In this document: piece after piece, positions 1 to 64,000 of the stretch | Numbering within the stretch: the stretch's first letter is position 1 | Layout of the letters: every line of letters begins with the position of its first letter | Assembly: GCF_030296015.1 (NCBI RefSeq) | Contig: NZ_AP027368.1 | Span: 496,001 to 560,000, forward strand | Source: Ferrimonas sp. YFM | GTDB lineage: Bacteria; Pseudomonadota; Gammaproteobacteria; Enterobacterales; Shewanellaceae | DNA length: 64,000 bases | Direction of reading: 5' to 3' | Made by a program: the position numbers and the translations under genes | Notes under the pieces: model-generated | Database searches by the model: none | The model's input: only the letters and a program-made list of their open reading frames with translations | What the model was told of the DNA's origin: nothing

Positions 1-1
1 T

Positions 2-1444
2 CGTTACCTGCTGGTGGAACTTCAGGAGGGGCTGATACGGGTGTCCGACGCCCAGACGGAGCGTGAGGTGGTGATCACTTCGTTGGATCCCAAGCTGCTT
101 CATTGGCAGCGCCTCTATCAGCTGGATGATGGTTACTACCCCGGAGCCCTGCGGGCGCTGATGCTGTTTGACGGCCACAACAAGGACAACTCCCGCAGCT
201 ACGGCTTCGATGGGGAACAGGGAATTGTGGAGCGAGGCGCCCTGTCCCAGAGCCTGACCCTGGTGGGCCCGGCTCAGCCCGATTGGCTAGAAGTTACCCA
301 GCCTCAGCCTCTGCCCAAGCCCCATATCGATTCCAAGGTGGCCTGGGACATTTGGTTCGAAACCCAGTACCCGGTCACCCGGCCGTTGATGACGGTCACC
401 GAGGGTAACGACAACAACCGCCTGGCCTGGGAGGGGCATTACTGGCTGCGTGCCTATGTGGATATGGCGGCGGCCTTCGACGATGACAGCTACCTGGAAT
501 ACGCGGTGGAGCTGGCGGATCACATGCTGGCCTACACCGATGAGCAGCGGGTTGCCCGCGGCGAGCTGAACCTGAGCGCCGAGCCCTATGAAGTGGCTCC
601 CAAGTATTACCTCAACACCCCGGGAGAGCCGGTCCCCGGCTGGCGACGGGCTTACCGGGGCTGGCGGGCCGAGGTACTCAGCGATGGCATGATCTTAAGC
701 GGCATCATGCGTCTGGTGGATCACATCAAGACCCACAACAAGCAGGCGTTCATGGCGGCGGCGGATCGCTACCTGGCTCGCACCCTGGTCATCATCCGCA
801 GCCACGACAGCTCCTACAGCAACACCAAGAACAGCGCCATTCCCGGCAGCTACCACTATGTGAACTACAAAAACAGCAGCTACGGGGACAACGGCCTGTT
901 CACCAAACCCCTGCCTTACAATCACAGCCTGTCCATGGGCACGGCGATGCTGCTGGCTCACAGGCACGGCAGCGGGACCGGAGATCTGGCCATCAAGGCG
1001 GGGGAGTTGCTGATGTTCCTGCTGGACAGCTTCAGGCTGGAATCAGACCGTTACTGTCGCTGGAGCTACGCGTTCGACCCCAAGGGGGAAGACAGAGAGG
1101 TGGTGGAGGACCTCAACCATGGGCATCTGGATGTGGGCTTCCTGCTGTTGGCCCAGGAGATGGGGCTGGCGGACCTCAGCAGTGAGTTCCAGTGCCTGGC
1201 CAACACCCTGACCGAGGTGATCTACCGCCCGCCCGGACTGATGAGCTACGGGGTGGACGGCAGTGGCATCAGCGATCGCTTCGAGCAGGCGGCCCTGGGG
1301 TACGACTGGCTGGAACTGCACCCCTGGGATCCCAGGATCAACAGCCTGTTGGCGCACCAGCTGTTCCTGTACGCCAAGCCGGACTGGCATCGGGCTTTTG
1401 CCATCTGGGCCAGCGTGCTCCGGCAGAAGCAGGCGGCCCAGTGA
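2..1444 (+). CDS. Unrecognised all-helical, glycosidase-like protein (5' end missing)
   Basis: The reading frame is already open at the window edge, so the N-terminus is missing; the GTG at 14 is internal and has no ribosome site. About 480 residues are visible. From about residue 105 there are repeated aromatic helical pairs of the kind seen in (alpha/alpha)6 six-hairpin barrels: WEGHYWLRAYVDMAAAF, SDGMILSGIMRLVDHI, NHSLSMGTAMLLAHRHG, DLNHGHLDVGFLLLAQEM. Conserved His and Asp in the last motif could sit in a barrel centre. I cannot assign a family; a glycan-active or carbohydrate-binding role is only an inference from the fold-like pattern. It converges on the DUF2947 gene 13 bases downstream, with no hairpin terminator between them. 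Confidence 0.6.
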   Translation, partial: RYLLVELQEGLIRVSDAQTEREVVITSLDPKLLHWQRLYQLDDGYYPGALRALMLFDGHNKDNSRSYGFDGEQGIVERGALSQSLTLVGPAQPDWLEVTQPQPLPKPHIDSKVAWDIWFETQYPVTRPLMTVTEGNDNNRLAWEGHYWLRAYVDMAAAFDDDSYLEYAVELADHMLAYTDEQRVARGELNLSAEPYEVAPKYYLNTPGEPVPGWRRAYRGWRAEVLSDGMILSGIMRLVDHIKTHNKQAFMAAADRYLARTLVIIRSHDSSYSNTKNSAIPGSYHYVNYKNSSYGDNGLFTKPLPYNHSLSMGTAMLLAHRHGSGTGDLAIKAGELLMFLLDSFRLESDRYCRWSYAFDPKGEDREVVEDLNHGHLDVGFLLLAQEMGLADLSSEFQCLANTLTEVIYRPPGLMSYGVDGSGISDRFEQAALGYDWLELHPWDPRINSLLAHQLFLYAKPDWHRAFAIWASVLRQKQAAQ

Positions 1445-1457
1445 CCGCCCCATTGGC

Positions 1458-1934
1458 TTACTGGGGCCGGGTGCCCAGTTTGAGATTGTGTTCGTCGGCG
1501 AAGAACAGGGCCTGGCGGCGGCGCTTGCCGATCACCAGGGCGGCCTCGTCGGCAAACATGAAGCACTTCCAGTTGCGACGGAACACCGCCCAGTGGGTCT
1601 CCACCACGTGATCGCTGCCGTAGCAGACCCAGACCACGGTGTTGTCGTCCCAGGCCAGGAAGGGTTCCACCTCTTCCGGCAGGGAGGGATCGTCACTGTC
1701 GAAGGCGGCTTCCCAGGGCAGGGTCTCCTGCCAGGTTTGCTGGTTACGGGCCCAGTCCCCCTTTCTCAGGTCGGTGCAGTGGTTGGCGTTTTTGCTGATC
1801 TGCGCCTGCCACAGCTCGTCGGCGGCCCTGGGGGTCAGGGGACGGATATGGGACAGATCCTGTTCGCTTACATCCATATCCTGTCGCTTAAACACCCAGA
1901 GGTAGGGGTAGTGTTCAAAGTCGCTGTACTTCAT
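1458..1934 (-). CDS. DUF2947 family protein
   Basis: A 158-residue soluble protein with no signal peptide or membrane segment. It begins MKYSDFEHYPYLWVFKR and is rich in Trp and Tyr, with a central acidic stretch (AFDSDDPSLPEEVEPFLAWDD) and the segment HWAVFRRNWKCFMFADEAALV. The length and the general sequence fit DUF2947, a family found mainly in Vibrio, Shewanella and relatives and of unknown function. It is transcribed divergently from phosphoketolase across a 193-base gap. No functional residue can be named. Confidence 0.7.
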   Translation of the reverse strand: MKYSDFEHYPYLWVFKRQDMDVSEQDLSHIRPLTPRAADELWQAQISKNANHCTDLRKGDWARNQQTWQETLPWEAAFDSDDPSLPEEVEPFLAWDDNTVVWVCYGSDHVVETHWAVFRRNWKCFMFADEAALVIGKRRRQALFFADEHNLKLGTRPQ

Positions 1935-2127
1935 TGAAGGGGTCCGGTTCCTTAGGTCCGCACACTCTACCAGATGGTCTACCCTTATTCAGCCGTCCCG
2001 AAATGTAGACGAATCTTTAAATTCTGCTTTTTTGTAATTTAATTTCATAAAAGTTGGGCCCGTGTCACAAAATCCGTTCGGTTATCGATGTAACTTTAGG
2101 CATCACTTGTAAGGGAGCAACGTAATC

Positions 2128-4494
2128 ATGGCAACTAGCAAAGAAATTGGTGCGCTGAAAAAACTGGTTCGCGCAAGCAATTTTCTCTCAGTAGCTCAAA
2201 TTTACCTGAAGCAAAACGTACTGCTGCAACGCGATCTGCAGCACGATGACATCAAGCCCCGCCTGCTGGGCCACTGGGGTACCTGCCCCGGCATCGCCTT
2301 CGTTTATGCTCACATCAACCGTCTTATCTGCAAGCACAACCGTCCCTTCCTCTACCTGGTAGGTCCAGGCCACGGCTTCCCCGCGGTACAGGCCAACCTG
2401 TTCATCGAAGGTTCTCTGTCTCACTTCTACCCTGAGACCATCCCGTACAAAGAAGCGGGCATGAAGCAGATCTGCGAGAAGTTCTCCGCAGCCTACGGTT
2501 ACCCCTCTCACGCCAACCCTGAAGCCCCCGGCCAGATCCTGGAAGGCGGCGAACTGGGTTACTCTCTGGCGGTAGGCTACGGCGCTGCCCTGGATAACCC
2601 CGACCTGATCAACGTGGTTCTGGTGGGTGACGGTGAGTCCGAGACCGGTCCTCTGGCCGCCTCCTGGTACGCCAACCGCCTGCTGGATCCTAAGAACTCC
2701 GGCGCGGTACTGCCGATTCTGCACATCAACGGCTACAAGATCTCCGGTCCTACCCGTCTGGGTCGTATGGACGACGAAGAGATTCGCATGGAGTTCACCG
2801 GTCTGGGCTACGAAGTGCTGTTCGTTGACGATGAGAAAGAGGAAGACGTGTACGTTCAGATGGCTGATGCCATGGACCGCGCCTACGAGATCATCAACGA
2901 CATCCAGACCCGCGCTCGCAACGGCGAAGATGTATGCAAGCCCAAGTGGCCTGTTATCGCCATGCGCACCGCCAAAGGCTGGACCGGCACCAAAGAAGCC
3001 GATGGTAAGAAGCTGGAAGGCAACTGCGATTCCCACCAGGTTATCATCAACAACTGCGCCAAGGACCCTGAGCACCTGCGCATGTTGAACGAGTGGATGG
3101 CCAGCTATGGCTTCGATGAGCTGTACAAGATCGAAGATGATGGCTCCATCAAGTTCGATGCCGACATCGAGTCCCTGATCCCCCGTGAAGATCTGCGCAT
3201 CGGCCGTCAGATCCTGTCCTACGGTGGTGAGGTGGTTCGTCCGCTGAACAAGCCTGACCTGAAGGGACTGTCCTACGGTTCCGAGACCCCTCGCGGTCAG
3301 CGTGGCGTGTCCATGAACAAGATGGGTGAGTGGATGCGTGACGCATTCCGCCTCAACGCCGAGCAGAAGAACCTGCGTATCTTCTCTCCTGATGAGACCT
3401 ACTCCAACCAGCTGCAGGCGGTATTCGAAGAGACCAGCCGTGCCTGGCAGTGGCCCATCAAAGAGTGGGATAACGACATGTCCCGCGACGGCCGCGTGAT
3501 GGAACTGCTGTCCGAGAACCTGCTGTTCGGTATGCTGCACGGTTACACCGTGACTGGCCGTCACGGCATGTTCCCAACCTACGAAGCGTTCGCCCAGGTG
3601 GTTTCCTCCATGTGCGACCAGTACTGTAAGTACGTTTACGCTTCCCAGGGTGTGCCTTTCCGTAAGCCTGTGCCTTCCTGCAACGTGGTACTGTCCTCCC
3701 TGCTGGAGCGCCAGGACCACAACGGCTACTCCCACCAGAACCCGTCTCTGCTGGGCGCCATGCTGGAGAAGCACCCCACCATCATCTCTGCCTACCTGCC
3801 CGCCGACGGCAACAGCACCCTGTGCTACACCGAGAAGGCGTTTGACGACCGCGATAAGCTGAACGTCATCGTGGCCGGTAAGAAGGAGCTGCCTCAGTGG
3901 CTGACCCTGGAAGAGGCCAAGAAGCAGTGTGCTGAAGGCATCATGACCTGGGACTTCGCCTCCGACGAGAACCCAGACGTGGTACTGGCTTCCTGTGGTG
4001 ACTACGTGACCCAGGAGTGTATGGCTGCCCTGGTTCTGATCCGTGAGCTGCTGCCTACCCTGAAGATCCGCTTCGTGAACATCTCCGAGCTGACCTCCGA
4101 CGGCATCGGCAGCCTGAAGTACGGCCAGAACCCCACTCTGCTGGATGAGTTCCTGACCAAGGACAAGGGCGTGGTGATCAACTACCACGGCTACCCCAAC
4201 ACCATCCACAAGCTGCTGTTCAACTACCCTGGCATCAAGCGTTGCCGCGTGAAGGGTTACGTTGAAGAGGGTTCCACCACTACCCCATTCGACATGGGTG
4301 TACGTAACGGTACCTCCCGTTACCACCTGGTTATCGACATGGCGTACAAGGCCTTCCAGCAGGGCGTGATCACCGATGCTCAGCACGTTGAGATCACCAC
4401 CGACATGCTGCAGCGCCTGGTAGACCACAGGAACTACATCAAAGAGTTCGGTGTGGATCCCAAGGAGATCACCGATTGGGTATGGTCTCGCTAA
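2128..4494 (+). CDS. xfp: Phosphoketolase (xylulose-5-phosphate/fructose-6-phosphate)
   Basis: Thiamine-diphosphate enzyme that splits xylulose 5-phosphate or fructose 6-phosphate with inorganic phosphate into acetyl phosphate plus glyceraldehyde 3-phosphate or erythrose 4-phosphate, in the cytoplasm. The 788 residues match the family's usual length. Both phosphoketolase signatures are present: EGGELGYSLAVGYG near residue 137 and GDGESETGP near 168, the latter binding ThDP/Mg. HWGTCPGIAFVYAH near 49 also matches the family. The start is fixed by the ribosome site AGGGAG at 2112-2117. The codons are strongly biased (CTG, CGT, ACC, GGT), as in highly expressed genes. A rho-independent terminator follows, so it is its own unit. 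It stands just before epd-pgk-fba, where relatives usually carry transketolase. Confidence 0.95.
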   Translation: MATSKEIGALKKLVRASNFLSVAQIYLKQNVLLQRDLQHDDIKPRLLGHWGTCPGIAFVYAHINRLICKHNRPFLYLVGPGHGFPAVQANLFIEGSLSHFYPETIPYKEAGMKQICEKFSAAYGYPSHANPEAPGQILEGGELGYSLAVGYGAALDNPDLINVVLVGDGESETGPLAASWYANRLLDPKNSGAVLPILHINGYKISGPTRLGRMDDEEIRMEFTGLGYEVLFVDDEKEEDVYVQMADAMDRAYEIINDIQTRARNGEDVCKPKWPVIAMRTAKGWTGTKEADGKKLEGNCDSHQVIINNCAKDPEHLRMLNEWMASYGFDELYKIEDDGSIKFDADIESLIPREDLRIGRQILSYGGEVVRPLNKPDLKGLSYGSETPRGQRGVSMNKMGEWMRDAFRLNAEQKNLRIFSPDETYSNQLQAVFEETSRAWQWPIKEWDNDMSRDGRVMELLSENLLFGMLHGYTVTGRHGMFPTYEAFAQVVSSMCDQYCKYVYASQGVPFRKPVPSCNVVLSSLLERQDHNGYSHQNPSLLGAMLEKHPTIISAYLPADGNSTLCYTEKAFDDRDKLNVIVAGKKELPQWLTLEEAKKQCAEGIMTWDFASDENPDVVLASCGDYVTQECMAALVLIRELLPTLKIRFVNISELTSDGIGSLKYGQNPTLLDEFLTKDKGVVINYHGYPNTIHKLLFNYPGIKRCRVKGYVEEGSTTTPFDMGVRNGTSRYHLVIDMAYKAFQQGVITDAQHVEITTDMLQRLVDHRNYIKEFGVDPKEITDWVWSR

Positions 4495-4513
4495 GACGCA
4501 GTGACTGACAATA

Positions 4514-4539
4514 AGAGGGCCTGATGGCCCTCTTTTTTT
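4514..4539 (+). terminator. Rho-independent terminator of xfp
   Basis: Stem AGAGGGCC / GGCCCTCT with loop TGAT, followed by seven T. It lies 20 bases after the xfp stop codon. Confidence 0.93.
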
Positions 4540-4720
4540 CAGGTGACTTTGTCTCAAATTCGGTGCCGAGTTACTGAACGAGGAGATTTTGCCTGAGAAT
4601 TGTCCGAATCTGCGCCAGGCTGATGTAGTTGGCTTTCATTTGATGGCTTTAGGCTGTCTTTTATTTACTGATTTGGGAGCAAAGCCACCCGCCGGCTCCA
4701 CCGACCATGGGGATAAGCCT

Positions 4721-4749
4721 TTGGGACGTGGCCTGTTCTGGGATAAAAT
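4721..4749 (+). promoter_or_regulatory. Probable sigma-70 promoter of epd-pgk-fba
   Basis: TTGGGA at 4721-4726, a 17-base spacer, then TAAAAT at 4744-4749. It lies 32 bases before the epd start, in the 240-base gap after the xfp terminator. Chosen on match to consensus and exact spacing only. Confidence 0.55.
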
Positions 4750-4781
4750 GGCCGCCGCTGTAAAACCGATTAAGTGAATAG

Positions 4782-5801
4782 ATGACAATACGGGTCGCCA
4801 TCAATGGATTTGGCCGCATCGGCCGTTCTACTCTGCGAGCGCTCTATGAGAGCGGATTGCGGGAACAGATACAGGTCGTGGCCATCAATGAGCTGGCCTC
4901 ACCGGAGGCGATCGCCCACCTGACTCAGTTCGATACCACCCACGGCCGCTTTGCCCAGTGCGTCAGCCTGGAGCAGGGGGCATTGAGAGTGGGGACAGAC
5001 AGCATCGAGTTGCTCCACTGCGCCGATCCGGCCCAACTGCCCTGGAAGCGACTGGGGGTGGACATCGTGCTGGAGTGTACCGGCAAGCTGAGCAGCCGCG
5101 ACGACGCCGGCCTGCATCTGCAGGCAGGGGCGGGCAAGGTGCTGTTCTCCCATCCGGCGGCCCCGGATGTGGATGCCACCGTGGTGTTTGGCATTAACGA
5201 GGCGAAACTGAAACCGGAACACCGCATAGTGTCCAACGCCTCCTGCACCACCAACTGTTCGGTGCCGGTCATTACCCTGCTGGATGAAGCCTTTGGCATT
5301 GAGCGCGGAGCCCTGACCACCATCCACTCCGCCATGCACGATCAGCAGGTGATCGACGCCTATCACGACGATCTGCGTCGAACCCGAGCCGCCAGCCAGT
5401 CCATCATTCCGGTGGACACCAGACTGGCCCGGGGAATTGAAAGAATACTGCCCCATCTGGCAGACAAATTTGAGGCCATTGCGGTGCGGGTGCCGACCAT
5501 CAACGTCACCGCCATGGACCTGTCGCTGACCCTGAGGCAGCGAGTCGACATTGACAGCGTAAACCAGACCCTGGCCAAGGCGGCTCAGGGCAGGCTGCGC
5601 GGCATCCTGGACTATACTGAAGCGCCACTGGTTTCCAGTGATTTCAACCACGATCCCCACTCCTGCATCGTGGACGGAACCCAGACACGGGTGGCAGACG
5701 GCCACCTGGTGAAGCTGCTTATCTGGTGCGATAACGAGTGGGGCTTCGCCAACCGGATGCTGGATACCTGCCTGGCAATGTCGGCACAAGAACAGATTTG
5801 A
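4782..5801 (+). CDS. epd: D-erythrose-4-phosphate dehydrogenase
   Basis: NAD-dependent oxidation of erythrose 4-phosphate to 4-phosphoerythronate, the first committed step of the deoxyxylulose-phosphate-dependent pyridoxal 5'-phosphate route. The 339-residue protein has the GAPDH fold: a Rossmann start ([15 protein letters not shown]) and the active-site SNASCTTNC near residue 150. The segment [32 protein letters not shown] reads as Epd rather than GapA. The ribosome site before ATG 4782 is weak, so translation may be modest. It heads the classical epd-pgk-fba order, 25 bases before pgk. Confidence 0.93.
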
Positions 5802-5826
5802 TTTAATCACTTTAAGAGGAATAACC

Positions 5827-7005
5827 ATGAGCGTTATCAAGATGAAGGATCTGGCCCTTGCCGGTAAGCGAGTGCTGATTCGCCAGGACCTGAACGTGCC
5901 GGTCAAAGAGGGTAAGGTCACCTCCGACGCCCGTATCCGTGCGTCCCTGCCCACCATCAAGCTGGCCCTGGAGCAGGGCGCCAAGGTGATGGTGATGTCC
6001 CACCTGGGCCGCCCCACCGAGGGTGAGCCTGCTGCCGAGTTCTCTCTGCAGCCTGTGGTGGACTACCTGGCCGATGAGCTGGCGTGCCCCGTGCGTCTGG
6101 CCACCGACTACCTGGACGGTGTCGAGGTTGCCGAGGGTGAGCTGGTGATCCTGGAGAACGTTCGCTTCAACAAGGGCGAAAAGAAGGATGACGAGACTCT
6201 GTCCAAGGCCTACGCCGCCCTGTGCGACGTGTTCGTGATGGACGCCTTTGGTACCGCCCACCGCGCCCAGGCCTCCACCCATGGTGTGGCCAAGTTTGCC
6301 CCTGTGGCCTGTGCCGGCCCTCTGCTGGCCGGTGAACTGGACGCCCTGGGCAAGGCCCTGGACAACCCGGCCCGCCCTCTGGTGGCCATCGTGGGTGGCT
6401 CCAAGGTCTCCACCAAGCTGACCGTACTGGAGTCACTGTCTCAGGTGGTGGATCAGCTGGTTGTGGGTGGCGGCATCGCCAACACCTTCATCGCGGCGGC
6501 TGGCCACAAGGTGGGCAAGTCCCTGTTTGAAGCCGATCTCATCGATCAGGCCAACACCCTGACCGCTCAGGCCCAGGGTCGCGGTGGTGACATCCCTGTG
6601 CCGACCGACGTGGTGGTGGGCAAGGAGTTCTCCGAGAGCGCCGAAGCCACTCTCAAGCCTGTGGCTGAGGTGGCCGACGACGACATGATCTTCGACATCG
6701 GCCCCGACAGCGCTGCGGCCCTGGCCGAGGTCCTCAAGTCCGCCGGCACCATCGTCTGGAACGGTCCAGTGGGTGTGTTCGAGTTTGACCAGTTCGGCAA
6801 GGGCACCGAGACCATCGCCCGTGCCATCGCCGAGTCCGACGCCTTCTCCATCGCCGGTGGCGGTGACACCCTGGCGGCCGTGGACAAGTATGAGATCGCC
6901 GATAAGGTCTCCTACATCTCCACCGGTGGCGGCGCCTTCCTGGAGTTCCTTGAAGGTAAGAAGCTGCCCGCGGTGGCCATGCTGGAGCAGCGCGCTCAGG
7001 GCTAA
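5827..7005 (+). CDS. pgk: Phosphoglycerate kinase
   Basis: Glycolytic and gluconeogenic interconversion of 1,3-bisphosphoglycerate plus ADP with 3-phosphoglycerate plus ATP; cytoplasmic. At 392 residues it has full family length. Diagnostic segments are [15 protein letters not shown] near residue 18, the substrate-binding MSHLGRP near 58, [14 protein letters not shown] near 138, GGSKVSTK near 190 and the nucleotide-binding [16 protein letters not shown] near 345. Ribosome site AGAGGAA precedes ATG 5827. It is cotranscribed with epd, and a GC hairpin lies between it and fba. Codon use is strongly biased, as expected for abundant enzymes. Confidence 0.97.
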
Positions 7006-7034
7006 CAGGCCCAGACCTCAATAAGAATGAATTC

Positions 7035-7056
7035 AGGCGCGCGGGAAAGCGCGCCT
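7035..7056 (+). other. Intercistronic hairpin between pgk and fba
   Basis: Stem AGGCGCGC / GCGCGCCT with a 6-base loop GGGAAA and no T-run. It is more likely an mRNA processing or stability element, allowing unequal pgk and fba levels, than a terminator. Confidence 0.6.
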
Positions 7057-7090
7057 AATAAGCCTTACATCTACAACAGGAGCTTTTCCC

Positions 7091-8158
7091 ATGGCACTGA
7101 TCTCTTTGCGCCAAATGCTGGACCACGCCGCGGAGCACAACTATGGTGTGCCCGCCTTCAACGTTAACAACCTGGAGCAGATGCGTGCCATCATGCAGGC
7201 CGCCGAAGCCACCGACTCCCCGGTGATCGTGCAGGCCTCCGCCGGTGCCCGTAAGTACGCCCGTCCCCAGTTCCTGCGCTACCTGATGAACGCCGCCCTG
7301 GAGCAGTACCCTGATGTGCCTGTGTGTATTCACCAGGACCACGGTACCTCTCCCGACGTCTGTCAGCGTTCCATCCAGATGGGCTTCAGCTCAGTGATGA
7401 TGGACGGCTCCCTGCGCGAGGACGGTAAGACCCCGGCGGATTACGGTTACAACGTTCAGGTGACTCAGCGCACCGTTGCCTTCGCCCACGCCTGTGGTGT
7501 GTCCGTAGAGGGTGAGATCGGTTGTCTGGGCAGCCTGGAAACCGGCATGGCCGGTGAAGAGGATGGTGTGGGCGCCGAAGGCGTTCTGAGCCATGACCAG
7601 CTGCTGACCGATCCTGAAGAGGCGGCCCGCTTTGTTGCAGCCACCAAGGTGGATGCCCTGGCCATCGCCATCGGTACCAGCCACGGTGCCTACAAGTTCT
7701 CCAAGAAGCCGACTGGTGACGTGCTGCGCATCGACCGCATCAAGGAGATCCACGCCCGTATCCCTGATACCCACCTGGTGATGCACGGTTCCTCCTCCGT
7801 ACCTCAGGAGTGGCTGGCGGTGATCAACGAGTTCGGTGGCAACATCCCTGAGACCTATGGTGTGCCCGTTGAGGAGATCGTAGAGGGGATCAAGCACGGT
7901 GTTCGTAAGGTGAACATCGACACCGACCTGCGTCTGGCCTCCACCGGTGCGGTTCGTCGTTTCCTGGCGGAGAACCCTTCCGAGTTTGACCCTCGTAAGT
8001 TCCTGAAAGCCTCCATGGACGCCATGGCTCAGATCTGTACCGATCGCTACGAAGCCTTTGGCTGTGCCGGCATGGGCTCCAAGATGAAGCCTCTGTCTCT
8101 GCAGGCGATGTACAAGCGCTACCAGACCGGTGAGCTGGATCCTAAGGTTCACATCTAA
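7091..8158 (+). CDS. fba: Class II fructose-bisphosphate aldolase (Calvin-cycle subtype)
   Basis: Zinc-dependent reversible cleavage of fructose 1,6-bisphosphate to dihydroxyacetone phosphate and glyceraldehyde 3-phosphate. The 355 residues include the class II metal and substrate motifs: [11 protein letters not shown] near residue 79, [19 protein letters not shown] near 142, [11 protein letters not shown] near 195 and [12 protein letters not shown] near 230. The last region and the length fit the CbbA-like subtype rather than E. coli FbaA. Strong ribosome site CAGGAG sits upstream of ATG 7091. It is the last gene of the unit and is followed by a strong terminator. Confidence 0.95.
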
Positions 8159-8182
8159 GGCGAATTCACTCCAAACTGCCGA

Positions 8183-8210
8183 AACGCCCGCATTTGCGGG
8201 CGTTTTTTTT
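8183..8210 (+). terminator. Rho-independent terminator of fba
   Basis: Ten-base-pair stem AACGCCCGCA / TGCGGGCGTT with a 2-base nominal loop, running into eight T. Confidence 0.95.
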
Positions 8211-8290
8211 GGCTGATTATGTTAACTTTGTCACACCTCCGGGCCCAGTGTTGGGCCGGAGTGCTTTAGGGATGCAGTAGAAAGGATTGG

Positions 8291-9019
8291 ATGATGAAAA
8301 AAACACTATTGGCCGTCGCCCTGATGGCTCTTTCTCCCTGGGCCCTGGCCGAAGACGCCACCGCCCCGGTCGGGAACGCTGAGCTGGGATTCTCCAACAC
8401 CACGGGTAACAGTGAAGTGACCACGGTGAAGGGTAAGGTGGAATACAAACACTGGCTGAGTGACTTCGAGAACCGTTACCTGCTGGAAGCCCTCTATGTG
8501 GAAGATGATCAGCAGGTGTCCAAGGAGCGTTACTACGGTGAGGCCCAGACCAACTACCGCTTCAGCGAACACTCCTACCTGTTTGGATTTGCTTCCAACG
8601 ACATCGACAAGTTTTCCGGTTACCGCTATGTGGCCACCGCCGCCGCCGGTTACGGTCGCCGCCTCTACCAGGGCAACAAGATCTATCTGGATGGTGAGAT
8701 TGGCCCAGGTTACAGCTATAAGCGGGTAGACCCGGCCCAGGCGCCGGATGCGAGCAATGAGTCTTCCATCATTGCCCGTGCCAACCTGGATTTCTGGTGG
8801 GCCTTCTCCGAGAACGCCGAATTCCGTCAGAAACTGGCGTCGGACATCAGCCTGTCAGGCAATGCCACCATCACCAAGGCGGAGTCCTCGGTGACTGCCA
8901 GCCTGGTGGGCTCCCTGGCGATGAAGTTTGCCTTCGCGGTCAAGCACACCACCAAGCCGGTGGATGACAAGGATTCTCTGGATACAGAGACCTCTATGAC
9001 CCTTCTGTATAAGTTCTGA
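8291..9019 (+). CDS. DUF481 (YdiY-like) outer-membrane protein
   Basis: A 242-residue secreted protein. A signal peptide runs from the start to an ALA cleavage site before EDATAP. The rest alternates short beta strands typical of a small barrel: AELGFSNTTGNSEVTTVKG at the start, repeated aromatic strand ends, and LDTETSMTLLYKF with terminal Phe. This pattern is DUF481, outer-membrane proteins that include E. coli YdiY; function unknown. Ribosome site AAGGATT precedes two adjacent ATGs (8291 and 8294), either of which could start. A 5' hairpin lies at 8237-8261. Its last 26 bases overlap the convergent PAS-sensor gene. Confidence 0.88.
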   Translation: MMKKTLLAVALMALSPWALAEDATAPVGNAELGFSNTTGNSEVTTVKGKVEYKHWLSDFENRYLLEALYVEDDQQVSKERYYGEAQTNYRFSEHSYLFGFASNDIDKFSGYRYVATAAAGYGRRLYQGNKIYLDGEIGPGYSYKRVDPAQAPDASNESSIIARANLDFWWAFSENAEFRQKLASDISLSGNATITKAESSVTASLVGSLAMKFAFAVKHTTKPVDDKDSLDTETSMTLLYKF

Positions 9020-11078
9020 TGGCGTCATAGGCCGGCCCTTCGGCGGCCCATTCCAGGTCGCCGGAGCCGGCTCCCTCCCCCTGGCGCATCAGCGCCAGGG
9101 CATCCCCCAGCTCCATCTCCCCGTCGAGCCAGCAGGCACTGAACTGCAGATTTATGGGCGTGCCCCGGAAGCGGGCGGCCATCTCATCGGCGATCGCCTC
9201 CACCTGTTGTGGCCGGCTGTCGGACACCATCAGCAGGGTGTGTTCCCCCATCTGGGCGATGCAGCTGTGCAGGGGCACCAGGGTGGCCAGTTGCTGACGG
9301 ATCAGGCTTTGGTTGATCAGGCGGGTTTCGTGAGGCGGGGTGATCTCCTGATTGAGGCCGATGCGGATCAGCGCAGCCGGGGCCACCGCCCTGCGGTAGA
9401 ACAGTTGCAGCTCGCGAATGCCCGCCACTGCCACAGTGGGCTCGGCGGGGCTCATCAGGGTCAGCACCAACTGCCCCCGGTCGTCGCTGGCGTTGATCTT
9501 GGCCAGCAGCGGCAGGATCCCCTGGTTGGCGGTGGCCAGCCACACCCGCTCCTCCCAGGCTTCGTCCCGGCCCAGGGTGGCGGTGATCCCCTTGGGGGTG
9601 ATCCCCTCAGGCAGGCTCACCAGATCCGTGAGGCTGAGTTTGCGACAGGACTCCGCATCCAGGCCCAGCATCGACTGCAGTGAGGGGTTGCTCAGCACCA
9701 GGTGGTAGTCGCTGTCCATCAGCGCCAGGCCCACCGGCGTGCGGGACAGGGAGCGGTAGGCCTCCTCCTCATCGGTGATGGCGTGCAGGTTGGCCACCAC
9801 CAGAGGGTAGTGGCCCTCCCCCTGGCTGTGGCACAGCTCCACGCTCAGCAGCTGCTGCATCTCCCGGGCGGGCAGCTGGCCGCGCCAGTGCCCCTTATCC
9901 AGGGCCACCTCCCAGCCATGGCGGGCCTGGGGAGAGTCAAACAGCTTGGAGAACCACAGGGCGCCCTGGCGGCCCCCTTTGAGGCCCAGCATGTTCAGGG
10001 CGGTGGGGTTGCCGGAGAGCAGCTTGCCCGAGGTGGTGAACAGCAGGGTGCTGCCGGCGTGCTGGTAGATCTGTTCGGTGATGTCCATGGCCAGCTTGAA
10101 GTGGCCCTGCTGACGCAGCAGGCCATGCTTCTGGATGGTGAGCCAGCACAGGAACAGCACCAGAACCAGGCCGGTGGCCCCCAGCAGGCGGCGGTGGTCC
10201 CTGGCCAGCAGCTCCAGATCGTGATCATCGAAGGAGGAGACCAGGTAGAAGGGCTCGAAATGTCCTGCGGTCACCTTAAGGTAGAGATAGTGGCGCTCAT
10301 CCAGAGTCAACTGGCCAAACTGCTGGCCACGGATCTCAGGCCACAGGGCGTTGTAGTTCGCCCGCTCCTCACTGGTGAGGCGGATCTTGCCGCCGGTGTG
10401 GGACACCTTGATGGGGTCGCCCTGGATGTCGAACATCACCAGAGGGATCTCGCCCATACGGTCGGTGCGATAGAAGGCGCTCAGCACCGGGGTGAGATCG
10501 GAATAGATGGCGGCGTACTCCACCCCGTGAGGATTACGGGGGATGGGGATGCGCTGCCAGTGTTCGATGCGGTGCAGCTTGGGGTCCACCATCAGCGGAG
10601 AGTAGCGCCCCAGTTCCTCGCCCATGGCGGGCTGGTTGTCCGCCTGGCCGCCATAGCCGTTGAGCCCCTTGAGGTCGGTGCCCACCACCAGTTGGTTCTC
10701 CCCGTTATAGAGCTCGATGGCCTCGATGGCTTCAAACTTGTTGGAGAGCCCTTGCAGGTAGTTCTTCAGCAGGGGCTTATCCAATTGAGGGTCGTCCAGA
10801 AGGAAGCGCAGCACCCCGAGCTGGGCGATGGCCTGACCGCGAGCCTGGAGGGAGAGCAACCGGTCTGAGACCCGGTCGCTGAACAGCTGCACTTCGGAGA
10901 ACCTGTGGTTGCCCAACTGTTCGCGCTGGGACTCCAGGTTGACGCCGAAGGCCCACCCCAGGATCACCGCGGTCAGGCAGACGATGACGGCGATCTGGCC
11001 CCAGAGGGTGTCCACTCGTCGTCCCATGCTGCTCAGTTCCGGCAGGGAATCCAGTAAAGAGGAGAGTTTCGGTGTCAT
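8994..11078 (-). CDS. Membrane PAS sensor with degenerate GGDEF-like C-terminus
   Basis: A 694-residue inner-membrane sensor. TM1 is about residues 28-46, a periplasmic Cache-like region about 48-295, and TM2 about 299-316. Two PAS-like domains follow at about 330-440 and 450-560 (TPVGLALMDSDYHLVLSNPS). The last 120 residues follow the layout of a diguanylate cyclase domain, but the catalytic loop reads MGEHTLLMV instead of GGDEF, so cyclase activity is not expected. There is no histidine kinase, EAL or MCP domain. It may signal through protein or GTP binding; that is inference. The gene overlaps the DUF481 gene by 26 bases tail to tail. Confidence 0.8.
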   Translation of the reverse strand: MTPKLSSLLDSLPELSSMGRRVDTLWGQIAVIVCLTAVILGWAFGVNLESQREQLGNHRFSEVQLFSDRVSDRLLSLQARGQAIAQLGVLRFLLDDPQLDKPLLKNYLQGLSNKFEAIEAIELYNGENQLVVGTDLKGLNGYGGQADNQPAMGEELGRYSPLMVDPKLHRIEHWQRIPIPRNPHGVEYAAIYSDLTPVLSAFYRTDRMGEIPLVMFDIQGDPIKVSHTGGKIRLTSEERANYNALWPEIRGQQFGQLTLDERHYLYLKVTAGHFEPFYLVSSFDDHDLELLARDHRRLLGATGLVLVLFLCWLTIQKHGLLRQQGHFKLAMDITEQIYQHAGSTLLFTTSGKLLSGNPTALNMLGLKGGRQGALWFSKLFDSPQARHGWEVALDKGHWRGQLPAREMQQLLSVELCHSQGEGHYPLVVANLHAITDEEEAYRSLSRTPVGLALMDSDYHLVLSNPSLQSMLGLDAESCRKLSLTDLVSLPEGITPKGITATLGRDEAWEERVWLATANQGILPLLAKINASDDRGQLVLTLMSPAEPTVAVAGIRELQLFYRRAVAPAALIRIGLNQEITPPHETRLINQSLIRQQLATLVPLHSCIAQMGEHTLLMVSDSRPQQVEAIADEMAARFRGTPINLQFSACWLDGEMELGDALALMRQGEGAGSGDLEWAAEGPAYDAIRTYTEGS

Positions 11079-11223
11079 GTCACGTAAGGGTTGGCTCGAA
11101 TTTGCCTCACTGTATCACTCATGTAATCGGTGAGCCACGACCCTGGCCATTGATGAGGAGATTCTGGCCGGAAGACCGGAATGCTAACAGGTAAATTCGA
11201 TTAATCAGCCGGTCATGATGGGC

Positions 11224-11252
11224 AAAAAAGAAAGACGGCCTTTGGCCGCCTT
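11224..11252 (-). terminator. Rho-independent terminator of the trmN6-srmB-radical SAM operon
   Basis: Read on the minus strand: stem AAGGCGGCC / GGCCGTCTT (one G-U pair) with loop AAA, followed by TCTTTTTT. It lies 27 bases after the radical SAM stop codon. Confidence 0.85.
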
Positions 11253-11278
11253 GTCGGTGTTGCCGGGCTCAGAGGCGG

Positions 11279-11875
11279 TCAGCCGACGACATCCAGTGCC
11301 CTGTGCCGGAACTGGACGCCCGCCTCATCACAGATCGCCTGGCAGGCCGGGATGTCCACCCCCTCCAGGCCGTCGATGGCGGAGGCGCTGACCCGGCTAA
11401 TGTGCTGGGGCGCCTCCTTGAGGAAGGCGCGCATGGCGTTGTAACTGCCCTTGAGCCTGGGGCGACAATGCGTCTGATAGGTGGCTTCATCCTGGGCATT
11501 GAGGGAGATGGACAGGGCGTCGATGCACTCCCCCAGCTCCGGCAGGATGTTGCGGCGATGAAACAGGTTGCCCAGGCCATCGGTGTTGATGCGGGTGTTG
11601 CCGCCCTGGGCCTTCACATGGCGGGCGATGGCCAGCAGGGCGTCCAGGTTGAGGGTGGGCTCGCCGTAGCCGCAGAACACAATCTCGTCGAAGTCGGTCA
11701 CCTCGCCGAGCAGGGGGATGATCTCCTCCGCCGTGGGCTGCTTATCCAGCTTCAGCTGATACTGATGGACCTCGGTGCTGCCGTTGTGCTTGGGGCAGAA
11801 GGCACACTCAAGGGTACAGCGACCGGTGAGGTTGATGTAGCGGCTGTTGCGGATGTCGTAAACCAGCTGGCTCAT
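11279..11875 (-). CDS. Radical SAM protein, TatD-associated family
   Basis: A 198-residue protein with the 4Fe-4S binding motif GRCTLECAFC at residues 18-27 (Cys20, Cys24, Cys27; the usual CxxxCxxC). The SAM-binding segment IVFCGYGEPTLN is near residue 65, and NTDGLGNLFHRR and ALSISLNAQDEATY come later. The small size without a C-terminal cluster domain fits the TatD-linked radical SAM family, whose reaction is unknown. It is the last gene of a three-gene operon, 8 bases after srmB. That suggests RNA-related work, but only by association. Confidence 0.85.
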   Translation of the reverse strand: MSQLVYDIRNSRYINLTGRCTLECAFCPKHNGSTEVHQYQLKLDKQPTAEEIIPLLGEVTDFDEIVFCGYGEPTLNLDALLAIARHVKAQGGNTRINTDGLGNLFHRRNILPELGECIDALSISLNAQDEATYQTHCRPRLKGSYNAMRAFLKEAPQHISRVSASAIDGLEGVDIPACQAICDEAGVQFRHRALDVVG

Positions 11876-11883
11876 CTCGGATC

Positions 11884-13101
11884 CTACTTCTTCTTCGGCT
11901 TCTTGGGTTTTTTCGCCTTGGAGGCCGGCTTCTTCGCCTTTTTCGGGGTGCTGGGCTCTTTGGTCTGGGGCTTCATGTCCTGGAACACCCGGCGGCGAAT
12001 GGGCTCGCCCACGTAGCGTTCAATCTTACCCAGGTAGGGGTGGTCATGGGCTTCGACGATGGAGATGGCACAGCCTTTGGCCCCGGCACGGGCGGTACGG
12101 CCGATGCGGTGTACATAGGTGTCTGCATGGCGGGGCAGGTCGTAGTTGATCACATGGGTGATCCCCTGGATATCCAGGCCCCGGGCGGCCACGTCGGTGG
12201 CGATCAGCACCTTGATTTCGCCATCGCGGAAGCGGGCGATGGCGGCGTCACGCTTGGCCTGGGGCATCTCGCCCTTGAGGCAGTTGGTGCGGATTCCGGC
12301 CCTGTCCATCTGGGCGATCAGCTTCTCGACCCGCTCACGGGTGCGAACGAACACCACCGCCTTGGTGCACTCCTCGTCGGCCAGCAGGCGCTTGAGCAGG
12401 GCCAGTTTGTGGGTGGCATCGTCGGCCCGGTAGTAGTACTGGGCGATCTTCTTGCGTTCACGGCGGGAGGGGGAGGAGTTGATCCGGGCGGGCTCATCCA
12501 GCAGGTCCCGGGCAAACCCCTCGACGGCGTTGCCCTCCAGGGTGGCGGAGAACAGCAGGGTCTGCTTGCGCCAGCGAGCTTCGGCGGCGATGCGGTCTAC
12601 CGTGGGGCCGAAGCCCATGTCCAGCATACGGTCCGCTTCGTCGATCACCAGGATCTCCACGTCGCGACAGGCCACCTTCTCCTTCTCGATGTAATCCATC
12701 AAACGGCCGGGGGTGGCCACCAGCAGATCCAGGTTCTTACCCAGCATCTCGTCATCCTGGTTGTAGTCCACGCCGCCGGTGAGGGTGCCGGTGATCAGCC
12801 CCAGGCCGGCCAGCAGTTTGTCCGCGTAGTCGCGCACCTGGGAGGCCAGCTCCCGGGTGGGGGTCAGCACCAGCACCCGGGCATGACCCGGGTCCTTGCG
12901 GGGAAAGTCCAGCAGGTGCTGCAGGGCGGGCAGCAGGTAGGCGGCGGTCTTGCCGGTGCCGGTAGGGGCATTGGCCAGGATGTCTTTCTGCTCCATGGCC
13001 AGGGGGATCACCTCCTCCTGCACGGAGGTAGGGGTGGTGTAGCCCGCCTTGGTGACGGCGCGCATCAGCCGGGGGTCCAGCTCCAGGTTGTCAAAACTCA
13101 T
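11884..13101 (-). CDS. srmB: DEAD-box RNA helicase SrmB
   Basis: ATP-dependent RNA helicase of early 50S ribosome assembly. The 405 residues carry all motifs: a Q-motif (TTPTSVQEEVIP), APTGTGKT near 44, PTRELA near 82, TPGRLMD near 131, DEAD near 155, SAT near 187, ATDVAARGLDIQG near 305 and HRIGRTARAG near 334. The short body and basic Lys/Pro-rich tail (from about 378, many KK pairs) fit SrmB rather than DeaD or RhlE. It lies 7 bases after trmN6 and is likely translated from the same mRNA. In E. coli the two genes are neighbours but divergent. Confidence 0.93.
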   Translation of the reverse strand: MSFDNLELDPRLMRAVTKAGYTTPTSVQEEVIPLAMEQKDILANAPTGTGKTAAYLLPALQHLLDFPRKDPGHARVLVLTPTRELASQVRDYADKLLAGLGLITGTLTGGVDYNQDDEMLGKNLDLLVATPGRLMDYIEKEKVACRDVEILVIDEADRMLDMGFGPTVDRIAAEARWRKQTLLFSATLEGNAVEGFARDLLDEPARINSSPSRRERKKIAQYYYRADDATHKLALLKRLLADEECTKAVVFVRTRERVEKLIAQMDRAGIRTNCLKGEMPQAKRDAAIARFRDGEIKVLIATDVAARGLDIQGITHVINYDLPRHADTYVHRIGRTARAGAKGCAISIVEAHDHPYLGKIERYVGEPIRRRVFQDMKPQTKEPSTPKKAKKPASKAKKPKKPKKK

Positions 13102-13108
13102 GTGGGGT

Positions 13109-13804
13109 CTATCCCTTCAGATAAAAGTCGGCGGTCAGGGCGCGGAACTCGTCGGAGTAGCCGCCGTCAGAGCCATGAATCACCAGTTGTTGAGTGGGGC
13201 AGCCGGCCGTGTCCCGGGCCAGCTCCGCCAGAATCAGTTTGTCCCCCTTGACCGGGGTGCTACGGACCCGGGTTAACCGGGTCAGGGCCAGGCCGCTCTC
13301 CATGGCGGCCTGGTTGAGTCTCTGCAGGCTGGAAGCGGGCAGCACCAGGCTGGCATGTCCGTTGGGGGTCAGCAGCTGTGCCATCGCCTCCAGCAGCCTG
13401 CTCAGGCTGAGGCCACTTCGGGCCTGGGCACGCTTGGGGCAGGGGGCGGCCAGGCTGTCCTCGAAATAGGGTGGGTTGCTGATCAGGTGCTGATAGCCGC
13501 CCTGGTGGGTGTCTGCCCACTCCCGTAAATCCCCCTGAAACACCCGGATCCGCTGATGCCATGGGCTGGCGGCGACATTGTCCCGTGCCTGTGAAGCCGC
13601 ATCCGGGTCCAGTTCCAGGGCATCGACCTGGCCGGCGCCTCGTTGAGCACAGCACAGTGCCAGGAGCCCGCTGCCACAACCCAGGTCCAGGGTGCGCCCC
13701 TCGGGGACAACCCGTGCCCAGCTGCCCAGCAGCACCGAGTCGGTGCTGACCTTCATGCCGCAGCGGTCATCGTCGATGTGAAACTGTTTAAAGGTAAAAC
13801 CCAT
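13109..13804 (-). CDS. trmN6: tRNA1(Val) adenine-37 N6-methyltransferase
   Basis: SAM-dependent methylation of A37 in tRNA1(Val) (YfiC family). From the ATG at 13804 the protein has 231 residues and begins MGFTFKQFHIDDDRCGMKVSTD, the family's usual start. The frame stays open to 13927, but that extension is unlike the family and was rejected. Motifs: the SAM-binding LDLGCGSGLLAL, the acidic ALELDPDAA and the catalytic ISNPPYFEDS (NPPY, target adenine). The cytoplasmic enzyme is first in an operon with srmB and a radical SAM gene. Confidence 0.92.
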   Translation of the reverse strand: MGFTFKQFHIDDDRCGMKVSTDSVLLGSWARVVPEGRTLDLGCGSGLLALCCAQRGAGQVDALELDPDAASQARDNVAASPWHQRIRVFQGDLREWADTHQGGYQHLISNPPYFEDSLAAPCPKRAQARSGLSLSRLLEAMAQLLTPNGHASLVLPASSLQRLNQAAMESGLALTRLTRVRSTPVKGDKLILAELARDTAGCPTQQLVIHGSDGGYSDEFRALTADFYLKG

Positions 13805-14149
13805 GGACACATTCCAAATGTTCAAGGCGGGGATTTTACCAGATTCGATATCAAAAGCCTGTGTCTCTAATAAAACCAAGATGTTAATGAAATGGTCTGA
13901 CTTGGTTTCATTTTGTGGTGAGGGCATTGTGTATTGTACGCGATTGCGGTATTAACTGTCGCTGCGATTTGATAGTCCATTGGATCGCCCTTAACGAAAA
14001 AGGACGAGAAACTAACCACGGACATTCGCTTTTACCAAACGATTGGTTAGAAAACCCTCAAAATAAGAGGGAAAAACAGCAAATTGAGTGTAACCCAAAG
14101 TTTACATGGGTGGCCCTGATACAGGGTTTTAGATGAAGAAGAGGCAAGT
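13805..14149. other. Intergenic region between trmN6 and brnQ, with leader hairpins
   Basis: It must hold the divergent promoters of trmN6 and brnQ, but I see no clear -35/-10 pair. Toward brnQ there are hairpins: CCCTC / GAGGG around 14055-14071, ACCCA / TGGGT around 14094-14112 and CCCTG / CAGGG shortly after, giving a folded leader. No T-run follows them, so classical attenuation is not shown. No credible gene. Confidence 0.5.
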
Positions 14150-15454
14150 TTGGAAAAGCGTTTAACCTTGATGGACACCCTGAGTGTCGGCTTTATGACC
14201 TTCGCGTTCTTTTTGGGCGCAGGTAACATGATCTTTCCCCCCATGGCGGGCTTCCTGGCCGGAGACAACTACTTCCCGGCCATGATTGGCTTCCTGTGCA
14301 CCGCCGTGGGACTGCCGCTGCTGGGCCTGGTGGCTGTGGCCAGGGCCGGGGGCAGCATCCCAGTGATCACCAAGAAACTGCCCGCTTGGGTCGGCGTGGT
14401 GATCGCCTCTGCCATCTTCATCATCATTGGCCCCGCGTTCGCGGCGCCCAGAGCCGGGTTGGTGGCCTATGAAATGGGGGCCGTGCCTTTCCTGACCGAA
14501 CCCGGTGCCACCACCCAGGCCCTCTACTCGGTGATCTTCTTCGGCATCGCCATGCTGTTGGCGCTGTTCCCCGGTAACCTGGTGGACAGTGTGGGCAAGG
14601 TGCTGACTCCGGCGCTGATTGTGCTGTTTGCCGTGCTGGCAGTGGCCGCCTTCGCCTTCCCCCAGGACCCCATAGGTCAGGCCCAGGGGGCCTACACCAG
14701 CGGTGCCTTTACCAAGGGTTTCCTCGAGGGGTATGGCACCATGGACGCCCTGGCCTCCCTGGTGTTTGGCATGCTGATCGTGGATCTGCTGCGTAAGAAG
14801 GGGATCACCGACAGCGGCCGTCAGGCCCGCTACCTGGGTATCGCCGCGATGATCGCCGCGGCCGGTCTGGCCTTCGTCTATGTGCCCCTGTTCTACCTGG
14901 GAGCCACCAGCTCTGTGTTGGGTGCCGGTGCCGACACCGGTGGTGCCATCCTGACCACCTTCGTGTACCAGGTGTTTGGCAATGCCGGTGTGGTGATGTT
15001 GGGCGCGGTGGTGACCCTGGCCTGCCTGACCACGGTGATTGGCCTGATCTCCGCCTGTTCCGATTACTTTTCCGAGCTGATGCCAAAGGTGGGTTACCGC
15101 GGCTTCGTGGTGGCCAATGCCCTGTTCTGCGCCGTAGTGGCCAACGTGGGTCTGAGTCAGCTGATCCAGGTGAGCATTCCTGTGTTGATGGCGGTGTACC
15201 CTGTGGCCATGGCGCTGATCGCCTTCTGTTTCGTTCGTGGCTTTATGCAGAACGAGCGGGTGGGTCTGCTGCTGATGGTGTTCGTCTCCGGTCTGTTCGG
15301 CCTGTTTGACGGCATCAAGGCCGCGGGCATCAGCACCGACTTTATCTCTGCCCTGCCTCTGTACGATCAGGGGATGGCCTGGCTGCTGCCCACGGTACTG
15401 GCCACTGTCATCGGTTGCCTGATTCGCCGTCCTCAGCCGCAGCTGGCCCACTGA
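14150..15454 (+). CDS. brnQ: Branched-chain amino acid:cation symporter BrnQ
   Basis: Inner-membrane carrier for leucine, isoleucine and valine of the LIVCS family. The 434 residues form about 12 hydrophobic segments. The N-terminal signature LSVGFMTFAFFLGAGNMIFPP is diagnostic. The start is a TTG at 14150, preceded by AAGAGG at 14136-14141. The next in-frame ATG (14168, MDTLSVG) would still leave the first membrane segment intact but has no ribosome site. It is monocistronic, ending at a strong terminator shared with the convergent glycosyltransferase gene. Confidence 0.92.
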   Translation: MEKRLTLMDTLSVGFMTFAFFLGAGNMIFPPMAGFLAGDNYFPAMIGFLCTAVGLPLLGLVAVARAGGSIPVITKKLPAWVGVVIASAIFIIIGPAFAAPRAGLVAYEMGAVPFLTEPGATTQALYSVIFFGIAMLLALFPGNLVDSVGKVLTPALIVLFAVLAVAAFAFPQDPIGQAQGAYTSGAFTKGFLEGYGTMDALASLVFGMLIVDLLRKKGITDSGRQARYLGIAAMIAAAGLAFVYVPLFYLGATSSVLGAGADTGGAILTTFVYQVFGNAGVVMLGAVVTLACLTTVIGLISACSDYFSELMPKVGYRGFVVANALFCAVVANVGLSQLIQVSIPVLMAVYPVAMALIAFCFVRGFMQNERVGLLLMVFVSGLFGLFDGIKAAGISTDFISALPLYDQGMAWLLPTVLATVIGCLIRRPQPQLAH

Positions 15455-15474
15455 GCCCCGAGTTGACAACCCAT

Positions 15475-15504
15475 CAGGGCGCCTTCAAGGCGCCCTGTTT
15501 TTTT
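15475..15504. terminator. Terminator between convergent brnQ and glycosyltransferase
   Basis: Stem CAGGGCGCCT / AGGCGCCCTG with a 3-base loop, then seven T on the plus strand. The plus-strand T-run overlaps the glycosyltransferase stop codon (15503-15505). It clearly works for brnQ and may also stop minus-strand transcription. Confidence 0.88.
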
Positions 15505-16753
15505 AGGCGGCGGTGCCCGCCTTCTGGGCCAGTTGCACCGCACTCATCAGTTCGGTGCTGCACAGGCGGCTGATCTCCACCCCGTCGAAAATGGGGCCCA
15601 GAGCCGCCACCAGCCTCTCCCACTGGTCCTCATCCATCTTATCGATCAGGGCGGCAAACTGGTCTGAGACCGGGTGCGCCGGCAGGTAGTGACGGTACAT
15701 GGCCACCACGGATTTGAGCATGCTCAGGTAGGGAGAGAGTTCGGTGGTGGTGGAGAGGGCGTCGCTGTCGATCCAGCCCACCGCCACCTTGCCGATGCGC
15801 TCCGGCTGGTCCAGGGACATTCTCAGCAGCAGTTCGATGTCGAAGGCGAAGCGCTTCTCCAGCATATGTCGGGTCAGTCCGTCGATGCAGCTTGCCCTGA
15901 GCATCTTGAATCCGCACTGGGTGTCTATGATGCTGTTGAGCTGTGGCAGCAACCGTTTCCAAAGGTAGATGAACAGTTTGCCTCTGTTGTTTCGCATCCC
16001 CTGTTTGACCACCACCGAGGTGGGTTCCCGCCGGGAGCCGCAGGCGATCAGGTTATCGTGACGCTGCAGGTTTTCCACCAGCAGCCCCAACTGACCGAGA
16101 TGGGTGGAGAGATCCGCATCTGTGTAGGCGACGAAGTGCTCCCCCTGGTGGGGGTATTGGGCGGCGTGCCAGAGCCCGTGGGCGATGGAGCCCCCCTTCT
16201 GGCTGTCGTTGGTGCTGTCGAGTCCGGCGGCCGGTCCGCGTTTCTCCCGGATCGCCTCCTTCAGAAACACCACTTCGATGGGCGGGGTGCCCGGCAGGGC
16301 ATCCAGTTGCTCCAGGGCGCGGCCGCCGCTGTTTTCCGGGCAGCCGTCGTCCAGCAGTATCAGCCGCCAACGCACCTTGGGGTTGTCCTGACACAACCAC
16401 TCCAGCTGCTCAAACTTCCTCTGAATGAAGGCTTCACCATGGGGGTGCTCCTGGGGACTGAGCATCCTGTTGTGCTCTTTATACATGGCGAAAACCACAC
16501 TTATCAGTGTGTTAGGTCTACACTCTCTAAGGTAGAGCTTGGAAATGGCCAGCTTGACCGCCATCTTGGCGGCCAGCGCCTGATGCAGGATCAGTTCCTG
16601 CTCCAGCTCTTTCAGCTGATAGAGGTCCAGCCCCTGTTCCAGCAGGTGGTTGGCCATGGAGGTCAGCTTGGACAGATGTTGATGGTTGGTCAGGTTCAAA
16701 AGGTGTGTGAGCTCCCCTTGCTCGCCGATCAGATCCGTTAAGGTTTGATTCAT
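15503..16753 (-). CDS. Family 2 glycosyltransferase (dolichyl-phosphate-sugar synthase-like)
   Basis: A 416-residue protein with a helical N-terminal region (about 1-100) and a GT-A domain after it. Visible: WRLILLDDGCPENSGG (first donor-binding Asp pair), FVAYTDADLSTHLGQ (the DAD metal motif), IIDTQCGFKMLRASCI and RFAFDIELLLRMS, the last two resembling ALG5/DPM1-like enzymes. There is no membrane segment, so it is probably a cytoplasmic or peripheral enzyme. Donor and acceptor cannot be read. Strong ribosome site GGAGGGG precedes ATG 16753. It is divergent by 65 bases from the barrel gene that opens the polysaccharide region, so a role there is likely but unproven. Confidence 0.8.
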   Translation of the reverse strand: MNQTLTDLIGEQGELTHLLNLTNHQHLSKLTSMANHLLEQGLDLYQLKELEQELILHQALAAKMAVKLAISKLYLRECRPNTLISVVFAMYKEHNRMLSPQEHPHGEAFIQRKFEQLEWLCQDNPKVRWRLILLDDGCPENSGGRALEQLDALPGTPPIEVVFLKEAIREKRGPAAGLDSTNDSQKGGSIAHGLWHAAQYPHQGEHFVAYTDADLSTHLGQLGLLVENLQRHDNLIACGSRREPTSVVVKQGMRNNRGKLFIYLWKRLLPQLNSIIDTQCGFKMLRASCIDGLTRHMLEKRFAFDIELLLRMSLDQPERIGKVAVGWIDSDALSTTTELSPYLSMLKSVVAMYRHYLPAHPVSDQFAALIDKMDEDQWERLVAALGPIFDGVEISRLCSTELMSAVQLAQKAGTAA

Positions 16754-16818
16754 AACCCCTCCCTGGGTAGAAAACCTGTCAGTCCAATAACGCTAGGACA
16801 GAAAACTGGATTTAACCA

Positions 16819-17820
16819 ATGGATTGGATAAAAACTTTGCCTCTGCCCATCGCCCTGATCTGTGCGTCTTGGCCGGCCTGTGCCGACGGGGAGGGAGAGT
16901 TCTATCGGGAAGCGGGACGCCGGGCGCCGGAGCAGAAGCGGGGTAAGCTGACCCAATCCGCCAGGGCGGAGGCAAAGCCTGCAGAGGAGGCGGAGTGGCA
17001 GGGGCTCTGGAAAGGGGTGACCAGCTCCTTCGCCCTGCCCCTGGAGCACCTTCTCGACGAGGAGCGTCCCTGGTATTCCGGGCTCTCGGGCAATGTTGCC
17101 GCCTACTACCCCTTGAAGGAGAGTGTGGTCGCCACCTCTGACAACAATGTGGGGGGCATCGAGGGAACCAACCCCTCGCTGACGGCCACGGTCAAATACA
17201 ATCCTGTGGGGAACTGGTTCGCCACCCTGACCCTGTACCACTATTTTGATGGGGATCTTCAACAGCCCTGGGAGCCGGACTACACCTATGTGTTTGGCTA
17301 CAGCGACTGGCGCCCCTACACCTTCAGCCTGATCTACTCCAACTATGGCGGCAACCGGTTCTCACCCAAAGAGGGGGAGAAGGGGACCTACTTTGAGCGG
17401 GGAACCTGGTCCCTGGGATGGAAGTTTCCCATCCCCCAACCCTGGCTTCGCCCCTTCTCCATCTGGGACGACGCGTCCATGGGCTGCCAGGTGGATTACC
17501 ACTACACCCCGGAGTATTTCGATTCCGAGCAGGAGCTCTACCTCGAGCATGGCCGCAGCCTGAGCCTGGGGTGCAAGTACAGCTTTACCGGCAACTGGTA
17601 TCTGAACTTCAACCTGTTTCATTACCCGGACAGTGCTCAGAAGCAGCCCTGGAGTCCGGATTTTACCTATGGCTTTGGCTACTTCGACTGGCGCCCCTTT
17701 ACCTTCAGCCTGCAGTACAACAACTACTCAGGCAATCGCTACCCCTGGAACCCGTCAGAGCCCGGCACAGGTCGGTTCAAGGACGGTGCCCTGATGCTCG
17801 CCTGGAGCTGGGCCTTCTGA
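16819..17820 (+). CDS. Predicted outer-membrane beta-barrel protein with internal duplication
   Basis: A 333-residue exported protein. The signal peptide ends near ACA^DGEGEF, a charged linker follows, and the remainder is aromatic beta strands ending in WSWAF (terminal Phe, typical of barrels). Two copies of one unit are visible: near residues 130-180 (FATLTLYHYFDGDLQQPWEPD, then FGYSDWRPYTFSLIYSNYGGNR) and near 255-315 (LNFNLFHYPDSAQKQPWSPD, then FGYFDWRPFTFSLQYNNYSGNR). I do not recognise the family. Position at the head of the polysaccharide region suggests an envelope role. Its last 66 bases overlap the convergent gene. Confidence 0.75.
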   Translation: MDWIKTLPLPIALICASWPACADGEGEFYREAGRRAPEQKRGKLTQSARAEAKPAEEAEWQGLWKGVTSSFALPLEHLLDEERPWYSGLSGNVAAYYPLKESVVATSDNNVGGIEGTNPSLTATVKYNPVGNWFATLTLYHYFDGDLQQPWEPDYTYVFGYSDWRPYTFSLIYSNYGGNRFSPKEGEKGTYFERGTWSLGWKFPIPQPWLRPFSIWDDASMGCQVDYHYTPEYFDSEQELYLEHGRSLSLGCKYSFTGNWYLNFNLFHYPDSAQKQPWSPDFTYGFGYFDWRPFTFSLQYNNYSGNRYPWNPSEPGTGRFKDGALMLAWSWAF

Positions 17821-18543
17821 CGCATCCCTCAGACCGATGCAGAACCGGTTGGCCAGGGGCTGAAGGTCCACCCAGCGGTTGACCGTGTTGAAGCCGGTGG
17901 CGGAGACCCGAATCAGGTAACGGCCGGAGGGCAGGGTCAGCCCCTGTGAGTAGCGGGGAGAGATATTCAGCACCTCTATCTTGGCGTTGGCCGGGGTGGT
18001 TTCCACGAACAGGGGCACCAGAGAGACGTCTTGTGAGTAGCGTTTCTGATCGTCCGTCCACTGCTGCCAGAGGGCAGCCTGACGTTGCAACTGATGGTTC
18101 AATCTGGCCAGTTGCGCCTGCTGTTCGCTCAGTCGGCGACGTTGATCGCCCAGTGTCTTCTCCAGGGCACGTTGACGCCGCTCCAGGGCGGGATCCTGCA
18201 CAGGTTGTGGCAGCGGCAGTGGCACCGGGGCAATCGCCCGGGGCTGGCCGGGACGCAGATACGCCAGATAGAGGGGCAGCCACTGCGCCCAGGGTTGCGC
18301 CCTCTGCCGGGCCAGTTGGGCAAAGCGCTGCCAATCCGGATCTGTGTCGGAGGCGAGGCGCAGGCGCTCCTGCTCCATAAGCTGCGCCTTCATCGTCTGC
18401 TGAGCGCTGTGTTGGCGGATTGTCTGCAGCTGCTCCCAGCGCAGTTGCCACTGCCAGAGCAGCAGCAGGCCGAGCAGAAACAGCCCCGCAAGCAGCAGAA
18501 CACTCAGGGTGTGTTTTTTGCCGATTCCATCCATGACGGCCAT
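17755..18543 (-). CDS. Inner-membrane protein with coiled coil and PEGA-like C-terminus
   Basis: A 262-residue protein starting MAVMDGIGKKHTLS, with AGGGAG 6 bases before the ATG; the frame continues upstream but without a ribosome site. One membrane helix (about 12-30) is followed by a Gln/Arg-rich coiled coil (about 32-75 and 130-175). A Pro-rich stretch lies between (APVPLPLPQPVQD). The C-terminal 80 residues look like a PEGA domain: VETTPANAKIEVLNISPRYS, then LPSGRYLIRVSATGF. Probably a bitopic inner-membrane protein with a periplasmic, surface-interacting end. It is divergent from the Rsb-type operon and convergent with the barrel gene (66-base overlap). Function unknown. Confidence 0.7.
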   Translation of the reverse strand: MAVMDGIGKKHTLSVLLLAGLFLLGLLLLWQWQLRWEQLQTIRQHSAQQTMKAQLMEQERLRLASDTDPDWQRFAQLARQRAQPWAQWLPLYLAYLRPGQPRAIAPVPLPLPQPVQDPALERRQRALEKTLGDQRRRLSEQQAQLARLNHQLQRQAALWQQWTDDQKRYSQDVSLVPLFVETTPANAKIEVLNISPRYSQGLTLPSGRYLIRVSATGFNTVNRWVDLQPLANRFCIGLRDASEGPAPGEHQGTVLEPTCAGL

Positions 18544-18657
18544 GTGACTCCCTGTTCTTTCAGGCAAAAATAAGTGTAGTTCAGTTTGAAGGAGCAGAAT
18601 TTGTCTACTAGCGTTAAAGAAGCACAGTGGAGAGTGCAGACAGGGAATTGGGTCCAA

Positions 18658-19854
18658 ATGAAGCTATTGGTTGTGGAAGATGCCACGGATGTGCGCCTGG
18701 TCCTGGTCGCAACGTTGAAGCGCTTCGGTTATCAGGTCAGACAGGCCGCCGATGGCGCCGAAGGGTTGGCGATCCTCAAGCAGGAAACCGACATTCAACT
18801 GGTGGTGTCCGACTGGGCGATGCCGGTGATGGATGGCTTCGAGCTGTGCCAGCAGCTCAAGCAGGCCCAGGCGATCGACCGCTTCATCTATTTCATTATG
18901 TTCTCCTCCAACGACGACGAAGAGCGGATCATCTCCGGCCTGGAGGTGGGGGCGGACGATTTCATCGCCAAGCAGGCGCCCAGGGCCGAACTCAACGCAC
19001 GAATACGTGCCGGAGGGCGGATCATCGAGCTGCACAATCAGCTTCAGCGCAAGCAGGAGAAGCTGGAGAAGGCCTACGCCAGCATCGAGAACGATGTGAT
19101 GCAGGCGGCCGAAATGCACGCCAGACTGCTGCCCACCATCCGCTCCCTGCCCAGGGTCAAGTTCGCCTGGCACGCCGTCAGCTCGGCGTTTCTTGGGGGC
19201 GACATGTTCGACTATCTCGAGCTCGATGAGCGCCACATCGCCTTCTATCTGCTGGATGTGTCCGGCCATGGCCTGCCTGCGGCTCTGCTGTCGTTCACGC
19301 TCAAGCATGTGCTGTCTCCGTCCCAGCAGGGGCGAAGCCTGATGAAGCCGCCTCTGGCGTCGGCCCCCTACTACTATGTGGCGGATCCCGCCGAGGTGGT
19401 GGCCAAGCTCAATGACAGGTTTCAGTCCGATGATGAACAGTACTTCACCATGGTCAGCGGGGTGCTGAATACGCAAACGGGGTTGCTGTCTCTGTGTCAG
19501 GCCGGGCATCCCGGGCCACTGCAGCAGACCGGGGAGGCGATCATTGAGCATCACAGGAACGGTTTTCCTGTTGGCATGTTGCCCGGGCTCGACTATGAAT
19601 CTTATCAGGTCCAGTTGGCGCCGGGTGACAGGCTCTTCCTATACTCCGATGGCGCCAGTGAGTGTTTCAATGCCGCCCGTCAGGAGTTCGGGGTGGAGCG
19701 CCTGAGGCACACCCTGGAGGAGGGGAAACGGCTGGATCTGGACAGTCAGCTTCAGCAGTTAAAGCAACGTCTGGCGCTTTGGAACCAAGGCCCGGACTTC
19801 GATGACGACGTATCGGTGCTGGCCATAGAGTGGCTCGGCGATGAGGGAAAGTAA
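18658..19854 (+). CDS. Response regulator with PP2C (RsbU/SpoIIE-type) phosphatase output
   Basis: A 398-residue cytoplasmic protein. The REC domain is about 1-120, with the acidic pair VVEDA, the phospho-acceptor in VVSDWAMPVMDG and the switch Ser in MFSSN. A coiled linker spans about 120-150. A PP2C domain is about 165-395, with metal residues in LGGDMFD, LDVSGHGLPAA, LYSDGASE and DFDDDVSVL. All expected catalytic acids are present. By analogy with RsbU and SypE it should dephosphorylate the STAS protein encoded 3 bases downstream. Start uncertain: ATG 18658 gives the usual MKLLVVED; a TTG at 18601 has a better ribosome site (AAGGAG) and would add 19 residues. Confidence 0.9.
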   Translation: MKLLVVEDATDVRLVLVATLKRFGYQVRQAADGAEGLAILKQETDIQLVVSDWAMPVMDGFELCQQLKQAQAIDRFIYFIMFSSNDDEERIISGLEVGADDFIAKQAPRAELNARIRAGGRIIELHNQLQRKQEKLEKAYASIENDVMQAAEMHARLLPTIRSLPRVKFAWHAVSSAFLGGDMFDYLELDERHIAFYLLDVSGHGLPAALLSFTLKHVLSPSQQGRSLMKPPLASAPYYYVADPAEVVAKLNDRFQSDDEQYFTMVSGVLNTQTGLLSLCQAGHPGPLQQTGEAIIEHHRNGFPVGMLPGLDYESYQVQLAPGDRLFLYSDGASECFNAARQEFGVERLRHTLEEGKRLDLDSQLQQLKQRLALWNQGPDFDDDVSVLAIEWLGDEGK

Positions 19855-19857
19855 GCT

Positions 19858-20184
19858 ATGGATATGCATACTGAAACAAGAGATGGACATCTGATTATCA
19901 CCTTGAAACAGAGTCGGCTGGACGCCAGTGTGGCGCCGGGATTTCGCCGGGAACTGGAGGCGGCCATCGCTCAGGGCCATGACCGCATCGTTCTGGACCT
20001 GTCGGAAGTGACCTTCATGGACTCCAGTGGCCTGGGTGCCGTGGTGGCCATCCTGAAAGCCCTGAAAGGGGGCGAACTGCGCATCGTTGGATTGCAGCGA
20101 GCGGTCCAGGAGCTGTTCCGCCTGACCAGGATGGACAGCATCTTCCGCTGCCATGACGACGTCGGCTCTGCCCTGTCTGCATAG
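19858..20184 (+). CDS. STAS-domain anti-sigma-factor-antagonist-like protein
   Basis: A 108-residue single STAS domain (RsbV/SpoIIAA type). The phosphorylation site is in LDLSEVTFMDSSGLGAVVA near residue 57 (the first Ser of DSSG is the usual acceptor). In the Rsb scheme an RsbW-like kinase phosphorylates and inactivates it and a PP2C phosphatase reactivates it. Both partners are encoded in the same operon, the phosphatase 3 bases upstream and the kinase after one intervening gene. No sigma factor is visible, so the target may be the sugar machinery itself, as with SypA of Vibrio fischeri (inference). Confidence 0.9.
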   Translation: MDMHTETRDGHLIITLKQSRLDASVAPGFRRELEAAIAQGHDRIVLDLSEVTFMDSSGLGAVVAILKALKGGELRIVGLQRAVQELFRLTRMDSIFRCHDDVGSALSA

Positions 20185-20194
20185 GAGAGAACCA

Positions 20195-21352
20195 GTGCGA
20201 GGAATGATTCTGGGCGCGGGTAAAGGAACCCGGGTGCGTCCCATCACCGAGAAGATACCCAAGCCGATGATTCCGATCCTGCGCCGCCCGGTGATGGAGT
20301 CGATCATCTATCACTTCAAGCGCCATGGCATCGACGAGATTGTGGTCAACACCTGCCACCTGGCGCCGGTGATCGAGGATTACTTCCGCGACGGCAATCA
20401 GTATGGGGTGGACCTGTGTTACTCCTACGAGGGGGTCAAGGAGGGGGATACCCTGGTGGGCAAAGCCCTGGGCAGTGCCGGTGGCATGCGCCAGGTGCAG
20501 CAAACCTCCGGCTTTTTCCATGACACCTTCGTGGTGGTCTGCGGCGATGCCTGGATCGATCTCGATCTCACCGAGGCGCTGGCCTGGCACAAGCAACAGG
20601 GCGGACTGGCCACCATCATCACCAAACGCATGCCGGAGGAAACCCTCAACCGCTATGGGGTAGTGGAAACCGACGAGCAGGGCAGGGTGCTGGCATTCCA
20701 GGAGAAGCCTCCCCTGGGCACCGCCGTCAGCGACATGGTGAACACCGGCATCTACATCTTTGAGCCGGAGATCTTCAACTACATCCCCCCGACCGGCGAG
20801 TACGACATAGGGTCGCAGCTGTTTCCCGAGCTGGTGCGTCAGGGCATCCCCTTCTACGCCACCGCCATGGAGTTTCAGTGGGTGGACGTGGGCCGCCTGA
20901 GTGACATCTGGGAGGTGACCTGCAGCATCCTCAACGGCGAGGTGAGCAACTACCCCATTCCCGGCCGGGAGATGGCCCCTGGGATCTTCGTGGGGATCAA
21001 CTGTGTGATTGATCTGGAGATGCTGGATATCGAGGGACCGGTGGTGATCGGCAATGGCTGTCGCATCGAGACCGGCGCCAAGCTCCGCGGTCCCCTGGTG
21101 ATTGGTCACAACTGCGTGATTGAGCGAGGGGCGGTGGTCAGCAACTCCTGTCTGGACGATTACACCCATGTCAGCGGCATTGCCGCGGTGACCGACCGGA
21201 TGATCTACAAGCATCATTGCATCGATCATCAGGGGCAGCACTGCACCCTGGGGGAGATCGGCGCCGAAGGCCTGGTGAGGGACAGCCGGGCTCCCTCGGA
21301 GCCTGTCGCCCGAGAGCTGCATCAGCTGCCGGATTTCAAGGCGGGTAACTGA
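20195..21352 (+). CDS. Sugar-1-phosphate nucleotidyltransferase with left-handed beta-helix tail
   Basis: The GTG start at 20195 is preceded by TAGGAGAG; an in-frame ATG at 20153 would overlap the STAS gene. The 385 residues begin with the nucleotide loop MILGAGKGTRVRPITEKIPKP. The GT-A fold continues with VVVCGDAWIDLDL (metal Asp). The C-terminal part has hexapeptide repeats (IEGPVVIGNGCRIETGAKL, then GPLVIGHNCVIERGAVV). It should form an NDP-sugar from sugar 1-phosphate. The overall plan is that of GDP-mannose or NDP-glucose pyrophosphorylases; the exact sugar and base cannot be read. It probably supplies donor for the glycosyltransferase two genes downstream. Confidence 0.88.
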   Translation: MRGMILGAGKGTRVRPITEKIPKPMIPILRRPVMESIIYHFKRHGIDEIVVNTCHLAPVIEDYFRDGNQYGVDLCYSYEGVKEGDTLVGKALGSAGGMRQVQQTSGFFHDTFVVVCGDAWIDLDLTEALAWHKQQGGLATIITKRMPEETLNRYGVVETDEQGRVLAFQEKPPLGTAVSDMVNTGIYIFEPEIFNYIPPTGEYDIGSQLFPELVRQGIPFYATAMEFQWVDVGRLSDIWEVTCSILNGEVSNYPIPGREMAPGIFVGINCVIDLEMLDIEGPVVIGNGCRIETGAKLRGPLVIGHNCVIERGAVVSNSCLDDYTHVSGIAAVTDRMIYKHHCIDHQGQHCTLGEIGAEGLVRDSRAPSEPVARELHQLPDFKAGN

Positions 21353-21355
21353 CGA

Positions 21356-21799
21356 GTGAGCGACATGGCGAAATGCATCACCCTCAGGGGGGAGGCGGGC
21401 TACGCGGAAGTGAGCATGATGGCCAAGGCGGTGGCGGCCATGTATCAGCTCTCCGCCCTGCCGGCGAAGGACGCCTGCCTGGTGGAGCTGGCGGTGGTGG
21501 AGGTCGGTAATAACATCGTGGAGCACGCCTATGGGGACAAGCCGGGGGGGCTGCTGGAACTCAGATACCTCCAGGCAGAGTGCTCCATAGAGATTGTGCT
21601 GGTGGATGAGGGCGCCCCCATGCCCAAGGAGATGCAGGCTCGGGTTGCCTGCGCCGAGCTCCAGCAGATGGACCCGGGGGACCCCGCCACCTGGACCACC
21701 AGCGGCCGTGGTCTGGGCATAGTCAATGAAGTGATGGATGGCCAGAGCTATCGCCGCGAAGGCAACAAAAACTATTTCAGGATGATAAAACAGGCATAA
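21356..21799 (+). CDS. RsbW-like anti-sigma serine kinase (HATPase_c_2)
   Basis: A 147-residue GHKL ATPase. N-box LAVVEVGNNIVEHAYGD near residue 42, ATP-lid motif LVDEGAPM near 82 and GRGLGIVNEVMD near 120 are all intact, so kinase activity is plausible. Expected substrate: the STAS protein encoded at 19858. The GTG start is 3 bases after the nucleotidyltransferase stop; the in-frame ATG at 21365 is an alternative. Together with the phosphatase and STAS genes it completes a partner-switch module, although a sugar nucleotidyltransferase is interposed. Confidence 0.88.
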   Translation: MSDMAKCITLRGEAGYAEVSMMAKAVAAMYQLSALPAKDACLVELAVVEVGNNIVEHAYGDKPGGLLELRYLQAECSIEIVLVDEGAPMPKEMQARVACAELQQMDPGDPATWTTSGRGLGIVNEVMDGQSYRREGNKNYFRMIKQA

Positions 21800-21809
21800 G
21801 GATAGGCCT

Positions 21810-23642
21810 ATGGGATTTTATTTTGAGGCGTTCGAGCAGCGAAAGCCTCCCGAACCTCTGCCGGCAAGCCCGGCGCGGGAAGCGCTGTTTCAACTGCTTG
21901 CCACCATCAGTCTGACTCTGGGCGCCTGGTATCTGTGGTGGCGCTGGACCGAGTCGCTCAATTTCGACGCCCTCTGGTTTGCCATTCCCCTGGTGGTGGC
22001 TGAGACCTGCGCCTACATCGGCCTGGTGCTGTTCACCGTCAATCTGTGGCGAGTCAGGGATTACCCTCGGCAGTCCCCCCCCCAAACCATAGGTCAGTGT
22101 CTGGCCGAGACGCCGGAACGGGACAGGCCGCTGACGGTGGATATCTTCTTCCCCAGCTACGACGAAGAGGTTGAGCTGGTTCGGCTGTCCATCCGTGACG
22201 CCAAGGCGGTGCGTTACCCACACCCCATCGACCTGCGCATCGCCATTCTGGATGACGGCAAACGTCCCGCCATGGCGGAGATGGCCCGGGAGGAGGGGGT
22301 TGGCTACATCACCCGGGAGGACAACGTGGGCTTCAAGGCGGGCAACCTGCGCAACGCCATGGAGCAGACCAGTGGCGACTTCATCGTTATTTGCGATGCG
22401 GATACCCGCCCCTTCCCCACCATACTGGAGCACACCCTGGGTTACTTCCGTGACCCGGATGTGGCCTGGGTGCAGACGCCCCAATGGTTTTTCGATATCC
22501 CGGAAGGGGAGCGGTTGCCCAACTGGCTGGGGCGTCGCCTGGGCGGGGCCGGACGCTGGCTGGGCAAGGCGGCAGAGAGGCTGTATGGCCCGGTGACCCT
22601 GGGTAAGGACCCCTTCGTCAATGATCCGCAGATGTTCTACGACATCATCCAGCGGCGCCGAAACTGGGCAAACGCCTCCTTCTGCTGCGGCGCCGGATCC
22701 ATCCATCGCCGTGAGGCGGTGATGGAGGCGGCCCTGAAGTCCTACGCAGAGAGCATCTCCAGACAGCGCAGCCGCCAGGACAGCAAGATCAAGGCGCTGA
22801 CCGGAGAGGAGGAGCTCAATCCTGAACTCAAGGAGATGATGGACACCCAGACCATATTGGATACCGAGTTTACCCCCTACAAATTCCATGTGTCCGAGGA
22901 TATCTACACCTCGGTGGTGCTGCACTCGGACCCCGATCGGAAATGGAAATCGGTAATGCACCCCCAGGTGGAGTCCAAGATGCTGTCGCCTCAGGATCTG
23001 CAGACCTGGGTGATTCAGAGATTCAAGTACGCCGGCGGCACCCTGGACATCGCCAAGAACGACAACCCCCTGTTCCGGCCCGGCATGACCCTGGGGCAGA
23101 GGGTGATGTACGCCTCCACCGTCTGGAGTTACCTGGGGGGGATCTGGAACCTGGTGTTCCTGCTGTCGCCCATTATCTACCTGCTCAGTGGCATCGCCCC
23201 GGTCAGTGCCTACTCACAGGCGTTCTATCTGCACTTCATCCCCTTCATCATCGCCAATGAACTGGCCACCATGGCGGCGACCTGGGGCTTGGCGGGGTTC
23301 AAGGGGAAGGCCAACTACCTGGCCTTTTTCCCGGTCAACCTGAGGGCGATATGGACGGTGCTCAGGGGGCAGCAGATCAAGTTTCCCACCACTCCGAAGG
23401 AGCGGCAGGAGGGCAACTTCTTCCACCTGGTGCTGCCCCAGGCGGCGGTGATGCTGGTGACCTGTTTCGCCCTGATTCTGGGGTGGCTCAACATGGAGTT
23501 TAACTGGTACGGGGAGCACAGCCTGAGCGGCATGATAGTGAACACGTTTTGGGGACTCAACAACGTCGTGGCCATGTCTGGGCTGGTGATGGCGGCGTTC
23601 TGGAAGCCGCCCGAGCACGGGGTGGCAGAGCCGGCGGGATAG
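21810..23642 (+). CDS. Cellulose-synthase-like family 2 glycosyltransferase
   Basis: A 610-residue inner-membrane processive GT. Two membrane helices are near 30-50 and 57-80. The cytoplasmic GT-A domain has IAILDDGKR (first Asp), VICDADTRPF (DxD), VSEDIYTSVVLH (catalytic base region) and VIQRFKYAGG, where cellulose synthases have QxxRW; here the Trp is replaced by Tyr. At least four more helices follow (about 430-455, 465-490, 540-565, 575-600). There is no PilZ domain, so no direct c-di-GMP control is seen. It is preceded by the Rsb-type genes and followed by DUF3131 genes in the same operon. Probable product: a beta-linked polysaccharide; identity unknown. Confidence 0.88.
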   Translation: MGFYFEAFEQRKPPEPLPASPAREALFQLLATISLTLGAWYLWWRWTESLNFDALWFAIPLVVAETCAYIGLVLFTVNLWRVRDYPRQSPPQTIGQCLAETPERDRPLTVDIFFPSYDEEVELVRLSIRDAKAVRYPHPIDLRIAILDDGKRPAMAEMAREEGVGYITREDNVGFKAGNLRNAMEQTSGDFIVICDADTRPFPTILEHTLGYFRDPDVAWVQTPQWFFDIPEGERLPNWLGRRLGGAGRWLGKAAERLYGPVTLGKDPFVNDPQMFYDIIQRRRNWANASFCCGAGSIHRREAVMEAALKSYAESISRQRSRQDSKIKALTGEEELNPELKEMMDTQTILDTEFTPYKFHVSEDIYTSVVLHSDPDRKWKSVMHPQVESKMLSPQDLQTWVIQRFKYAGGTLDIAKNDNPLFRPGMTLGQRVMYASTVWSYLGGIWNLVFLLSPIIYLLSGIAPVSAYSQAFYLHFIPFIIANELATMAATWGLAGFKGKANYLAFFPVNLRAIWTVLRGQQIKFPTTPKERQEGNFFHLVLPQAAVMLVTCFALILGWLNMEFNWYGEHSLSGMIVNTFWGLNNVVAMSGLVMAAFWKPPEHGVAEPAG

Positions 23643-23690
23643 CGCAGCCCGCAGGTGTTTTTTAGGCTGGATATAAAGGAGAAAGCAGGG

Positions 23691-25031
23691 ATGGCTTTCA
23701 AACAAAATCTTCTGAATGCCCGGCACCACCTGGTGTTTCTGGTGGGGCTGGCGCTGGCGTTTTCTCTGGTGCTGAGCCTGGAGCAGCGGGAGTTCGATAA
23801 CGATCTTATCGACCGGCTGCACTTCTCTTCGGACATTCCCAACCCCAAACCCAGGCCATTGACGGCTCAGGAGCGTCAGTGGGCCCAGAGTGCCTGGCGC
23901 TACTTCGAGGCCAATACCCAGGAGAGCGGGCTGGTGAACTCGGTGGATGGCTACCCCTCCACCACCATGTGGGATACCGCCTCCTACCTGATGGCGGTGA
24001 TCGCCGCCCGGCGCCTGCAGGTGATCGACGAGGGCGAGTTTGACCGCCGTATCCGCAACGCTCTGGTCAGCCTGGCGCGGATGCCGCTGTTCGATGGCAT
24101 CTTGCCCAACAAGGTGTACGACACCCGCACTCTGGCCCTGGTGAACTACGACAACAGCCCCAATGAACGGGGGATCGGCTGGTCGGCCATCGACATCGGC
24201 CGGGTGCTGGTGCCCTTCAATATCCTGGCCTGGGACCACCCTGAATACACCCAGGGGGTCAACCGGGTGTTGCAGCGCTGGAACCTGTCGCCGCTGCTGC
24301 AGCAGGGAGTGATGTTCGGCGCCCGGGTGAACCGGGAGCTGACGGAGCTGGTGCAGGAGGGGCGCATCGGCTACGAGGAGTATGCGGCCAAATCCCTGGC
24401 ATTGATGGGCCAGGATGTCTCCCAGGCGCTGCGCTACACCGACTTTCTGAAGATGGTGCCCATCGATGGGGTGGCGGTGCCCACGGACAAGCGGGATCCG
24501 CGACGCTACAAAGCCCACAACTATGTGGTCAGTGAGTCTTACATCCTGGATGGGCTGGAGTATGGCTGGGACAGAATCTCCCACGAGTTTGCCTGGCGGG
24601 TGTATCAGGCCCAGCAGGCCAGGTATCAGCGCACTGGCATCCTCACCGCGGTCAGTGAGGACAACATCGACCGTCCGCCCTATTTTGTCTACAACACGGT
24701 GTTCTCCAGCGGTCAGGCCTGGCACGCCACCACGGACACCGGTGAGCACGCCGATCAGTTCCGTACCCTATCCACCAAGGCGGCGTTCGGTTGGTACGCC
24801 CTGTACCAGGATGAATACAGCGAGAAGCTGCTGGCCAAGGCCGCCACCCTGGAGAGTCCGGACAAGGGGTTCTATTCAGGCTGGTATGAGATCCTCGGGG
24901 AGACCAATACCGCCTTGACCGCCAACACCAACGGCATCATTCTCGAGTCCCTGCTGTACATACGCGAAGGCCGCCTGCTGAACGTCGGCAAAGGGTCAGG
25001 ACAGGTGCAGTTGGCCGCCAAGGAGCGTTGA
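23691..25031 (+). CDS. DUF3131 protein, first of three tandem paralogues
   Basis: From ATG 23691 (AAGGAG and AGGG upstream) the protein has 446 residues with an N-terminal hydrophobic segment (about 12-30) that serves as an anchor or uncleaved signal. The DUF3131 body has WRYFEANTQESGLVNSVDGY, then PSTTMWDTASYL near residue 80, GRIGYEEYAAKSLALMG near 225, PYFVYNTVFSSG and LSTKAAFGWYALY. Regularly spaced aromatic helices suggest a six-hairpin helical barrel. The conserved Asp and Glu in WDTASY and YEEY are candidate catalytic residues (inference). Likely a periplasmic glycan-modifying or glycan-binding protein. It shares large blocks with the next two genes. Confidence 0.87.
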   Translation: MAFKQNLLNARHHLVFLVGLALAFSLVLSLEQREFDNDLIDRLHFSSDIPNPKPRPLTAQERQWAQSAWRYFEANTQESGLVNSVDGYPSTTMWDTASYLMAVIAARRLQVIDEGEFDRRIRNALVSLARMPLFDGILPNKVYDTRTLALVNYDNSPNERGIGWSAIDIGRVLVPFNILAWDHPEYTQGVNRVLQRWNLSPLLQQGVMFGARVNRELTELVQEGRIGYEEYAAKSLALMGQDVSQALRYTDFLKMVPIDGVAVPTDKRDPRRYKAHNYVVSESYILDGLEYGWDRISHEFAWRVYQAQQARYQRTGILTAVSEDNIDRPPYFVYNTVFSSGQAWHATTDTGEHADQFRTLSTKAAFGWYALYQDEYSEKLLAKAATLESPDKGFYSGWYEILGETNTALTANTNGIILESLLYIREGRLLNVGKGSGQVQLAAKER

Positions 25032-25032
25032 T

Positions 25033-26493
25033 ATGAGAGGCGCCTTAGTAACCCTGTTTCTGCTCGGGGGCTGCGCGTCCCTGATGCCCACCGACGAGGC
25101 GCGTCAGATCGCCACCGAACCCGGCGATGGCATCGCCGTTCAAAGGCCCGGCCCGACGCCACCGACAGTCCAGGTACCCCAGGCTCGCCAGGGGGCGCTG
25201 ACTGACCGTGAGATGGCCATGGCCCGGGTGGCCTGGCGTTATTTCGAGAACAACTATCAGCCCACCACTGGGCTGGTCAACGCGGTGGACGGCTACCCCT
25301 CCACCACCATGTGGGACACCGCCTCCTACCTGGGGGGCATGGTGGCGGCCCGGGAGCTGGGTATGGTCACCAAGCGGGAGTTCGACGACCGCCTGGTGAG
25401 GATGATCAAAACCCTCAATACCCTGGATCTCTACCGGGGAGAGTTGCCCAACAAGGCCTACAACACCCTGAATGCCGCCAAGGTGGATTACGGCAACACC
25501 CCGGGGGAGATCGGCTACTCCGCCCTGGATCTGGGCCGATTCCTCATCTGGATGTGGATCATCAAAGAGCGCTATCCCGAGCATGCCCCGGGCATCGACG
25601 CGGCGATCCTGCGCTGGAACTTCTGCAACGTGCTGGATGAGTTTGGCACCATGTACGGCGCCATAGGCTCGGGAGACCAGCCCACCCAGTATCTGCAGGA
25701 GGGGCGCCTTGGCTACGAGGAGTACGCCGCCAAAGGGTTTCAGCTGTGGGGGTTTCACACCGAACGGGCGTCCAAACCCGAGCCCTACGATCTGATGAAC
25801 ATCTACGGCATCGACATCCCCTACGACTCCAGGGATCCGCGCAAGCTGTCGGCCCACTCCTATGTGGTGACCGAGAGTTTTGCCCTGGATGGCATCGAGT
25901 TTGCCTGGGATCACCCCTGGGACCGGGAGACCGGCAGCGAAGGGTTCAGTCATCTGTGGATGGCCGACTTTGCCCAGCGGGTCTACGCGGTTCAGGAGGC
26001 ACGCTACCTGGATACCGGCATCATCACCGCCCGTACCGAGCACCAGCTGGATAAGGCGCCCTATTTCGTTTACGACACCGTCTACACCGACGGCTACGCC
26101 TGGAACACCATCTCTGAGAAGGGTGAATATATGCCCCAGTATGCGGCGGTGTCCATCAAGGGGGCCATCGGCCTCTGGGTACTTTGGGACACGCCCTATA
26201 CGGATCTGCTGTTCGAGCACATCGCCGATCTCTACAACCCGGAGAAGGGCTTTTATGAGGGGATCTATGAAAATGGCACAGGCCTCATCAACACCTACAC
26301 CTCCAACAACAATGGCATCCTGCTGGAAGCCCTGGCCTACAAGGCCTTTGGTAAACTGGCAAGGCGGCATCCCTGGAATCCGCCCAGTCGCTGGGAGAAG
26401 GCACTGAATGATGAGTTCAGTCCCTACCTGGGCCGGTGCCTGCCTTCGAAGCACAGCTGCCCGACTTGCCGTAGCTGCCCTGACTGCAATTAG
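25033..26493 (+). CDS. DUF3131 lipoprotein, second paralogue, with Cys-rich tail
   Basis: A 486-residue lipoprotein: a short hydrophobic signal with lipobox LLGGC at residues 10-14, then a Pro-rich linker. The DUF3131 body is close to the first paralogue: WRYFENNYQPTTGLVNAVDGY, PSTTMWDTASYLGGM, GRLGYEEYAAKGFQLWG, PYFVYDTVYTDG. It starts one base after the first paralogue's stop. The final 18 residues read CLPSKHSCPTCRSCPDCN, five cysteines absent from the other two paralogues; this tail is encoded in the overlap with the next gene's signal sequence. Membrane-anchored in the periplasm or on the surface; reaction unknown. Confidence 0.87.
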   Translation: MRGALVTLFLLGGCASLMPTDEARQIATEPGDGIAVQRPGPTPPTVQVPQARQGALTDREMAMARVAWRYFENNYQPTTGLVNAVDGYPSTTMWDTASYLGGMVAARELGMVTKREFDDRLVRMIKTLNTLDLYRGELPNKAYNTLNAAKVDYGNTPGEIGYSALDLGRFLIWMWIIKERYPEHAPGIDAAILRWNFCNVLDEFGTMYGAIGSGDQPTQYLQEGRLGYEEYAAKGFQLWGFHTERASKPEPYDLMNIYGIDIPYDSRDPRKLSAHSYVVTESFALDGIEFAWDHPWDRETGSEGFSHLWMADFAQRVYAVQEARYLDTGIITARTEHQLDKAPYFVYDTVYTDGYAWNTISEKGEYMPQYAAVSIKGAIGLWVLWDTPYTDLLFEHIADLYNPEKGFYEGIYENGTGLINTYTSNNNGILLEALAYKAFGKLARRHPWNPPSRWEKALNDEFSPYLGRCLPSKHSCPTCRSCPDCN

Positions 26494-27844
26494 TCTGGCG
26501 GGCTGCGGTTCCCTGGTGAGAGGGGTGCAGGGCTCCTATCAGGGCCTGGTGAACTCCGAGTGGTTCTGGCATGGCCGTCATGGGGCCCTGACAGAGAAGG
26601 AGCTTGCCTGGGCCACCACCGCCTGGCGTTACGTGGAGCGGAACACCCAGGCCGACAGTGGCCTGGTGGGCGCCATCGATGGTTACCCGGGGTTTACCAT
26701 GACCAACCTGGCCGAGTATCTGGCGGCCCTCAACAGCGCCTACCGCTTCTCTCTGGTGGAGGAGAAGGAGTTTGACGAGCGGCTTTCCGCGGTGCTGGAG
26801 TTCCTCAATGAGATGGATCTGGTGGGAGCCGGGTTGCCCAACCGCAGCTATCATGCGGCCACCGGTGACATGGTGGATTACGGGCTGCAGCCGGCTCAGG
26901 TGGGCTGGTCTGCCCTGGAGTTGGGTCGGTTGCTGATCTGGCTCAACTACTATCGCCGTCACTACCCCAGGTTTGCCGAATACATCGACAAGGCGGTGCT
27001 GCGCTGGGATTTCTGTGGCCTGCTGGATGATGACGGCAGCCTGATAGGAGGGCGCCGCACCGAGTCCGGATGGCAGCGGTATCAGGAGGGGCGCCTCGGC
27101 TATGAGGAGTACGCCACCTATGGCTACTACCTGTGGGGGTTCGATCCGGCCCGGGCGGATCGGCTGGAGCCCTTCGAGGTGCGCAGATTCTACCGGCTGC
27201 CCCTGCTGGTGGATGGCCGGGACCCGAGAGAGGATGGCGTGATTGCCCCCCTGGTGCCCACCCCCTACTGGTACGCCGGGATGGAATTCAACTGGGACAA
27301 CTGGGGAGACAAGGAGAGTGGTGATACCCACCACAGCCGCCCCCACCTGGCGGAGCAGGCCAAGAACCTCTATCTGATCCAGGAGCGGCGCTGGCAGGAG
27401 GACGCCCTCTATACTGCTCGCGCCGAGCACCTGATGAGCGAGCCGCCCTATTTTGTCTATGATGCCATCTTCGGCCTGGGCTCCCCCTTCCCCACCCTGG
27501 ATGACCAAGGCAACTTTCACGATGATGACGCCATGGTGGCCACCAAGGCGGTATTCATGATGTGGGTACTGTGGAACCGGGAGTACACCGACCGCCTGAT
27601 GGCGGTGACCGAGCACCTGTACGATGCTGAGCGCGGCTGGTATGAGGGGCGGTGGGAGCGCAGTGCCGGCTATGAGCAGGTGTTCTCACTGAGCACCAAT
27701 GCAGCAGTGCTGCAGGCACTGCTCTACAAGGTGGAGGGCAAACTGTTTCGCCAGCCGCCGCCCATCTCCCGGCTGGAAAGGGTCAGGGGCGATGAGTTCA
27801 TCCATCCGGGGCGCTGCCAGCCCTACTCGGAAAATACCCCATAG
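26408..27844 (+). CDS. DUF3131 lipoprotein, third and divergent paralogue
   Basis: A 478-residue protein whose signal peptide ends in lipobox LAGC (about residues 30-33). ATG 26408 is preceded by GGAGAAGG, supporting a start inside the previous gene and an 86-base overlap. The body keeps WRYVERNTQADSGLVGAIDGY, GRLGYEEYATYGYYLWG and PYFVYDAIFGLG, but the WDTASY motif of the other two is TNLAEY here, losing the Trp-Asp pair. It carries an inserted segment around PYWYAGMEFNWDNWGDKESGD. It may be a binding or regulatory paralogue rather than an enzyme (inference). Last gene of the operon; its end overlaps the convergent gene by 22 bases. Confidence 0.85.
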   Translation: MMSSVPTWAGACLRSTAARLAVAALTAISLAGCGSLVRGVQGSYQGLVNSEWFWHGRHGALTEKELAWATTAWRYVERNTQADSGLVGAIDGYPGFTMTNLAEYLAALNSAYRFSLVEEKEFDERLSAVLEFLNEMDLVGAGLPNRSYHAATGDMVDYGLQPAQVGWSALELGRLLIWLNYYRRHYPRFAEYIDKAVLRWDFCGLLDDDGSLIGGRRTESGWQRYQEGRLGYEEYATYGYYLWGFDPARADRLEPFEVRRFYRLPLLVDGRDPREDGVIAPLVPTPYWYAGMEFNWDNWGDKESGDTHHSRPHLAEQAKNLYLIQERRWQEDALYTARAEHLMSEPPYFVYDAIFGLGSPFPTLDDQGNFHDDDAMVATKAVFMMWVLWNREYTDRLMAVTEHLYDAERGWYEGRWERSAGYEQVFSLSTNAAVLQALLYKVEGKLFRQPPPISRLERVRGDEFIHPGRCQPYSENTP

Positions 27845-30054
27845 GCCTGAATTCGGCCGGACACAGGCTGAGCGCCGCTGCTGAACAGCAGGGCGCGAAC
27901 CTCCCCCTCTGGCCGTTGTCGCCAAAGAAACCCCGTGTCGTTGCTGTAGCGTCGCCAGCTCTGCCCCAACTGGGACAGGGGCAGATGCAGCCTAAGCTGC
28001 CGCTCTCCGGGCTCGCCATAGCCGATGGCCCGCGCCGAGCGTTCAAACCCATCGGCGTCTGCCACCCCGACCCACAGATGGTCGGTCAGGGGCTGATCCA
28101 GGGTCAGGGTCAGCCACAGCCCCTCGCTGGCACCTGGCAGGGGAGTGGGTAGGGTCAGGCGCTGCCACTGCGCCAGGCGGAAGGGGAGGGGATCGTCCGA
28201 CAGCAGCTGGGGCTCGGGAGAGGGGGGCAGAGTCAGCCTGTGAAGCCAGCGTCCTTTGGGGTGCAGCCTCAGGGTGGTCTCGCCCTGGAGCCCGTGAAGG
28301 GGCAAAGGCAGCTGCAGCCGGTCACCGCTGCCGCTGATGCGTCGCCCCCGGCTGTCCTCCAGGTACCAGTGGCCCCAACCACTGAGCCTGAGATCCAACA
28401 GGGTCGCCGTGGAGTCATCGGCAATGATTCTGGGAGGGGGAGGGGCCTGGGCCAGCTGGTTCAGGGCGGCGGCGGCCGCCTTGGGATCATGGCCGGGGGT
28501 GAACAGGCCGAAGTGGCGCTCCGATTCTGCGAACCACCCCTGTTGCCTGGGATCGTCGGTGGCGCTGAACCAGCCCAGGGACACCAGGTTGTGACGCCTG
28601 AGGGTGGGCAGCATCCGTTTGACCCGGGCCAGTTCCAGGGCCTGACGCCCCTGCCAGCCCGGTTGAGAGGGCAGCGCCAGGTAGGCCAGATGATAGGGCA
28701 GGTCCAGGGACTGCTTCAGCAGACGGCTCAGCCTCAGGGTGCGGAACCAGGGTGACCACTCCAGGCTCTGCTGACTGAGCTCGGTGTGGGGGGAGACCAT
28801 CAGCATGGAGCCCACGAAGTCTCCCTGGGCCAGGCTCTGCAGCACAGGTTCGCTGAGGGGTTGATCCGGGGCCAGCCAGTCCCCCATCACCAGCCCGATT
28901 TTAGCTTGAGGCAGTGCCTGGCGGAGCAGCCCGGTGACCTCGGCCATCCGTTCGGGCCATTGCTCCCATTGATCGATGCCGTTCTTGTTGAACTCAGGCT
29001 CCAGCAGCAGGGTGACCTGAGGCAGGGGTTTGAGCAGAGGGATCAGCCGGGTGCGCACCATCTCCAGATAGTCCTGCCAGTGCTGGCGGACAAACTCCGG
29101 GGAGATCTCATCGCCGAAGTACCAGACGGCCACCTGGGGGGAGTAGCCGGCACGGCTGGCGGCCAGCAGCAGATCCGGCTGCAGCCAGTTCCAGTCGCTG
29201 TGACGGCTGATCCACAGGGTCAGGTGCTGTACCGGCAGCTGGTGTCTGGGCAGGTGGCGCCAGATGGGGCGGTAGTCCTGTCCGCTGCCCGTGGGTTTGT
29301 CCAGGTTGAGGCGGGCACCGGAAGACCAGGTCAGAGGCGGGGGAGCGCCCTGGGGCAGGGGACGGGTCAGAGGGGCCAGGGCGTTCAGGCGCCTATGCCA
29401 GCTGCGTTTCAGCAGGGAATCGCCACTGAGGTAGTTGTCCAGGTTGGCCTGCAGACTGGCCAGTCGAGAGGCGGCCTCTGCCTCCTGCTCCGGCAGCAGG
29501 CAGAAGATCTGGGAGAATCCGGCTCTGAGGGCGGTTTTCGAGTCCGGATAACGTCGGCTCAGCCGGTCGAAATGGGCCAGGGCGCCCTCGGGATCATCGA
29601 ACCACTCAAGCAGCACTCGTCCCTGCTGAAGGGCCACCTCCTGGGCCAGGACCGAATCCGGGTAGCTGGCCAGGAAGGCCCGGGCCTGCCGTTGCCATCG
29701 CTCGGGTTGCCCCTGCTCCAGGGGATGGCTCAGGGCCAGGTAGGCAGGCAGCTCCGGCAGCTGGCCATAGCGCCGGATCAGGCTGCGCAGGTGACGGGCC
29801 TCCAACCTGTGCACGGACGCGGGATCCAGGCTGAGGAAGTGGGTCAGCAGCTTCAGGGCCTGGTTCAGCTCCCCCTGGCCGAGTGCCAGGCGCGCTTCGA
29901 GAAACACCCAGTTGGGGTTGCTGTCCCTGTGCGTGCGCAACAGCTCTGCGGCCTGGGCAACCTCTCCCTGATAGAGTGCCAGCATGGCCCGGTCCAAGGG
30001 CGAGGCCATGGTCAGCCACCCCAGAAGGCTAAGAGTGAGTAGCAGCGGTCTCAT
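27823..30054 (-). CDS. Exported TPR protein with TIM-barrel glycosidase-like domain
   Basis: From ATG 30054 (MRPLLLTLSLLGW) the protein has 743 residues. A signal peptide (about 1-18) leads into TPR-like helical pairs (about 20-240; GEVAQAAELLRTHRDSNPNW, GELNQALKLLTHFLSLDP). About 260-540 looks like a TIM barrel: VAVWYFGDEISPEFV, VTLLLEPEFNKNGID (candidate acid Glu), IGLVMGDWLAPD and LVSLGWFSATDD. The last 180 residues are beta-rich, perhaps carbohydrate-binding. Probably a periplasmic glycan hydrolase or processing scaffold; the family is not recognised. It overlaps the upstream HAMP gene by 26 bases, so the two are one operon. Confidence 0.72.
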   Translation of the reverse strand: MRPLLLTLSLLGWLTMASPLDRAMLALYQGEVAQAAELLRTHRDSNPNWVFLEARLALGQGELNQALKLLTHFLSLDPASVHRLEARHLRSLIRRYGQLPELPAYLALSHPLEQGQPERWQRQARAFLASYPDSVLAQEVALQQGRVLLEWFDDPEGALAHFDRLSRRYPDSKTALRAGFSQIFCLLPEQEAEAASRLASLQANLDNYLSGDSLLKRSWHRRLNALAPLTRPLPQGAPPPLTWSSGARLNLDKPTGSGQDYRPIWRHLPRHQLPVQHLTLWISRHSDWNWLQPDLLLAASRAGYSPQVAVWYFGDEISPEFVRQHWQDYLEMVRTRLIPLLKPLPQVTLLLEPEFNKNGIDQWEQWPERMAEVTGLLRQALPQAKIGLVMGDWLAPDQPLSEPVLQSLAQGDFVGSMLMVSPHTELSQQSLEWSPWFRTLRLSRLLKQSLDLPYHLAYLALPSQPGWQGRQALELARVKRMLPTLRRHNLVSLGWFSATDDPRQQGWFAESERHFGLFTPGHDPKAAAAALNQLAQAPPPPRIIADDSTATLLDLRLSGWGHWYLEDSRGRRISGSGDRLQLPLPLHGLQGETTLRLHPKGRWLHRLTLPPSPEPQLLSDDPLPFRLAQWQRLTLPTPLPGASEGLWLTLTLDQPLTDHLWVGVADADGFERSARAIGYGEPGERQLRLHLPLSQLGQSWRRYSNDTGFLWRQRPEGEVRALLFSSGAQPVSGRIQAYGVFSE

Positions 30055-30637
30055 CCTGCTGCTCCAGGGTGTCAAACCACTCCAGGTTCATCTTGATGCT
30101 GTCCAGTTGCTGCTGTTGTTGCAGTGAGGGGTGGTGGCGCTGCAAGGCTTCCAGGGTTTCCAGATTGGTCTTGATGCCCCAGACCATCACCTGCAGCTTG
30201 CTGACCGCCTGGTTGAGGGTGTCGGCCACCTCCTGCATCTCGTCTCCCTGCCGCAGCACCAGAGGATCGTTGAGGTTGCCGTTGCCCACCTTCTCCAGGT
30301 GGTTGCGGATGGCAATCACCGGGCCGGCGATGCGGCGGCTCAGCCAGAACCCCGCCAGGGCGGCGAGCACTAAGTTGATCAGCACCAGGGGGATGCCCCA
30401 GGCCAAGAGGGCCGACAGGGTGTCGGGCAGTCGGGCATTGATGGCCGCCAGCTCCTGAGGCAACAGCTGGAAGGTCAGCAGGCTGGCCAGCTCCTCCAGA
30501 ATGCGATCGTAGAACAGGGCAAACTGAAGGGCACTGATCAGGCAGCACAGCAGTGCCAGCAGCAGCACCTTCAGGGTGATGGTCTTGGGCAGGCCACCTG
30601 GAGTGTCGCGAAACAGGGTTCCAAATCTACGCTTCAT
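30029..30637 (-). CDS. Small membrane protein with HAMP domain and no output domain
   Basis: The start at 30637 (MKRRFGTLFRDTPG) has AAGGA suitably upstream; 202 residues. Two membrane helices, about 22-44 and 80-100, flank a roughly 35-residue periplasmic loop. They lead into a HAMP domain (GFWLSRRIAGPVIAIRNHLEKVGNGNLNDPL, with the usual proline) and a Gln-rich coiled coil. There is no kinase, cyclase or methyl-accepting domain. It may relay a signal by coiled-coil contact with a partner. Its stop lies inside the start of the TPR/TIM-barrel gene, implying coupled translation. Confidence 0.75.
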   Translation of the reverse strand: MKRRFGTLFRDTPGGLPKTITLKVLLLALLCCLISALQFALFYDRILEELASLLTFQLLPQELAAINARLPDTLSALLAWGIPLVLINLVLAALAGFWLSRRIAGPVIAIRNHLEKVGNGNLNDPLVLRQGDEMQEVADTLNQAVSKLQVMVWGIKTNLETLEALQRHHPSLQQQQQLDSIKMNLEWFDTLEQQDETAATHS

Positions 30638-30687
30638 CAGACCATCCTTGTCTATACTTAGCACCGGGAATCAAGGAGGATGCCCGG

Positions 30688-30915
30688 ATGTTGAAGAGAT
30701 ACTGTCTAGTGTTAGCCATCACCCTGCTGACGGGGTGTGCGTCATTCCATGACCATTGCGTCTATTGTGACTCTCCCGATGCCAATGAGACCGAGCGCCA
30801 GGCACTCTGGTCACAGCTTCGCGCCGACCGGGAGCGGGCTCTTGCCAGTCAACCCAGGTCCCACACCTGCAGCCATAACCGCTGCGGCGGCGTCAGCGAC
30901 TGTCCTCATCCATAG
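30688..30915 (+). CDS. Small Cys/His-rich lipoprotein
   Basis: A 75-residue lipoprotein with a very strong ribosome site (AAGGAGG) 7 bases before ATG 30688. The signal peptide ends in lipobox LLTGC at residues 13-17. The mature part has HDHCVYC (CxxC), then after a charged helix HTCSHNRC and DCPHP: five cysteines beyond the lipid-bearing one, plus several His. This could bind a metal or form disulfides. No family is recognised. It is the only plus-strand gene between two minus-strand polysaccharide operons, and its end overlaps the GH9 gene by 23 bases tail to tail. Confidence 0.7.
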   Translation: MLKRYCLVLAITLLTGCASFHDHCVYCDSPDANETERQALWSQLRADRERALASQPRSHTCSHNRCGGVSDCPHP

Positions 30916-32485
30916 CCAGCAGTAGGCTGACCAAGCCGATGGCGGCGGCGTTGTAGTCGATGGCAAACTCGTTGACCGAGTAGTCGCGGGCATCATCCAC
31001 ATAGCTTTCCATCCCCAGGCCCTTGGGGGCGATGCCCGCCTGGCTGTCGCCGTTGGGGCCCCCCACCATCATCCCGGGAGGCACGATGCCGGCGCTGCGG
31101 CCCCAGATGTGGTGCAGATTCTTCACCGGCTTATGACCCACCCCAGTGATGTAACTTTGACCCAGAGGGTTGAGCCCCACCAGGTAGTGCCACTGGTTCC
31201 AGGCCAGCTCGAGGAAACCGCTGTTGGGCTCCAGGGCATGGCAGTGGGCCAGCATGATCCCCTGTTCTGCCACCATCTTGTTTGAGCCCCAGATGAACCT
31301 GCGGTTGGCCACCCGGTAGGGGTTGTCCCTGGCCTGTTCCGCCAATTGTCGGCAGCGTGCCAGCAGCCGGATGGACAGTTGTTGGGAGAGCAGGGAGTCT
31401 ACGTCTGCCTCCAGCAGATGCAGCGCCCCCATCAGTGACGGGTCCTTCCACTCGAACAGCATCAGACTGCCTGGCAGCTTGGCCCGGATATGGGGCAGCA
31501 GCATCTTTTCCCCTGTGGCCAGGTAGAGCTCTACCGCCGCCCAGAATCGGTCATCCCGGTCGTGATTCAGAGAGGGCTGCTGATCCCAGCGGTTGAAGAT
31601 GTAGGGGCCGGAGCCGCCGTCATCCGAGGTGCGCCAGTCGATGTGCTGGCGGGGGATGGCCCTGAGCCATTGCCACCCTTTCTGGGCGGTCTCCAGGTAA
31701 CGCTTGGCCCGCTGAGGATCCCGGTCGGAGAGCTGGCGGGCGGCCATGGCCAGCACGGCGACCGCCTTGGCGCTGTCCGGGGTGGAGATGCCGTAGAGGT
31801 ACCTCGGCTGGCGATCCAGGTGAGGGGGGACCAGTTCGGGCCAGCGGGCACCACCGACCTTGCGATAGAAGGCGCCATCGGGCCGCTGCATCTTCGGCAG
31901 CCAGTCCAGGCCAATCAGGGCCTCCTCCAGCATCGCTTCCGCCAGCTCAGGCCGGGACGGTGCCAGTTGCCTGGCGGCGTCCAGCAACCGGGCGGCGGTA
32001 ATGGTGGTGGTGGCCAGGTATTTGCCGTAGTCACCGGCGTCATACCAACCTCCGCGCACCTCCACATACTGGCCTTCGCGGTGGAAGGTGTCCCCCCGGG
32101 CCAGAATGGCGTCATTGCCGTGACCGGCGGGACGACGGTAACCCGTGGCGCCATCGAGCAGGGCACGGCCTGCGTGTTGGTAGAGGTAGGCTCGCACCAG
32201 CAGTTCCAGGGTTTGCTCCTGACCGGCCGCGCCGATGGGGAACAGATCTCCGTCACTGCCCTCAAGCTTGTACCAGCCCGGCGACACCTTCCGCTCCGGC
32301 TTAAGCCAGCCCTCGGCGTCGGCCACCAGGATGGTGGCCGGGCGTTCCTGCTGGTCGAGCAGCACCACCTTGCTGTCTGGGGCAGCTTTGGCCACCAGGT
32401 GGTCGCCGCTGAGGTAGCCACTCTGGTTGAAGAGTATCTGGGCGTTCAGCGGCAAGCTCACCAGCAGCAGCATCCAACGGGTCAT
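30893..32485 (-). CDS. Glycoside hydrolase family 9 (endoglucanase-type)
   Basis: A 530-residue exported enzyme. The short signal peptide ends near LNA^Q. An N-terminal Ig-like module (about 17-95, starting ILFNQSGYLSGDHLVAKAA) is followed by the GH9 (alpha/alpha)6 catalytic domain. The inverting catalytic pair fits the family: Asp residues in GGWYDAGDYGKY near 143, Glu in DYSVNEFAIDYNAAAIGLV near 505. LVGLNPLGQSYITGVGHK is the GH9 C-terminal signature. Expected reaction: endo-hydrolysis of beta-1,4-glucan or a related glycan in the periplasm or outside. It overlaps the GH2 gene by 4 bases (ATGA), so the two are co-translated. Confidence 0.92.
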   Translation of the reverse strand: MTRWMLLLVSLPLNAQILFNQSGYLSGDHLVAKAAPDSKVVLLDQQERPATILVADAEGWLKPERKVSPGWYKLEGSDGDLFPIGAAGQEQTLELLVRAYLYQHAGRALLDGATGYRRPAGHGNDAILARGDTFHREGQYVEVRGGWYDAGDYGKYLATTTITAARLLDAARQLAPSRPELAEAMLEEALIGLDWLPKMQRPDGAFYRKVGGARWPELVPPHLDRQPRYLYGISTPDSAKAVAVLAMAARQLSDRDPQRAKRYLETAQKGWQWLRAIPRQHIDWRTSDDGGSGPYIFNRWDQQPSLNHDRDDRFWAAVELYLATGEKMLLPHIRAKLPGSLMLFEWKDPSLMGALHLLEADVDSLLSQQLSIRLLARCRQLAEQARDNPYRVANRRFIWGSNKMVAEQGIMLAHCHALEPNSGFLELAWNQWHYLVGLNPLGQSYITGVGHKPVKNLHHIWGRSAGIVPPGMMVGGPNGDSQAGIAPKGLGMESYVDDARDYSVNEFAIDYNAAAIGLVSLLLAMDEDSR

Positions 32486-34650
32486 AGGGATACCTCGAAC
32501 TCAAAGTCGCTCCGGGCCAGTCTTTGTCCCTGCTGGTCATGGATCAGGGCCTCTGCGCGGTATCGCCCCGGTGGGAGCGAACGATTGGGAAAGGGGGCCA
32601 GGGGCATAACGCTGTCTCCGGGAATATCCAGTTGCTCTCGTCGATGTTCCACCAATTTTTCAGTGTGGTAAAGGGAAAGCGTCAGGCTGGCCTGACGGAG
32701 GGACTCCAGGTGGTCATTCACCAGAACCACGGGCAGAGGCACGGTCTCTTCCGGGCCAAACCTGTTTTGGTGGTGGACGATGGAGGGCAGCAGCGGCTGG
32801 TAGGCCTGGGCCAGGGCATGAAAGCCAGGCTTGGGGTTGCGCCGGTAATCCAGAACCCCCCAGTTCATCGAGGGCCAGTGCTCCACCAGCATAAACTGGA
32901 AAATGGCTCCCACCGGTTTGTACTTCTGGCGCCGGTAGCTCTCGGCGGCGTAGCGGGTGAGCCTGGCCTGATAGGCCTGGGTATTACGCACCAGGGCGGG
33001 CACGTCGGCGCCCGGCTCGATGCCGGCCAGCTCGAAGGTCTCCTTGGGTTGGAAGTTGTGGTACTGCCACTGTTCCCAGTTGTCGGGCAGGGAGGGCCAG
33101 TCAGAGGGCTGCCCGAGAATGCGGTACAGCACCTCGGCATCGGGCAGGGCCTGGGCACCAAACTCGGTGATCAGCTTTTCGGTGGTGGGGGTGCCGTAAT
33201 CCTGCCAGGAGCCGCTGTACCAGCCAAACCAGGGGTGTTCTGCGGTGCGGGACAGGGCGAAGGCCGGACGACCGGGATCCAGGGTACGCAGCTTGCCATA
33301 GAGTGCCAGGTCCAGCTGCAGATTCTGTTGTGGGGTGTAATCCGGGTAGCGATAGCGCATCCAGTCCGCATCCCAGGGGGGCTCGTTGTGGGCCGACCAG
33401 GTGATGATGGAGGGGTGGTGGCCGAACTGATCCACCATCTCCTGCAGTTGGGCTTCCGCCTTGGCCTGAAAGCGGGGGCTCTCCTCATAGCCCCACTGCA
33501 GGGGGAAATCCTGCCACACCAGCATGCCCGAGGCGTTGGCCAGTTCATAGAAGCGCTGGGGCAGCAGATGGGCATGAACCCGCACCACGTTGATGTTGGC
33601 CTGGCGCATCAGGGCGAGATCCCCCTGGAGCAGGGCTTCGTCGGCCAGGGAGAGATATTGATGGGGAATGTAGTTGGTTCCCCTCAGGAACAGGGGACGG
33701 CCGTTGATGGTCCAGCGGCCCAGTTGGCCATCGTAGTCAACACTGCGAAACCCCATGGTGCGCTGCCAGGTGAGCTGGGGAGCGCCGTTGTAGAGAAACT
33801 CTGCGGTCAGTCGATACAGGTGGGGAAAGCCCCTCTCGGCGGGCCACCACAGTGGCCGCTCCGCCTTCGGCAGGGTCAGCAGCGCCTCCCCGGCCCCAGC
33901 GGTGAGCGCGCCTGGCTGAAACCACTGGGTGGTGTCGCCGTCGAAGTTGACCGGGGTCAGGGTGAGCCGCCATCGCCCCTCCTTGGCTTCTGGACTGTGG
34001 TAGCTCAGGTGGAGCCGTCCCCAGGAGAGAGAGCCATCGACGCTGGTGCTCAGGTAACTGCCTTCGGTGGTGACGGCCTCCATGGGCAGCAGCTCGACCC
34101 TGCCCCAGATGCCGCCGGTGTTGAGCTCCTGCCCCCGCTCGCCCCAGGCACCTCCCGCCCGGGTGTCATGGTGACCCAGAACCCCCTTGATCAGCCCCTT
34201 GTGCAGGGACCAGGAGGGGCCCTCCTGGGGTTCCAGCGGGCTGTCCACCCGCACCGCCAGCAGGTTGTCGCCCTGGCGCAGGGCGTTGGTGGCCTCCAGG
34301 CTGAAGGCGGCGAAATAGCCGGAGTGCCCCCCCAGCCTATGACCGTTGAGCCACACTTCGGCGTGATAGTCGACCCCCTCAAACCTGAGCTGCCATCGCT
34401 CACTGCTGCCCGGCTGCCACCGAAACCGGGTCCGGTACCAGTGGGCGCCGTGGGTGTCCTGGCCCTGGGGCGTCCAGTTGCCGGGCACCCTGATCTCGGG
34501 CCAGTGGCTGTCATCGAAGCCCGGGTGGGCCGGGGCGGCCCCCATCGCCTGTTCCGGCTGGAAGCGCCAGTTGCCGCTGAGATCCTGATGGTGGTCCTGA
34601 GGGGTGTGACATCCAAACAGCAGTAGGGCTGCCATCCATAGCAAACGCAT
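32482..34650 (-). CDS. Glycoside hydrolase family 2 lipoprotein (beta-mannosidase/galactosidase type)
   Basis: A 722-residue lipoprotein (lipobox LLFGC, residues 10-14). The GH2 plan is complete: a jelly-roll sugar-binding domain (about 25-200; WYRTRFRW, GVDYHAEVWLNGHRLGGHSG), an Ig-like domain, then a TIM barrel. Visible there are MGFRSVDYDG and FLRGTNYIPHQY near residue 310, the acid/base in WSAHNEPPWD near 405 and the nucleophile in LITEFGAQALPD near 478. A C-terminal beta domain follows. Retaining exo-beta-glycosidase; the substrate (mannoside, glucuronide or galactoside) is not readable. First gene of the GH2-GH9 operon, and a likely partner trimming the same glycan. Confidence 0.9.
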   Translation of the reverse strand: MRLLWMAALLLFGCHTPQDHHQDLSGNWRFQPEQAMGAAPAHPGFDDSHWPEIRVPGNWTPQGQDTHGAHWYRTRFRWQPGSSERWQLRFEGVDYHAEVWLNGHRLGGHSGYFAAFSLEATNALRQGDNLLAVRVDSPLEPQEGPSWSLHKGLIKGVLGHHDTRAGGAWGERGQELNTGGIWGRVELLPMEAVTTEGSYLSTSVDGSLSWGRLHLSYHSPEAKEGRWRLTLTPVNFDGDTTQWFQPGALTAGAGEALLTLPKAERPLWWPAERGFPHLYRLTAEFLYNGAPQLTWQRTMGFRSVDYDGQLGRWTINGRPLFLRGTNYIPHQYLSLADEALLQGDLALMRQANINVVRVHAHLLPQRFYELANASGMLVWQDFPLQWGYEESPRFQAKAEAQLQEMVDQFGHHPSIITWSAHNEPPWDADWMRYRYPDYTPQQNLQLDLALYGKLRTLDPGRPAFALSRTAEHPWFGWYSGSWQDYGTPTTEKLITEFGAQALPDAEVLYRILGQPSDWPSLPDNWEQWQYHNFQPKETFELAGIEPGADVPALVRNTQAYQARLTRYAAESYRRQKYKPVGAIFQFMLVEHWPSMNWGVLDYRRNPKPGFHALAQAYQPLLPSIVHHQNRFGPEETVPLPVVLVNDHLESLRQASLTLSLYHTEKLVEHRREQLDIPGDSVMPLAPFPNRSLPPGRYRAEALIHDQQGQRLARSDFEFEVSL

Positions 34651-34724
34651 ACAGTGTCCTGATTTTGGCTGTACTCATTCAAGGCTAGTTCAGGGGAACA
34701 AGAGTGGCAACGTACGGTATTGCA

Positions 34725-34753
34725 AAAGAAAAGGGAGCCAACTGGCTCCCTTT
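34725..34753 (-). terminator. Rho-independent terminator of the RND efflux operon
   Basis: On the minus strand, stem AAAGGGAGCCA / TGGCTCCCTTT with a 2-base nominal loop, followed by TCTTTT. It starts 3 bases after the permease stop and separates the efflux operon from GH2-GH9. Confidence 0.85.
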
Positions 34754-34755
34754 GT

Positions 34756-37700
34756 TCAGGCTTTCTGCTCCTTGGCACCGGGGCGCCACCACCAGACAAT
34801 GAATCGCTTGAAGTCGTCCAGAATCAGGTAGAGGCTGGGCACCAGCAGCAGGGTCACCAGGGTGGAGAACAGGATGCCGAAGGCCAGGGAGGTGGCCATG
34901 GGGATCACGATCTTCGCCTGCAGACTCTTCTCGAAGAACACGATGGGCACCAGGCCCAGGAAGGTGGTCAACGAGGTGAGTACGATGGCGCGGAAGCGGC
35001 GGGTGCCCGCTTCCACCACCGCATCCTTCAGGCGGATCCCCTGGCGCCTGGCCTGGTTGACGAAATCCACCAGGATCAGCGAGTCGTTCACCACCACCCC
35101 GGCCAGGGCGATGATGCCGCACAGGCTGAGGACATTGAGGCTCAGCCCCAGCATGTAGTGGCCGATGGCGGCGCCAATCATGCCGAAGGGGATCACCGAC
35201 ATGATGATCAGCGGCTGGCTGTAGGATTTCAGCGGAATCGCCATCAGGGCGTAGATGACAAACAGGGCCAGGCCCGCCCCCTGGAGCAGGCTAACCAAGG
35301 CGTCGCTCTCCTCGGCGCTGGCGCCGTCCAGCTCACTCTGAACCCCGGGGTAGTGGGAGAGCAGCTCAGGCAGATACTCTTCGTTGACCTCTTTGGCCAC
35401 CTTGCCAGGCTCCACCTTGTCCTTGTTGGCCCTCGCGGTGACGGTGATAGCCCGCTTGCCGTCGGTGCGGATGATGGCGCTGTAGCTCTCTGCCAGTTCC
35501 ACTCTGGCCACGGCAGAGAAGGGCACCTCGACGCCGGAGGGAGTGCGGATGCGCATGTTCTCCAGGTGACCCAGGTTGCGGCGTTCGCTCTCGGGGTAGC
35601 GCACCATCACCTTCACCTCCTCCTTGTCCCTGAGCATCCGCTGGGCTTCATAGCCGTAGAAACCGTAGCGCACCTGGCGGGCCAGGTCGGAGAGGGTCAG
35701 CCCCAGGGCTTCCGCTTCCGGCTTGATCGCCAGGCGCAGTTCCTGGGAACCGGAGGAGTAGTTATCGTTGATGTCCTGCAGGCCGTCGTAGGTGGCCAGC
35801 TTCTCTTTCAACTCGCTGGCGGCCCGGGAGAGCATCACCATATCCTTGCCTTCCAGGCGGAAGGCGATGTCGGCGCCGGCACCGCCGGTGGTGCCCTGGA
35901 TATCGATGCCCTTAACCCCGGGCATCTGGCCGATGGCGTCCAGCCAGAGTTCGCTGATCTGGTTGGTGTCCAGCAGGCGATCCTCCCCCTTGGTCAGCTC
36001 GATGACGAAGGAGCCTGAGGTGCGGGAATCGAGATCCGCCAGCACATGCTTGACCATGGGCTGGCCAAACTCCTGCTGCCACTGGCTGTCCAGGTTCTCC
36101 AGCTGATCCTCCATGTGCTGCAGCGCCTTGAGGGTGCTCTCCTCAGAGGTGCCCTGCTCCATGGTCAGCTGCACCTGCATGAAGTCCGATGGGATGTCCG
36201 GGAAGAACACAAAGCGGATGTGGCCGGTGCCCATCATGGCCCCCACCAGCACCAATACGCTGATGAAGCCGACCACCACGGTATAGCGCCGGGCGATGCA
36301 GGCTTCTAATACCGGCTTGTAGCGCTCCTGGATAAACTGGCGCACCTTGAGGTTGAAGGCATGCTGCTTGCTGCCCAGCCAGCCGGCCTTGCCCCGTTTC
36401 TGCAGCCTGGCGTGCACCAGGTGAGCAGGCAGGATCCACTTGGACTCCACCAGGGAGAAGGCCAGGCAGAGGATCACCACGAAGCCGATGGTTTTCCAGA
36501 TGATGCCGAAGGGGCCCGGCACCAGCAGCATGGGCACGAAGGCGGCGATGGTGGTCAGTACCCCGAAGGTGGCGGGCATGGCGACCCGCTGGGCGCCGGC
36601 GATGACGTTGTCCGTGGTGTGACCATGCTGCTCAATCTCGCTGTAGGCGGACTCGCCGATGACGATGGCGTCGTCCACCACTATCCCCAGCACCAGGATG
36701 AAGGCGAACAGGCTGAGCAGGTTGATGCTCATCCCCAGGGGCGGCATCAGGAACAGGGCGCCGAGGAAGCACACAGGCAGGCCCATCATTACCCAGAAAG
36801 CCACCTTGAACTCCAGGAACAGGGCCAGGATCAGGAACACCAGCAGGGCACCCTGGGCCATGTTGGTGAGCATCATGTTCAGACGGCCCTGGAGGTAGAA
36901 GGTGACGTCTCCCCAGTGCTCCACTTCGATGGAGGCGGGCAGGGTCTCTTTCAGTTCGGCCACCTTGTCGCGCACCTGCTCGGAGATGTCCAGGGCGCTC
37001 TGTTCGCCGACGCTCTTCACCCCGACAAAGACTGCGGTCTTGCCGTTAAAGCGGGTGTACCTCAGCCCTTCGGTGAACTCGTCGCGGATGCGGGCCACGT
37101 CGGAAAGCATCACCCGGGTGCCGTCGGCACGGGTGAGCACCAGGGTGTTGGCGAAGTCCTGCTCGGTGTAGGACTGGCCCTTGGTGCGCAGCAATATGTC
37201 ACCGTCTTGGGCGCGGATGGAGCCGCCGGGCAGGTCGATGGAGTTGCGCTGCACCGCCGAGGCCACCTCTTCGAAGGTGAGGCCGTATTCTCGGAGCTTG
37301 TCCTCGGACAGCTCGATGCTGATCTCGTAGGAGGGGGCGCCGGTCAGGTCGGCGCGGCTGACCGCAGGCAGGTTGGTGATCTCGTCGCGGATCTCCTTGC
37401 CCAGCTCCTTCAGCTCCGCCAGGGGGGCATCGCCGTAGATGGACAGCCAGATGACGTCCTGCTCAGGGCGGATGCGGAATACCTCGGGTTTCTCGATGCT
37501 GTCCGGGAAGGTGGAGATGGTGTCGATGCGCAGTTTGACTTCATCGAGCACCTCGGCGGGATCCGCTTCATCCTCCACCTCGATGGTGACCGTGCCGCTG
37601 GAGTCGGAGGCCACCGAGGTGACCTTTTTGATCCCCTGGACGTCCTTGATCGCCTCCTCGATCTTGATGGTGATCCCCTCCTCGATCTCCTGGGGGGCAC

Positions 37701-37881
37701 CACCGGGGTAGCCCACGGAGACCCGCAGCAGGTTCAGCTCAAACCGGGGAAACACCTCTTTGTTGATGGTGAAGGTGGCGAAAAAGCCGCCTATCAGCAG
37801 GCCGAACATCAGCAGGTTTGCCGCCACACTGTTGCGGGCAAACCAGGCGATCAGCCCTTTTCGGGTTTGCATATCACTCAT
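34756..37881 (-). CDS. RND-family efflux permease (AcrB-like)
   Basis: Proton-driven inner-membrane pump of 1041 residues. The start at 37881 (MSDMQTRKGLIAWF) overlaps the adaptor gene's stop by 8 bases. Twelve membrane helices and two large periplasmic loops are laid out as in AcrB. The TM4 proton-relay acids are present in LGIVVDDAIVIGES near residue 400. The second half has GVVVNDSLILVDFVNQARR. Sequence style fits the HAE-type branch with unknown drug or metabolite range; it lacks the Glu/Met features I would expect of heavy-metal pumps, but this was not checked closely. No TolC-like gene is adjacent, so an outer channel is borrowed. Confidence 0.92.
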   Translation of the reverse strand: MSDMQTRKGLIAWFARNSVAANLLMFGLLIGGFFATFTINKEVFPRFELNLLRVSVGYPGGAPQEIEEGITIKIEEAIKDVQGIKKVTSVASDSSGTVTIEVEDEADPAEVLDEVKLRIDTISTFPDSIEKPEVFRIRPEQDVIWLSIYGDAPLAELKELGKEIRDEITNLPAVSRADLTGAPSYEISIELSEDKLREYGLTFEEVASAVQRNSIDLPGGSIRAQDGDILLRTKGQSYTEQDFANTLVLTRADGTRVMLSDVARIRDEFTEGLRYTRFNGKTAVFVGVKSVGEQSALDISEQVRDKVAELKETLPASIEVEHWGDVTFYLQGRLNMMLTNMAQGALLVFLILALFLEFKVAFWVMMGLPVCFLGALFLMPPLGMSINLLSLFAFILVLGIVVDDAIVIGESAYSEIEQHGHTTDNVIAGAQRVAMPATFGVLTTIAAFVPMLLVPGPFGIIWKTIGFVVILCLAFSLVESKWILPAHLVHARLQKRGKAGWLGSKQHAFNLKVRQFIQERYKPVLEACIARRYTVVVGFISVLVLVGAMMGTGHIRFVFFPDIPSDFMQVQLTMEQGTSEESTLKALQHMEDQLENLDSQWQQEFGQPMVKHVLADLDSRTSGSFVIELTKGEDRLLDTNQISELWLDAIGQMPGVKGIDIQGTTGGAGADIAFRLEGKDMVMLSRAASELKEKLATYDGLQDINDNYSSGSQELRLAIKPEAEALGLTLSDLARQVRYGFYGYEAQRMLRDKEEVKVMVRYPESERRNLGHLENMRIRTPSGVEVPFSAVARVELAESYSAIIRTDGKRAITVTARANKDKVEPGKVAKEVNEEYLPELLSHYPGVQSELDGASAEESDALVSLLQGAGLALFVIYALMAIPLKSYSQPLIIMSVIPFGMIGAAIGHYMLGLSLNVLSLCGIIALAGVVVNDSLILVDFVNQARRQGIRLKDAVVEAGTRRFRAIVLTSLTTFLGLVPIVFFEKSLQAKIVIPMATSLAFGILFSTLVTLLLVPSLYLILDDFKRFIVWWWRPGAKEQKA

Positions 37882-39064
37882 TGGCGCTGACCTCGGCACT
37901 CAGGGCACGGCCGTTGGTGGCCTGGGGCTCCTCTCCGAGGATGCGCACTTCGCTGCCATTCTGGAAGGAGTTCAGTGCGGTCAGGGAGATGCGGTCCCCT
38001 TTGCTGATGTCGCCGCGGATGTAGACGGAGTTAAGATCGGTGTGCACCACTTCCACCGGGCGGCGCTCCAGCAGATTGCCTTCGCCGATGACCATCACGG
38101 TATCGTTGCGCACGCTGTGGCGGGGCAGGCGGATGATGTTCTTCAGGGTGCGTCCCTGGATCTCGGCGTTGACGAAGCTGCCAAACTTCAGCACGCCGGA
38201 GTCCAGCTGTCCCTTATGGTTGTAGGGGTCGTCGATCTGGGCCACCAGGTAGATCATCCGGCTCTGGGCGTCGATCACCTGTTCCGAGCGCACCAGGCGG
38301 GCGGTCCAGTTCAGGGTGCCTGTGGGGCTCTCCTGGGTGAGGGCCACTTCACTGTCCGGGCTGTCAGGGTTGGTGATGAAGCGCAGCTGCTCTACGCTCA
38401 GGGGCAGGCGAATCTCGGCGATGTCGGTGCCCAGCACTTCACCCAGTTTGGTGCCCAGGCCCACGTACTGACCCAGATCCACATCCCGGTTCTTCACCAG
38501 GCCGTCCAGGGGGGCGCGAATGACGGTGCGTTCCAGGTTGCGCTGGGCGCGGGCCAGGGAGGCCTCGGCGGAGCGCAGCTTGGCCTGCTCCTGGGCCAGC
38601 TGGGGCTTACGCAGGCCCAGCTCCGGCGGCAGGCCGCTGGTGACCCCTTTCCACTCCTGCTCCGCCACCTTGCCCCGGGCGATCTCCTCTTGCAGTTGAG
38701 CCTTGGCCTGGGCCAGGTTGGCCTGAGCCTGCATCAGGTCTGCCTGGTAGTCGGCGGGTTCGATAAGGGCCAGAATGTCACCCTTTTTCACCTCTTCGCC
38801 GGCAATAAAACTGGGTGAGAGCTCAAGGATGCGGCCACTGACCTCCGCCACCAGTTGAGTCTGATGCTTGGGTTGAACCACGCCGTAGGAGTTGAGGGAC
38901 AGGGTGATGTCGTCGCTGCGAATCTCCTGGACTTCCACCAGGGGCAGCGCCTGGGTATCTTCCTTCTTCTCGGGTTGTGGCTTGGTCTTGATAATAAGAG
39001 TTACGCCGCCCGCCAGCAGACAGAGTATGATGGCGATGGGCATCAGGCGCCTTAACCAAAGCAT
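37874..39064 (-). CDS. RND efflux periplasmic adaptor (MFP/HlyD family)
   Basis: A 396-residue protein with an N-terminal membrane anchor (about 6-26: LMPIAIILCLLAGGVTLII). Then come the lipoyl halves (VAEVSGRILELSPSFIAGEEVKKGD near 74; VIRAPLDGLVKNRDVDLGQYV near 180), with a coiled-coil hairpin between them (about 105-165, rich in Ala, Gln and Glu). Beta-barrel and membrane-proximal domains follow. It links the permease to an outer-membrane channel. First gene of the operon, divergent from xerD by 111 bases. No regulator gene adjoins. Confidence 0.92.
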   Translation of the reverse strand: MLWLRRLMPIAIILCLLAGGVTLIIKTKPQPEKKEDTQALPLVEVQEIRSDDITLSLNSYGVVQPKHQTQLVAEVSGRILELSPSFIAGEEVKKGDILALIEPADYQADLMQAQANLAQAKAQLQEEIARGKVAEQEWKGVTSGLPPELGLRKPQLAQEQAKLRSAEASLARAQRNLERTVIRAPLDGLVKNRDVDLGQYVGLGTKLGEVLGTDIAEIRLPLSVEQLRFITNPDSPDSEVALTQESPTGTLNWTARLVRSEQVIDAQSRMIYLVAQIDDPYNHKGQLDSGVLKFGSFVNAEIQGRTLKNIIRLPRHSVRNDTVMVIGEGNLLERRPVEVVHTDLNSVYIRGDISKGDRISLTALNSFQNGSEVRILGEEPQATNGRALSAEVSANE

Positions 39065-39175
39065 AGTTGCGTTCCTTCGAGAATGGTTTTGTCTTTATAG
39101 CCCCACAGGTTAACAAAATGTTGAGTGGCTCGTGAGGGTTATTTGTAAGTGAGTTTTTGTAGAGTGTAAGAGGCT

Positions 39176-40093
39176 ATGACTGAGAGTAACAATAAGCTTC
39201 GTCATAAGGATCAGTTGCTTATAGAAGGGTTCCTGGATCGGCTCTGGGCGGAAAAAGGCCTCTCTGAGCATACCCTGGCGGCCTACCGCAGCGACCTGAT
39301 GCGCTTCTGCGAATTCCTGATTCCCAGAGGGGAAGCCCTGGAGCAGGTGACCGGGGAAACCCTTCGCCAGTATCTGGAGGTGCGTCAGCAGGCGGGGATG
39401 GCCAAGACCAGTACCGCCCGCACCCTGAGTGCCCTGCGCCGCTTCTATGGAGACCTGGTGCGCCGGGGGGAGTTGGAGAATGACCCCCTGGCCAGGATCA
39501 AACCCCCCAAACTCACACGACACGTGCCGGATACCCTGAGCGAGTCCCAGGTCAGCGCCCTGCTGGATGAACCGGACAGAGAGGATCCCCTGGAGCTGAG
39601 GGACGCGGCGATGCTGGAGCTGCTCTATGCTACCGGACTTAGGGTGTCAGAGCTGGTGAGTCTGCAACTGGAGCAACTGGGACTCAGGCAGGGAGTGGTG
39701 CGGGTGACCGGCAAGGGCAGCAAGGAGCGGCTGGTGCCCGTGGGCGAGGCTGCCCTGGATCTGCTCACCCTCTACCTGAAGCAGAGCCGCCCTCAGCTGC
39801 TGGCCGGACGGGATTCCGATGTGCTGTTTCCCAGCAGTCGCGGCATCATGATGCAGCGCCAGACCTTCTGGCACAGAATCAAGCTCTATGCGGTGCGGGC
39901 GGGGATCAGCGGCAGCATCTCCGCCCACACCCTGCGTCATGCCTTTGCCACCCATCTGCTCAACCACGGGGCGGATCTTCGGGTGGTGCAGCTGCTGCTG
40001 GGGCATTCGGATCTCTCCACCACCCAGATCTATACCCATGTGGCTCAGGCCAGGCTGCAACGGCTCCATGAAACCCATCACCCCAGGGGATGA
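39176..40093 (+). CDS. xerD: Tyrosine recombinase XerD
   Basis: With XerC and FtsK it resolves chromosome dimers at dif. The 305 residues have an N-terminal core-binding domain (IEGFLDRLWAEKGLSEHTLAAYRSDL) and a complete catalytic set: Arg in LLYATGLRVSELV, Lys in TGKGSKERLVP, HxxR in ISAHTLRHAFATHLL, His in LLGHSDLSTTQIYTHV with the Tyr nucleophile in IYTHV. The order xerD-dsbC-recJ confirms XerD over XerC. A dif site was not seen in this window and is not expected nearby. Confidence 0.95.
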   Translation: MTESNNKLRHKDQLLIEGFLDRLWAEKGLSEHTLAAYRSDLMRFCEFLIPRGEALEQVTGETLRQYLEVRQQAGMAKTSTARTLSALRRFYGDLVRRGELENDPLARIKPPKLTRHVPDTLSESQVSALLDEPDREDPLELRDAAMLELLYATGLRVSELVSLQLEQLGLRQGVVRVTGKGSKERLVPVGEAALDLLTLYLKQSRPQLLAGRDSDVLFPSSRGIMMQRQTFWHRIKLYAVRAGISGSISAHTLRHAFATHLLNHGADLRVVQLLLGHSDLSTTQIYTHVAQARLQRLHETHHPRG

Positions 40094-40313
40094 CCGTCGG
40101 CTTGATGTTCTGAATCAGTGCGTTAAAACCATCCTGAACCGAGATGTTTCCCTCATTCAGGCCGCGGATGAGCTATACACTCAGAGCTGGTTACAAAAAA
40201 ACCTGATTCGCCGCGGGTTGCGGGGAAATGTAGCTTGGCTAAACAGGTTCCATACTGTAATTTCTGCTGTCACAGCCCGGTCTATACCACTGAGGCGAAA
40301 CGGAGTCATTAAA

Positions 40314-41024
40314 ATGAGAAAACAGATTTTGTCCCTGATGGGGGCGCTGACCCTGGTTGCGGGTACCGCAGTGGCCGGGGAGGCGGAGGTGAAAGCCGCC
40401 ATGGAGAAGACCCTGGGCATCAAGGCTGAGGCGATCTCTCCCGCACCCATTAAGGGGTTGTACGAAGTGGTCACAGGTCAGGGGCTGTTCTATGTAACCG
40501 AAGATGGCAGCAAGCTGATTCACGGTCAGGTGTATGACCTGAAGAATCAGATGGCCAACCTGACCGAACAGCGTATGTCCGGCATCCGCAAGGAGCTGCT
40601 GGCCAAGGTGGCGGATACCGCCATCGAGTTTAAGGCCCCCAACGAAAAGCATGTGGTGACCGTATTTACCGACACCACCTGTGGTTACTGCCGCAAGCTG
40701 CACAATGAGATGCAGGATTACCTGGATGCGGGCATCACCATTCGCTACCTGGCCTATCCACGTGGCGGCGCCAACAGCGGTGCCTGGAAGGAGATGGAGA
40801 AGCTGTGGTGTGCCAAGGACCCCAAGGCCGCCATGGGCGAAGCCAAGGCGGGCCAGAAGCTGGCGGGCGCCGCCTGCCCGGCCGCTGCCTCCATTGCTAA
40901 GCACTACGAGCTGGGTAACACCTTCGGCGTCAGCGGCACCCCAGCCATGGTGCTGGATGACGGCACCATGGTCCCAGGTTACCTGCCTGCCAGCCGCTTG
41001 CAGATGCAGCTCAGTAGCCGTTAA
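40314..41024 (+). CDS. dsbC: Thiol:disulfide interchange protein DsbC
   Basis: Periplasmic disulfide isomerase, kept reduced by DsbD. From ATG 40314 (GGAG 10 bases upstream) it has 236 residues. Signal peptide ends near AVA^GEAEV. The dimerisation domain occupies about 20-80 and the thioredoxin domain follows, with active site TDTTCGYCRKLH and the cis-proline loop GVSGTPAMVLDDG. A second Cys pair (WCAKDP and GAACPAA) is also as in DsbC. A 220-base gap separates it from xerD, so it has its own promoter; a terminator follows. Confidence 0.95.
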   Translation: MRKQILSLMGALTLVAGTAVAGEAEVKAAMEKTLGIKAEAISPAPIKGLYEVVTGQGLFYVTEDGSKLIHGQVYDLKNQMANLTEQRMSGIRKELLAKVADTAIEFKAPNEKHVVTVFTDTTCGYCRKLHNEMQDYLDAGITIRYLAYPRGGANSGAWKEMEKLWCAKDPKAAMGEAKAGQKLAGAACPAAASIAKHYELGNTFGVSGTPAMVLDDGTMVPGYLPASRLQMQLSSR

Positions 41025-41042
41025 GCTAGTCCCAATCCCAGA

Positions 41043-41066
41043 AGCGGGCCCAGGCCCGCTTTTTTA
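41043..41066 (+). terminator. Rho-independent terminator of dsbC
   Basis: Stem AGCGGGCC / GGCCCGCT with loop CA, running into seven T. Transcription of recJ beyond it would need read-through or a promoter close to the recJ start. Confidence 0.88.
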
Positions 41067-41087
41067 TTGCCCCATGCCGAGTCCCCA

Positions 41088-42812
41088 ATGACCAGAATCG
41101 TTCGCCGCGACACCGTGGATGATGCCCATCTGCCCGACACCCTGCCGCCCCTGCTCCGTCAGCTCTATGCCCGCCGCGGCGTACGCTGTGTCTCGGAGCT
41201 GGAGCGGGAGCTCAAGGGGCTGATCAATCCAGCCAAACTCAAGGGCTGCGCCGAGGCGGCGGCCCTGCTGGCGGATGCCCTGACCCGGCAGCAGCCGATG
41301 CTGGTGGTGGGGGATTTCGACGCGGACGGGGCCACCTCCAGCGCCCTGACCCTGCTGGCGATGCGTGCCCTGGGGGCCCAGCGCATCGACTACCTGGTGC
41401 CCAACCGCTTCGATTACGGCTATGGACTCAGCCCTGAGCTGGTGACCCTGGCCCAGGAGATGGGTGCCGAGGTGCTGATCACCGTGGACAACGGCATCTC
41501 TGCCCATGCCGGTGTCCGAGCCGCCAAAGAGGCCGGGATGACGGTGATCGTCACCGACCACCACCTGCCCGGAGACACCCTTCCTGAGGCGGATGCCATC
41601 GTCAACCCGGTTCAGCCCGGGTGCGAATTTCCCTCCAAGGCGATGGCCGGAGTCGGGGTGGCCTTCTACCTCATGCTGACCCTGCGTTCAGAGCTGCGCC
41701 GCCGTAACTGGTTTGCCGAACAGGGGATCGCCGAGCCCAACATGGCCAACTACCTGGACATCGTGGCCCTGGGCACTGTGGCGGACGTGGTGCCTCTGGA
41801 TGCCAATAACCGGCTGCTGGTGCAGCAGGGGATCAACCGCATCCGCGCCGGGCGTTGCCGCCCCGGCATCACCTCACTGCTGGAGGTGGCCGGCCGCAGC
41901 GCGGGTCGCCTGGTGGCGTCGGACCTGGGGTTCACCGTGGGGCCCAGGCTCAATGCCGCCGGTCGCCTGGACGACATGTCCCTGGGGATCGAGTGTCTGC
42001 TGACCGAGGATCTGATCGCCGCCCGCCAGCTGGCCAGTCAGTTGGACAGCCTGAATGCGGAACGGCGGGAGATCGAGGCGGGTATGCAGCAGGAGGCGGT
42101 CCAGGCCCTGGATTCTCTGCAACTGAGCGACAAGGACCTGCCCTGGGGGCTGGCGCTCTATCAGGGTGACTGGCATCAGGGGGTGATCGGTATCCTGGCC
42201 TCCCGCATCAAGGAGAAGTACCACAGGCCGGTGATCGCCTTCGCCGATGCGGGGGACGGCGAGCTCAAGGGCTCGGCCCGCTCCATTCCCGGGCTGCATA
42301 TGCGTGACCTGCTGGAGCGCATCGATACGCTCAACCCCGGGATGATCCTCAAGTTTGGTGGTCACGCCATGGCCGCCGGCCTCAGCCTGGATGGTGCGCG
42401 CTTCGAGGAGTTTGCCTCCGCCTACGATCAGGCGGTGCGCGCCGAGCTGGAGGAGCATCAGCTGACCGGGGAGCTGCTCAGTGACGGTGAACTGCCGGCC
42501 CAGGCGCTGAGCCTGCAGACCGCGTCGCAACTGCGGGACGCCGGCCCCTGGGGACAGGCGTTCCCCGAGCCGATGTTTGATGGCCGCTTCCGCTTGCTGG
42601 ATCAGCGCCTGGTGGGGCAGAAGCACCTGAAGATGGTGGTGGAGACCGAGTGCGGGGCCCTGCAATTGGACGCCATCGCCTTCAACGTGGATCTCAAGCT
42701 GTGGCCCAATGGCGGTGTGCAGTGGGTGGAGCTGGCCTACCGGCTGGATGTGAACCACTGGCGGGGCAACGACAGCGTGCAACTGATGGTGGAGTGGTTG
42801 TCTCCCAACTAA
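41088..42812 (+). CDS. recJ: Single-stranded-DNA-specific exonuclease RecJ
   Basis: 5'-3' exonuclease of recombination and mismatch repair. The start is ATG 41088 (MTRIVRRDTVDD); an in-frame TTG at 41067 falls inside the terminator and was rejected. 574 residues. DHH phosphoesterase motifs: VVGDFDADGATSSAL near 74, VTVDNGIS near 130, VTDHHLPGD near 154 and DIVALGTVADVVPL near 224. The DHHA1 domain has LKFGGHAMAAGLSL near 425, and an OB-like region ends the protein. Third gene of the classical xerD-dsbC-recJ order. Confidence 0.95.
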   Translation: MTRIVRRDTVDDAHLPDTLPPLLRQLYARRGVRCVSELERELKGLINPAKLKGCAEAAALLADALTRQQPMLVVGDFDADGATSSALTLLAMRALGAQRIDYLVPNRFDYGYGLSPELVTLAQEMGAEVLITVDNGISAHAGVRAAKEAGMTVIVTDHHLPGDTLPEADAIVNPVQPGCEFPSKAMAGVGVAFYLMLTLRSELRRRNWFAEQGIAEPNMANYLDIVALGTVADVVPLDANNRLLVQQGINRIRAGRCRPGITSLLEVAGRSAGRLVASDLGFTVGPRLNAAGRLDDMSLGIECLLTEDLIAARQLASQLDSLNAERREIEAGMQQEAVQALDSLQLSDKDLPWGLALYQGDWHQGVIGILASRIKEKYHRPVIAFADAGDGELKGSARSIPGLHMRDLLERIDTLNPGMILKFGGHAMAAGLSLDGARFEEFASAYDQAVRAELEEHQLTGELLSDGELPAQALSLQTASQLRDAGPWGQAFPEPMFDGRFRLLDQRLVGQKHLKMVVETECGALQLDAIAFNVDLKLWPNGGVQWVELAYRLDVNHWRGNDSVQLMVEWLSPN

Positions 42813-42825
42813 GAATCTCCGGCAG

Positions 42826-42853
42826 AAAAAAGGCGCGTTGTGCGCCTTTTTTT
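42826..42853. terminator. Bidirectional terminator between recJ and the antiporter
   Basis: GGCGC / GCGCC stem with loop GTTGT, flanked by a run of A on the left and T on the right, so either strand gives hairpin plus U-run. The two genes converge here. Confidence 0.88.
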
Positions 42854-42861
42854 GTGTCTGG

Positions 42862-44331
42862 TTATCCGGTTCTGGCCTGCCCCTTGATGGCCATGGCGCC
42901 CAGGACTAGCATCAGCACCAGCATCAGCGGCCACACCAGCACCAGGGACAGCTGTTGTCCCAGCAGGGTGAAACCCACCAGGGCCAGGGCGGCACTGGTC
43001 AGGGCCAGGGGCAGCTGGGTGCTGACGTGATCCACCGGGGCGCAGCCGCTGGCGGTGGCACTCAAAACCGTGGTGTCGGAGATGGGGGAGCAGTGATCGC
43101 CGAACACCGAGCCGGCCATCACCGCACTGAGGGCGGGCAACAGCAGCTGGGGTTGCAGCTGCCAGGCGATCTCGGCGCCGATGGGGATCATCAGGGCGAA
43201 GGTGCCCCAGCTGGAGCCGGTGGCGAAGGCGGTGACCGCACACAGCAGGAAGATCCCCGGCAGCAGCAGCCCCTCTGCCAAGTGGGCCGAGGCCCAGGTG
43301 GCCATCACCCGGCCGGTCTCCAGATCGCCGATGGCCCGGCCCACCATCCAGGTCATCATCAGAATCCCCAGGGCGGTGGCCACAGAGCGCAGCCCCATCC
43401 AGCTGGCCACCAGCATCGCCTTGAGCCTGATCCCCTGACGCCATTGCAACACCAGGGAGAGCAGCACCGCCCCCAATGAGGCGTTGCGCATGGCGGCGCC
43501 AATATCCGCATTGGCCAGCCACTGCATCAGGGTGTCGCCCCCCTCCAGGCCGGAGATCACCGCCAGCAGCAAACTGCCGCCGATCAGCACCAGCACCGGC
43601 AGGCCCAGCAACCAGGGACTGCCGGCTTGCTCCTCCTGAGCCTGGAAGTGCTCCGGCCTGGCCGGTGCGCTCTTGAAGCCCAGGTTGCTCCAGGCCACCA
43701 GGGCCGCCAGGGCCAGGGTGATCACCGCATAGAAGTTGGTGCAGGCCACCTGCAGGAAGGCGGTCAGGGGCGCTTCATTGAGGAAGGCCAGCCCTGCCAG
43801 CAGGGTCATCACATAGGGGCCCCAGCTGGAGAAGGGTAGGATGGCACACAGGGGAGAGGCGGTGCTGTCCACCAGATAGGCGAGCTGGGCGTTGGAGATG
43901 CGGTAGCGCTCGCACAGGGGTCGGCTGACGTTGCCGTTGGCCAGGCAGCTGAAGATGCCATCGATAAACACCATCCAGCCCACGGCCACCACCGCCAGCC
44001 GGGCCTGGCGGCGGCTGCGGATCCTGGGAAACAGCCAGTGGGCAAAGGCATTGACCGCGCCGCTGCGGGCCAGCTGCTGGGTGAGGATGCCCAGCAGTGC
44101 GATGGTGAGGATCACATCCAGATGCCACCCCTGCCACTGGCCGTCGGCATAGAGCTGGCCGGTAAAGTTGTCCGCCAGATAGAGCACCGGCCCGGTGACC
44201 GTGCCCCAGTGCAGAATCAGCGCCGCCAGCAGCAAGCCACTGCCCAGGGCCAGCAGAGTTCGGCGGATGACCAGGGCCATGCCAATGGTGAGCACCACCG
44301 GAGCCAGACTGAGAAGCTCGTTGGTTATCAT
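42862..44331 (-). CDS. NhaC-family Na+/H+ antiporter
   Basis: A 489-residue inner-membrane carrier with about 11-12 hydrophobic helices. NhaC-family (PF03553) signatures: FIDGIFSCLANGNVSRPL near residue 120, FATGSSWGTFALMIPIGAE near 370 and AGSVFGDHCSPISDTTVLSA near 405, the last with conserved Asp and His. Likely sodium (or a metabolite such as malate/lactate) for proton exchange; substrate not readable. It interrupts the recJ-prfB order on the opposite strand, an insertion relative to E. coli. Confidence 0.87.
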   Translation of the reverse strand: MITNELLSLAPVVLTIGMALVIRRTLLALGSGLLLAALILHWGTVTGPVLYLADNFTGQLYADGQWQGWHLDVILTIALLGILTQQLARSGAVNAFAHWLFPRIRSRRQARLAVVAVGWMVFIDGIFSCLANGNVSRPLCERYRISNAQLAYLVDSTASPLCAILPFSSWGPYVMTLLAGLAFLNEAPLTAFLQVACTNFYAVITLALAALVAWSNLGFKSAPARPEHFQAQEEQAGSPWLLGLPVLVLIGGSLLLAVISGLEGGDTLMQWLANADIGAAMRNASLGAVLLSLVLQWRQGIRLKAMLVASWMGLRSVATALGILMMTWMVGRAIGDLETGRVMATWASAHLAEGLLLPGIFLLCAVTAFATGSSWGTFALMIPIGAEIAWQLQPQLLLPALSAVMAGSVFGDHCSPISDTTVLSATASGCAPVDHVSTQLPLALTSAALALVGFTLLGQQLSLVLVWPLMLVLMLVLGAMAIKGQARTG

Positions 44332-44521
44332 ATTGTTGTTCTTGTGGAGGTCCGGCCTCCATGATGCAACATAGGGACCCTGGGTGCCAGTGAAGCGCCC
44401 GGAAACCGGGCAAATTCATCGACATTTTTTTGCACAAAAACCCCGCAGAACCCGGTGCGATCCGCCCTGCTTTAGGTTAAAATTGCCGGTTTGCATAGTG
44501 TCATCAATCTGTAGGACGGAA

Positions 44522-45620
44522 ATGTTCGAAATCAATCCGGTTCAAAACAAGATTAAGGAGCTGTCTGAGCGGACAGATCTCCTTAGGGGGTACCTTTGAC
44601 TATGACGCCAAGAAAGAGCGTCTGGAAGAGGTTAACGCGGAGCTAGAGCAGCCCGACGTCTGGAACGAGCCTGAGCGTGCCCAGGCACTGGGTCGCGAGC
44701 GTGGTGCCCTGGAGGAGGTGGTAAAGACCATCGACACTCTGGATCAGGGCCTGGAAGACGTGACCGAGCTGCTGGAACTGGCGGTCGAGGAGGAGGACGA
44801 GGACAGCTTCAACGAGACTCAGGGTGAGCTCGATGAGCTGGAAGCCCGCCTGGCCAAGCTGGAGTTCCGTCGCATGTTCTCCGGTCCCCAGGACGGCAAC
44901 GACGCCTACCTGGATCTGCAGGCCGGTTCCGGCGGAACCGAAGCCCAGGACTGGTGCAACATGCTGCTGCGCATGTACCTGCGCTGGGGTGAAGCCAAGG
45001 GTTTCAAGACCGAGATTATCGAACTGTCCGAAGGGGACGTGGCCGGCCTCAAGAGTGCCACCGTCAAGTTCACCGGTGAGTACGCCTACGGCTGGCTGCG
45101 CACCGAGACCGGCGTACACCGTCTGGTGCGTAAGTCTCCCTTCGATTCCGGTGGCCGTCGTCACACCTCCTTCTCCTCGGCGTTTGCCTACCCCGAGGTG
45201 GACGACAACATCGACATCGACATCAATCCGGCGGACCTGCGTATCGACGTATACCGCGCTTCCGGCGCCGGTGGTCAGCACGTGAACACCACCGAATCTG
45301 CGGTGCGTATTACTCACCTGCCCACCAATACCGTGGTGCAGTGTCAGAATGAACGCTCTCAGCACAAGAACAAAGACCAGGCAATGAAGCAGCTGAAAGC
45401 TAAGCTGTTTGAACTGGAAGTGCAGAAGCAGAATGCGGAGAAGCAGGCGGCGGAAGACGCCAAGTCCGACATCGGCTGGGGCAGTCAGATCCGCTCTTAC
45501 GTGCTGGATGACTCCCGAATCAAAGATTTGCGTACCGGGGTGGAGAACCGCAACACCCAACAGGTACTGGATGGCGACCTGGATCGCTTCATCGAAGCCA
45601 GCCTGAAATCTGGCCTGTAA
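44522..45620 (+). CDS. prfB: Peptide chain release factor 2, with programmed +1 frameshift
   Basis: Recognises UGA and UAA stops and triggers peptide release. The coding sequence is joined: codons 1-25 from 44522, then a +1 shift over the in-frame TGA (44597-44599) into the frame from 44598, giving 365 residues, the E. coli length. Recognition tripeptide SPF is in [15 protein letters not shown]; the catalytic GGQ is in [15 protein letters not shown], with Ala rather than the E. coli K-12 Thr before it. AGGACGG precedes ATG 44522. Expression is autoregulated by the frameshift. lysS follows 15 bases downstream, so they form an operon. Confidence 0.96.
44585..44599 (+). promoter_or_regulatory. 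prfB programmed frameshift site
   Basis: An internal Shine-Dalgarno AGGGGG (44585-44590), three bases, then CTT TGA followed by C. Same geometry as the E. coli site: low RF2 stalls the ribosome on UGA and favours the slip of CUU to UUU. Confidence 0.96.
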
Positions 45621-45635
45621 GACTGAGTAGAGAAA

Positions 45636-47120
45636 ATGACTGAACAGGTACAAGACGAAAACAAGTTGATTGCCGAACGCCGCGCCAAGCTGGACGGCAT
45701 CCGCAAAGAGTGCAACGCCAACGGTCACCCCAATGACTGGAAACGCGAGCACCAGGCTGCAGATCTTCAGGCTAAATACGCGGACAAATCCAAAGAGGAG
45801 CTGGAAGAGCTGGCCGAAGTGGTGTCCATCGCCGGTCGTGTGATGGCCAAGCGTGGTCCCTTCCTGGTGATTCAGGATGTGTCCGGCCGCATTCAGGGCT
45901 ACGCCTCCAAGGGCGTGCAGAAAGAGCTGAAGGCGATCGGTGGTCTGGATATCGGTGACATTGTCGGCATCAAGGGTCAGCTGCACCTGTCCGGCAAGGG
46001 CGACCTGTACGTGGACATGGGCGAGTACAAGCTGCTGACCAAGGCGCTGCGTCCCCTGCCCGAGAAGTTCCACGGCCTGACCGACCAGGAGCAGCGCTAC
46101 CGTCAGCGCTATGTGGATCTCATCGTCAACGAAGAGTCCCGCAACACCTTCAAGGTGCGCTCCAAGGTGATCTCCGCCATCCGCCAGTTTATGACCGAGC
46201 GTGAGTTCATGGAGGTGGAAACCCCCATGATGCAGGTGATTCCCGGTGGTGCGTCTGCCCGCCCCTTTATCACCCACCACAACGCCCTGGACCAGGAGAT
46301 GTTCCTGCGTATCGCCCCTGAGCTGTACCTGAAGCGTCTGGTGGTAGGTGGTTTCGAGCGGGTGTTCGAGATCAACCGCAACTTCCGCAACGAAGGTCTG
46401 TCCCCACGCCATAACCCGGAATTCACCATGATGGAGTTCTATATGGCGTACGCGGACTTCAATGATCTGATGGATTTGACCGAGGCGATGCTCAAAGAGG
46501 TGACTCAGAAAGTGCTGGGCACCAGCGTGGTCAGCTACGGTGAAGAGACCTTCGACTTCGGTGCGCCCTTCGCTCGCATGAGCATGGTGGACGCCATCCT
46601 CAAGTACAACACCGAGGTGACCCGCGAGCAGCTGGCCGACTTCACCAGCGCCTGTGAAGTGGCCAAGGATCTGAAGATCGAAGTGGAGAAGGGCTGGGGC
46701 CTGGGTCGGGTGATCACCGAGATCTTCGAAGAGACCGCCGAGCACCGCCTGATTCAGCCGACCTTCATCACCGAGTACCCGGCTGAAGTGTCGCCTCTGG
46801 CCCGTCGTAACGACGAGAACCCGGAGATCACCGACCGCTTCGAGTTCTTCGTGGGTGGCCGCGAGATCGCCAACGGCTTCTCCGAGCTCAACGACGCCGA
46901 AGACCAGAAGCAGCGCTTCCTGGATCAGGTGAAGGCCAAGGACGCCGGTGACGACGAAGCGATGTTCTACGACGGTGATTACGTAACCGCTCTGGAGCAC
47001 GGCCTGCCTCCGACTGCCGGTCAGGGCATCGGTATCGACCGTCTGGTGATGCTGTTTACCGACAGCCACACCATTCGTGACGTGATTCTGTTCCCCGCGC
47101 TGCGTCCCCAGGGCAGCTAA
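45636..47120 (+). CDS. lysS: Lysyl-tRNA synthetase, class II
   Basis: Charges tRNA-Lys. The 494-residue protein has an N-terminal OB anticodon-binding domain (about 60-165; [22 protein letters not shown]) and a class II core. Motif 1 contains [21 protein letters not shown], motif 2 [15 protein letters not shown] and [11 protein letters not shown], motif 3 [15 protein letters not shown]. Strong codon bias. Second gene of the prfB-lysS operon, ending in a strong terminator. Confidence 0.97.
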
Positions 47121-47140
47121 GCCGGAGTGAATCACTTAAG

Positions 47141-47167
47141 TGCCCGCCTTTTGGCGGGCATTTTTTT
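47141..47167 (+). terminator. Rho-independent terminator of prfB-lysS
   Basis: Perfect 8-base-pair stem TGCCCGCC / GGCGGGCA, loop TTTT, then seven T. Confidence 0.95.
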
Positions 47168-47584
47168 GTCTGAAATTCCAGGGGGTGGCCGATGTTGTCA
47201 GCATGTTGTTCCCCCTTGCCCTGCCGAAAGAGATCAAGGCCAGTGGAATTCACTGCCTTATCGAGAGAAAACCAGTGAATTGCAGTGCTCAGGTGCAGAG
47301 GCTGCTCCGATGAGCGGCAGGGTTTGGAAAAGTGTGACCTGGATCGGCTGGTGGATCATGCTGGCTTCAACCGGGCATCCAGTGGATGAAACCAGTGAAC
47401 CTTCGGGTTTCGGCCAGATGTTATATCTGAATTGGGCTCTGTAACTGGATAAATTGCCTGTTAACCGCCGTGTAACCTGTGTCTTTTCTCTGGCATCAGC
47501 GATAGTATATGCCGGTCTTACATGAAGGCTCCGCCTTAAGAGAGCCGTCGAAGCGCCACCGGGCGCCCAATACAGGTAGCACCT
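47168..47584. other. Long upstream region of the dicarboxylate symporter, no gene seen
   Basis: A 417-base gap. It holds four direct copies of CCAGTG (47240, 47272, 47379, 47392), mostly followed by GAA or GGA, which could be binding sites. Near the symporter are two hairpins, AAGGC / GCCTT around 47525-47537 and GCGCC / GGCGC around 47552-47565, probably in the 5' untranslated region. The open frame at 47127-47444 has no ribosome site and no coding character. Confidence 0.5.
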
Positions 47585-48847
47585 ATGCATTCCAACTCTT
47601 TGTCCAAAAGGATCTTTATCGGCCTCTTCTCCGGCCTGCTCCTTGGGACAACCATCCAGTTTCTCCTGGCCGATGTGGCCCTGTTTTCTGAATCCCTGGT
47701 GGAGCTGGCCACCCTGGGGGGACAGCTGTTCGTCAACCTCATCATGCTGATGGTGGTGCCCCTGGTGTTTGTGTCCATCGTCAGCGGCGTCTGTGAGCTG
47801 CCGGATGTGCGCGCCTTTGGCCGCCTGGGGAGCAAGACCTTTGGTCTGTACATCATCAATACCATCATGGCCATCGCCGCAGCGGTGGCGATCTCCCTGA
47901 TGTTCCAGCCTGGCCTGGGAGCCAACCTGGTGAGCATGGGGGAGGGGGCGCAGATTCAGTCCACCGACCTGCCCAACATCGGCGAGCTGATCCTCAATAT
48001 TGTGCCGCGCAACCCCATTACCGCCTTTGCCTCCGGCAACATGCTCCAGGTGATCTTCATGGCCCTGCTGCTGGGCATCGCCATCAAGAAGCTGGGCAGT
48101 GAAGTGGAGGGGGTGGCCAGGGGCTTCGGGGTCGCCAACCGCATCATGATGACCCTGATCACCATGGTGATGAGCCTGGCGCCCTATGGGGTGTTCTGCC
48201 TGATGCTGAAACTGGGGGCCACCCTGGAGGCGAAGACCTTCCTGTCGGTGCTCAGCTATATGGGGCTGATCCTGGGGCTGCTGCTGCTGTGGCTGTTTGT
48301 GGTCTACCCTGTGGTGGTGTCCCTGACCACGGAGATGAGCGCCGCCGAGTTTCGCCGTAAGACCCGGGAGCAGGTGCTGTTCTCCTTCTCCACCGCCAGT
48401 TCCAACGCCACCATTCCGGTGACCATGCGTACCCTGGTGGAGAAGATGAAGGTTAACAAGGCCACCGCCGGATTTGGTGTGCCCCTGGGGGCCACCATGA
48501 ACATGAGCGGGGTGTCCATCTACATCACCATCGCCGCTTTCTTCCTGGCCAATGCCTATGGCGCTCCCATCACCATGGCCCAACTGCCCGCCCTGGTGAC
48601 CTCCTGTTTCCTGCTGTCTGTCGGCGCCGGTGGCGTGCCCGGTGGCGGCATGGTGATGATCGGGGTGCTCATTCATCAGATGGGCCTGCCGGTGGAAGCC
48701 TTTGCCCTGGTGGCCGCCCTGGACCGGGTGATCGACATGGTGCTGACCTCCACCAATGTGGTGGGGGATACTGCGGTGGTGACCATAGTGGACCGCAGTG
48801 AGGCTCGCCAGGCCCTGCTGGAGGAGCGCACCGAACTGTCCGGTTAA
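47585..48847 (+). CDS. Dicarboxylate/amino acid:cation symporter (DAACS family)
   Basis: A 420-residue inner-membrane carrier of the GltP/SstT-like fold. Family motifs: MLMVVPLVFVSIVSGV near residue 55, the HP1 serine-rich tip SFSTASSNATIPVTM near 263, GATMNMSGVSIYITIAAF near 300 (NMSG in TM7), and the HP2 region SVGAGGVPGGGMVMIGVL near 345. Sodium- or proton-coupled uptake of glutamate, aspartate or C4-dicarboxylates; which one is not decidable by eye. AGGT precedes ATG 47585 and a terminator follows. Confidence 0.9.
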   Translation: MHSNSLSKRIFIGLFSGLLLGTTIQFLLADVALFSESLVELATLGGQLFVNLIMLMVVPLVFVSIVSGVCELPDVRAFGRLGSKTFGLYIINTIMAIAAAVAISLMFQPGLGANLVSMGEGAQIQSTDLPNIGELILNIVPRNPITAFASGNMLQVIFMALLLGIAIKKLGSEVEGVARGFGVANRIMMTLITMVMSLAPYGVFCLMLKLGATLEAKTFLSVLSYMGLILGLLLLWLFVVYPVVVSLTTEMSAAEFRRKTREQVLFSFSTASSNATIPVTMRTLVEKMKVNKATAGFGVPLGATMNMSGVSIYITIAAFFLANAYGAPITMAQLPALVTSCFLLSVGAGGVPGGGMVMIGVLIHQMGLPVEAFALVAALDRVIDMVLTSTNVVGDTAVVTIVDRSEARQALLEERTELSG

Positions 48848-48868
48848 CCCCTCATCGGCCTGGATAAA

Positions 48869-48893
48869 GACCCCGCTCCGGCGGGGTTTTTCT
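48869..48893 (+). terminator. Rho-independent terminator of the symporter gene
   Basis: Stem ACCCCGC / GCGGGGT with loop TCCG, then a T-rich run. Confidence 0.92.
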
Positions 48894-48947
48894 TTGTGGG
48901 GGTTCTGTTATTCTGGTTAACAGTTCAACGCCACACGAGGGATGGGA

Positions 48948-49691
48948 ATGAGCCTTTGGGTTAACGGCACCGTAGTCGAACGGATCGACTGGAACGATAA
49001 ACTCTTCACTCTCAAGGTGGAGGCCGAGGTGGAGCCCTATGTGGCCGGCCAGTTCACCAAGCTGGGGCTGGAGCAGGACGGGGAGCGGGTGCAAAGGGCC
49101 TACTCCTTCGTCAATGCGCCCGGTGAGTCCTTGCTGGAGTTTCTGGCGGTGTCCGTGGAGGAGGGGAAACTCTCCCCCAGGCTGCAGGACCTTCGCCCCG
49201 GCGATCAACTGATGGTGGCCAAGCGTCCCACCGGGTTTATGGTGCTCGACGAAGTCCCCGCCGGCCGTGACCTGTGGATGCTGGCGACCGGCACCGCCGT
49301 CGGCCCCTTCCTCTCCATACTTCGCGACCCGGCAAGCTGGGATCAGTTCGAGTCCTTCAACCTGGTGTACGCGGTACGCAACCTGGAGGACATGGCCTAT
49401 CTGGAGGAGATTCGCGCCCTGGAACAGGCTCGCCCTGAGCAGTTTAAGTTCATCCCCGTGGTCAGCCGTGAAGAGGTGGAAGGGATGCTCAAGGGGCGAA
49501 TTCCGGCACTGATCTCCGGCGGTCAGATTCAGGAGTACGCCGACCGGCCCATCACCCCCTCGCGCAGTCAGGTGATGGTGTGCGGCAATCCGGACATGAT
49601 TCGCGATACCCTGGCGGTGCTGGAGGGGATGAAGCTGAGGAAAAACCTGCGGCGCACCCCGGGACAGATCACCATGGAGAAGTACTGGTAG
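48948..49691 (+). CDS. fpr: Ferredoxin/flavodoxin-NADP reductase
   Basis: FAD enzyme moving electrons between NADPH and ferredoxin or flavodoxin. From ATG 48948 it has 247 residues; the ATG at 48942 would place the ribosome site GAGGG too close. Visible: VAGQFTKLGLEQDGERVQRAYSFVN (FAD-binding RxYS), GKLSPRLQDLRPGD, the NADP-binding LWMLATGTAVGPFLSILRD, and the C-terminal VMVCGNPDMIRDT and GQITMEKYW ending in Trp as in E. coli Fpr. Monocistronic. Confidence 0.95.
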   Translation: MSLWVNGTVVERIDWNDKLFTLKVEAEVEPYVAGQFTKLGLEQDGERVQRAYSFVNAPGESLLEFLAVSVEEGKLSPRLQDLRPGDQLMVAKRPTGFMVLDEVPAGRDLWMLATGTAVGPFLSILRDPASWDQFESFNLVYAVRNLEDMAYLEEIRALEQARPEQFKFIPVVSREEVEGMLKGRIPALISGGQIQEYADRPITPSRSQVMVCGNPDMIRDTLAVLEGMKLRKNLRRTPGQITMEKYW

Positions 49692-49709
49692 ACTCCCCTG
49701 GAGTCCGGT

Positions 49710-49907
49710 TTACTCTTCCCGGCGAAACTGGTTCTGCTCCGGCAGGTAGTGAAAGCCGATGGCGCCCAGCTTGTGTTCCAACTGGGCGCCGCTTATTCCC
49801 AGATCCTCCTCAAGCTCTCCAAGGTTCTCGCAGGACAGCCTCAGGCGCTCATTGACGATGCCCAGCAGAATGTGGGCATCCAGCAGTTCCGGCCGTTGAA
49901 TCTCCAT
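49710..49907 (-). CDS. DUF4250 small protein
   Basis: A 65-residue soluble protein with GGAGG 5 bases before ATG 49907. It ends GFHYLPEQNQFRREE; the YxYxxEQNQFR ending and the LLGIVNERLRL helix are features of DUF4250, a small widespread family of unknown function. It converges on fpr across an 18-base gap. Confidence 0.82.
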   Translation of the reverse strand: MEIQRPELLDAHILLGIVNERLRLSCENLGELEEDLGISGAQLEHKLGAIGFHYLPEQNQFRREE

Positions 49908-50068
49908 AATGCCTCCAGAAAGATGACTCCTGTCGTTAACTATAGATTAGGGGCTAAACGACGGAGTGTGTACAGCCGGGGTTAAGCTAGGATCTCCCTA
50001 CACTGGTATAAACTTGCCATGCTCTCAATTCAGGGCATTATGGAAGTGGGATTGAGGGAGAGAAACGG

Positions 50069-51022
50069 ATGCGAACCAGAACAATCTTATGGCCTCTGCT
50101 GCTGGCTCCGGTTGTGGCTCAGGGAAGCGAATATGGCCCGCTGATGGTCAAGGCCCAGTCGCCGCTACAGGCCCAGGCTTACACCCCCATGCTGCGCAGT
50201 GGTCAGGTGATGGAAACCGGCACGGTGGAGTGGCATCTCACCGGCGCCATCGCCAGTGTCTGGGCGGTTACCCCAGATTATGAGATGGACTACTACCACA
50301 ATGAGGTCAACCTGGGGGCCCGTTTCGCCCCCTGGGAGCGCTGGGAGTTTGAGCTCAACTACCAGTATCGTTTTGCCGCCGACAATGGGTTGGACACCAT
50401 CACCGAGAAGTTTCACGACTTCTTTGGCCTGGGGCAGAACGGCCGCGACCAGGTGCCCAAGCACCGCTTCTACATCTCCGCCCCCCAATATGGGGTGCTT
50501 TATGAGGACTTTCAGGGCGAAACCCTGAGTAACGCCCTGTCCGGTTATGCCGGTTACCAACTCTATCAACAGGGGCCCCACGCGGTGTCTGCCGGACTGG
50601 GCCTCTCCTACAACTATGTGGGCAGCGGTCCGTTCGAGATCAGCTCCTTCGAGCAGATTGCCCAGCTCAACTACAGCTACCAGCCCAATTCACCTCACCA
50701 TTTCCATTTTACCGTCGGCACGGCCCACAGCGACGATCAGGAGGTGTCCGGGGGACTGAAGATGAGTGACTGGTCGTGGATGGCCGGTGGCAGCTATCAG
50801 TACCGCCTCGGTGAGCGTCATCGGTTGTTGCTGGAGTATCACGTCTACAGCGGTGAGACCAAGGATGTGGATGAACTGGATGAGATCTCCCATGAGTTTC
50901 TGCTGGGGTACCGCTACCACTTGAAACGGGGGGCCATCGAGCTGACCATGATTGAGAACGTGTTCAATATGGACAACAGCACCGACATCGCCTTTGCCCT
51001 GGGCTATCGCCACAGGATGTAG
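50069..51022 (+). CDS. DUF3187 outer-membrane protein
   Basis: A 317-residue exported protein: the signal peptide ends near VAQG^SEYGP. The mature part starts with YGPLMVKAQSPLQAQAYTPM, as in DUF3187, and alternates aromatic beta strands to a final YRHRM. Likely an outer-membrane barrel; function unknown. Ribosome site GAGGGAGAG is upstream. Monocistronic, ending at a palindromic terminator. Confidence 0.85.
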   Translation: MRTRTILWPLLLAPVVAQGSEYGPLMVKAQSPLQAQAYTPMLRSGQVMETGTVEWHLTGAIASVWAVTPDYEMDYYHNEVNLGARFAPWERWEFELNYQYRFAADNGLDTITEKFHDFFGLGQNGRDQVPKHRFYISAPQYGVLYEDFQGETLSNALSGYAGYQLYQQGPHAVSAGLGLSYNYVGSGPFEISSFEQIAQLNYSYQPNSPHHFHFTVGTAHSDDQEVSGGLKMSDWSWMAGGSYQYRLGERHRLLLEYHVYSGETKDVDELDEISHEFLLGYRYHLKRGAIELTMIENVFNMDNSTDIAFALGYRHRM

Positions 51023-51036
51023 TGCAGTCCGACAAC

Positions 51037-51064
51037 AAAAAGGGCGCCCCGGGGCGCCCTTTTT
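51037..51064. terminator. Bidirectional terminator between DUF3187 gene and ygfZ
   Basis: Perfect 28-base palindrome, AAAAAGGGCGCCCC and its complement, so both strands read hairpin followed by five T. The two genes converge here. Confidence 0.92.
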
Positions 51065-51076
51065 CGTTGGAGGAGG

Positions 51077-51958
51077 TTACTCCTCGCCAAACAGCGGGTA
51101 GGGGCGTGGCTCGATGGCCAGTTCCACCTCGCCGATGCGCAGCCTGGCGTCGGCCTCCACATCCTTGGCCATCACCGCCGTGGCCCAGAGTTCCCCCTCA
51201 ACCAGCTGGCTGCTCAGCAGGGTGCCGCCACGGCGCCAGTTTTCACCCAGGGCCAGCTCCAGATCCCCCTCGGGCAGGGCCGAGGCGCTGCCCTTGAGGA
51301 CGAAGGTGGCGCGCTTATTGCCACCACGGAAGTGCATCCGGGCCACGGTCTCCTGGCCGATGTAGCAGCCCTTGTCGTACTGAATGCCGCCGACGGCGTC
51401 CAGATTCAGCATCTGTGGCACCAGTTCGCCACTTTGACTGGCGGGCAGCATGGGCCAGGCCTGGGCGATCTCATGGCGCAGCCACTGTGCTTCGCTGCCA
51501 CTCTCCAGGGCGCTCAGGCCGCCGGGTACCTCTCCCAGGAGGATGGCACTGGCGTCGTCCAGCAGCAGGCTGGCGCTCTCCAGGTGGCGCAGGTTGCCGT
51601 CACCGGCAAACAGCTCTGCGGCCAGCTGACAGGCATCGTCGCCCAACAGCCCGTGAACCGGCAGCTCGTCGCTGGCGTCGGTGATGGTCACCTTGTTGAA
51701 CACGGCGTACTTCTGAAGCTGAGGCATATCCAGGGAGATCAGCTCTTTGGGCATCAGCATCAGGATGTCGCCGCCCTGCTTGAGCACCCGGAAACTGGCC
51801 AGCAGCTTGCCCTTGGGGTCACAGTGACCGCCCCAACTCCACTGGTTCTCCTCCAGGGTCATCAGGTTGATGGTGAGTTGCCCCTGCAGGAAGGTCAGGG
51901 TGTCGTCGCCGCTGATGCGGACAAGACCCAGGTGGGTCAGGGGGATGAGCTGCGCCAT
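51077..51958 (-). CDS. ygfZ: Folate-binding Fe-S cluster assembly protein YgfZ
   Basis: Tetrahydrofolate-binding protein related to GcvT, needed for activity of several Fe-S enzymes such as MiaB. ATG 51958 (MAQLIPLTHLG) has TAGGA upstream; the frame upstream is ignored. The 293 residues contain the hallmark DKGCYIGQETVARMHFRG near 195 with the essential Cys. The start FLQGQLTINLMTLE and HCDPKGKLLASFRV are also typical. Cytoplasmic, monocistronic, near serA. Confidence 0.94.
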   Translation of the reverse strand: MAQLIPLTHLGLVRISGDDTLTFLQGQLTINLMTLEENQWSWGGHCDPKGKLLASFRVLKQGGDILMLMPKELISLDMPQLQKYAVFNKVTITDASDELPVHGLLGDDACQLAAELFAGDGNLRHLESASLLLDDASAILLGEVPGGLSALESGSEAQWLRHEIAQAWPMLPASQSGELVPQMLNLDAVGGIQYDKGCYIGQETVARMHFRGGNKRATFVLKGSASALPEGDLELALGENWRRGGTLLSSQLVEGELWATAVMAKDVEADARLRIGEVELAIEPRPYPLFGEE

Positions 51959-52042
51959 GGCAAATCCTAAAAATATGGTCGATGGAAGCCCATCAGTGTA
52001 AGCCATGGCGAAGTGGAAAAAAACTGGCCTAAGTCCCCATTT

Positions 52043-52077
52043 TGAAAGGGGCCATTCACCAGATGGTGAATGGCCCC
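52043..52077 (-). terminator. Probable terminator of serA
   Basis: A 14-base-pair stem GGGGCCATTCACCA / TGGTGAATGGCCCC with a GA loop. On the minus strand it is followed by TTTCAAAAT, a weak U-run, 38 bases after the serA stop. Confidence 0.75.
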
Positions 52078-52114
52078 AACGGAGTCAGACCTGGCGACAG
52101 GGCGCCGGCAGGGA

Positions 52115-53344
52115 TCAGTGCAGAATACGGGCGCGGATGGTGCCTTCGATGGCGCTGAGCTGGGCCAGGGCGTCGTCGGCGTATTGAGTTTCCACGTCCA
52201 TCACCACATAGCCCAGGTCGCCCTTGGTTTGCAGGAACTGGGCAACGATGTTGATCTCCTTGGCGGCAAACGCCTGGTTGATCTGGTTGAGGATGCCGGG
52301 CACGTTGTGGTGGATGTGCAGCAGACGGCTGGCGCCGGTGTGCTCTGGCAGGGACACCTCGGGGAAGTTCACCGCCGACAGGGTGGAGCCGTTGTCGGAG
52401 TACTTCACCATTTTGGAGGCCACTTCGATGCCGATGTTCTCCTGAGCCTCCTGGGTGGAGCCCCCCACATGGGGCGTCAGGATGACGTTGTCGAACTCAC
52501 GCAGCGGGGTGACAAACTCCTCGTCATTGGATTTGGGCTCCACCGGGAACACGTCGACGGCGGCGCCGCGAATGCGACCACTGGAGAGGGCGGCGGACAG
52601 GGCGTTGATGTCCACCACAGTGCCACGGGAGGCGTTGATCAGTATGCTGCCCTGACGTATGTGGGCCAGGGTATCGGCGTTGATCATATCCTTGGTGGCC
52701 GGGGTTTCCGGTACGTGCAGGCTGACGATGTCCGCCTGGGCCAGAAGCTGGGGCAGGGAGGCCATTTGACGGGCATTGCCCAGGGGCAGCTTGTTCTCGA
52801 TGTCATAGAACATCACCTGCATCCCCAGGCTCTCCGCTAACACGCCCAGCTGGGTGCCGATGTGGCCATAGCCGATGATCCCCAGCACCTTGCCACGGGC
52901 CTCGAAGCTGCCGCTGGCACTCTTCTGCCAGACGCCGCGGTGGGCCAGAGCGTTCTTCTCGGGAATGCCACGCAGCAGCAGCAGGATCTCACCCAGCACC
53001 AGTTCAGCCACGGATCGGGTGTTGGAGAAGGGGGCGTTGAATACCGGCACACCCTTCTTGGCGGCGGCCTTGAGGTCTACCTGGTTGGTGCCGATGCAGA
53101 AGCAGCCGATGCCCACCAGTTTGCTCGCGGCTTCAATCACTCTCTCGGTCAGCTGGGTGCGGGAGCGGATGCCGATGAAGTGCACATCCTTGATACGCTC
53201 GATCAACTCCTCTTCGGAGAGGGACGTCTTCAGGGCCTCGATGTTGTCATAACCGGCCAGTTTGAAGCTTTCGATGGAGCGCGGGTGCAGTCCCTCCAGC
53301 AGCAGAACCTTGATTTTGTCTTTTTCGAGAGAGTATTGGGTCAT
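52115..53344 (-). CDS. serA: D-3-phosphoglycerate dehydrogenase
   Basis: First enzyme of serine synthesis: oxidises 3-phosphoglycerate with NAD. 409 residues, as in E. coli SerA (the short form). Visible: VGIGCFCIGTNQVDL near 92, the nucleotide fold VLGIIGYGHIGTQLGVLA near 150, the catalytic Arg region INASRGTVVDI near 235 and the catalytic His in ILTPHVGGSTQEAQ near 290. The C-terminal ACT domain (about 335-409; HIHHNVPGILNQIN) binds serine for feedback inhibition. Monocistronic. Confidence 0.96.
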   Translation of the reverse strand: MTQYSLEKDKIKVLLLEGLHPRSIESFKLAGYDNIEALKTSLSEEELIERIKDVHFIGIRSRTQLTERVIEAASKLVGIGCFCIGTNQVDLKAAAKKGVPVFNAPFSNTRSVAELVLGEILLLLRGIPEKNALAHRGVWQKSASGSFEARGKVLGIIGYGHIGTQLGVLAESLGMQVMFYDIENKLPLGNARQMASLPQLLAQADIVSLHVPETPATKDMINADTLAHIRQGSILINASRGTVVDINALSAALSSGRIRGAAVDVFPVEPKSNDEEFVTPLREFDNVILTPHVGGSTQEAQENIGIEVASKMVKYSDNGSTLSAVNFPEVSLPEHTGASRLLHIHHNVPGILNQINQAFAAKEINIVAQFLQTKGDLGYVVMDVETQYADDALAQLSAIEGTIRARILH

Positions 53345-53468
53345 GGTACAGATTCCATACAGCGCGAGTGGGAATAGCCCAGCTTACCCTAATTCCTTTT
53401 TGTATGAATAGTGGAATTGATCGTTATACTTAGCCGCAATACAACCATAGGAATGATAGATAATAGCC

Positions 53469-54086
53469 ATGTCACAAACCTTGCCCCGCCTGGCCTGGGC
53501 CGCTGTTTTTACCCTGGTATTGATCTGGTCTGCCATCGATCCCAAGGATGGCTTCACCTGGTTTCTGGAGGTGTTGCCTGCCCTGATCGGGGCGGTGATT
53601 CTGCTGGTCACCCTGAAGCGCTACCCACTGACGCCTCTGGCCTACCAGCTGGTGCTGGTGCACTGCGTCATCCTGATGGTGGGGGGCCACTACACTTACG
53701 CCGAGGTGCCGCTGTTCGATACCCTGGCCGAGTGGTTTGACTGGGAACGGAACAACTACGACAAGGTGGGCCATCTGGCCCAGGGATTCATCCCCGCCAT
53801 ACTGGCCCGGGAGATATTCCTGCGGAATCAGGTGGTGCGCCCCGGAGGCTGGGTGTTCTTCCTGTCGGTCTGCTTCTGCCTGGCTTTTTCCGCCTTCTAT
53901 GAACTGATCGAGTGGTGGGTGGCACTGGGAACCGGTGAGGATGCTGAGGCCTTCCTGGGGACCCAGGGCTATGTCTGGGATACCCAGTCCGACATGATGT
54001 GGGCCATGATCGGCGCCATTGCGTCCCAGCTGTTGCTGGGACGGGTACACGACGGTCAGCTGAAGGCGCTCAGCTCTCAGGCGTGA
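53469..54086 (+). CDS. DUF2238 (YjdF-like) inner-membrane protein
   Basis: A 205-residue membrane protein with about six hydrophobic helices (near 7-23, 30-50, 57-75, 105-120, 128-148, 175-192). Family features: GGHYTYAEVPLFDTL near 72, NNYDKVGHLAQGFIPA near 95 (Asp-His), AFYELIEWW near 145 and GYVWDTQSDMMWAMIGA near 168 (Asp pair). These acidic and His positions inside helices suggest metal or lipid chemistry, but no activity is known. The ribosome site is weak. It overlaps the TetR gene by 10 bases tail to tail. Confidence 0.87.
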   Translation: MSQTLPRLAWAAVFTLVLIWSAIDPKDGFTWFLEVLPALIGAVILLVTLKRYPLTPLAYQLVLVHCVILMVGGHYTYAEVPLFDTLAEWFDWERNNYDKVGHLAQGFIPAILAREIFLRNQVVRPGGWVFFLSVCFCLAFSAFYELIEWWVALGTGEDAEAFLGTQGYVWDTQSDMMWAMIGAIASQLLLGRVHDGQLKALSSQA

Positions 54087-54658
54087 TGGCCGGGGGCGGC
54101 CAGGGCGTTCCAGAAGATGGTCATGGCCGCCTGGTGCTGTTCGGGGTCGGCGGCCTGGTCAGGGTGGTCGATGAAGTGACCGGCACTGGCCATAAACAGG
54201 CTGTGGCACACCTCCATCATCAGTTCATGGGGGTAGTTTGCCAGCTCTCCGCGGGCCTGCCCCACCTTGATCAGCTCCAGCACGAACCCCAGGGTTTCAA
54301 ACTTGGCGGTACGCCGGGTCTCGGGCGTCAGCACCGGAGACTGGTAGTAGGCCAGCAGGAAGCGCAGTTTGTCCGGATGGCTCAGGGCCCACTCCATGGA
54401 GGCCTGCCACATCTTGCCCGCCATCTCCCGGGTGGGGATCTCCGAGGTCACCGGCGGCAGCCGCTCCGCCAGTTCGCCCTTGATGGCCAGATAGAGGGCT
54501 GACACCAGCTCCTGCTTGTTGGCGAAGTGATGAAACAGGGTGCCGGTGGCGACACCGGCTTCCTTGGCGATCTTGGCGGTGGCCGCCCCTTCAAGCCCCT
54601 GCTCGACGAAGAGCACCAGGGCGGTATCCAGAATCTGCTGACGTTTCGAGGCGCTCAC
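54077..54658 (-). CDS. TetR-family transcriptional regulator
   Basis: 193 residues from a GTG start with AAGGAG 8 bases upstream. The N-terminal helix-turn-helix (about 5-50) reads RQQILDTALVLFVEQGLEGAA, then TAKIAKEAGVATGTLFHHFANKQELVSAL, the standard TetR layout. The C-terminal ligand domain is variable. It lies 9 bases after the aldehyde dehydrogenase, so it is cotranscribed and probably autoregulates through the operator at 56128-56145. The inducer may be an aldehyde or related electrophile (inference). Confidence 0.9.
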   Translation of the reverse strand: MSASKRQQILDTALVLFVEQGLEGAATAKIAKEAGVATGTLFHHFANKQELVSALYLAIKGELAERLPPVTSEIPTREMAGKMWQASMEWALSHPDKLRFLLAYYQSPVLTPETRRTAKFETLGFVLELIKVGQARGELANYPHELMMEVCHSLFMASAGHFIDHPDQAADPEQHQAAMTIFWNALAAPGHHA

Positions 54659-54667
54659 CTCAACTCC

Positions 54668-56104
54668 TTATCTGAGGAAGAATTTGAAGATCAGTTTCTG
54701 CAGCCACTTGTCGTAGGGGGGATACACCAGTTTGCCTACGAAGAGGCGCCCCTGGCGCAGCACCGTCTTGGCATGAGAGAAGGTCTTGAACCCCTCGATG
54801 CCGTGATAGTGGCCCATGCCTGATGGTCCGACTCCACCGAAAGGGGCGTCGTCTGCGGCCACGTGGAACAGGGCGTTGTTGATGCACATGCCCCCGGCGT
54901 GGCTTTGGCTGATCACCTTCTGTTGCAGCACCTTATCATAACTGAGCAGGTAAAGGGCCAGGGGACGGGGGCGGCTGCGGACGTACTCCAGTGCCTCGTC
55001 GATGCTGTCGTAAGGGATGAGCGGCAGCAGCGGGCCGAAGATCTCCTCCTGGCGAACCGTCATCTCGTCTGTGGTGTCCAGCAGCAGGTGAGTGGTCAGG
55101 CGTTTTCGCTCGTCATTCCTGTGATGGCCGGGCACACAGGGCAGTACCTTGGCCCCCTTGTTTTCGGCCTCCTCCAGCCAGGCGATCAACCTCTGATACT
55201 GGCGCTCATTGACCACAGAGGTGTAGTCCTGGCTGTCGATCCCCTTGGGATAGAGTGACTGGAACTGACGCTGGTAGGCCTCGGCAAATCCCTGAAGCTT
55301 CTCCCTAGGCACCAGCACATAGTCCGGTGCCACGCAGATCTGACCGCCATTGAGCGTCTTGCCGAGGATCATCCGTTCGGCGGCAGTGTCCAGATCCATG
55401 TCCGGGCCCACTATGGTGGGGCTTTTGCCCCCCAGTTCCAGGGTGACCGGGGTCAGGTTGTCGGCGGCCGCGCGCATCACATGACGGCCTACTGTGGTGG
55501 AGCCGGTAAACAGCAGATGATCGAAGGGCAGGGCACTGAACTGGGCGGCGATCTCCGCCTCTCCCTCGATGCAGACCACCTGCTTCTCGTCAAAGGCGTC
55601 CGCCAGCATCTCAATCAGCGCCGCGTTGGCCTTGGGGGTGAACTCAGACAACTTGATCATCGCCCGGTTGCCCGCCGCCAGGGCGGTGATCAGCGGGCCG
55701 ATGGAGAGCATCACCGGGAAGTTCCAGGGCACCACGATGCCCACCACACCCAGAGGCTGATAGTGCACCTCCACCTGGGCAGGAGCCAGCAACAGCCCGG
55801 CGTGGCGACGTTCTGGCTTTGTCCATTTTTTCAGGCGTTTAGTGGTGTAGCCAATGTTCATCACACAGGGGAGGATGTCAGAGATCAGGGTGTCCTGATG
55901 GCTGCGCCCCTGGTAGTCCTGGTCTAGGGCCTGGGCCAGGTTGTCACTGTGCTTCAACAGGGCCTGCTTGAGGCGGCTGAGGTCGTCGATGCGGTGCGCT
56001 ACATCCCGGTAGGGCTCCTGGTGAAACGCCGCCTTCTGTTGCTCAAAGTGCAGCAGCATGGCCTGCTTTTCACTGTTCAATGGCTGCATGGGTTGCTCGG
56101 TCAT
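54668..56104 (-). CDS. Aldehyde dehydrogenase (coniferyl-aldehyde dehydrogenase type)
   Basis: NAD(P)-dependent oxidation of an aldehyde to the acid. The 478 residues contain VVGIVVPWNFPVMLSIGP near 118 (the conserved Asn), FTGSTTVGRHVM near 204, VTLELGGKSPTIV near 223 (general-base Glu) and the nucleophile in GGQICVAPDYVL near 258. The C-terminal FGGVGPSGMGHYHGIEGFKTFSH is typical. The -APDY- after the Cys and the hydrophobic amphipathic C-terminus (KLVYPPYDKWLQKLIFKFF) resemble the CalB branch, some of which associate with membranes. First gene of an operon with tetR. Natural substrate unknown. Confidence 0.88.
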   Translation of the reverse strand: MTEQPMQPLNSEKQAMLLHFEQQKAAFHQEPYRDVAHRIDDLSRLKQALLKHSDNLAQALDQDYQGRSHQDTLISDILPCVMNIGYTTKRLKKWTKPERRHAGLLLAPAQVEVHYQPLGVVGIVVPWNFPVMLSIGPLITALAAGNRAMIKLSEFTPKANAALIEMLADAFDEKQVVCIEGEAEIAAQFSALPFDHLLFTGSTTVGRHVMRAAADNLTPVTLELGGKSPTIVGPDMDLDTAAERMILGKTLNGGQICVAPDYVLVPREKLQGFAEAYQRQFQSLYPKGIDSQDYTSVVNERQYQRLIAWLEEAENKGAKVLPCVPGHHRNDERKRLTTHLLLDTTDEMTVRQEEIFGPLLPLIPYDSIDEALEYVRSRPRPLALYLLSYDKVLQQKVISQSHAGGMCINNALFHVAADDAPFGGVGPSGMGHYHGIEGFKTFSHAKTVLRQGRLFVGKLVYPPYDKWLQKLIFKFFLR

Positions 56105-56127
56105 GGGTCCTCCGGGACGAAAAAACT

Positions 56128-56145
56128 ACCGACTGATTAGTCGGT
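56128..56145. promoter_or_regulatory. Probable TetR operator upstream of the aldehyde dehydrogenase
   Basis: Perfect inverted repeat ACCGACT-GATT-AGTCGGT, 24 bases before the start codon. Size, symmetry and position match TetR-family operators, and tetR is the second gene of this operon. Confidence 0.75.
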
Positions 56146-56158
56146 CTGATCTTGGTCC

Positions 56159-56185
56159 AAAAAAAGAGCGCCGTCAAGGCGCCCT
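56159..56185 (-). terminator. Rho-independent terminator of the glutathione peroxidase gene
   Basis: On the minus strand, AGGGCGCC / GGCGCTCT (one mismatch) with loop TTGAC, then seven T. Confidence 0.85.
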
Positions 56186-56207
56186 GTTGGAATAGTTTAT
56201 AACCGGC

Positions 56208-56744
56208 TTAGCCCTCAGAAACCAACTTGTTGATCTCTTTGACGATATCTTCATCATCTGGCTTGGTGGTCGGGGCCCAGTAATCCACCAGCTTGCCGCT
56301 GCCGTCCACCAGATATTTGTAGAAATTCCACTTTGGGGAGCCCCCCTGGTCCGCCAGAGCCTTGAAGATGGGGTCGGCATCGCTGCCACGCACCGAGACC
56401 GGAGCCAGCATGGTGAAGCTGACCCCATAGTTGCGGTAGCACACCTCTGCGGTCTTGGCTTCCTCGTCCTCCTCCTGGAAGAAGTCGTCGGAGGGGAAGC
56501 CGATGATCACCAGCTTGTCGCCATAGGTTTTGTGTAACTGCTCCAGTTGCTTGAACTGGGGGGTGTAGCCACAGTTGCTGGCGGTATTGACGATCAGGGC
56601 GGGTCGACCGGCGGTCAGCTGGCACAGGTTGACCTGCTCCTTGTCATGCAGACGGCGCTTGTCCACATCCAGCCAGTCTGGGCAGGAGGCGGCGTAGAGG
56701 GAGGGGGTGGCCAACAGGGCCAGCAGGGCGATAACAGCTCGCAT
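56208..56744 (-). CDS. Exported glutathione-peroxidase-family protein
   Basis: Thiol peroxidase of the GPx family. ATG 56744 has AAGGAG 7 bases upstream. 178 residues: signal peptide to SLYA^ASCPDW, placing it in the periplasm. NTASNCGYTPQFKQLEQL holds the peroxidatic Cys (Cys, not selenocysteine), IGFPSDDF replaces the usual FPCNQF so the typical resolving region is altered, and KWNFYKYLVD carries the conserved Trp-Asn. The electron donor could be thioredoxin- or glutathione-like; unknown in the periplasm. Preceded by the rpiA terminator. Confidence 0.88.
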   Translation of the reverse strand: MRAVIALLALLATPSLYAASCPDWLDVDKRRLHDKEQVNLCQLTAGRPALIVNTASNCGYTPQFKQLEQLHKTYGDKLVIIGFPSDDFFQEEDEEAKTAEVCYRNYGVSFTMLAPVSVRGSDADPIFKALADQGGSPKWNFYKYLVDGSGKLVDYWAPTTKPDDEDIVKEINKLVSEG

Positions 56745-56761
56745 TGTCACTCCTTGGACTG

Positions 56762-56785
56762 AAAAAGGGGTATCCACTACCCCTT
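56762..56785 (-). terminator. Rho-independent terminator of rpiA
   Basis: On the minus strand, AAGGGGTA / TACCCCTT with loop GTGGA, running into further T. It sits 17 bases before the peroxidase start, within that gene's upstream region. Confidence 0.82.
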
Positions 56786-56835
56786 ACGAGAATGGGCGGC
56801 GAGCCGATCACAGGATCGGCCCGACACAGAGGTGG

Positions 56836-57492
56836 TTACTTGATGGTCTTGACGCCTTGTTCGGTGCCCAGCAGCAGTACATCGGCACCGCGGTCGGCGA
56901 ACAGGCCATTGGTCACTACACCGACGATGGCGTTCAGCTGGGTTTCCAGCTTCTTGGGCTCGGTGATCTTCATGTCGTATACGTCCAGGATGACGTTACC
57001 GTTATCGGTCACCACACCTTCACGGTAGACCGGGCTGCCACCCAGTTTGACGATTTCCCGGGCCACGTAGCTGCGGGCCATGGGGATCACTTCGACCGGC
57101 AGAGGGAAGTCACCCAGGATGTCCACTTGTTTGGAGCCGTCGGCGATGCAGATGAACTTGTCGGCCACGGCGGCCACGATCTTTTCGCGGGTCAGGGCAG
57201 CGCCACCGCCCTTGATCATCTCCATGGCAGGGTTGATTTCGTCGGCACCGTCTACATAGACGGACAGGTTGTCGACGCTGTTCAGGTCGAACACCGGGAT
57301 GCCCAGGGCCTTCATCTTGGCGGTGGAGGCTTCGGAGCTGGATACGGCACCCTCAATGTTGTTTTTCTTGGTGGCCAGGGCATCGATAAAGTGGTTTACG
57401 GTGGAGCCGGTGCCCACGCCCACAATGCTGCCGTCTTCCACATATTCCAGCGCGGCCCAGCCGGCGGCTTTTTTCAGTTCGTCTTGTGTCAT
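56836..57492 (-). CDS. rpiA: Ribose-5-phosphate isomerase A
   Basis: Interconverts ribose 5-phosphate and ribulose 5-phosphate in the pentose phosphate pathway. 218 residues, the family length. Substrate-binding [16 protein letters not shown] near residue 25, [15 protein letters not shown] near 54, [29 protein letters not shown] near 80 (catalytic Asp, Glu and Lys) and [14 protein letters not shown] near 160. TAGGAG precedes ATG 57492. Monocistronic here, whereas E. coli has it next to serA. Confidence 0.96.
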
Positions 57493-57916
57493 CGAAGGAT
57501 CTCCTAAAAGTCTGTCGGGAATTATAGTTCCCTTGGCTCCTGGAGATAAACCGTTAGGTCACATTTGGGAGAGAGAAAAAGAGAAGTGGTATTTCAGTCA
57601 GTTTACTGCCGGAGCAGTAAGCCATGCTTACCCTTGGTGATGCCTTTTGCGCTGATCGCCATCGTTTTACAAGAGTGGCTATTTCTGGCTAGGGATGATG
57701 ATTTAAGTGCACAATCAGATGGGGTTGGCGCCCTACGGGGCCGGACTGGCGACTTACACTTGGCGTCGTTTGGTTTTGACGTAGACCACTATGTCTGCAA
57801 CCAAACTCCTTAATTGTCAGTCGTCATCCTCGACCAAAAAGCTATCAACAAGAAAAAACATGGCTTGGGGAGATAACGGCTCCGGCAAGGCGCCCGTTAA
57901 CGGGCGCCGGTCATTA
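57493..57916. other. Long intergenic region between rpiA and ibpA
   Basis: It holds the rpiA promoter side and the ibpA downstream end. Hairpin TTACTGC / GCAGTAA is at 57603-57620. A larger bulged hairpin is at 57768-57806: GTTTGGTT / AACCAAAC enclosing GTAGAC / GTCTGC. A perfect 20-base palindrome (GGCGCCCGTT and complement) at 57889-57908 follows the ibpA stop without a clear U-run and may end that transcript. No open frame here has a ribosome site or coding character. Confidence 0.55.
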
Positions 57917-58357
57917 TCAGGCTTCGACCAGACGGCCTTCCTGCTTGATGGCGATCTTGCGAGGCTTCATCGCTTCCGGGATCTCGCGGACCAGATCCAC
58001 GTGCAGCAGACCGTTCTCCATCTGGGCGTCACTGACCCGAACATGGTCGGCCAGCTTGAAGCGGCGCTTGAAGTTGCGCTCGGCAATGCCCTGGTGCAGG
58101 TAGTGGCGCTCTACATCGCCCTTGGCCTTGGTGCCCTCGATGCGCAGGGTGTCTCCCTCGACTTCGATATCCAGCTCGTTGTCACCGAAGCCGGCCACGG
58201 CCATGGTGATGCGGTAGTGGTTCTCTTCCACCAGCTCGATGTTGTACGGAGGGTAGCCGTTGTGATTCTCGGCGCGCTGGGCTTCATCCATCAGTTTGGC
58301 GAAACGCTCGAAGCCGATGGCGGATTTGTACAGGGGGGCAAAATCAAAACTACGCAT
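57917..58357 (-). CDS. ibpA: Small heat-shock protein IbpA (Hsp20)
   Basis: Holding chaperone that coats aggregates. The 146 residues have the IbpA start MRSFDFAPLYKSAIGFERF, the alpha-crystallin domain (about 35-125; YNIELVEENHYRITMAVAGF, VEGDTLRIEGTK), and the conserved ENGLLHVDLVREIPE near 112. The short C-terminal tail carries PRKIAI, the I/V-x-I-type oligomer contact. Expression is likely controlled twice: by a sigma-32 promoter (58444-58470) and by a ROSE-type thermometer over its ribosome site. Confidence 0.95.
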   Translation of the reverse strand: MRSFDFAPLYKSAIGFERFAKLMDEAQRAENHNGYPPYNIELVEENHYRITMAVAGFGDNELDIEVEGDTLRIEGTKAKGDVERHYLHQGIAERNFKRRFKLADHVRVSDAQMENGLLHVDLVREIPEAMKPRKIAIKQEGRLVEA

Positions 58358-58437
58358 AACAGTGTCCTCTTTTGAGCAACAAATTCAGTGTGTAAGGTTG
58401 TCGTCCGGGCCTCCATTGAGCACCCATGCTTCGACAC
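58358..58437 (-). promoter_or_regulatory. ROSE-type RNA thermometer in the ibpA leader
   Basis: The roughly 80-base 5' leader ends in a hairpin over the ribosome site: GTTGCTC (minus strand of 58374-58380), loop AAAA, then GAGGAC containing the Shine-Dalgarno. The pairing leaves a G opposite G, the hallmark of ROSE elements with their UUGCU motif. At heat-shock temperature the weak helix should open. The rest of the leader can form further stems. Confidence 0.75.
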
Positions 58438-58443
58438 TGTTAG

Positions 58444-58470
58444 AGATGGAGTCGCCGGAGGGCTTTTCAA
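58444..58470 (-). promoter_or_regulatory. Sigma-32 (RpoH) promoter of ibpA
   Basis: On the minus strand: GGGTTGAA, 14 bases, then CTCCATCT, against the RpoH consensus CCCTTGAA - N13-15 - CCCCATNT. It would start transcription about 80 bases before the ibpA ATG. Confidence 0.75.
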
Positions 58471-58488
58471 CCCTCCCACAAAATTTTT

Positions 58489-61167
58489 TTACACAGTCGC
58501 GGTTTCCAGAGTTGGCGCCAGGCGAGTTATTGCTCCTATAAGTTGCTGTTTATCATATGGTTTGGGCACGTAGTAATCCATGCCTGCGTCGTAACAGGCC
58601 TGAACGTCGTCGTCCAGCACACTGGCGGTCAGGGCGATGATGGGGGTGCGACGCCGCTGCTGTCGCTCCTCCAACTGGCGAATCTGCCGACTGGCTTCGA
58701 AGCCGTCCATCACCGGCATCATGCAGTCCATCAGAATCAGATCGTATTCGCTGGCGACCACCATCTCGGTGGCCTCCTGGCCATTGTTGGCAATCTCAAC
58801 GTGGAATCCCGCCTTGGAGAGGATGATCTGGGCGACGCGCTGGTTGGTCTTGTTGTCCTCCACCAGCAACAGCCGGGCTCGATAGTGCTCTGAAGGAGTG
58901 GTACTGGCGGACTGCAGGGGGTTGGCGGCCGCAGGCTCAGTGGCCATCAGTTTCTCCAGGTTTCTCTGTAGCCGCTCACCGCGAATCGGGGCCAGCATCA
59001 CCTGAACCGGTGTGGTGATCTCATCCAAAGTCAGACTGTTGGACAGGTCGTTGAGCAGCATAAGTGGCAGGGGGTGGCTCTGCTGCAGGGTCACCAGGGT
59101 GCGCTCCCCATCAGGCAGGCTGGAGTAGCGTGCGATAAGCAGGTCGAAACGGCTCTCTCCCTGGAGCATGGGAAGCAGCTCGCTGACCTGGGTGACGTAG
59201 CTGACCTCCATCCCCAGGGCCACCAGCTCCTGACAGTAGCGCTGGGCGGAGTCGTAATAGCCGTCCAGCAGCAACACTTTCAGGCCTTCCAGTTTGTTGG
59301 AGTGAATTCTGGGGGTGGGCACCTCCTCCAGAGGCAGTTCCAGCAGGAAGGTGCTGCCCTCTCCTTTGAGGCTGCTGACCCGTATCTGTCCTCCCATCAA
59401 GTGGGCCAGCTGGCGGCAGATGCTCAGGCCCAGACCGGTGCCGCCAAACTTGCGGGTGGTGGACCCGTCCTCCTGCTTGAAGGGGTGGAAGATCTCTTCC
59501 TGCTTGTCCTGGTCGATGCCGATGCCGGTATCCTTGACCCGGATGCAGAGGATGGGGGCCTGCTCCTTCCGCTGCAGTACCCGGCAGCCCAGCAGTACCT
59601 CTCCGTCGGCGGTGAATTTCACCGCGTTGGAGAGCAGGTTCAGCAGTATCTGACGCAGGCGATGGCTGTCTGTCATCACCTGTTCCGGCAACTCAGGGGG
59701 GTAGTCCACATCGAATCGGATCCCCTTCTCCATCGCCTTGGGGGCCACCACGCTGGCCACCTCGTAGAACAGCTCCTTGAGCTTGGTTTTGATGGGGGAG
59801 ATCACCAGGTTGCCTGCCTCGATCTTGGACAGGTCCAGCACGTCGTTGATGATCGACTGCAAAGCCCTGGAGGAGCTTTGGATGGTGTGCAGATACTCCA
59901 GTTGCTCACCGCTGAGTTGGGTGCTGCTGAGGATGTCGGTCATGCCGAGGATGCCATTGAGGGGCGTACGGATCTCATGGCTCATGTTGGCCAGAAAGAT
60001 GCTTTTGGCATGATTGGCTTTTTCCGCCTCCTCCTTGGCACTGACCAGGCTGGCCTCGAATCCCGCCCGCTCCTGAACCAGCCGATTGAGGGTTTGACCG
60101 AGCCGGCTGAGTTCATCCTTTCCCGGCAGTTCGATGCGCAGGCTGTAATCCCGGGTCTCCTCCACCTGTTTCATGGTGTCACCAATGGCGGCAATTCCAT
60201 GGCGAAGGTGGCGGGCCAGTCGCAGGGCCAGGGCGGCCATCATCCCCAGCATCAGCAGCAGTATGGCCAGGTTGGTGAAGAAGTGAGTCTGCTGGCTGTG
60301 GTAAGCCTGGCTGGCGGACTGGGCGATGTCGTTGCGCACCGCCTGCAAAACCTGATCCAGCAGTTTCATCCTGGTGTCGGCGGCTTCGAGCCTCTCCGCG
60401 GTCAGGGTGTGACTCTCGCCATCGAGCAGGGACTGGCGCAACTCATTGCCTCGGGTGAAGGCATCGTTGGTGAAGGCGGAAAGCAGCAGATTGACCTGGG
60501 ACTCGCTGGCATAGACGCTGACGTACTTATCCAGCACCGATTGTTGCAACAGAGCCAGCTCCTGCAGTCGTTGCCGGGCGGCGGCGCTGAGAGCGCCCGA
60601 TTTGAGTGCCTCTTTGATCACCAGCAGCTCTTCCCGGGCGTACTCCAGCATGAACAGCAGCTGATTGTAGGCCAGTATCCCCTCGCGGACGGTTCGGCTC
60701 TCCACCTCTACCGGCAGCGACTCCACCATTCTCAGGCTGTTCTGTTGCCAGTCGTCTGCCAGAGAAAGCCACTCCCAACGAAGGTCCTTGTCCAGCTCGC
60801 TGTCCGGCAGTTCGCCGATGAGGTAGGAGAGCTCCTCCAGATGCAGCTCGAATCCGTCGGCATCGGCGACAAACAGCTGGCGGAACTCAGGGGCATCGAG
60901 GTGGGTGGCTGCCAGGCGGGCATTGGAGATCTGGGTGGCCAGGGTACCCAGGGTGGGCTCAATGACGGTGGAGCGGCGCAGCTTATCCACAGCAGCCATG
61001 GCCAGTTGCAGCTCAGAGATCAGTTGGTAGCGTTGCTCGATCTGTTGCAGATCCTGAAGCTCGCTGTACTGACCCATCATGTAGCGGCCAAAGATGATGG
61101 AGCAGAACAGCAGTGGTATGACCACCAGCAGTTGGATTCGGCTGCGCAGCGAAAGATGTTGGGCCAT
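58489..61167 (-). CDS. Hybrid sensor histidine kinase
   Basis: From ATG 61167 the protein has 892 residues. TM1 is about 10-30, followed by a long all-helical periplasmic sensor (about 31-285), TM2 about 295-315 and a HAMP domain. HisKA has the phospho-His in MSHEIRTPLNGILGMTD near 405. HATPase_c boxes: LNLLSNAVKF, VKDTGIGID and FGGTGLGLSI. A receiver-like segment without acceptor Asp follows (about 640-755), then a true receiver: LLLVEDNKTNQRVAQ, LILMDCMMPVMDGFE, ALTAS, PKPYD. There is no HPt domain, so the phosphorelay partner is elsewhere. It is divergent from the binding-protein/porin pair, which probably belongs to the same circuit. Confidence 0.93.
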   Translation of the reverse strand: MAQHLSLRSRIQLLVVIPLLFCSIIFGRYMMGQYSELQDLQQIEQRYQLISELQLAMAAVDKLRRSTVIEPTLGTLATQISNARLAATHLDAPEFRQLFVADADGFELHLEELSYLIGELPDSELDKDLRWEWLSLADDWQQNSLRMVESLPVEVESRTVREGILAYNQLLFMLEYAREELLVIKEALKSGALSAAARQRLQELALLQQSVLDKYVSVYASESQVNLLLSAFTNDAFTRGNELRQSLLDGESHTLTAERLEAADTRMKLLDQVLQAVRNDIAQSASQAYHSQQTHFFTNLAILLLMLGMMAALALRLARHLRHGIAAIGDTMKQVEETRDYSLRIELPGKDELSRLGQTLNRLVQERAGFEASLVSAKEEAEKANHAKSIFLANMSHEIRTPLNGILGMTDILSSTQLSGEQLEYLHTIQSSSRALQSIINDVLDLSKIEAGNLVISPIKTKLKELFYEVASVVAPKAMEKGIRFDVDYPPELPEQVMTDSHRLRQILLNLLSNAVKFTADGEVLLGCRVLQRKEQAPILCIRVKDTGIGIDQDKQEEIFHPFKQEDGSTTRKFGGTGLGLSICRQLAHLMGGQIRVSSLKGEGSTFLLELPLEEVPTPRIHSNKLEGLKVLLLDGYYDSAQRYCQELVALGMEVSYVTQVSELLPMLQGESRFDLLIARYSSLPDGERTLVTLQQSHPLPLMLLNDLSNSLTLDEITTPVQVMLAPIRGERLQRNLEKLMATEPAAANPLQSASTTPSEHYRARLLLVEDNKTNQRVAQIILSKAGFHVEIANNGQEATEMVVASEYDLILMDCMMPVMDGFEASRQIRQLEERQQRRRTPIIALTASVLDDDVQACYDAGMDYYVPKPYDKQQLIGAITRLAPTLETATV

Positions 61168-61397
61168 TGAGCTTCCCTTCTCAACCAGCAATAAAGTTGA
61201 TCTGTTGTCAGAGCGTGTTGACGACACTGTTCCGTCGAGTGAGTCTGACGCCGGTCCACCGGATCAGAAATCGAACATCTTGATTGGTCACTATAATTCT
61301 AGGCCAAAATTTAACCGCCGAAGATAAACACGCCCTATACTGTTACTTGATAAAGCCTAGCAATGATTATGGATTTTGCTTATCAGGGATGACTTGA

Positions 61398-61853
61398 ATG
61401 ATGCATTCAGGGATGAAATGGGCTTATCGGTTACTGTTGCTGCCGTTGTTGCTGGTCATCTGGCCAGCGAGAGCGGAGTACGTGCTGATCACCCTCAACG
61501 ACAATATGCCTGCCATCAGCGAGAGCAAGGCCAAGATGCTCTATCTGGGCAAGTTGCGCTCTCTCGACAGCTTCGGTCGGGTGGAGCTGCTGGATTTCCC
61601 TGAGGGGAGTTCCCAGAAGCAGGCGTTCTATCGCTCCTTCCTTAATAAATCGGTGCCCCAGATCAACAGTCGTTGGGCCAGGATTGCGTTTTCGGGCAAA
61701 GGGAAACCGCCGGAAAGCCTGTCCGAGGCCAGTGAAGAGGCGCTGCTCAGCTGGCTGGCTGAGCACCCCAGGGGCATAGCCTATGTACCTAAGAATCAGG
61801 TGCCCGTGGGGGCCCGGGTTATTCTCGACATCGAACAGGGAGTGGATCGATGA
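61398..61853 (+). CDS. Small PstS-like periplasmic binding protein
   Basis: A 151-residue exported protein; the signal peptide ends PARA^EYVLI. The mature part resembles the first lobe of phosphate-type binding proteins (PBP_like_2): ISESKAKMLYLGKLRSL, PEGSSQKQAFYRSFLNKSVPQI, WARIAFSGKGKPPESL and PRGIAYVPKNQVP. It is far shorter than true PstS, so ligand capture for an ABC transporter is unlikely and no transporter genes are near. Probably delivers a ligand signal to the divergent kinase (inference). ATGA overlap with the porin gene. Start alternatives at 61401 and 61413. Confidence 0.8.
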   Translation: MMHSGMKWAYRLLLLPLLLVIWPARAEYVLITLNDNMPAISESKAKMLYLGKLRSLDSFGRVELLDFPEGSSQKQAFYRSFLNKSVPQINSRWARIAFSGKGKPPESLSEASEEALLSWLAEHPRGIAYVPKNQVPVGARVILDIEQGVDR

Positions 61854-62872
61854 GAGCCGTCATTCTGATTATTGCTGTGCTGACCCCTTGGGGAGCCCAG
61901 GCCGCCGTTGAACTTTGGGATCAGTACCTGTCCCTGTCCGGATTTGCCTCAGTATCTGCCACCAAGAGCGACAATAGCGTGCCACTCTATTTCCATCGGG
62001 GCATAGAGGATGAATGGTGTTATGACTGTGATACCACTGTGGGTTTGCAGCTGGACTCCAGATTCAACGATCACTGGCGGGCCTCGGCTCAGGTGGTGAA
62101 GCGCCCTCGGGACAATTTTTCCAACCCTCAGTTTGAGTGGGGTTACCTCAGCTGGCAGGGAGAGCAGACTGAGATCCGCGCCGGTCGGCTCCGGATGCCA
62201 CTGTTCCTGGCGTCTGACTACTACTATGTGGGCAACGCCTATCCCTGGGCCAGGCCACCGGTGGACCTGTATGACACCCTGTTGGGCATCACCGCCTTCA
62301 ATGGTATCGATCTTATTTTTGAGATGAGCTTGAGCGATGAACTGGAGATGGCGGTGCACCCATACTACGGTGGGCACAATCACGAGACTGTCGATGTGGG
62401 CGTGGCTAAGCTGAGGGTGGAGACCGATGTACAGACCGGCCTTAATCTGAGGCTGAATACCCCGGAACTGCTGTTTAACTTCTCCTACCTGCACACCGAG
62501 TTCACCCTGGATGGGGTGGAAGACCGCATGGACATCTTCACCATTGGCGGTCGTTACGAGGGCGAGCTGTGGGAGTTCTGGGCTGAATTTGAGAAAGATA
62601 ACATTCAGCACGGTGGCTACTTGGGGATTGTGATGAACCTGGACCTGTGGCGTCCCTACCTGATGGTGGCCCGAAACTGGGAAAGGTTGGAGTCGGTGAG
62701 TTATATCGGTGGTGTTCGCTATGATCTTCAGCCGAACCTGTCGGTGAATCTGGAAGTGCAGTTGGCGGATGCCCTGGGTGACACCGCAGGGCAGTTCATA
62801 CTGCCTCCCAAGCTGGTGGGGGAATCGACTCAGGCCGAGCTGGTGACCCTGATGCTCAGCTACAACTTTTAA
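61850..62872 (+). CDS. Porin-like outer-membrane protein
   Basis: A 340-residue exported protein with signal peptide ending AQA^AVELW. Beta strands with aromatic girdles follow: LSLSGFASVSATKSD, WGYLSWQGEQTEIRAGRLRMP, FNGIDLIFEMS and, at the end, LVTLMLSYNF with terminal Phe. Two Cys (WCYDCD) lie near residue 57. The early SGFA...YLSW...RAGR layout is shared with a porin group found beside sensor kinases in marine gammaproteobacteria. It is coupled by a 4-base overlap to the binding-like gene, and fau converges 3 bases after its stop. Confidence 0.8.
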   Translation: MRAVILIIAVLTPWGAQAAVELWDQYLSLSGFASVSATKSDNSVPLYFHRGIEDEWCYDCDTTVGLQLDSRFNDHWRASAQVVKRPRDNFSNPQFEWGYLSWQGEQTEIRAGRLRMPLFLASDYYYVGNAYPWARPPVDLYDTLLGITAFNGIDLIFEMSLSDELEMAVHPYYGGHNHETVDVGVAKLRVETDVQTGLNLRLNTPELLFNFSYLHTEFTLDGVEDRMDIFTIGGRYEGELWEFWAEFEKDNIQHGGYLGIVMNLDLWRPYLMVARNWERLESVSYIGGVRYDLQPNLSVNLEVQLADALGDTAGQFILPPKLVGESTQAELVTLMLSYNF

Positions 62873-62875
62873 GTC

Positions 62876-63454
62876 TCAGCGGACGGTCAGCCAGCGTTTG
62901 GGGGTGACTACCGCATCCAGGGGGATGTCCCAGGGCTCACGGTCCAGGCGCTCCAGCCGCTGAATCTCGTGGGCGCAGCCCACCAGCAGCGGCCTGGGGC
63001 TCTCTCCCGCCAGGTAGCGATCATAGTATCCGGCGCCCATGCCCAGACGGTTGCCCTGCTCGTCGAAGCCCACCAGGGGCATCAGCATCAGCTCAATCTG
63101 CTCCCTGTGGAGTATCTCACTCTCTGTCCAGGCCGGTTCGGCGATGCCGTACCTGTTGTTCACCATGGCGGTGTCGGGGGCGAAGCGCTGGAACAGGATC
63201 TGTTTAGGGTCACTGGGATCCATCACCGGCAGGACCAGGGTCTTGTGCTGCTGCCACAGCAGGCGTATCAGCGGCATCAGATTGGGTTCGCCATCATTGG
63301 CCAGGTAGAGCGCTATGGTCTTGGCCTGGGCAATCTCGGATTGGTTAATGAGAGTGTGGGCCAATGCCTGAGAGGCCTGACGTTGCTGTTCGGGGGAGAG
63401 GGCGCGGCGCTGCTGGCGAAGGTGCTGACGAAGTGCCTGGCGATCCTGGGGCAT
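62876..63454 (-). CDS. fau: 5-formyltetrahydrofolate cyclo-ligase
   Basis: ATP-dependent return of 5-formyl-THF to 5,10-methenyl-THF. 192 residues. Visible: LRQHLRQQRRALSPEQQ at the start, IALYLANDGEPNLMPLI near 47, LMLMPLVGFDEQGNRLGMGAGYYDRYL near 122 (the family signature) and WDIPLDAVVTPKRW near the end. It lies downstream of 6S RNA on the same strand, as ygfA does in E. coli, where the two are cotranscribed. A hairpin ATCCTGAT / ATCAGGAT (63463-63483) separates them. Confidence 0.95.
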   Translation of the reverse strand: MPQDRQALRQHLRQQRRALSPEQQRQASQALAHTLINQSEIAQAKTIALYLANDGEPNLMPLIRLLWQQHKTLVLPVMDPSDPKQILFQRFAPDTAMVNNRYGIAEPAWTESEILHREQIELMLMPLVGFDEQGNRLGMGAGYYDRYLAGESPRPLLVGCAHEIQRLERLDREPWDIPLDAVVTPKRWLTVR

Positions 63455-63462
63455 GGTTACTC

Positions 63463-63483
63463 ATCCTGATGGTTAATCAGGAT
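63463..63483 (-). other. Hairpin between 6S RNA and fau
   Basis: Perfect 8-base-pair stem ATCCTGAT / ATCAGGAT with a 5-base loop and no U-run. It lies close to the fau start and may act in processing or translation. Confidence 0.6.
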
Positions 63484-63516
63484 TAAAGGTACCGGAGATG
63501 GCAGGAGAGAGAAAGA

Positions 63517-63697
63517 GTGCTCCCCACAGATGTCGCTGCAGGTGTAAGCCCGTGAACCGTAGGTTCAGGGCGGGAACACTGCCTTCGCCGTAGGCTTCTC
63601 GGTACTTGCCGAGCATGCGCAGTAGCGCCGGAGAGTGAACCCTTGGTTAGTAGCATCGGCCAGGGACATAACCCGCTGACGAGCACCACAGGGAGCT
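63517..63697 (-). ncRNA. ssrS: 6S RNA, fau-proximal copy
   Basis: Regulatory RNA that binds sigma-70 RNA polymerase in stationary phase by mimicking an open promoter. On the minus strand it aligns by eye with E. coli 6S along its length: the CAGCGGG and CCCTGGCCGATG 5' arm, GCATGCTCGG with CCGAGAAGCCT, then CCTGAACCTACGGTTCACGGG and GCAGCGACATCTG in the 3' arm. The terminal stem can form (GCTCCC with GGGGAGC). The ends are estimated from that alignment, about 181 bases. It lies upstream of fau, as expected. Confidence 0.88.
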
Positions 63698-63836
63698 TGT
63701 AACTTTTCGGGACCGGGTCCCGGGACGGGGCGATTCTTTGTGACTCTGGGGTCGCAGGAACCGGTTTGCCGCCACTTTCGGCAGGTCACCTGAGTGACTT
63801 GCCACACCGGACTCCATGGAGTCACGGTGGAGAAGA
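63698..63836. other. Spacer between the two 6S RNA copies
   Basis: 139 bases with palindromes CGGGACCGGGTCCCG (63704-63718) and GACTCCATGGAGTC (63810-63823). These could be processing sites or weak terminators. No clear promoter is seen for the downstream copy, so one precursor transcript is possible. Confidence 0.5.
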
Positions 63837-64000
63837 GTGCTCCCCGCGGATGTCGCTGCGGGTGTAAGCCCGTGAACCGTAGGTTCAGGGCGGGAACACT
63901 GCCTGTGCCGTAGGCTTCTCGGTACCTGCCGAGCATGCGCAATAGCCCAAGGGAGTGAACCCTTTGTTGATAGCATCGGCCAGGGACATAACCCGCTGGC
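63837..64000 (-). ncRNA. ssrS: 6S RNA, second tandem copy (5' end beyond window)
   Basis: A second copy 320 bases from the first, same strand. About 15 differences are seen over some 166 aligned bases. The GCATGCTCGG, CCGAGAAGCCT and GAACC/GGTTC blocks are unchanged, while the differences cluster in the central region. Roughly 17-20 bases of its 5' end lie past position 64000. Confidence 0.85.

Follow-up and report, generated by a model that had tools for sequence, protein, structure and literature searches.

The window analysed here, a stretch of 64,000 nucleotides at 0.496–0.560 Mb of its contig in Ferrimonas sp. YFM, carries a gene set that is widespread and almost undescribed and that, unlike known cellulose machines, comes bundled with a protein on/off switch. 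The set probably serves to produce, trim and export a sugar polymer resembling cellulose. At the centre of the locus lies a single compact operon on the plus strand (18586–27844; gaps between genes of −86 to 12 nt), which encodes, in this order, a response regulator/PP2C phosphatase, a STAS protein, a nucleotidyltransferase, an RsbW-like kinase, a BcsA-like synthase and three DUF3131 proteins, with the switch trio (genes at 18586, 19858 and 21356) sitting inside the glycan operon. The locus comprises:

15503–16753, minus strand: second GT2-like protein (marginal in Pfam, 23.2 bits against a cut-off of 23.3, E 7e-5)
16819–17820, plus strand: predicted 12-strand outer-membrane beta-barrel with a duplicated unit (model pLDDT 80.1, pTM 0.73)
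17755–18657, minus strand: peripheral coiled-coil membrane protein (one TM-like segment; sub-cut-off coiled-coil model)
18586–19854, plus strand: response regulator with SpoIIE/PP2C phosphatase domain, RsbU-like (Pfam SpoIIE E 2e-40, Response_reg E 7e-23)
19858–20184, plus strand: STAS-only protein, RsbV/SypA-like, with a D55-S56-S57 motif (STAS E 1e-22)
20153–21352, plus strand: sugar-1-phosphate nucleotidyltransferase with hexapeptide repeats (NTP_transferase E 1e-49)
21356–21799, plus strand: RsbW-like HATPase/serine kinase (Pfam HATPase_c_2 E 2e-20)
21810–23642, plus strand: BcsA-like GT2 synthase without PilZ, QRFKY replacing QxxRW (Pfam, NCBIfam and PDB matches)
23655–25031, plus strand: DUF3131-A, with a predicted inner-membrane anchor (DUF3131 E 6e-149; anchor motif; fold)
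25033–26493, plus strand: DUF3131-B, with a lipobox-like start (E 4e-125)
26408–27844, plus strand: DUF3131-C, with a lipobox-like start (E 3e-90)
27823–30075, minus strand: peripheral weak-TPR protein (Pfam TPR 24.2 bits against a cut-off of 26.3)
30029–30664, minus strand: peripheral HAMP-only membrane protein (HAMP E 3e-8)
30893–32485, minus strand: GH9 endoglucanase-like enzyme (Pfam E 1e-67)
32482–34650, minus strand: GH2 enzyme, nearest to beta-mannosidases (Pfam, PDB)

The likely start of the phosphatase is an inner ATG at 18658, and that of DUF3131-A is the ATG at 23691, preceded by AAAGGAG. Profile searches recovered the three DUF3131 proteins, the family 2 glycosyltransferase at 21810 (a BcsA-like GT2 by both Pfam and NCBIfam), the nucleotidyltransferase at 20153, and the GH9, GH2 and HAMP-only proteins that the original prediction had named. 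Other assignments held in part: the second GT2 is marginal in Pfam and has no NCBIfam or PDB match; the duplicated-unit barrel shows its 12 strands in the model but has no Pfam match; the supposed TPR/TIM-barrel protein at 27823 retains weak, sub-cut-off TPRs, no TIM barrel being found in Pfam or among PDB sequences; and the protein at 17755 has its coiled coil from a sub-cut-off model, while the PEGA domain claimed for it gave no match at E 0.01. The phosphatase, STAS and kinase trio, which is part of the conserved core, had been left out of that gene list.

The locus is real and conserved. We compared 80 loci, the best 80 of 351, in all of which the synthase is present by construction because the loci were found with it; 61 named loci with 7 kb flanks on both sides form the full-flank set. 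Genes for DUF3131, STAS and the phosphatase stand beside the synthase in 61/61 full-flank loci and 23/23 genus-level groups, and in loci of 30 genus-level groups the core genes remain clustered, which favours the predicted coherence of the gene set. Within the best 80 of 351 loci, relatives of the STAS protein occur in 75, of the phosphatase in 72 and of the HATPase in 62 (53 of the 61 with full flanks, by BLAST; none was found in L098 and L123). One might suspect that unrelated carbohydrate genes have come to lie together by chance, given that only the 4 Ferrimonas loci among the best 80 of 351 have relatives of the HAMP, coiled-coil and TPR proteins and that the placement of GH2 and GH9 varies; for the core genes, however, this is refuted by the 61/61 conservation, and the operon spacing likewise speaks against it, leaving it a vanishingly small probability. 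A distinct accessory system for glycan synthesis and processing, as predicted, is well supported, albeit with the switch overlooked at the time; its beta linkage and its export through the barrel may be supposed.

The synthase has BcsA as its nearest family (218.8 bits in NCBIfam; PDB E 3e-45), at a score far under the CelA cut-off of 699 bits, and the sole CelA match at E 1e-30 in the complete genome is this same sub-cut-off protein. Where BcsA enzymes carry QxxRW (QRIRW in PDB entry 7lby), QRFKY is found in 80/81 aligned synthases and QRYKY in 1/81, so that Y replaces W in all 81. In a tree, the synthase branch is separate from 12 BcsA rows, each chosen as the longest reading frame with a match to Q[QR].RW and thus owing its motif partly to selection. 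Pfam shows no PilZ in the synthase or in any scanned protein of the window, the genome's 5 PilZ matches lying elsewhere, and the complete genome yields no match to BcsB or BCSC_C, in keeping with the earlier claim that a standard Bcs set is missing. Since the acceptor-site motif is QRFKY and not QxxRW, the polymer or the acceptor may differ from cellulose. A divergent locus for plain cellulose, with DUF3131 in place of BcsB and BcsZ, would agree with the BcsA relationship, with the endoglucanase-like GH9 and with the name cellulose synthase that annotators give to the enzyme; the low CelA score, the invariant loss of the tryptophan, the separate branch and the absence of PilZ, BcsB and BCSC_C all count against it, and we consider it quite improbable.

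The nucleotidyltransferase, with relatives in 46/80 loci (best 80 of 351), is probably of the UTP-glucose type: its nearest PDB relative, 8x7s, is named as a UTP-glucose enzyme and scores 438 bits, the next one 97. A mannan made from GDP-mannose was considered and set aside on the strength of 8x7s; mannose itself may still be entertained, because the best NCBIfam model, at a sub-cut-off score, is a mannose-1-phosphate guanylyltransferase and the GH2 enzyme is nearest to beta-mannosidases. In the GH9 enzyme (relatives in 22/80 loci, best 80 of 351) the acidic residues D149 and D152 are kept in 22/23 rows and E506 in 23/23, and in GH2 (37/80, best 80 of 351) the two catalytic Glu are kept in 35/37 rows, with gaps in 2. 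Together with DUF3131, these would be periplasmic modification enzymes by predicted location and activity. Close relatives of the second GT2 number 4 in the best 80 of 351 loci, and more distant ones 32. Clustering of the remaining ORFs gave 20 clusters occurring in at least 4 loci, 7 of which were scanned with one member each; the neighbours include GH9, GH10 and GH16 enzymes, RTX-type secreted proteins in some loci and an OpgC_C cluster in 6/80 (best 80 of 351), and opgC lies beside the synthase in Salmonella and Pantoea plasmid copies.

DUF3131-A differs from its paralogues in its anchor. The anchor-helix motif is present in 70/72 synthase-adjacent DUF3131 proteins versus 1/58 of type B, 0/44 of type C and 0/17 of type D, by a pattern written after the sequences were seen and with 8/80 loci (best 80 of 351) lacking an adjacent call; lipobox-like starts occur in 44/58 relatives of DUF3131-B and 30/44 of DUF3131-C. 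The motif is also kept in genome G286, where no DUF3131 accompanies the synthase. The Ferrimonas genome has a fourth DUF3131 gene, an orphan. A structural model of DUF3131 (pLDDT 72.7) has (alpha/alpha)6 barrels like those of GH144 and GH189 as its first 17 Foldseek matches, the nearest folds being beta-1,2-glucanases and cyclic beta-1,2-glucan synthases, and there is a weak sequence match to GH189. The SGL clan, GH-S (GH144, GH162, GH189 and GH192-194), has a general-acid Glu and clan-defining Tyr and Phe (PMC12102758). DUF3131 resembles it in nearest solved folds, in the weak GH189 match and in a similar E-x-R motif, but is not named as a member, and its C-terminal half is not alignable. E235 lies in QEGR[IL], conserved in 99% of 202 rows (the 3 window proteins and those 199 of 207 relatives that measure 350-600 aa), and this motif resembles, outside any alignment, the SEARL of GH189-type fragments. 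Alignment with these fragments succeeds for the N-terminal part only, not in C-terminal or global profile alignments; an end-to-end alignment was accordingly abandoned, and a 450-aa protein of L132 was likewise unmatched. The GH189-type fragments, from L127-L131, may represent cyclic glucan synthases, judging from PF10091 and frame length, and in 14/29 genomes of the DUF3131 search there are frames as long as a cyclic glucan synthase that match DUF3131 weakly.

These folds raise the alternative of a glucan of the osmoregulated type that stays in the periplasm (OPG-like, possibly beta-1,2), is processed by DUF3131 acting as a GH144/GH189 relative and is modified by OpgC-like acyltransferases, with the barrel serving as a minor porin and no exporter. 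The opgC genes of the plasmid copies, the OpgC_C cluster and the Klebsiella block described below would fit such a product, as would four Shewanella genes in a DUF3131 salt-shock module. It sits poorly, however, with a BcsA-like synthase, with GH9, GH10 and GH16 neighbours, enzymes that are usually beta-1,4/1,3-active, with the barrel gene, found in 49/80 loci (best 80 of 351), and with the RTX-type proteins of some loci; we regard this alternative as unlikely.

All parts of an Rsb-type switch are present by Pfam, namely a PP2C phosphatase, a STAS protein with a putatively phosphorylatable Ser and a HATPase kinase. Their key residues are conserved: the four catalytic Asp of the phosphatase in 73/73 rows, D55, S56 and S57 of STAS in 77/77, and N-box E49 and N53 of the kinase in 65/65. 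The claim that the locus lacks Syp components is thus only partly right, because a SypA/SypE-type switch is present in the operon; the rest of Syp, which consists of Wza/Wzc/Wzx-type genes, is not seen at the Ferrimonas locus. Vibrio fischeri Syp and Nostoc Hmp, as far as described in the relevant parts of PMC8256260, likewise tie STAS, PP2C phosphatase and serine kinase to polysaccharide, with the difference that SypE unites kinase and phosphatase in one protein where two are found here.

What the switch acts upon admits two readings. In canonical partner switches the target is a sigma factor, and the targets of SypA and HmpV are given as not known in the pertinent text of PMC8256260; the trio might accordingly act on transcription, by way of a sigma factor or another regulator whose gene lies elsewhere, and leave the synthase untouched. 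Against this, the trio is tied to the synthase in nearly every full locus, an argument from co-location alone, and Pfam found no sigma factor among the scanned ORFs of the window, core operon included, or among the 7 scanned of 20 recurring neighbour clusters. Control of transcription is a serious contender, although our leaning is against it. The likeliest target would be the synthase complex itself, since the core operon holds no sigma factor and the synthase no PilZ.

For export, the likely way out across the outer membrane would be the 12-strand barrel, even though its fold matches are weak and it has no fused TPR. Wza-type export was rejected: Poly_export has no match in the window, its three matches in the genome lying at 1.24, 1.83 and 2.20 Mb of the contig, as the original claim of a locus without Wza would have it. 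In G286 a TPR protein with a PgaA-type barrel is encoded divergently from the synthase, a combination found in that genome only. Weak Pfam matches hint at barrel-DUF3131 fusions in L112 (E 1e-4, just over the cut-off), L105 (E 0.008) and L051 (E 0.04), the latter two below it.

Taken together, we somewhat favour a model in which the locus works like a synthase-dependent exopolysaccharide system, with the partner switch replacing c-di-GMP control, DUF3131-A replacing BcsB and the barrel as the likely pore; the polymer, the export route and the switch target are those we infer. The locus would make its polysaccharide in Bcs fashion with different parts. By homology, the nucleotidyltransferase would supply a nucleotide sugar, probably UDP-glucose, which the synthase would polymerise across the inner membrane. 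The conserved anchor helix would dock DUF3131-A on the synthase and position its modelled (alpha/alpha)6 domain where the chain emerges into the periplasm, and there the protein may fill the roles of both BcsB and a processing enzyme of the BcsZ kind. Farther from the synthase, DUF3131-B and -C, with their predicted lipoboxes, GH9 and GH2 might trim the chain or remodel it; the barrel would be its likely outlet. A signal received by the receiver-PP2C protein would lead to dephosphorylation of STAS, which would then capture the RsbW-like kinase and free the target.

As defined in the available text of PMC7112194, a synthase-dependent system has four parts: a membrane polysaccharide synthase, a regulatory domain or co-polymerase that binds c-di-GMP, enzymes that modify the polymer in the periplasm, and a periplasmic TPR domain together with a pore in the outer membrane. 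The locus has the synthase (by Pfam, NCBIfam and PDB profile), but for the c-di-GMP part neither PilZ among the scanned window proteins nor BcsB in the genome was found, and for TPR and pore it offers the barrel model without TPR; we say that it works like such a system, not that it is one, because PilZ and BcsB were not found. It is neither a Bcs system, which would require BcsA with PilZ, BcsB and BcsC, nor of the Wza/Wzc type with Poly_export at the locus. It shares with BcsABZC a BcsA-like GT2 and, by prediction, an anchored periplasmic partner and periplasmic glycanases; PilZ, BcsB and BCSC_C are missing, QRFKY stands for QxxRW, and DUF3131 and the partner switch come in their stead. Klebsiella pneumoniae 'block 3b' is, likened by its gene list, evidently the same kind of locus, with OpgC in addition; the portion of PMC12974863 that covers it presents an accessory block in population genomics without an assigned function.

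It is tempting to go further and speculate that the switch directly gates the synthase instead of c-di-GMP, that QxxKY goes with a non-cellulose glucan, and that DUF3131 is both a BcsB-like partner and a new GH-S family remodelling the nascent chain, which would make this a further class of system, spread over several bacterial classes and carried by plasmids too; in this full form we think the proposal rather doubtful. In any case, a widespread, patchy and sometimes plasmid-borne alternative to c-di-GMP-linked systems (as outlined in PMC7112194), with a phosphorylation switch in its core, would offer DUF3131, a domain family so far lacking one, a concrete hypothesis of function. Comparable loci are found in Klebsiella (judging from the gene list in PMC12974863), Salmonella and Pantoea, where the product would bear on niche adaptation, and the targets for testing are few: one synthase, one STAS serine and one conserved anchor helix.

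Alignment A2 used 6/7 relatives, G182, split over two loci, being left out. In E. coli, a DNA search, weak at such distance, found no match to the synthase gene of the window or to that of the Salmonella plasmid. Patchiness and plasmids suggest lateral transfer, of which the tree gives no proof. Among the 299 genomes of a phylum test, 11 hold the synthase at E<=1e-100, 10 of them with DUF3131, the exception being G286, which has synthase and switch. DUF3131 at E<1e-20 was found in 16 genomes: in 11 it is synthase-adjacent, in 4 a divergent DUF3131 lies in other contexts without this synthase nearby, and the contig of G380 measures 3 kb. These 4 genomes and G286 weigh against the favoured model, as do the weak fold matches of the TPR-less barrel, the beta-mannosidase affinity of GH2, the orphan fourth DUF3131 gene, the C-terminal half of DUF3131 that does not align with GH189, the loci L098 and L123 without HATPase, and the sigma-factor or unspecified targets of other partner switches. 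Inspection brought up one more synthase, the 12th and a more remote one (G321, 41%).

The polysaccharide system at this locus is real, conserved and nearly undescribed. In the complete 4.66-Mb genome, in which the window spans bases 496001–560000, its core is one run of eight plus-strand genes, the spacing of which ranges from −86 to 12 nt.

Features of the locus (window position, strand, description)
15503, minus strand: second GT2-like gene, upstream of the core
16819, plus strand: predicted β-barrel, upstream of the core
18586, plus strand: response regulator–PP2C, core gene 1
19858, plus strand: STAS protein, core gene 2
20153, plus strand: nucleotidyltransferase, core gene 3
21356, plus strand: RsbW-like HATPase, core gene 4
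21810, plus strand: BcsA-like GT2 (the synthase), core gene 5
23655, 25033 and 26408, plus strand: three DUF3131 genes (A, B and C), core genes 6–8
30893, minus strand: GH9, downstream of the core
32482, minus strand: GH2, downstream of the core

The original prediction recognized the glycan genes but overlooked the three partner-switch proteins (PP2C, STAS and HATPase). Directly next to GH2, the same strand carries genes (34756–39064) for an RND pump of the AcrB type and a fusion protein of the HlyD family.

The family nearest to the synthase is BcsA (TIGR03030, 218.8 bits versus a cut-off of 699; PDB BcsA match, E = 3e-45), and a Pfam scan found no PilZ domain in it. The LDDG, CDADT and VSED motifs are invariant in 81/81 rows, with QRFKY (80/81) or QRYKY (1/81) at the QxxRW position, and a quick tree rooted on 12 BcsA rows, with long branches flagged, separates all 81 synthase rows from these. 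The complete genome contains no second CelA match at E 1e-30 and neither BcsB nor BCSC_C, and the proposed lack of a standard Bcs set thus holds genome-wide. The accessible text of a review (PMC7112194) names five synthase-dependent systems and four defining parts. One of these, the membrane polysaccharide synthase, we find here; the c-di-GMP part, tested as PilZ and BcsB, was not found. The other two parts have putative counterparts: GH9, GH2 and DUF3131 would be the periplasmic modification enzymes, and the predicted barrel, the model of which has no TPR, would take the place of the TPR-bearing outer-membrane pore. Hence, the locus appears to work like synthase-dependent systems without being one as defined there.

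A scan of named genomes yielded 351 synthase relatives (closest: Ferrimonas kyonanensis, 87%), the best 80 of which were retained for neighbourhood counts. By tblastn, DUF3131-A-like genes occur in 80/80 of these loci, STAS in 75, PP2C in 72, HATPase in 62, DUF3131-B-like in 58, the barrel in 49, the nucleotidyltransferase in 46, DUF3131-C-like in 44, GH2 in 37 and GH9 in 22. Where at least 7 kb is available on both sides, DUF3131-A-like, STAS and PP2C genes are each present in 61/61 loci and HATPase (by BLAST) in 53/61; with one locus per genus-level group, the values are 23/23 and 16/23. Six of the eight full loci without a BLAST-detected HATPase carry a member of another cluster (the one member scanned is HATPase_c_2), which is likewise missing from the other two, L098 and L123. 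The core genes therefore stay together, as the co-occurrence check proposed earlier anticipated. Conversely, 16 of 299 genomes of the phylum carry DUF3131 at E < 1e-20, and this synthase adjoins it in 11; the other five comprise four divergent DUF3131 in other settings and one on a 3-kb contig. A single genome of the 299, G286, has synthase and switch with no DUF3131 match.

Key residues of the switch are retained throughout, that is, S56/S57 of STAS (77/77 rows), four Asp of PP2C (73/73) and E49/N53 of HATPase (65/65). Such switches beside polysaccharide genes have precedents in SypA/SypE and Nostoc Hmp, for which the accessible text of PMC8256260 gives no known targets; the words ‘STAS’ and ‘DUF3131’ are both absent from a c-di-GMP review (PMC8461298). 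Since a cluster of haem-NO-binding (H-NOX) type (L063:533-1108; one member scanned) occurs in 12/80 loci and hybrid-kinase relatives are found in 21/80, the switch may in some loci receive input from gas or redox sensors.

For an AlphaFold2 model of DUF3131 (nine sequences; pLDDT 72.7, pTM 0.79), the first 17 Foldseek matches in the PDB are putative glucoamylases, β-1,2-glucanases or cyclic β-1,2-glucan synthases (best E = 6e-10; TM 0.61/0.66). Sequence comparisons agree with this putative link to GH189-type enzymes: the GH189 cyclization domain 8wy1 is matched at E = 5e-5, and profile-profile comparison with five GH189-type fragments gives a probability of 94% (E = 1.6e-7) for the N-terminal part only. 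According to the accessible part of PMC10834661, the acid/base residue of GH189, E1356, stands 44 residues before the conserved E1400; because the SEAR Glu precedes the MFEY Glu by 44 residues in 3/5 fragments, SEAR probably corresponds to E1356. The Q-E235-G-R motif of DUF3131 (E235 in 99% of 202 rows) may be a counterpart of SEAR, a resemblance of motifs rather than an alignment. In 14 of the phylum draw’s 29 matching genomes, the Pfam DUF3131 model also weakly matches frames of 2,816–2,974 aa, which, having the size of cyclic glucan synthases, are presumably such enzymes. The SGL clan, as described in the accessible text of PMC12102758, comprises GH144, GH162, GH189, GH192–194 and Group 4, with no substrate found for the latter; a word search of that paper did not find the name DUF3131.

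DUF3131-A has a single TM-like segment. Lipobox-like starts occur in 44/58 DUF3131-B, 30/44 DUF3131-C and 2/88 DUF3131-A relatives (mid-protein control: 4/58 for B, 0/44 for C). The anchor motif AR-x-x-[ILVMF]-x-[FYL] is present in 70/72 synthase-adjacent DUF3131 proteins, and elsewhere in 1/58 B, 0/44 C, 0/17 of a fourth type (D) and 4/16 other A-like proteins. In G286, the product of the frame following the synthase is 154 aa long and retains the anchor helix without DUF3131, so the synthase may need the helix itself. BcsA requires the anchor of BcsB, and the helix may, by analogy, be the part required here.

Export is tentatively assigned to the predicted barrel, the model of which has 12 strands (pLDDT 80.1, pTM 0.73) and weak fold matches (FapF, TM 0.38/0.46; NanC, TM 0.40/0.60); relatives with 25–50% identity occur in 4/4 plasmid copies examined. 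G286 encodes, divergently from the synthase and with a GH10 gene nearby, a TPR protein of 909 aa, the match of which to a PgaA-type barrel (E = 1e-5) falls below cut-off. Vibrio-type loci L043, L044 and L139 encode a 1620-aa protein of GGxGxD-type repeats, together with ABC-transporter and fusion-protein genes that, as read from sequence, resemble a type I secretion pair.

The likeliest product is a β-linked glucan, perhaps acylated (OpgC, Acyl_transf_3). The top PDB match of the nucleotidyltransferase is 8x7s, named UTP-glucose-1-phosphate uridylyltransferase (438 bits; next, 97 bits), GH9 is endoglucanase-like and GH2 β-mannosidase-like, some relative loci have GH16 or GH10, and the acyltransferase types tied to relatives of the locus are OpgC and Acyl_transf_3. 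On Salmonella and Pantoea plasmids (L136, L137), opgC adjoins the synthase; the Salmonella copy, on a plasmid typed conjugative, also has a globin gene.

Word searches of the literature, with most subscription journals outside coverage, found no description of this system, nor any occurrence of PF11329; the name DUF3131 appears in three papers. In the accessible texts of these, a Klebsiella block comprises cellulose synthase, three DUF3131, OpgC and anti-sigma genes (PMC12974863), four Shewanella piezotolerans genes fall under a DUF3131 salt-shock module (PMC8371737), and one Brucella gene is listed (PMC6382750).

Hosts are Gamma-, Beta- and Alphaproteobacteria and Desulfobacteria, plus single records whose labels read Myxococcia, Sericytochromatia and Mycobacterium, although such labels, like those of bins, may be wrong. 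The distribution is patchy: a draw of 197 genomes from the order includes 9 in which DUF3131 exceeds the cut-off, 8 of them with full-length DUF3131, and the draw’s only other member of the genus has none. Among 72,556 plasmid records, 17 match the synthase at E 1e-60, including 8 from Pantoea and 2 from Salmonella. A fourth DUF3131 gene of the window’s genome (L045:17718-19127; G000:C1, ~4.295 Mb) is an orphan whose neighbours are argS, a SPOR-domain gene and further housekeeping genes, and Vibrio/Photobacterium relatives have a fourth copy within ~25 kb of the cluster. Shewanella abyssi carries two locus copies (L096, L097) with identical synthases in opposite orientation on one contig, reflecting duplication or an assembly effect. 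Finally, the locus is found in Thiothrix, Leucothrix, Cocleimonas and Crenothrix (L062-L064, L066, L069, L078, L088, L104, L114), which are filamentous, partly sheathed bacteria, and a role in sheath glycan is possible.
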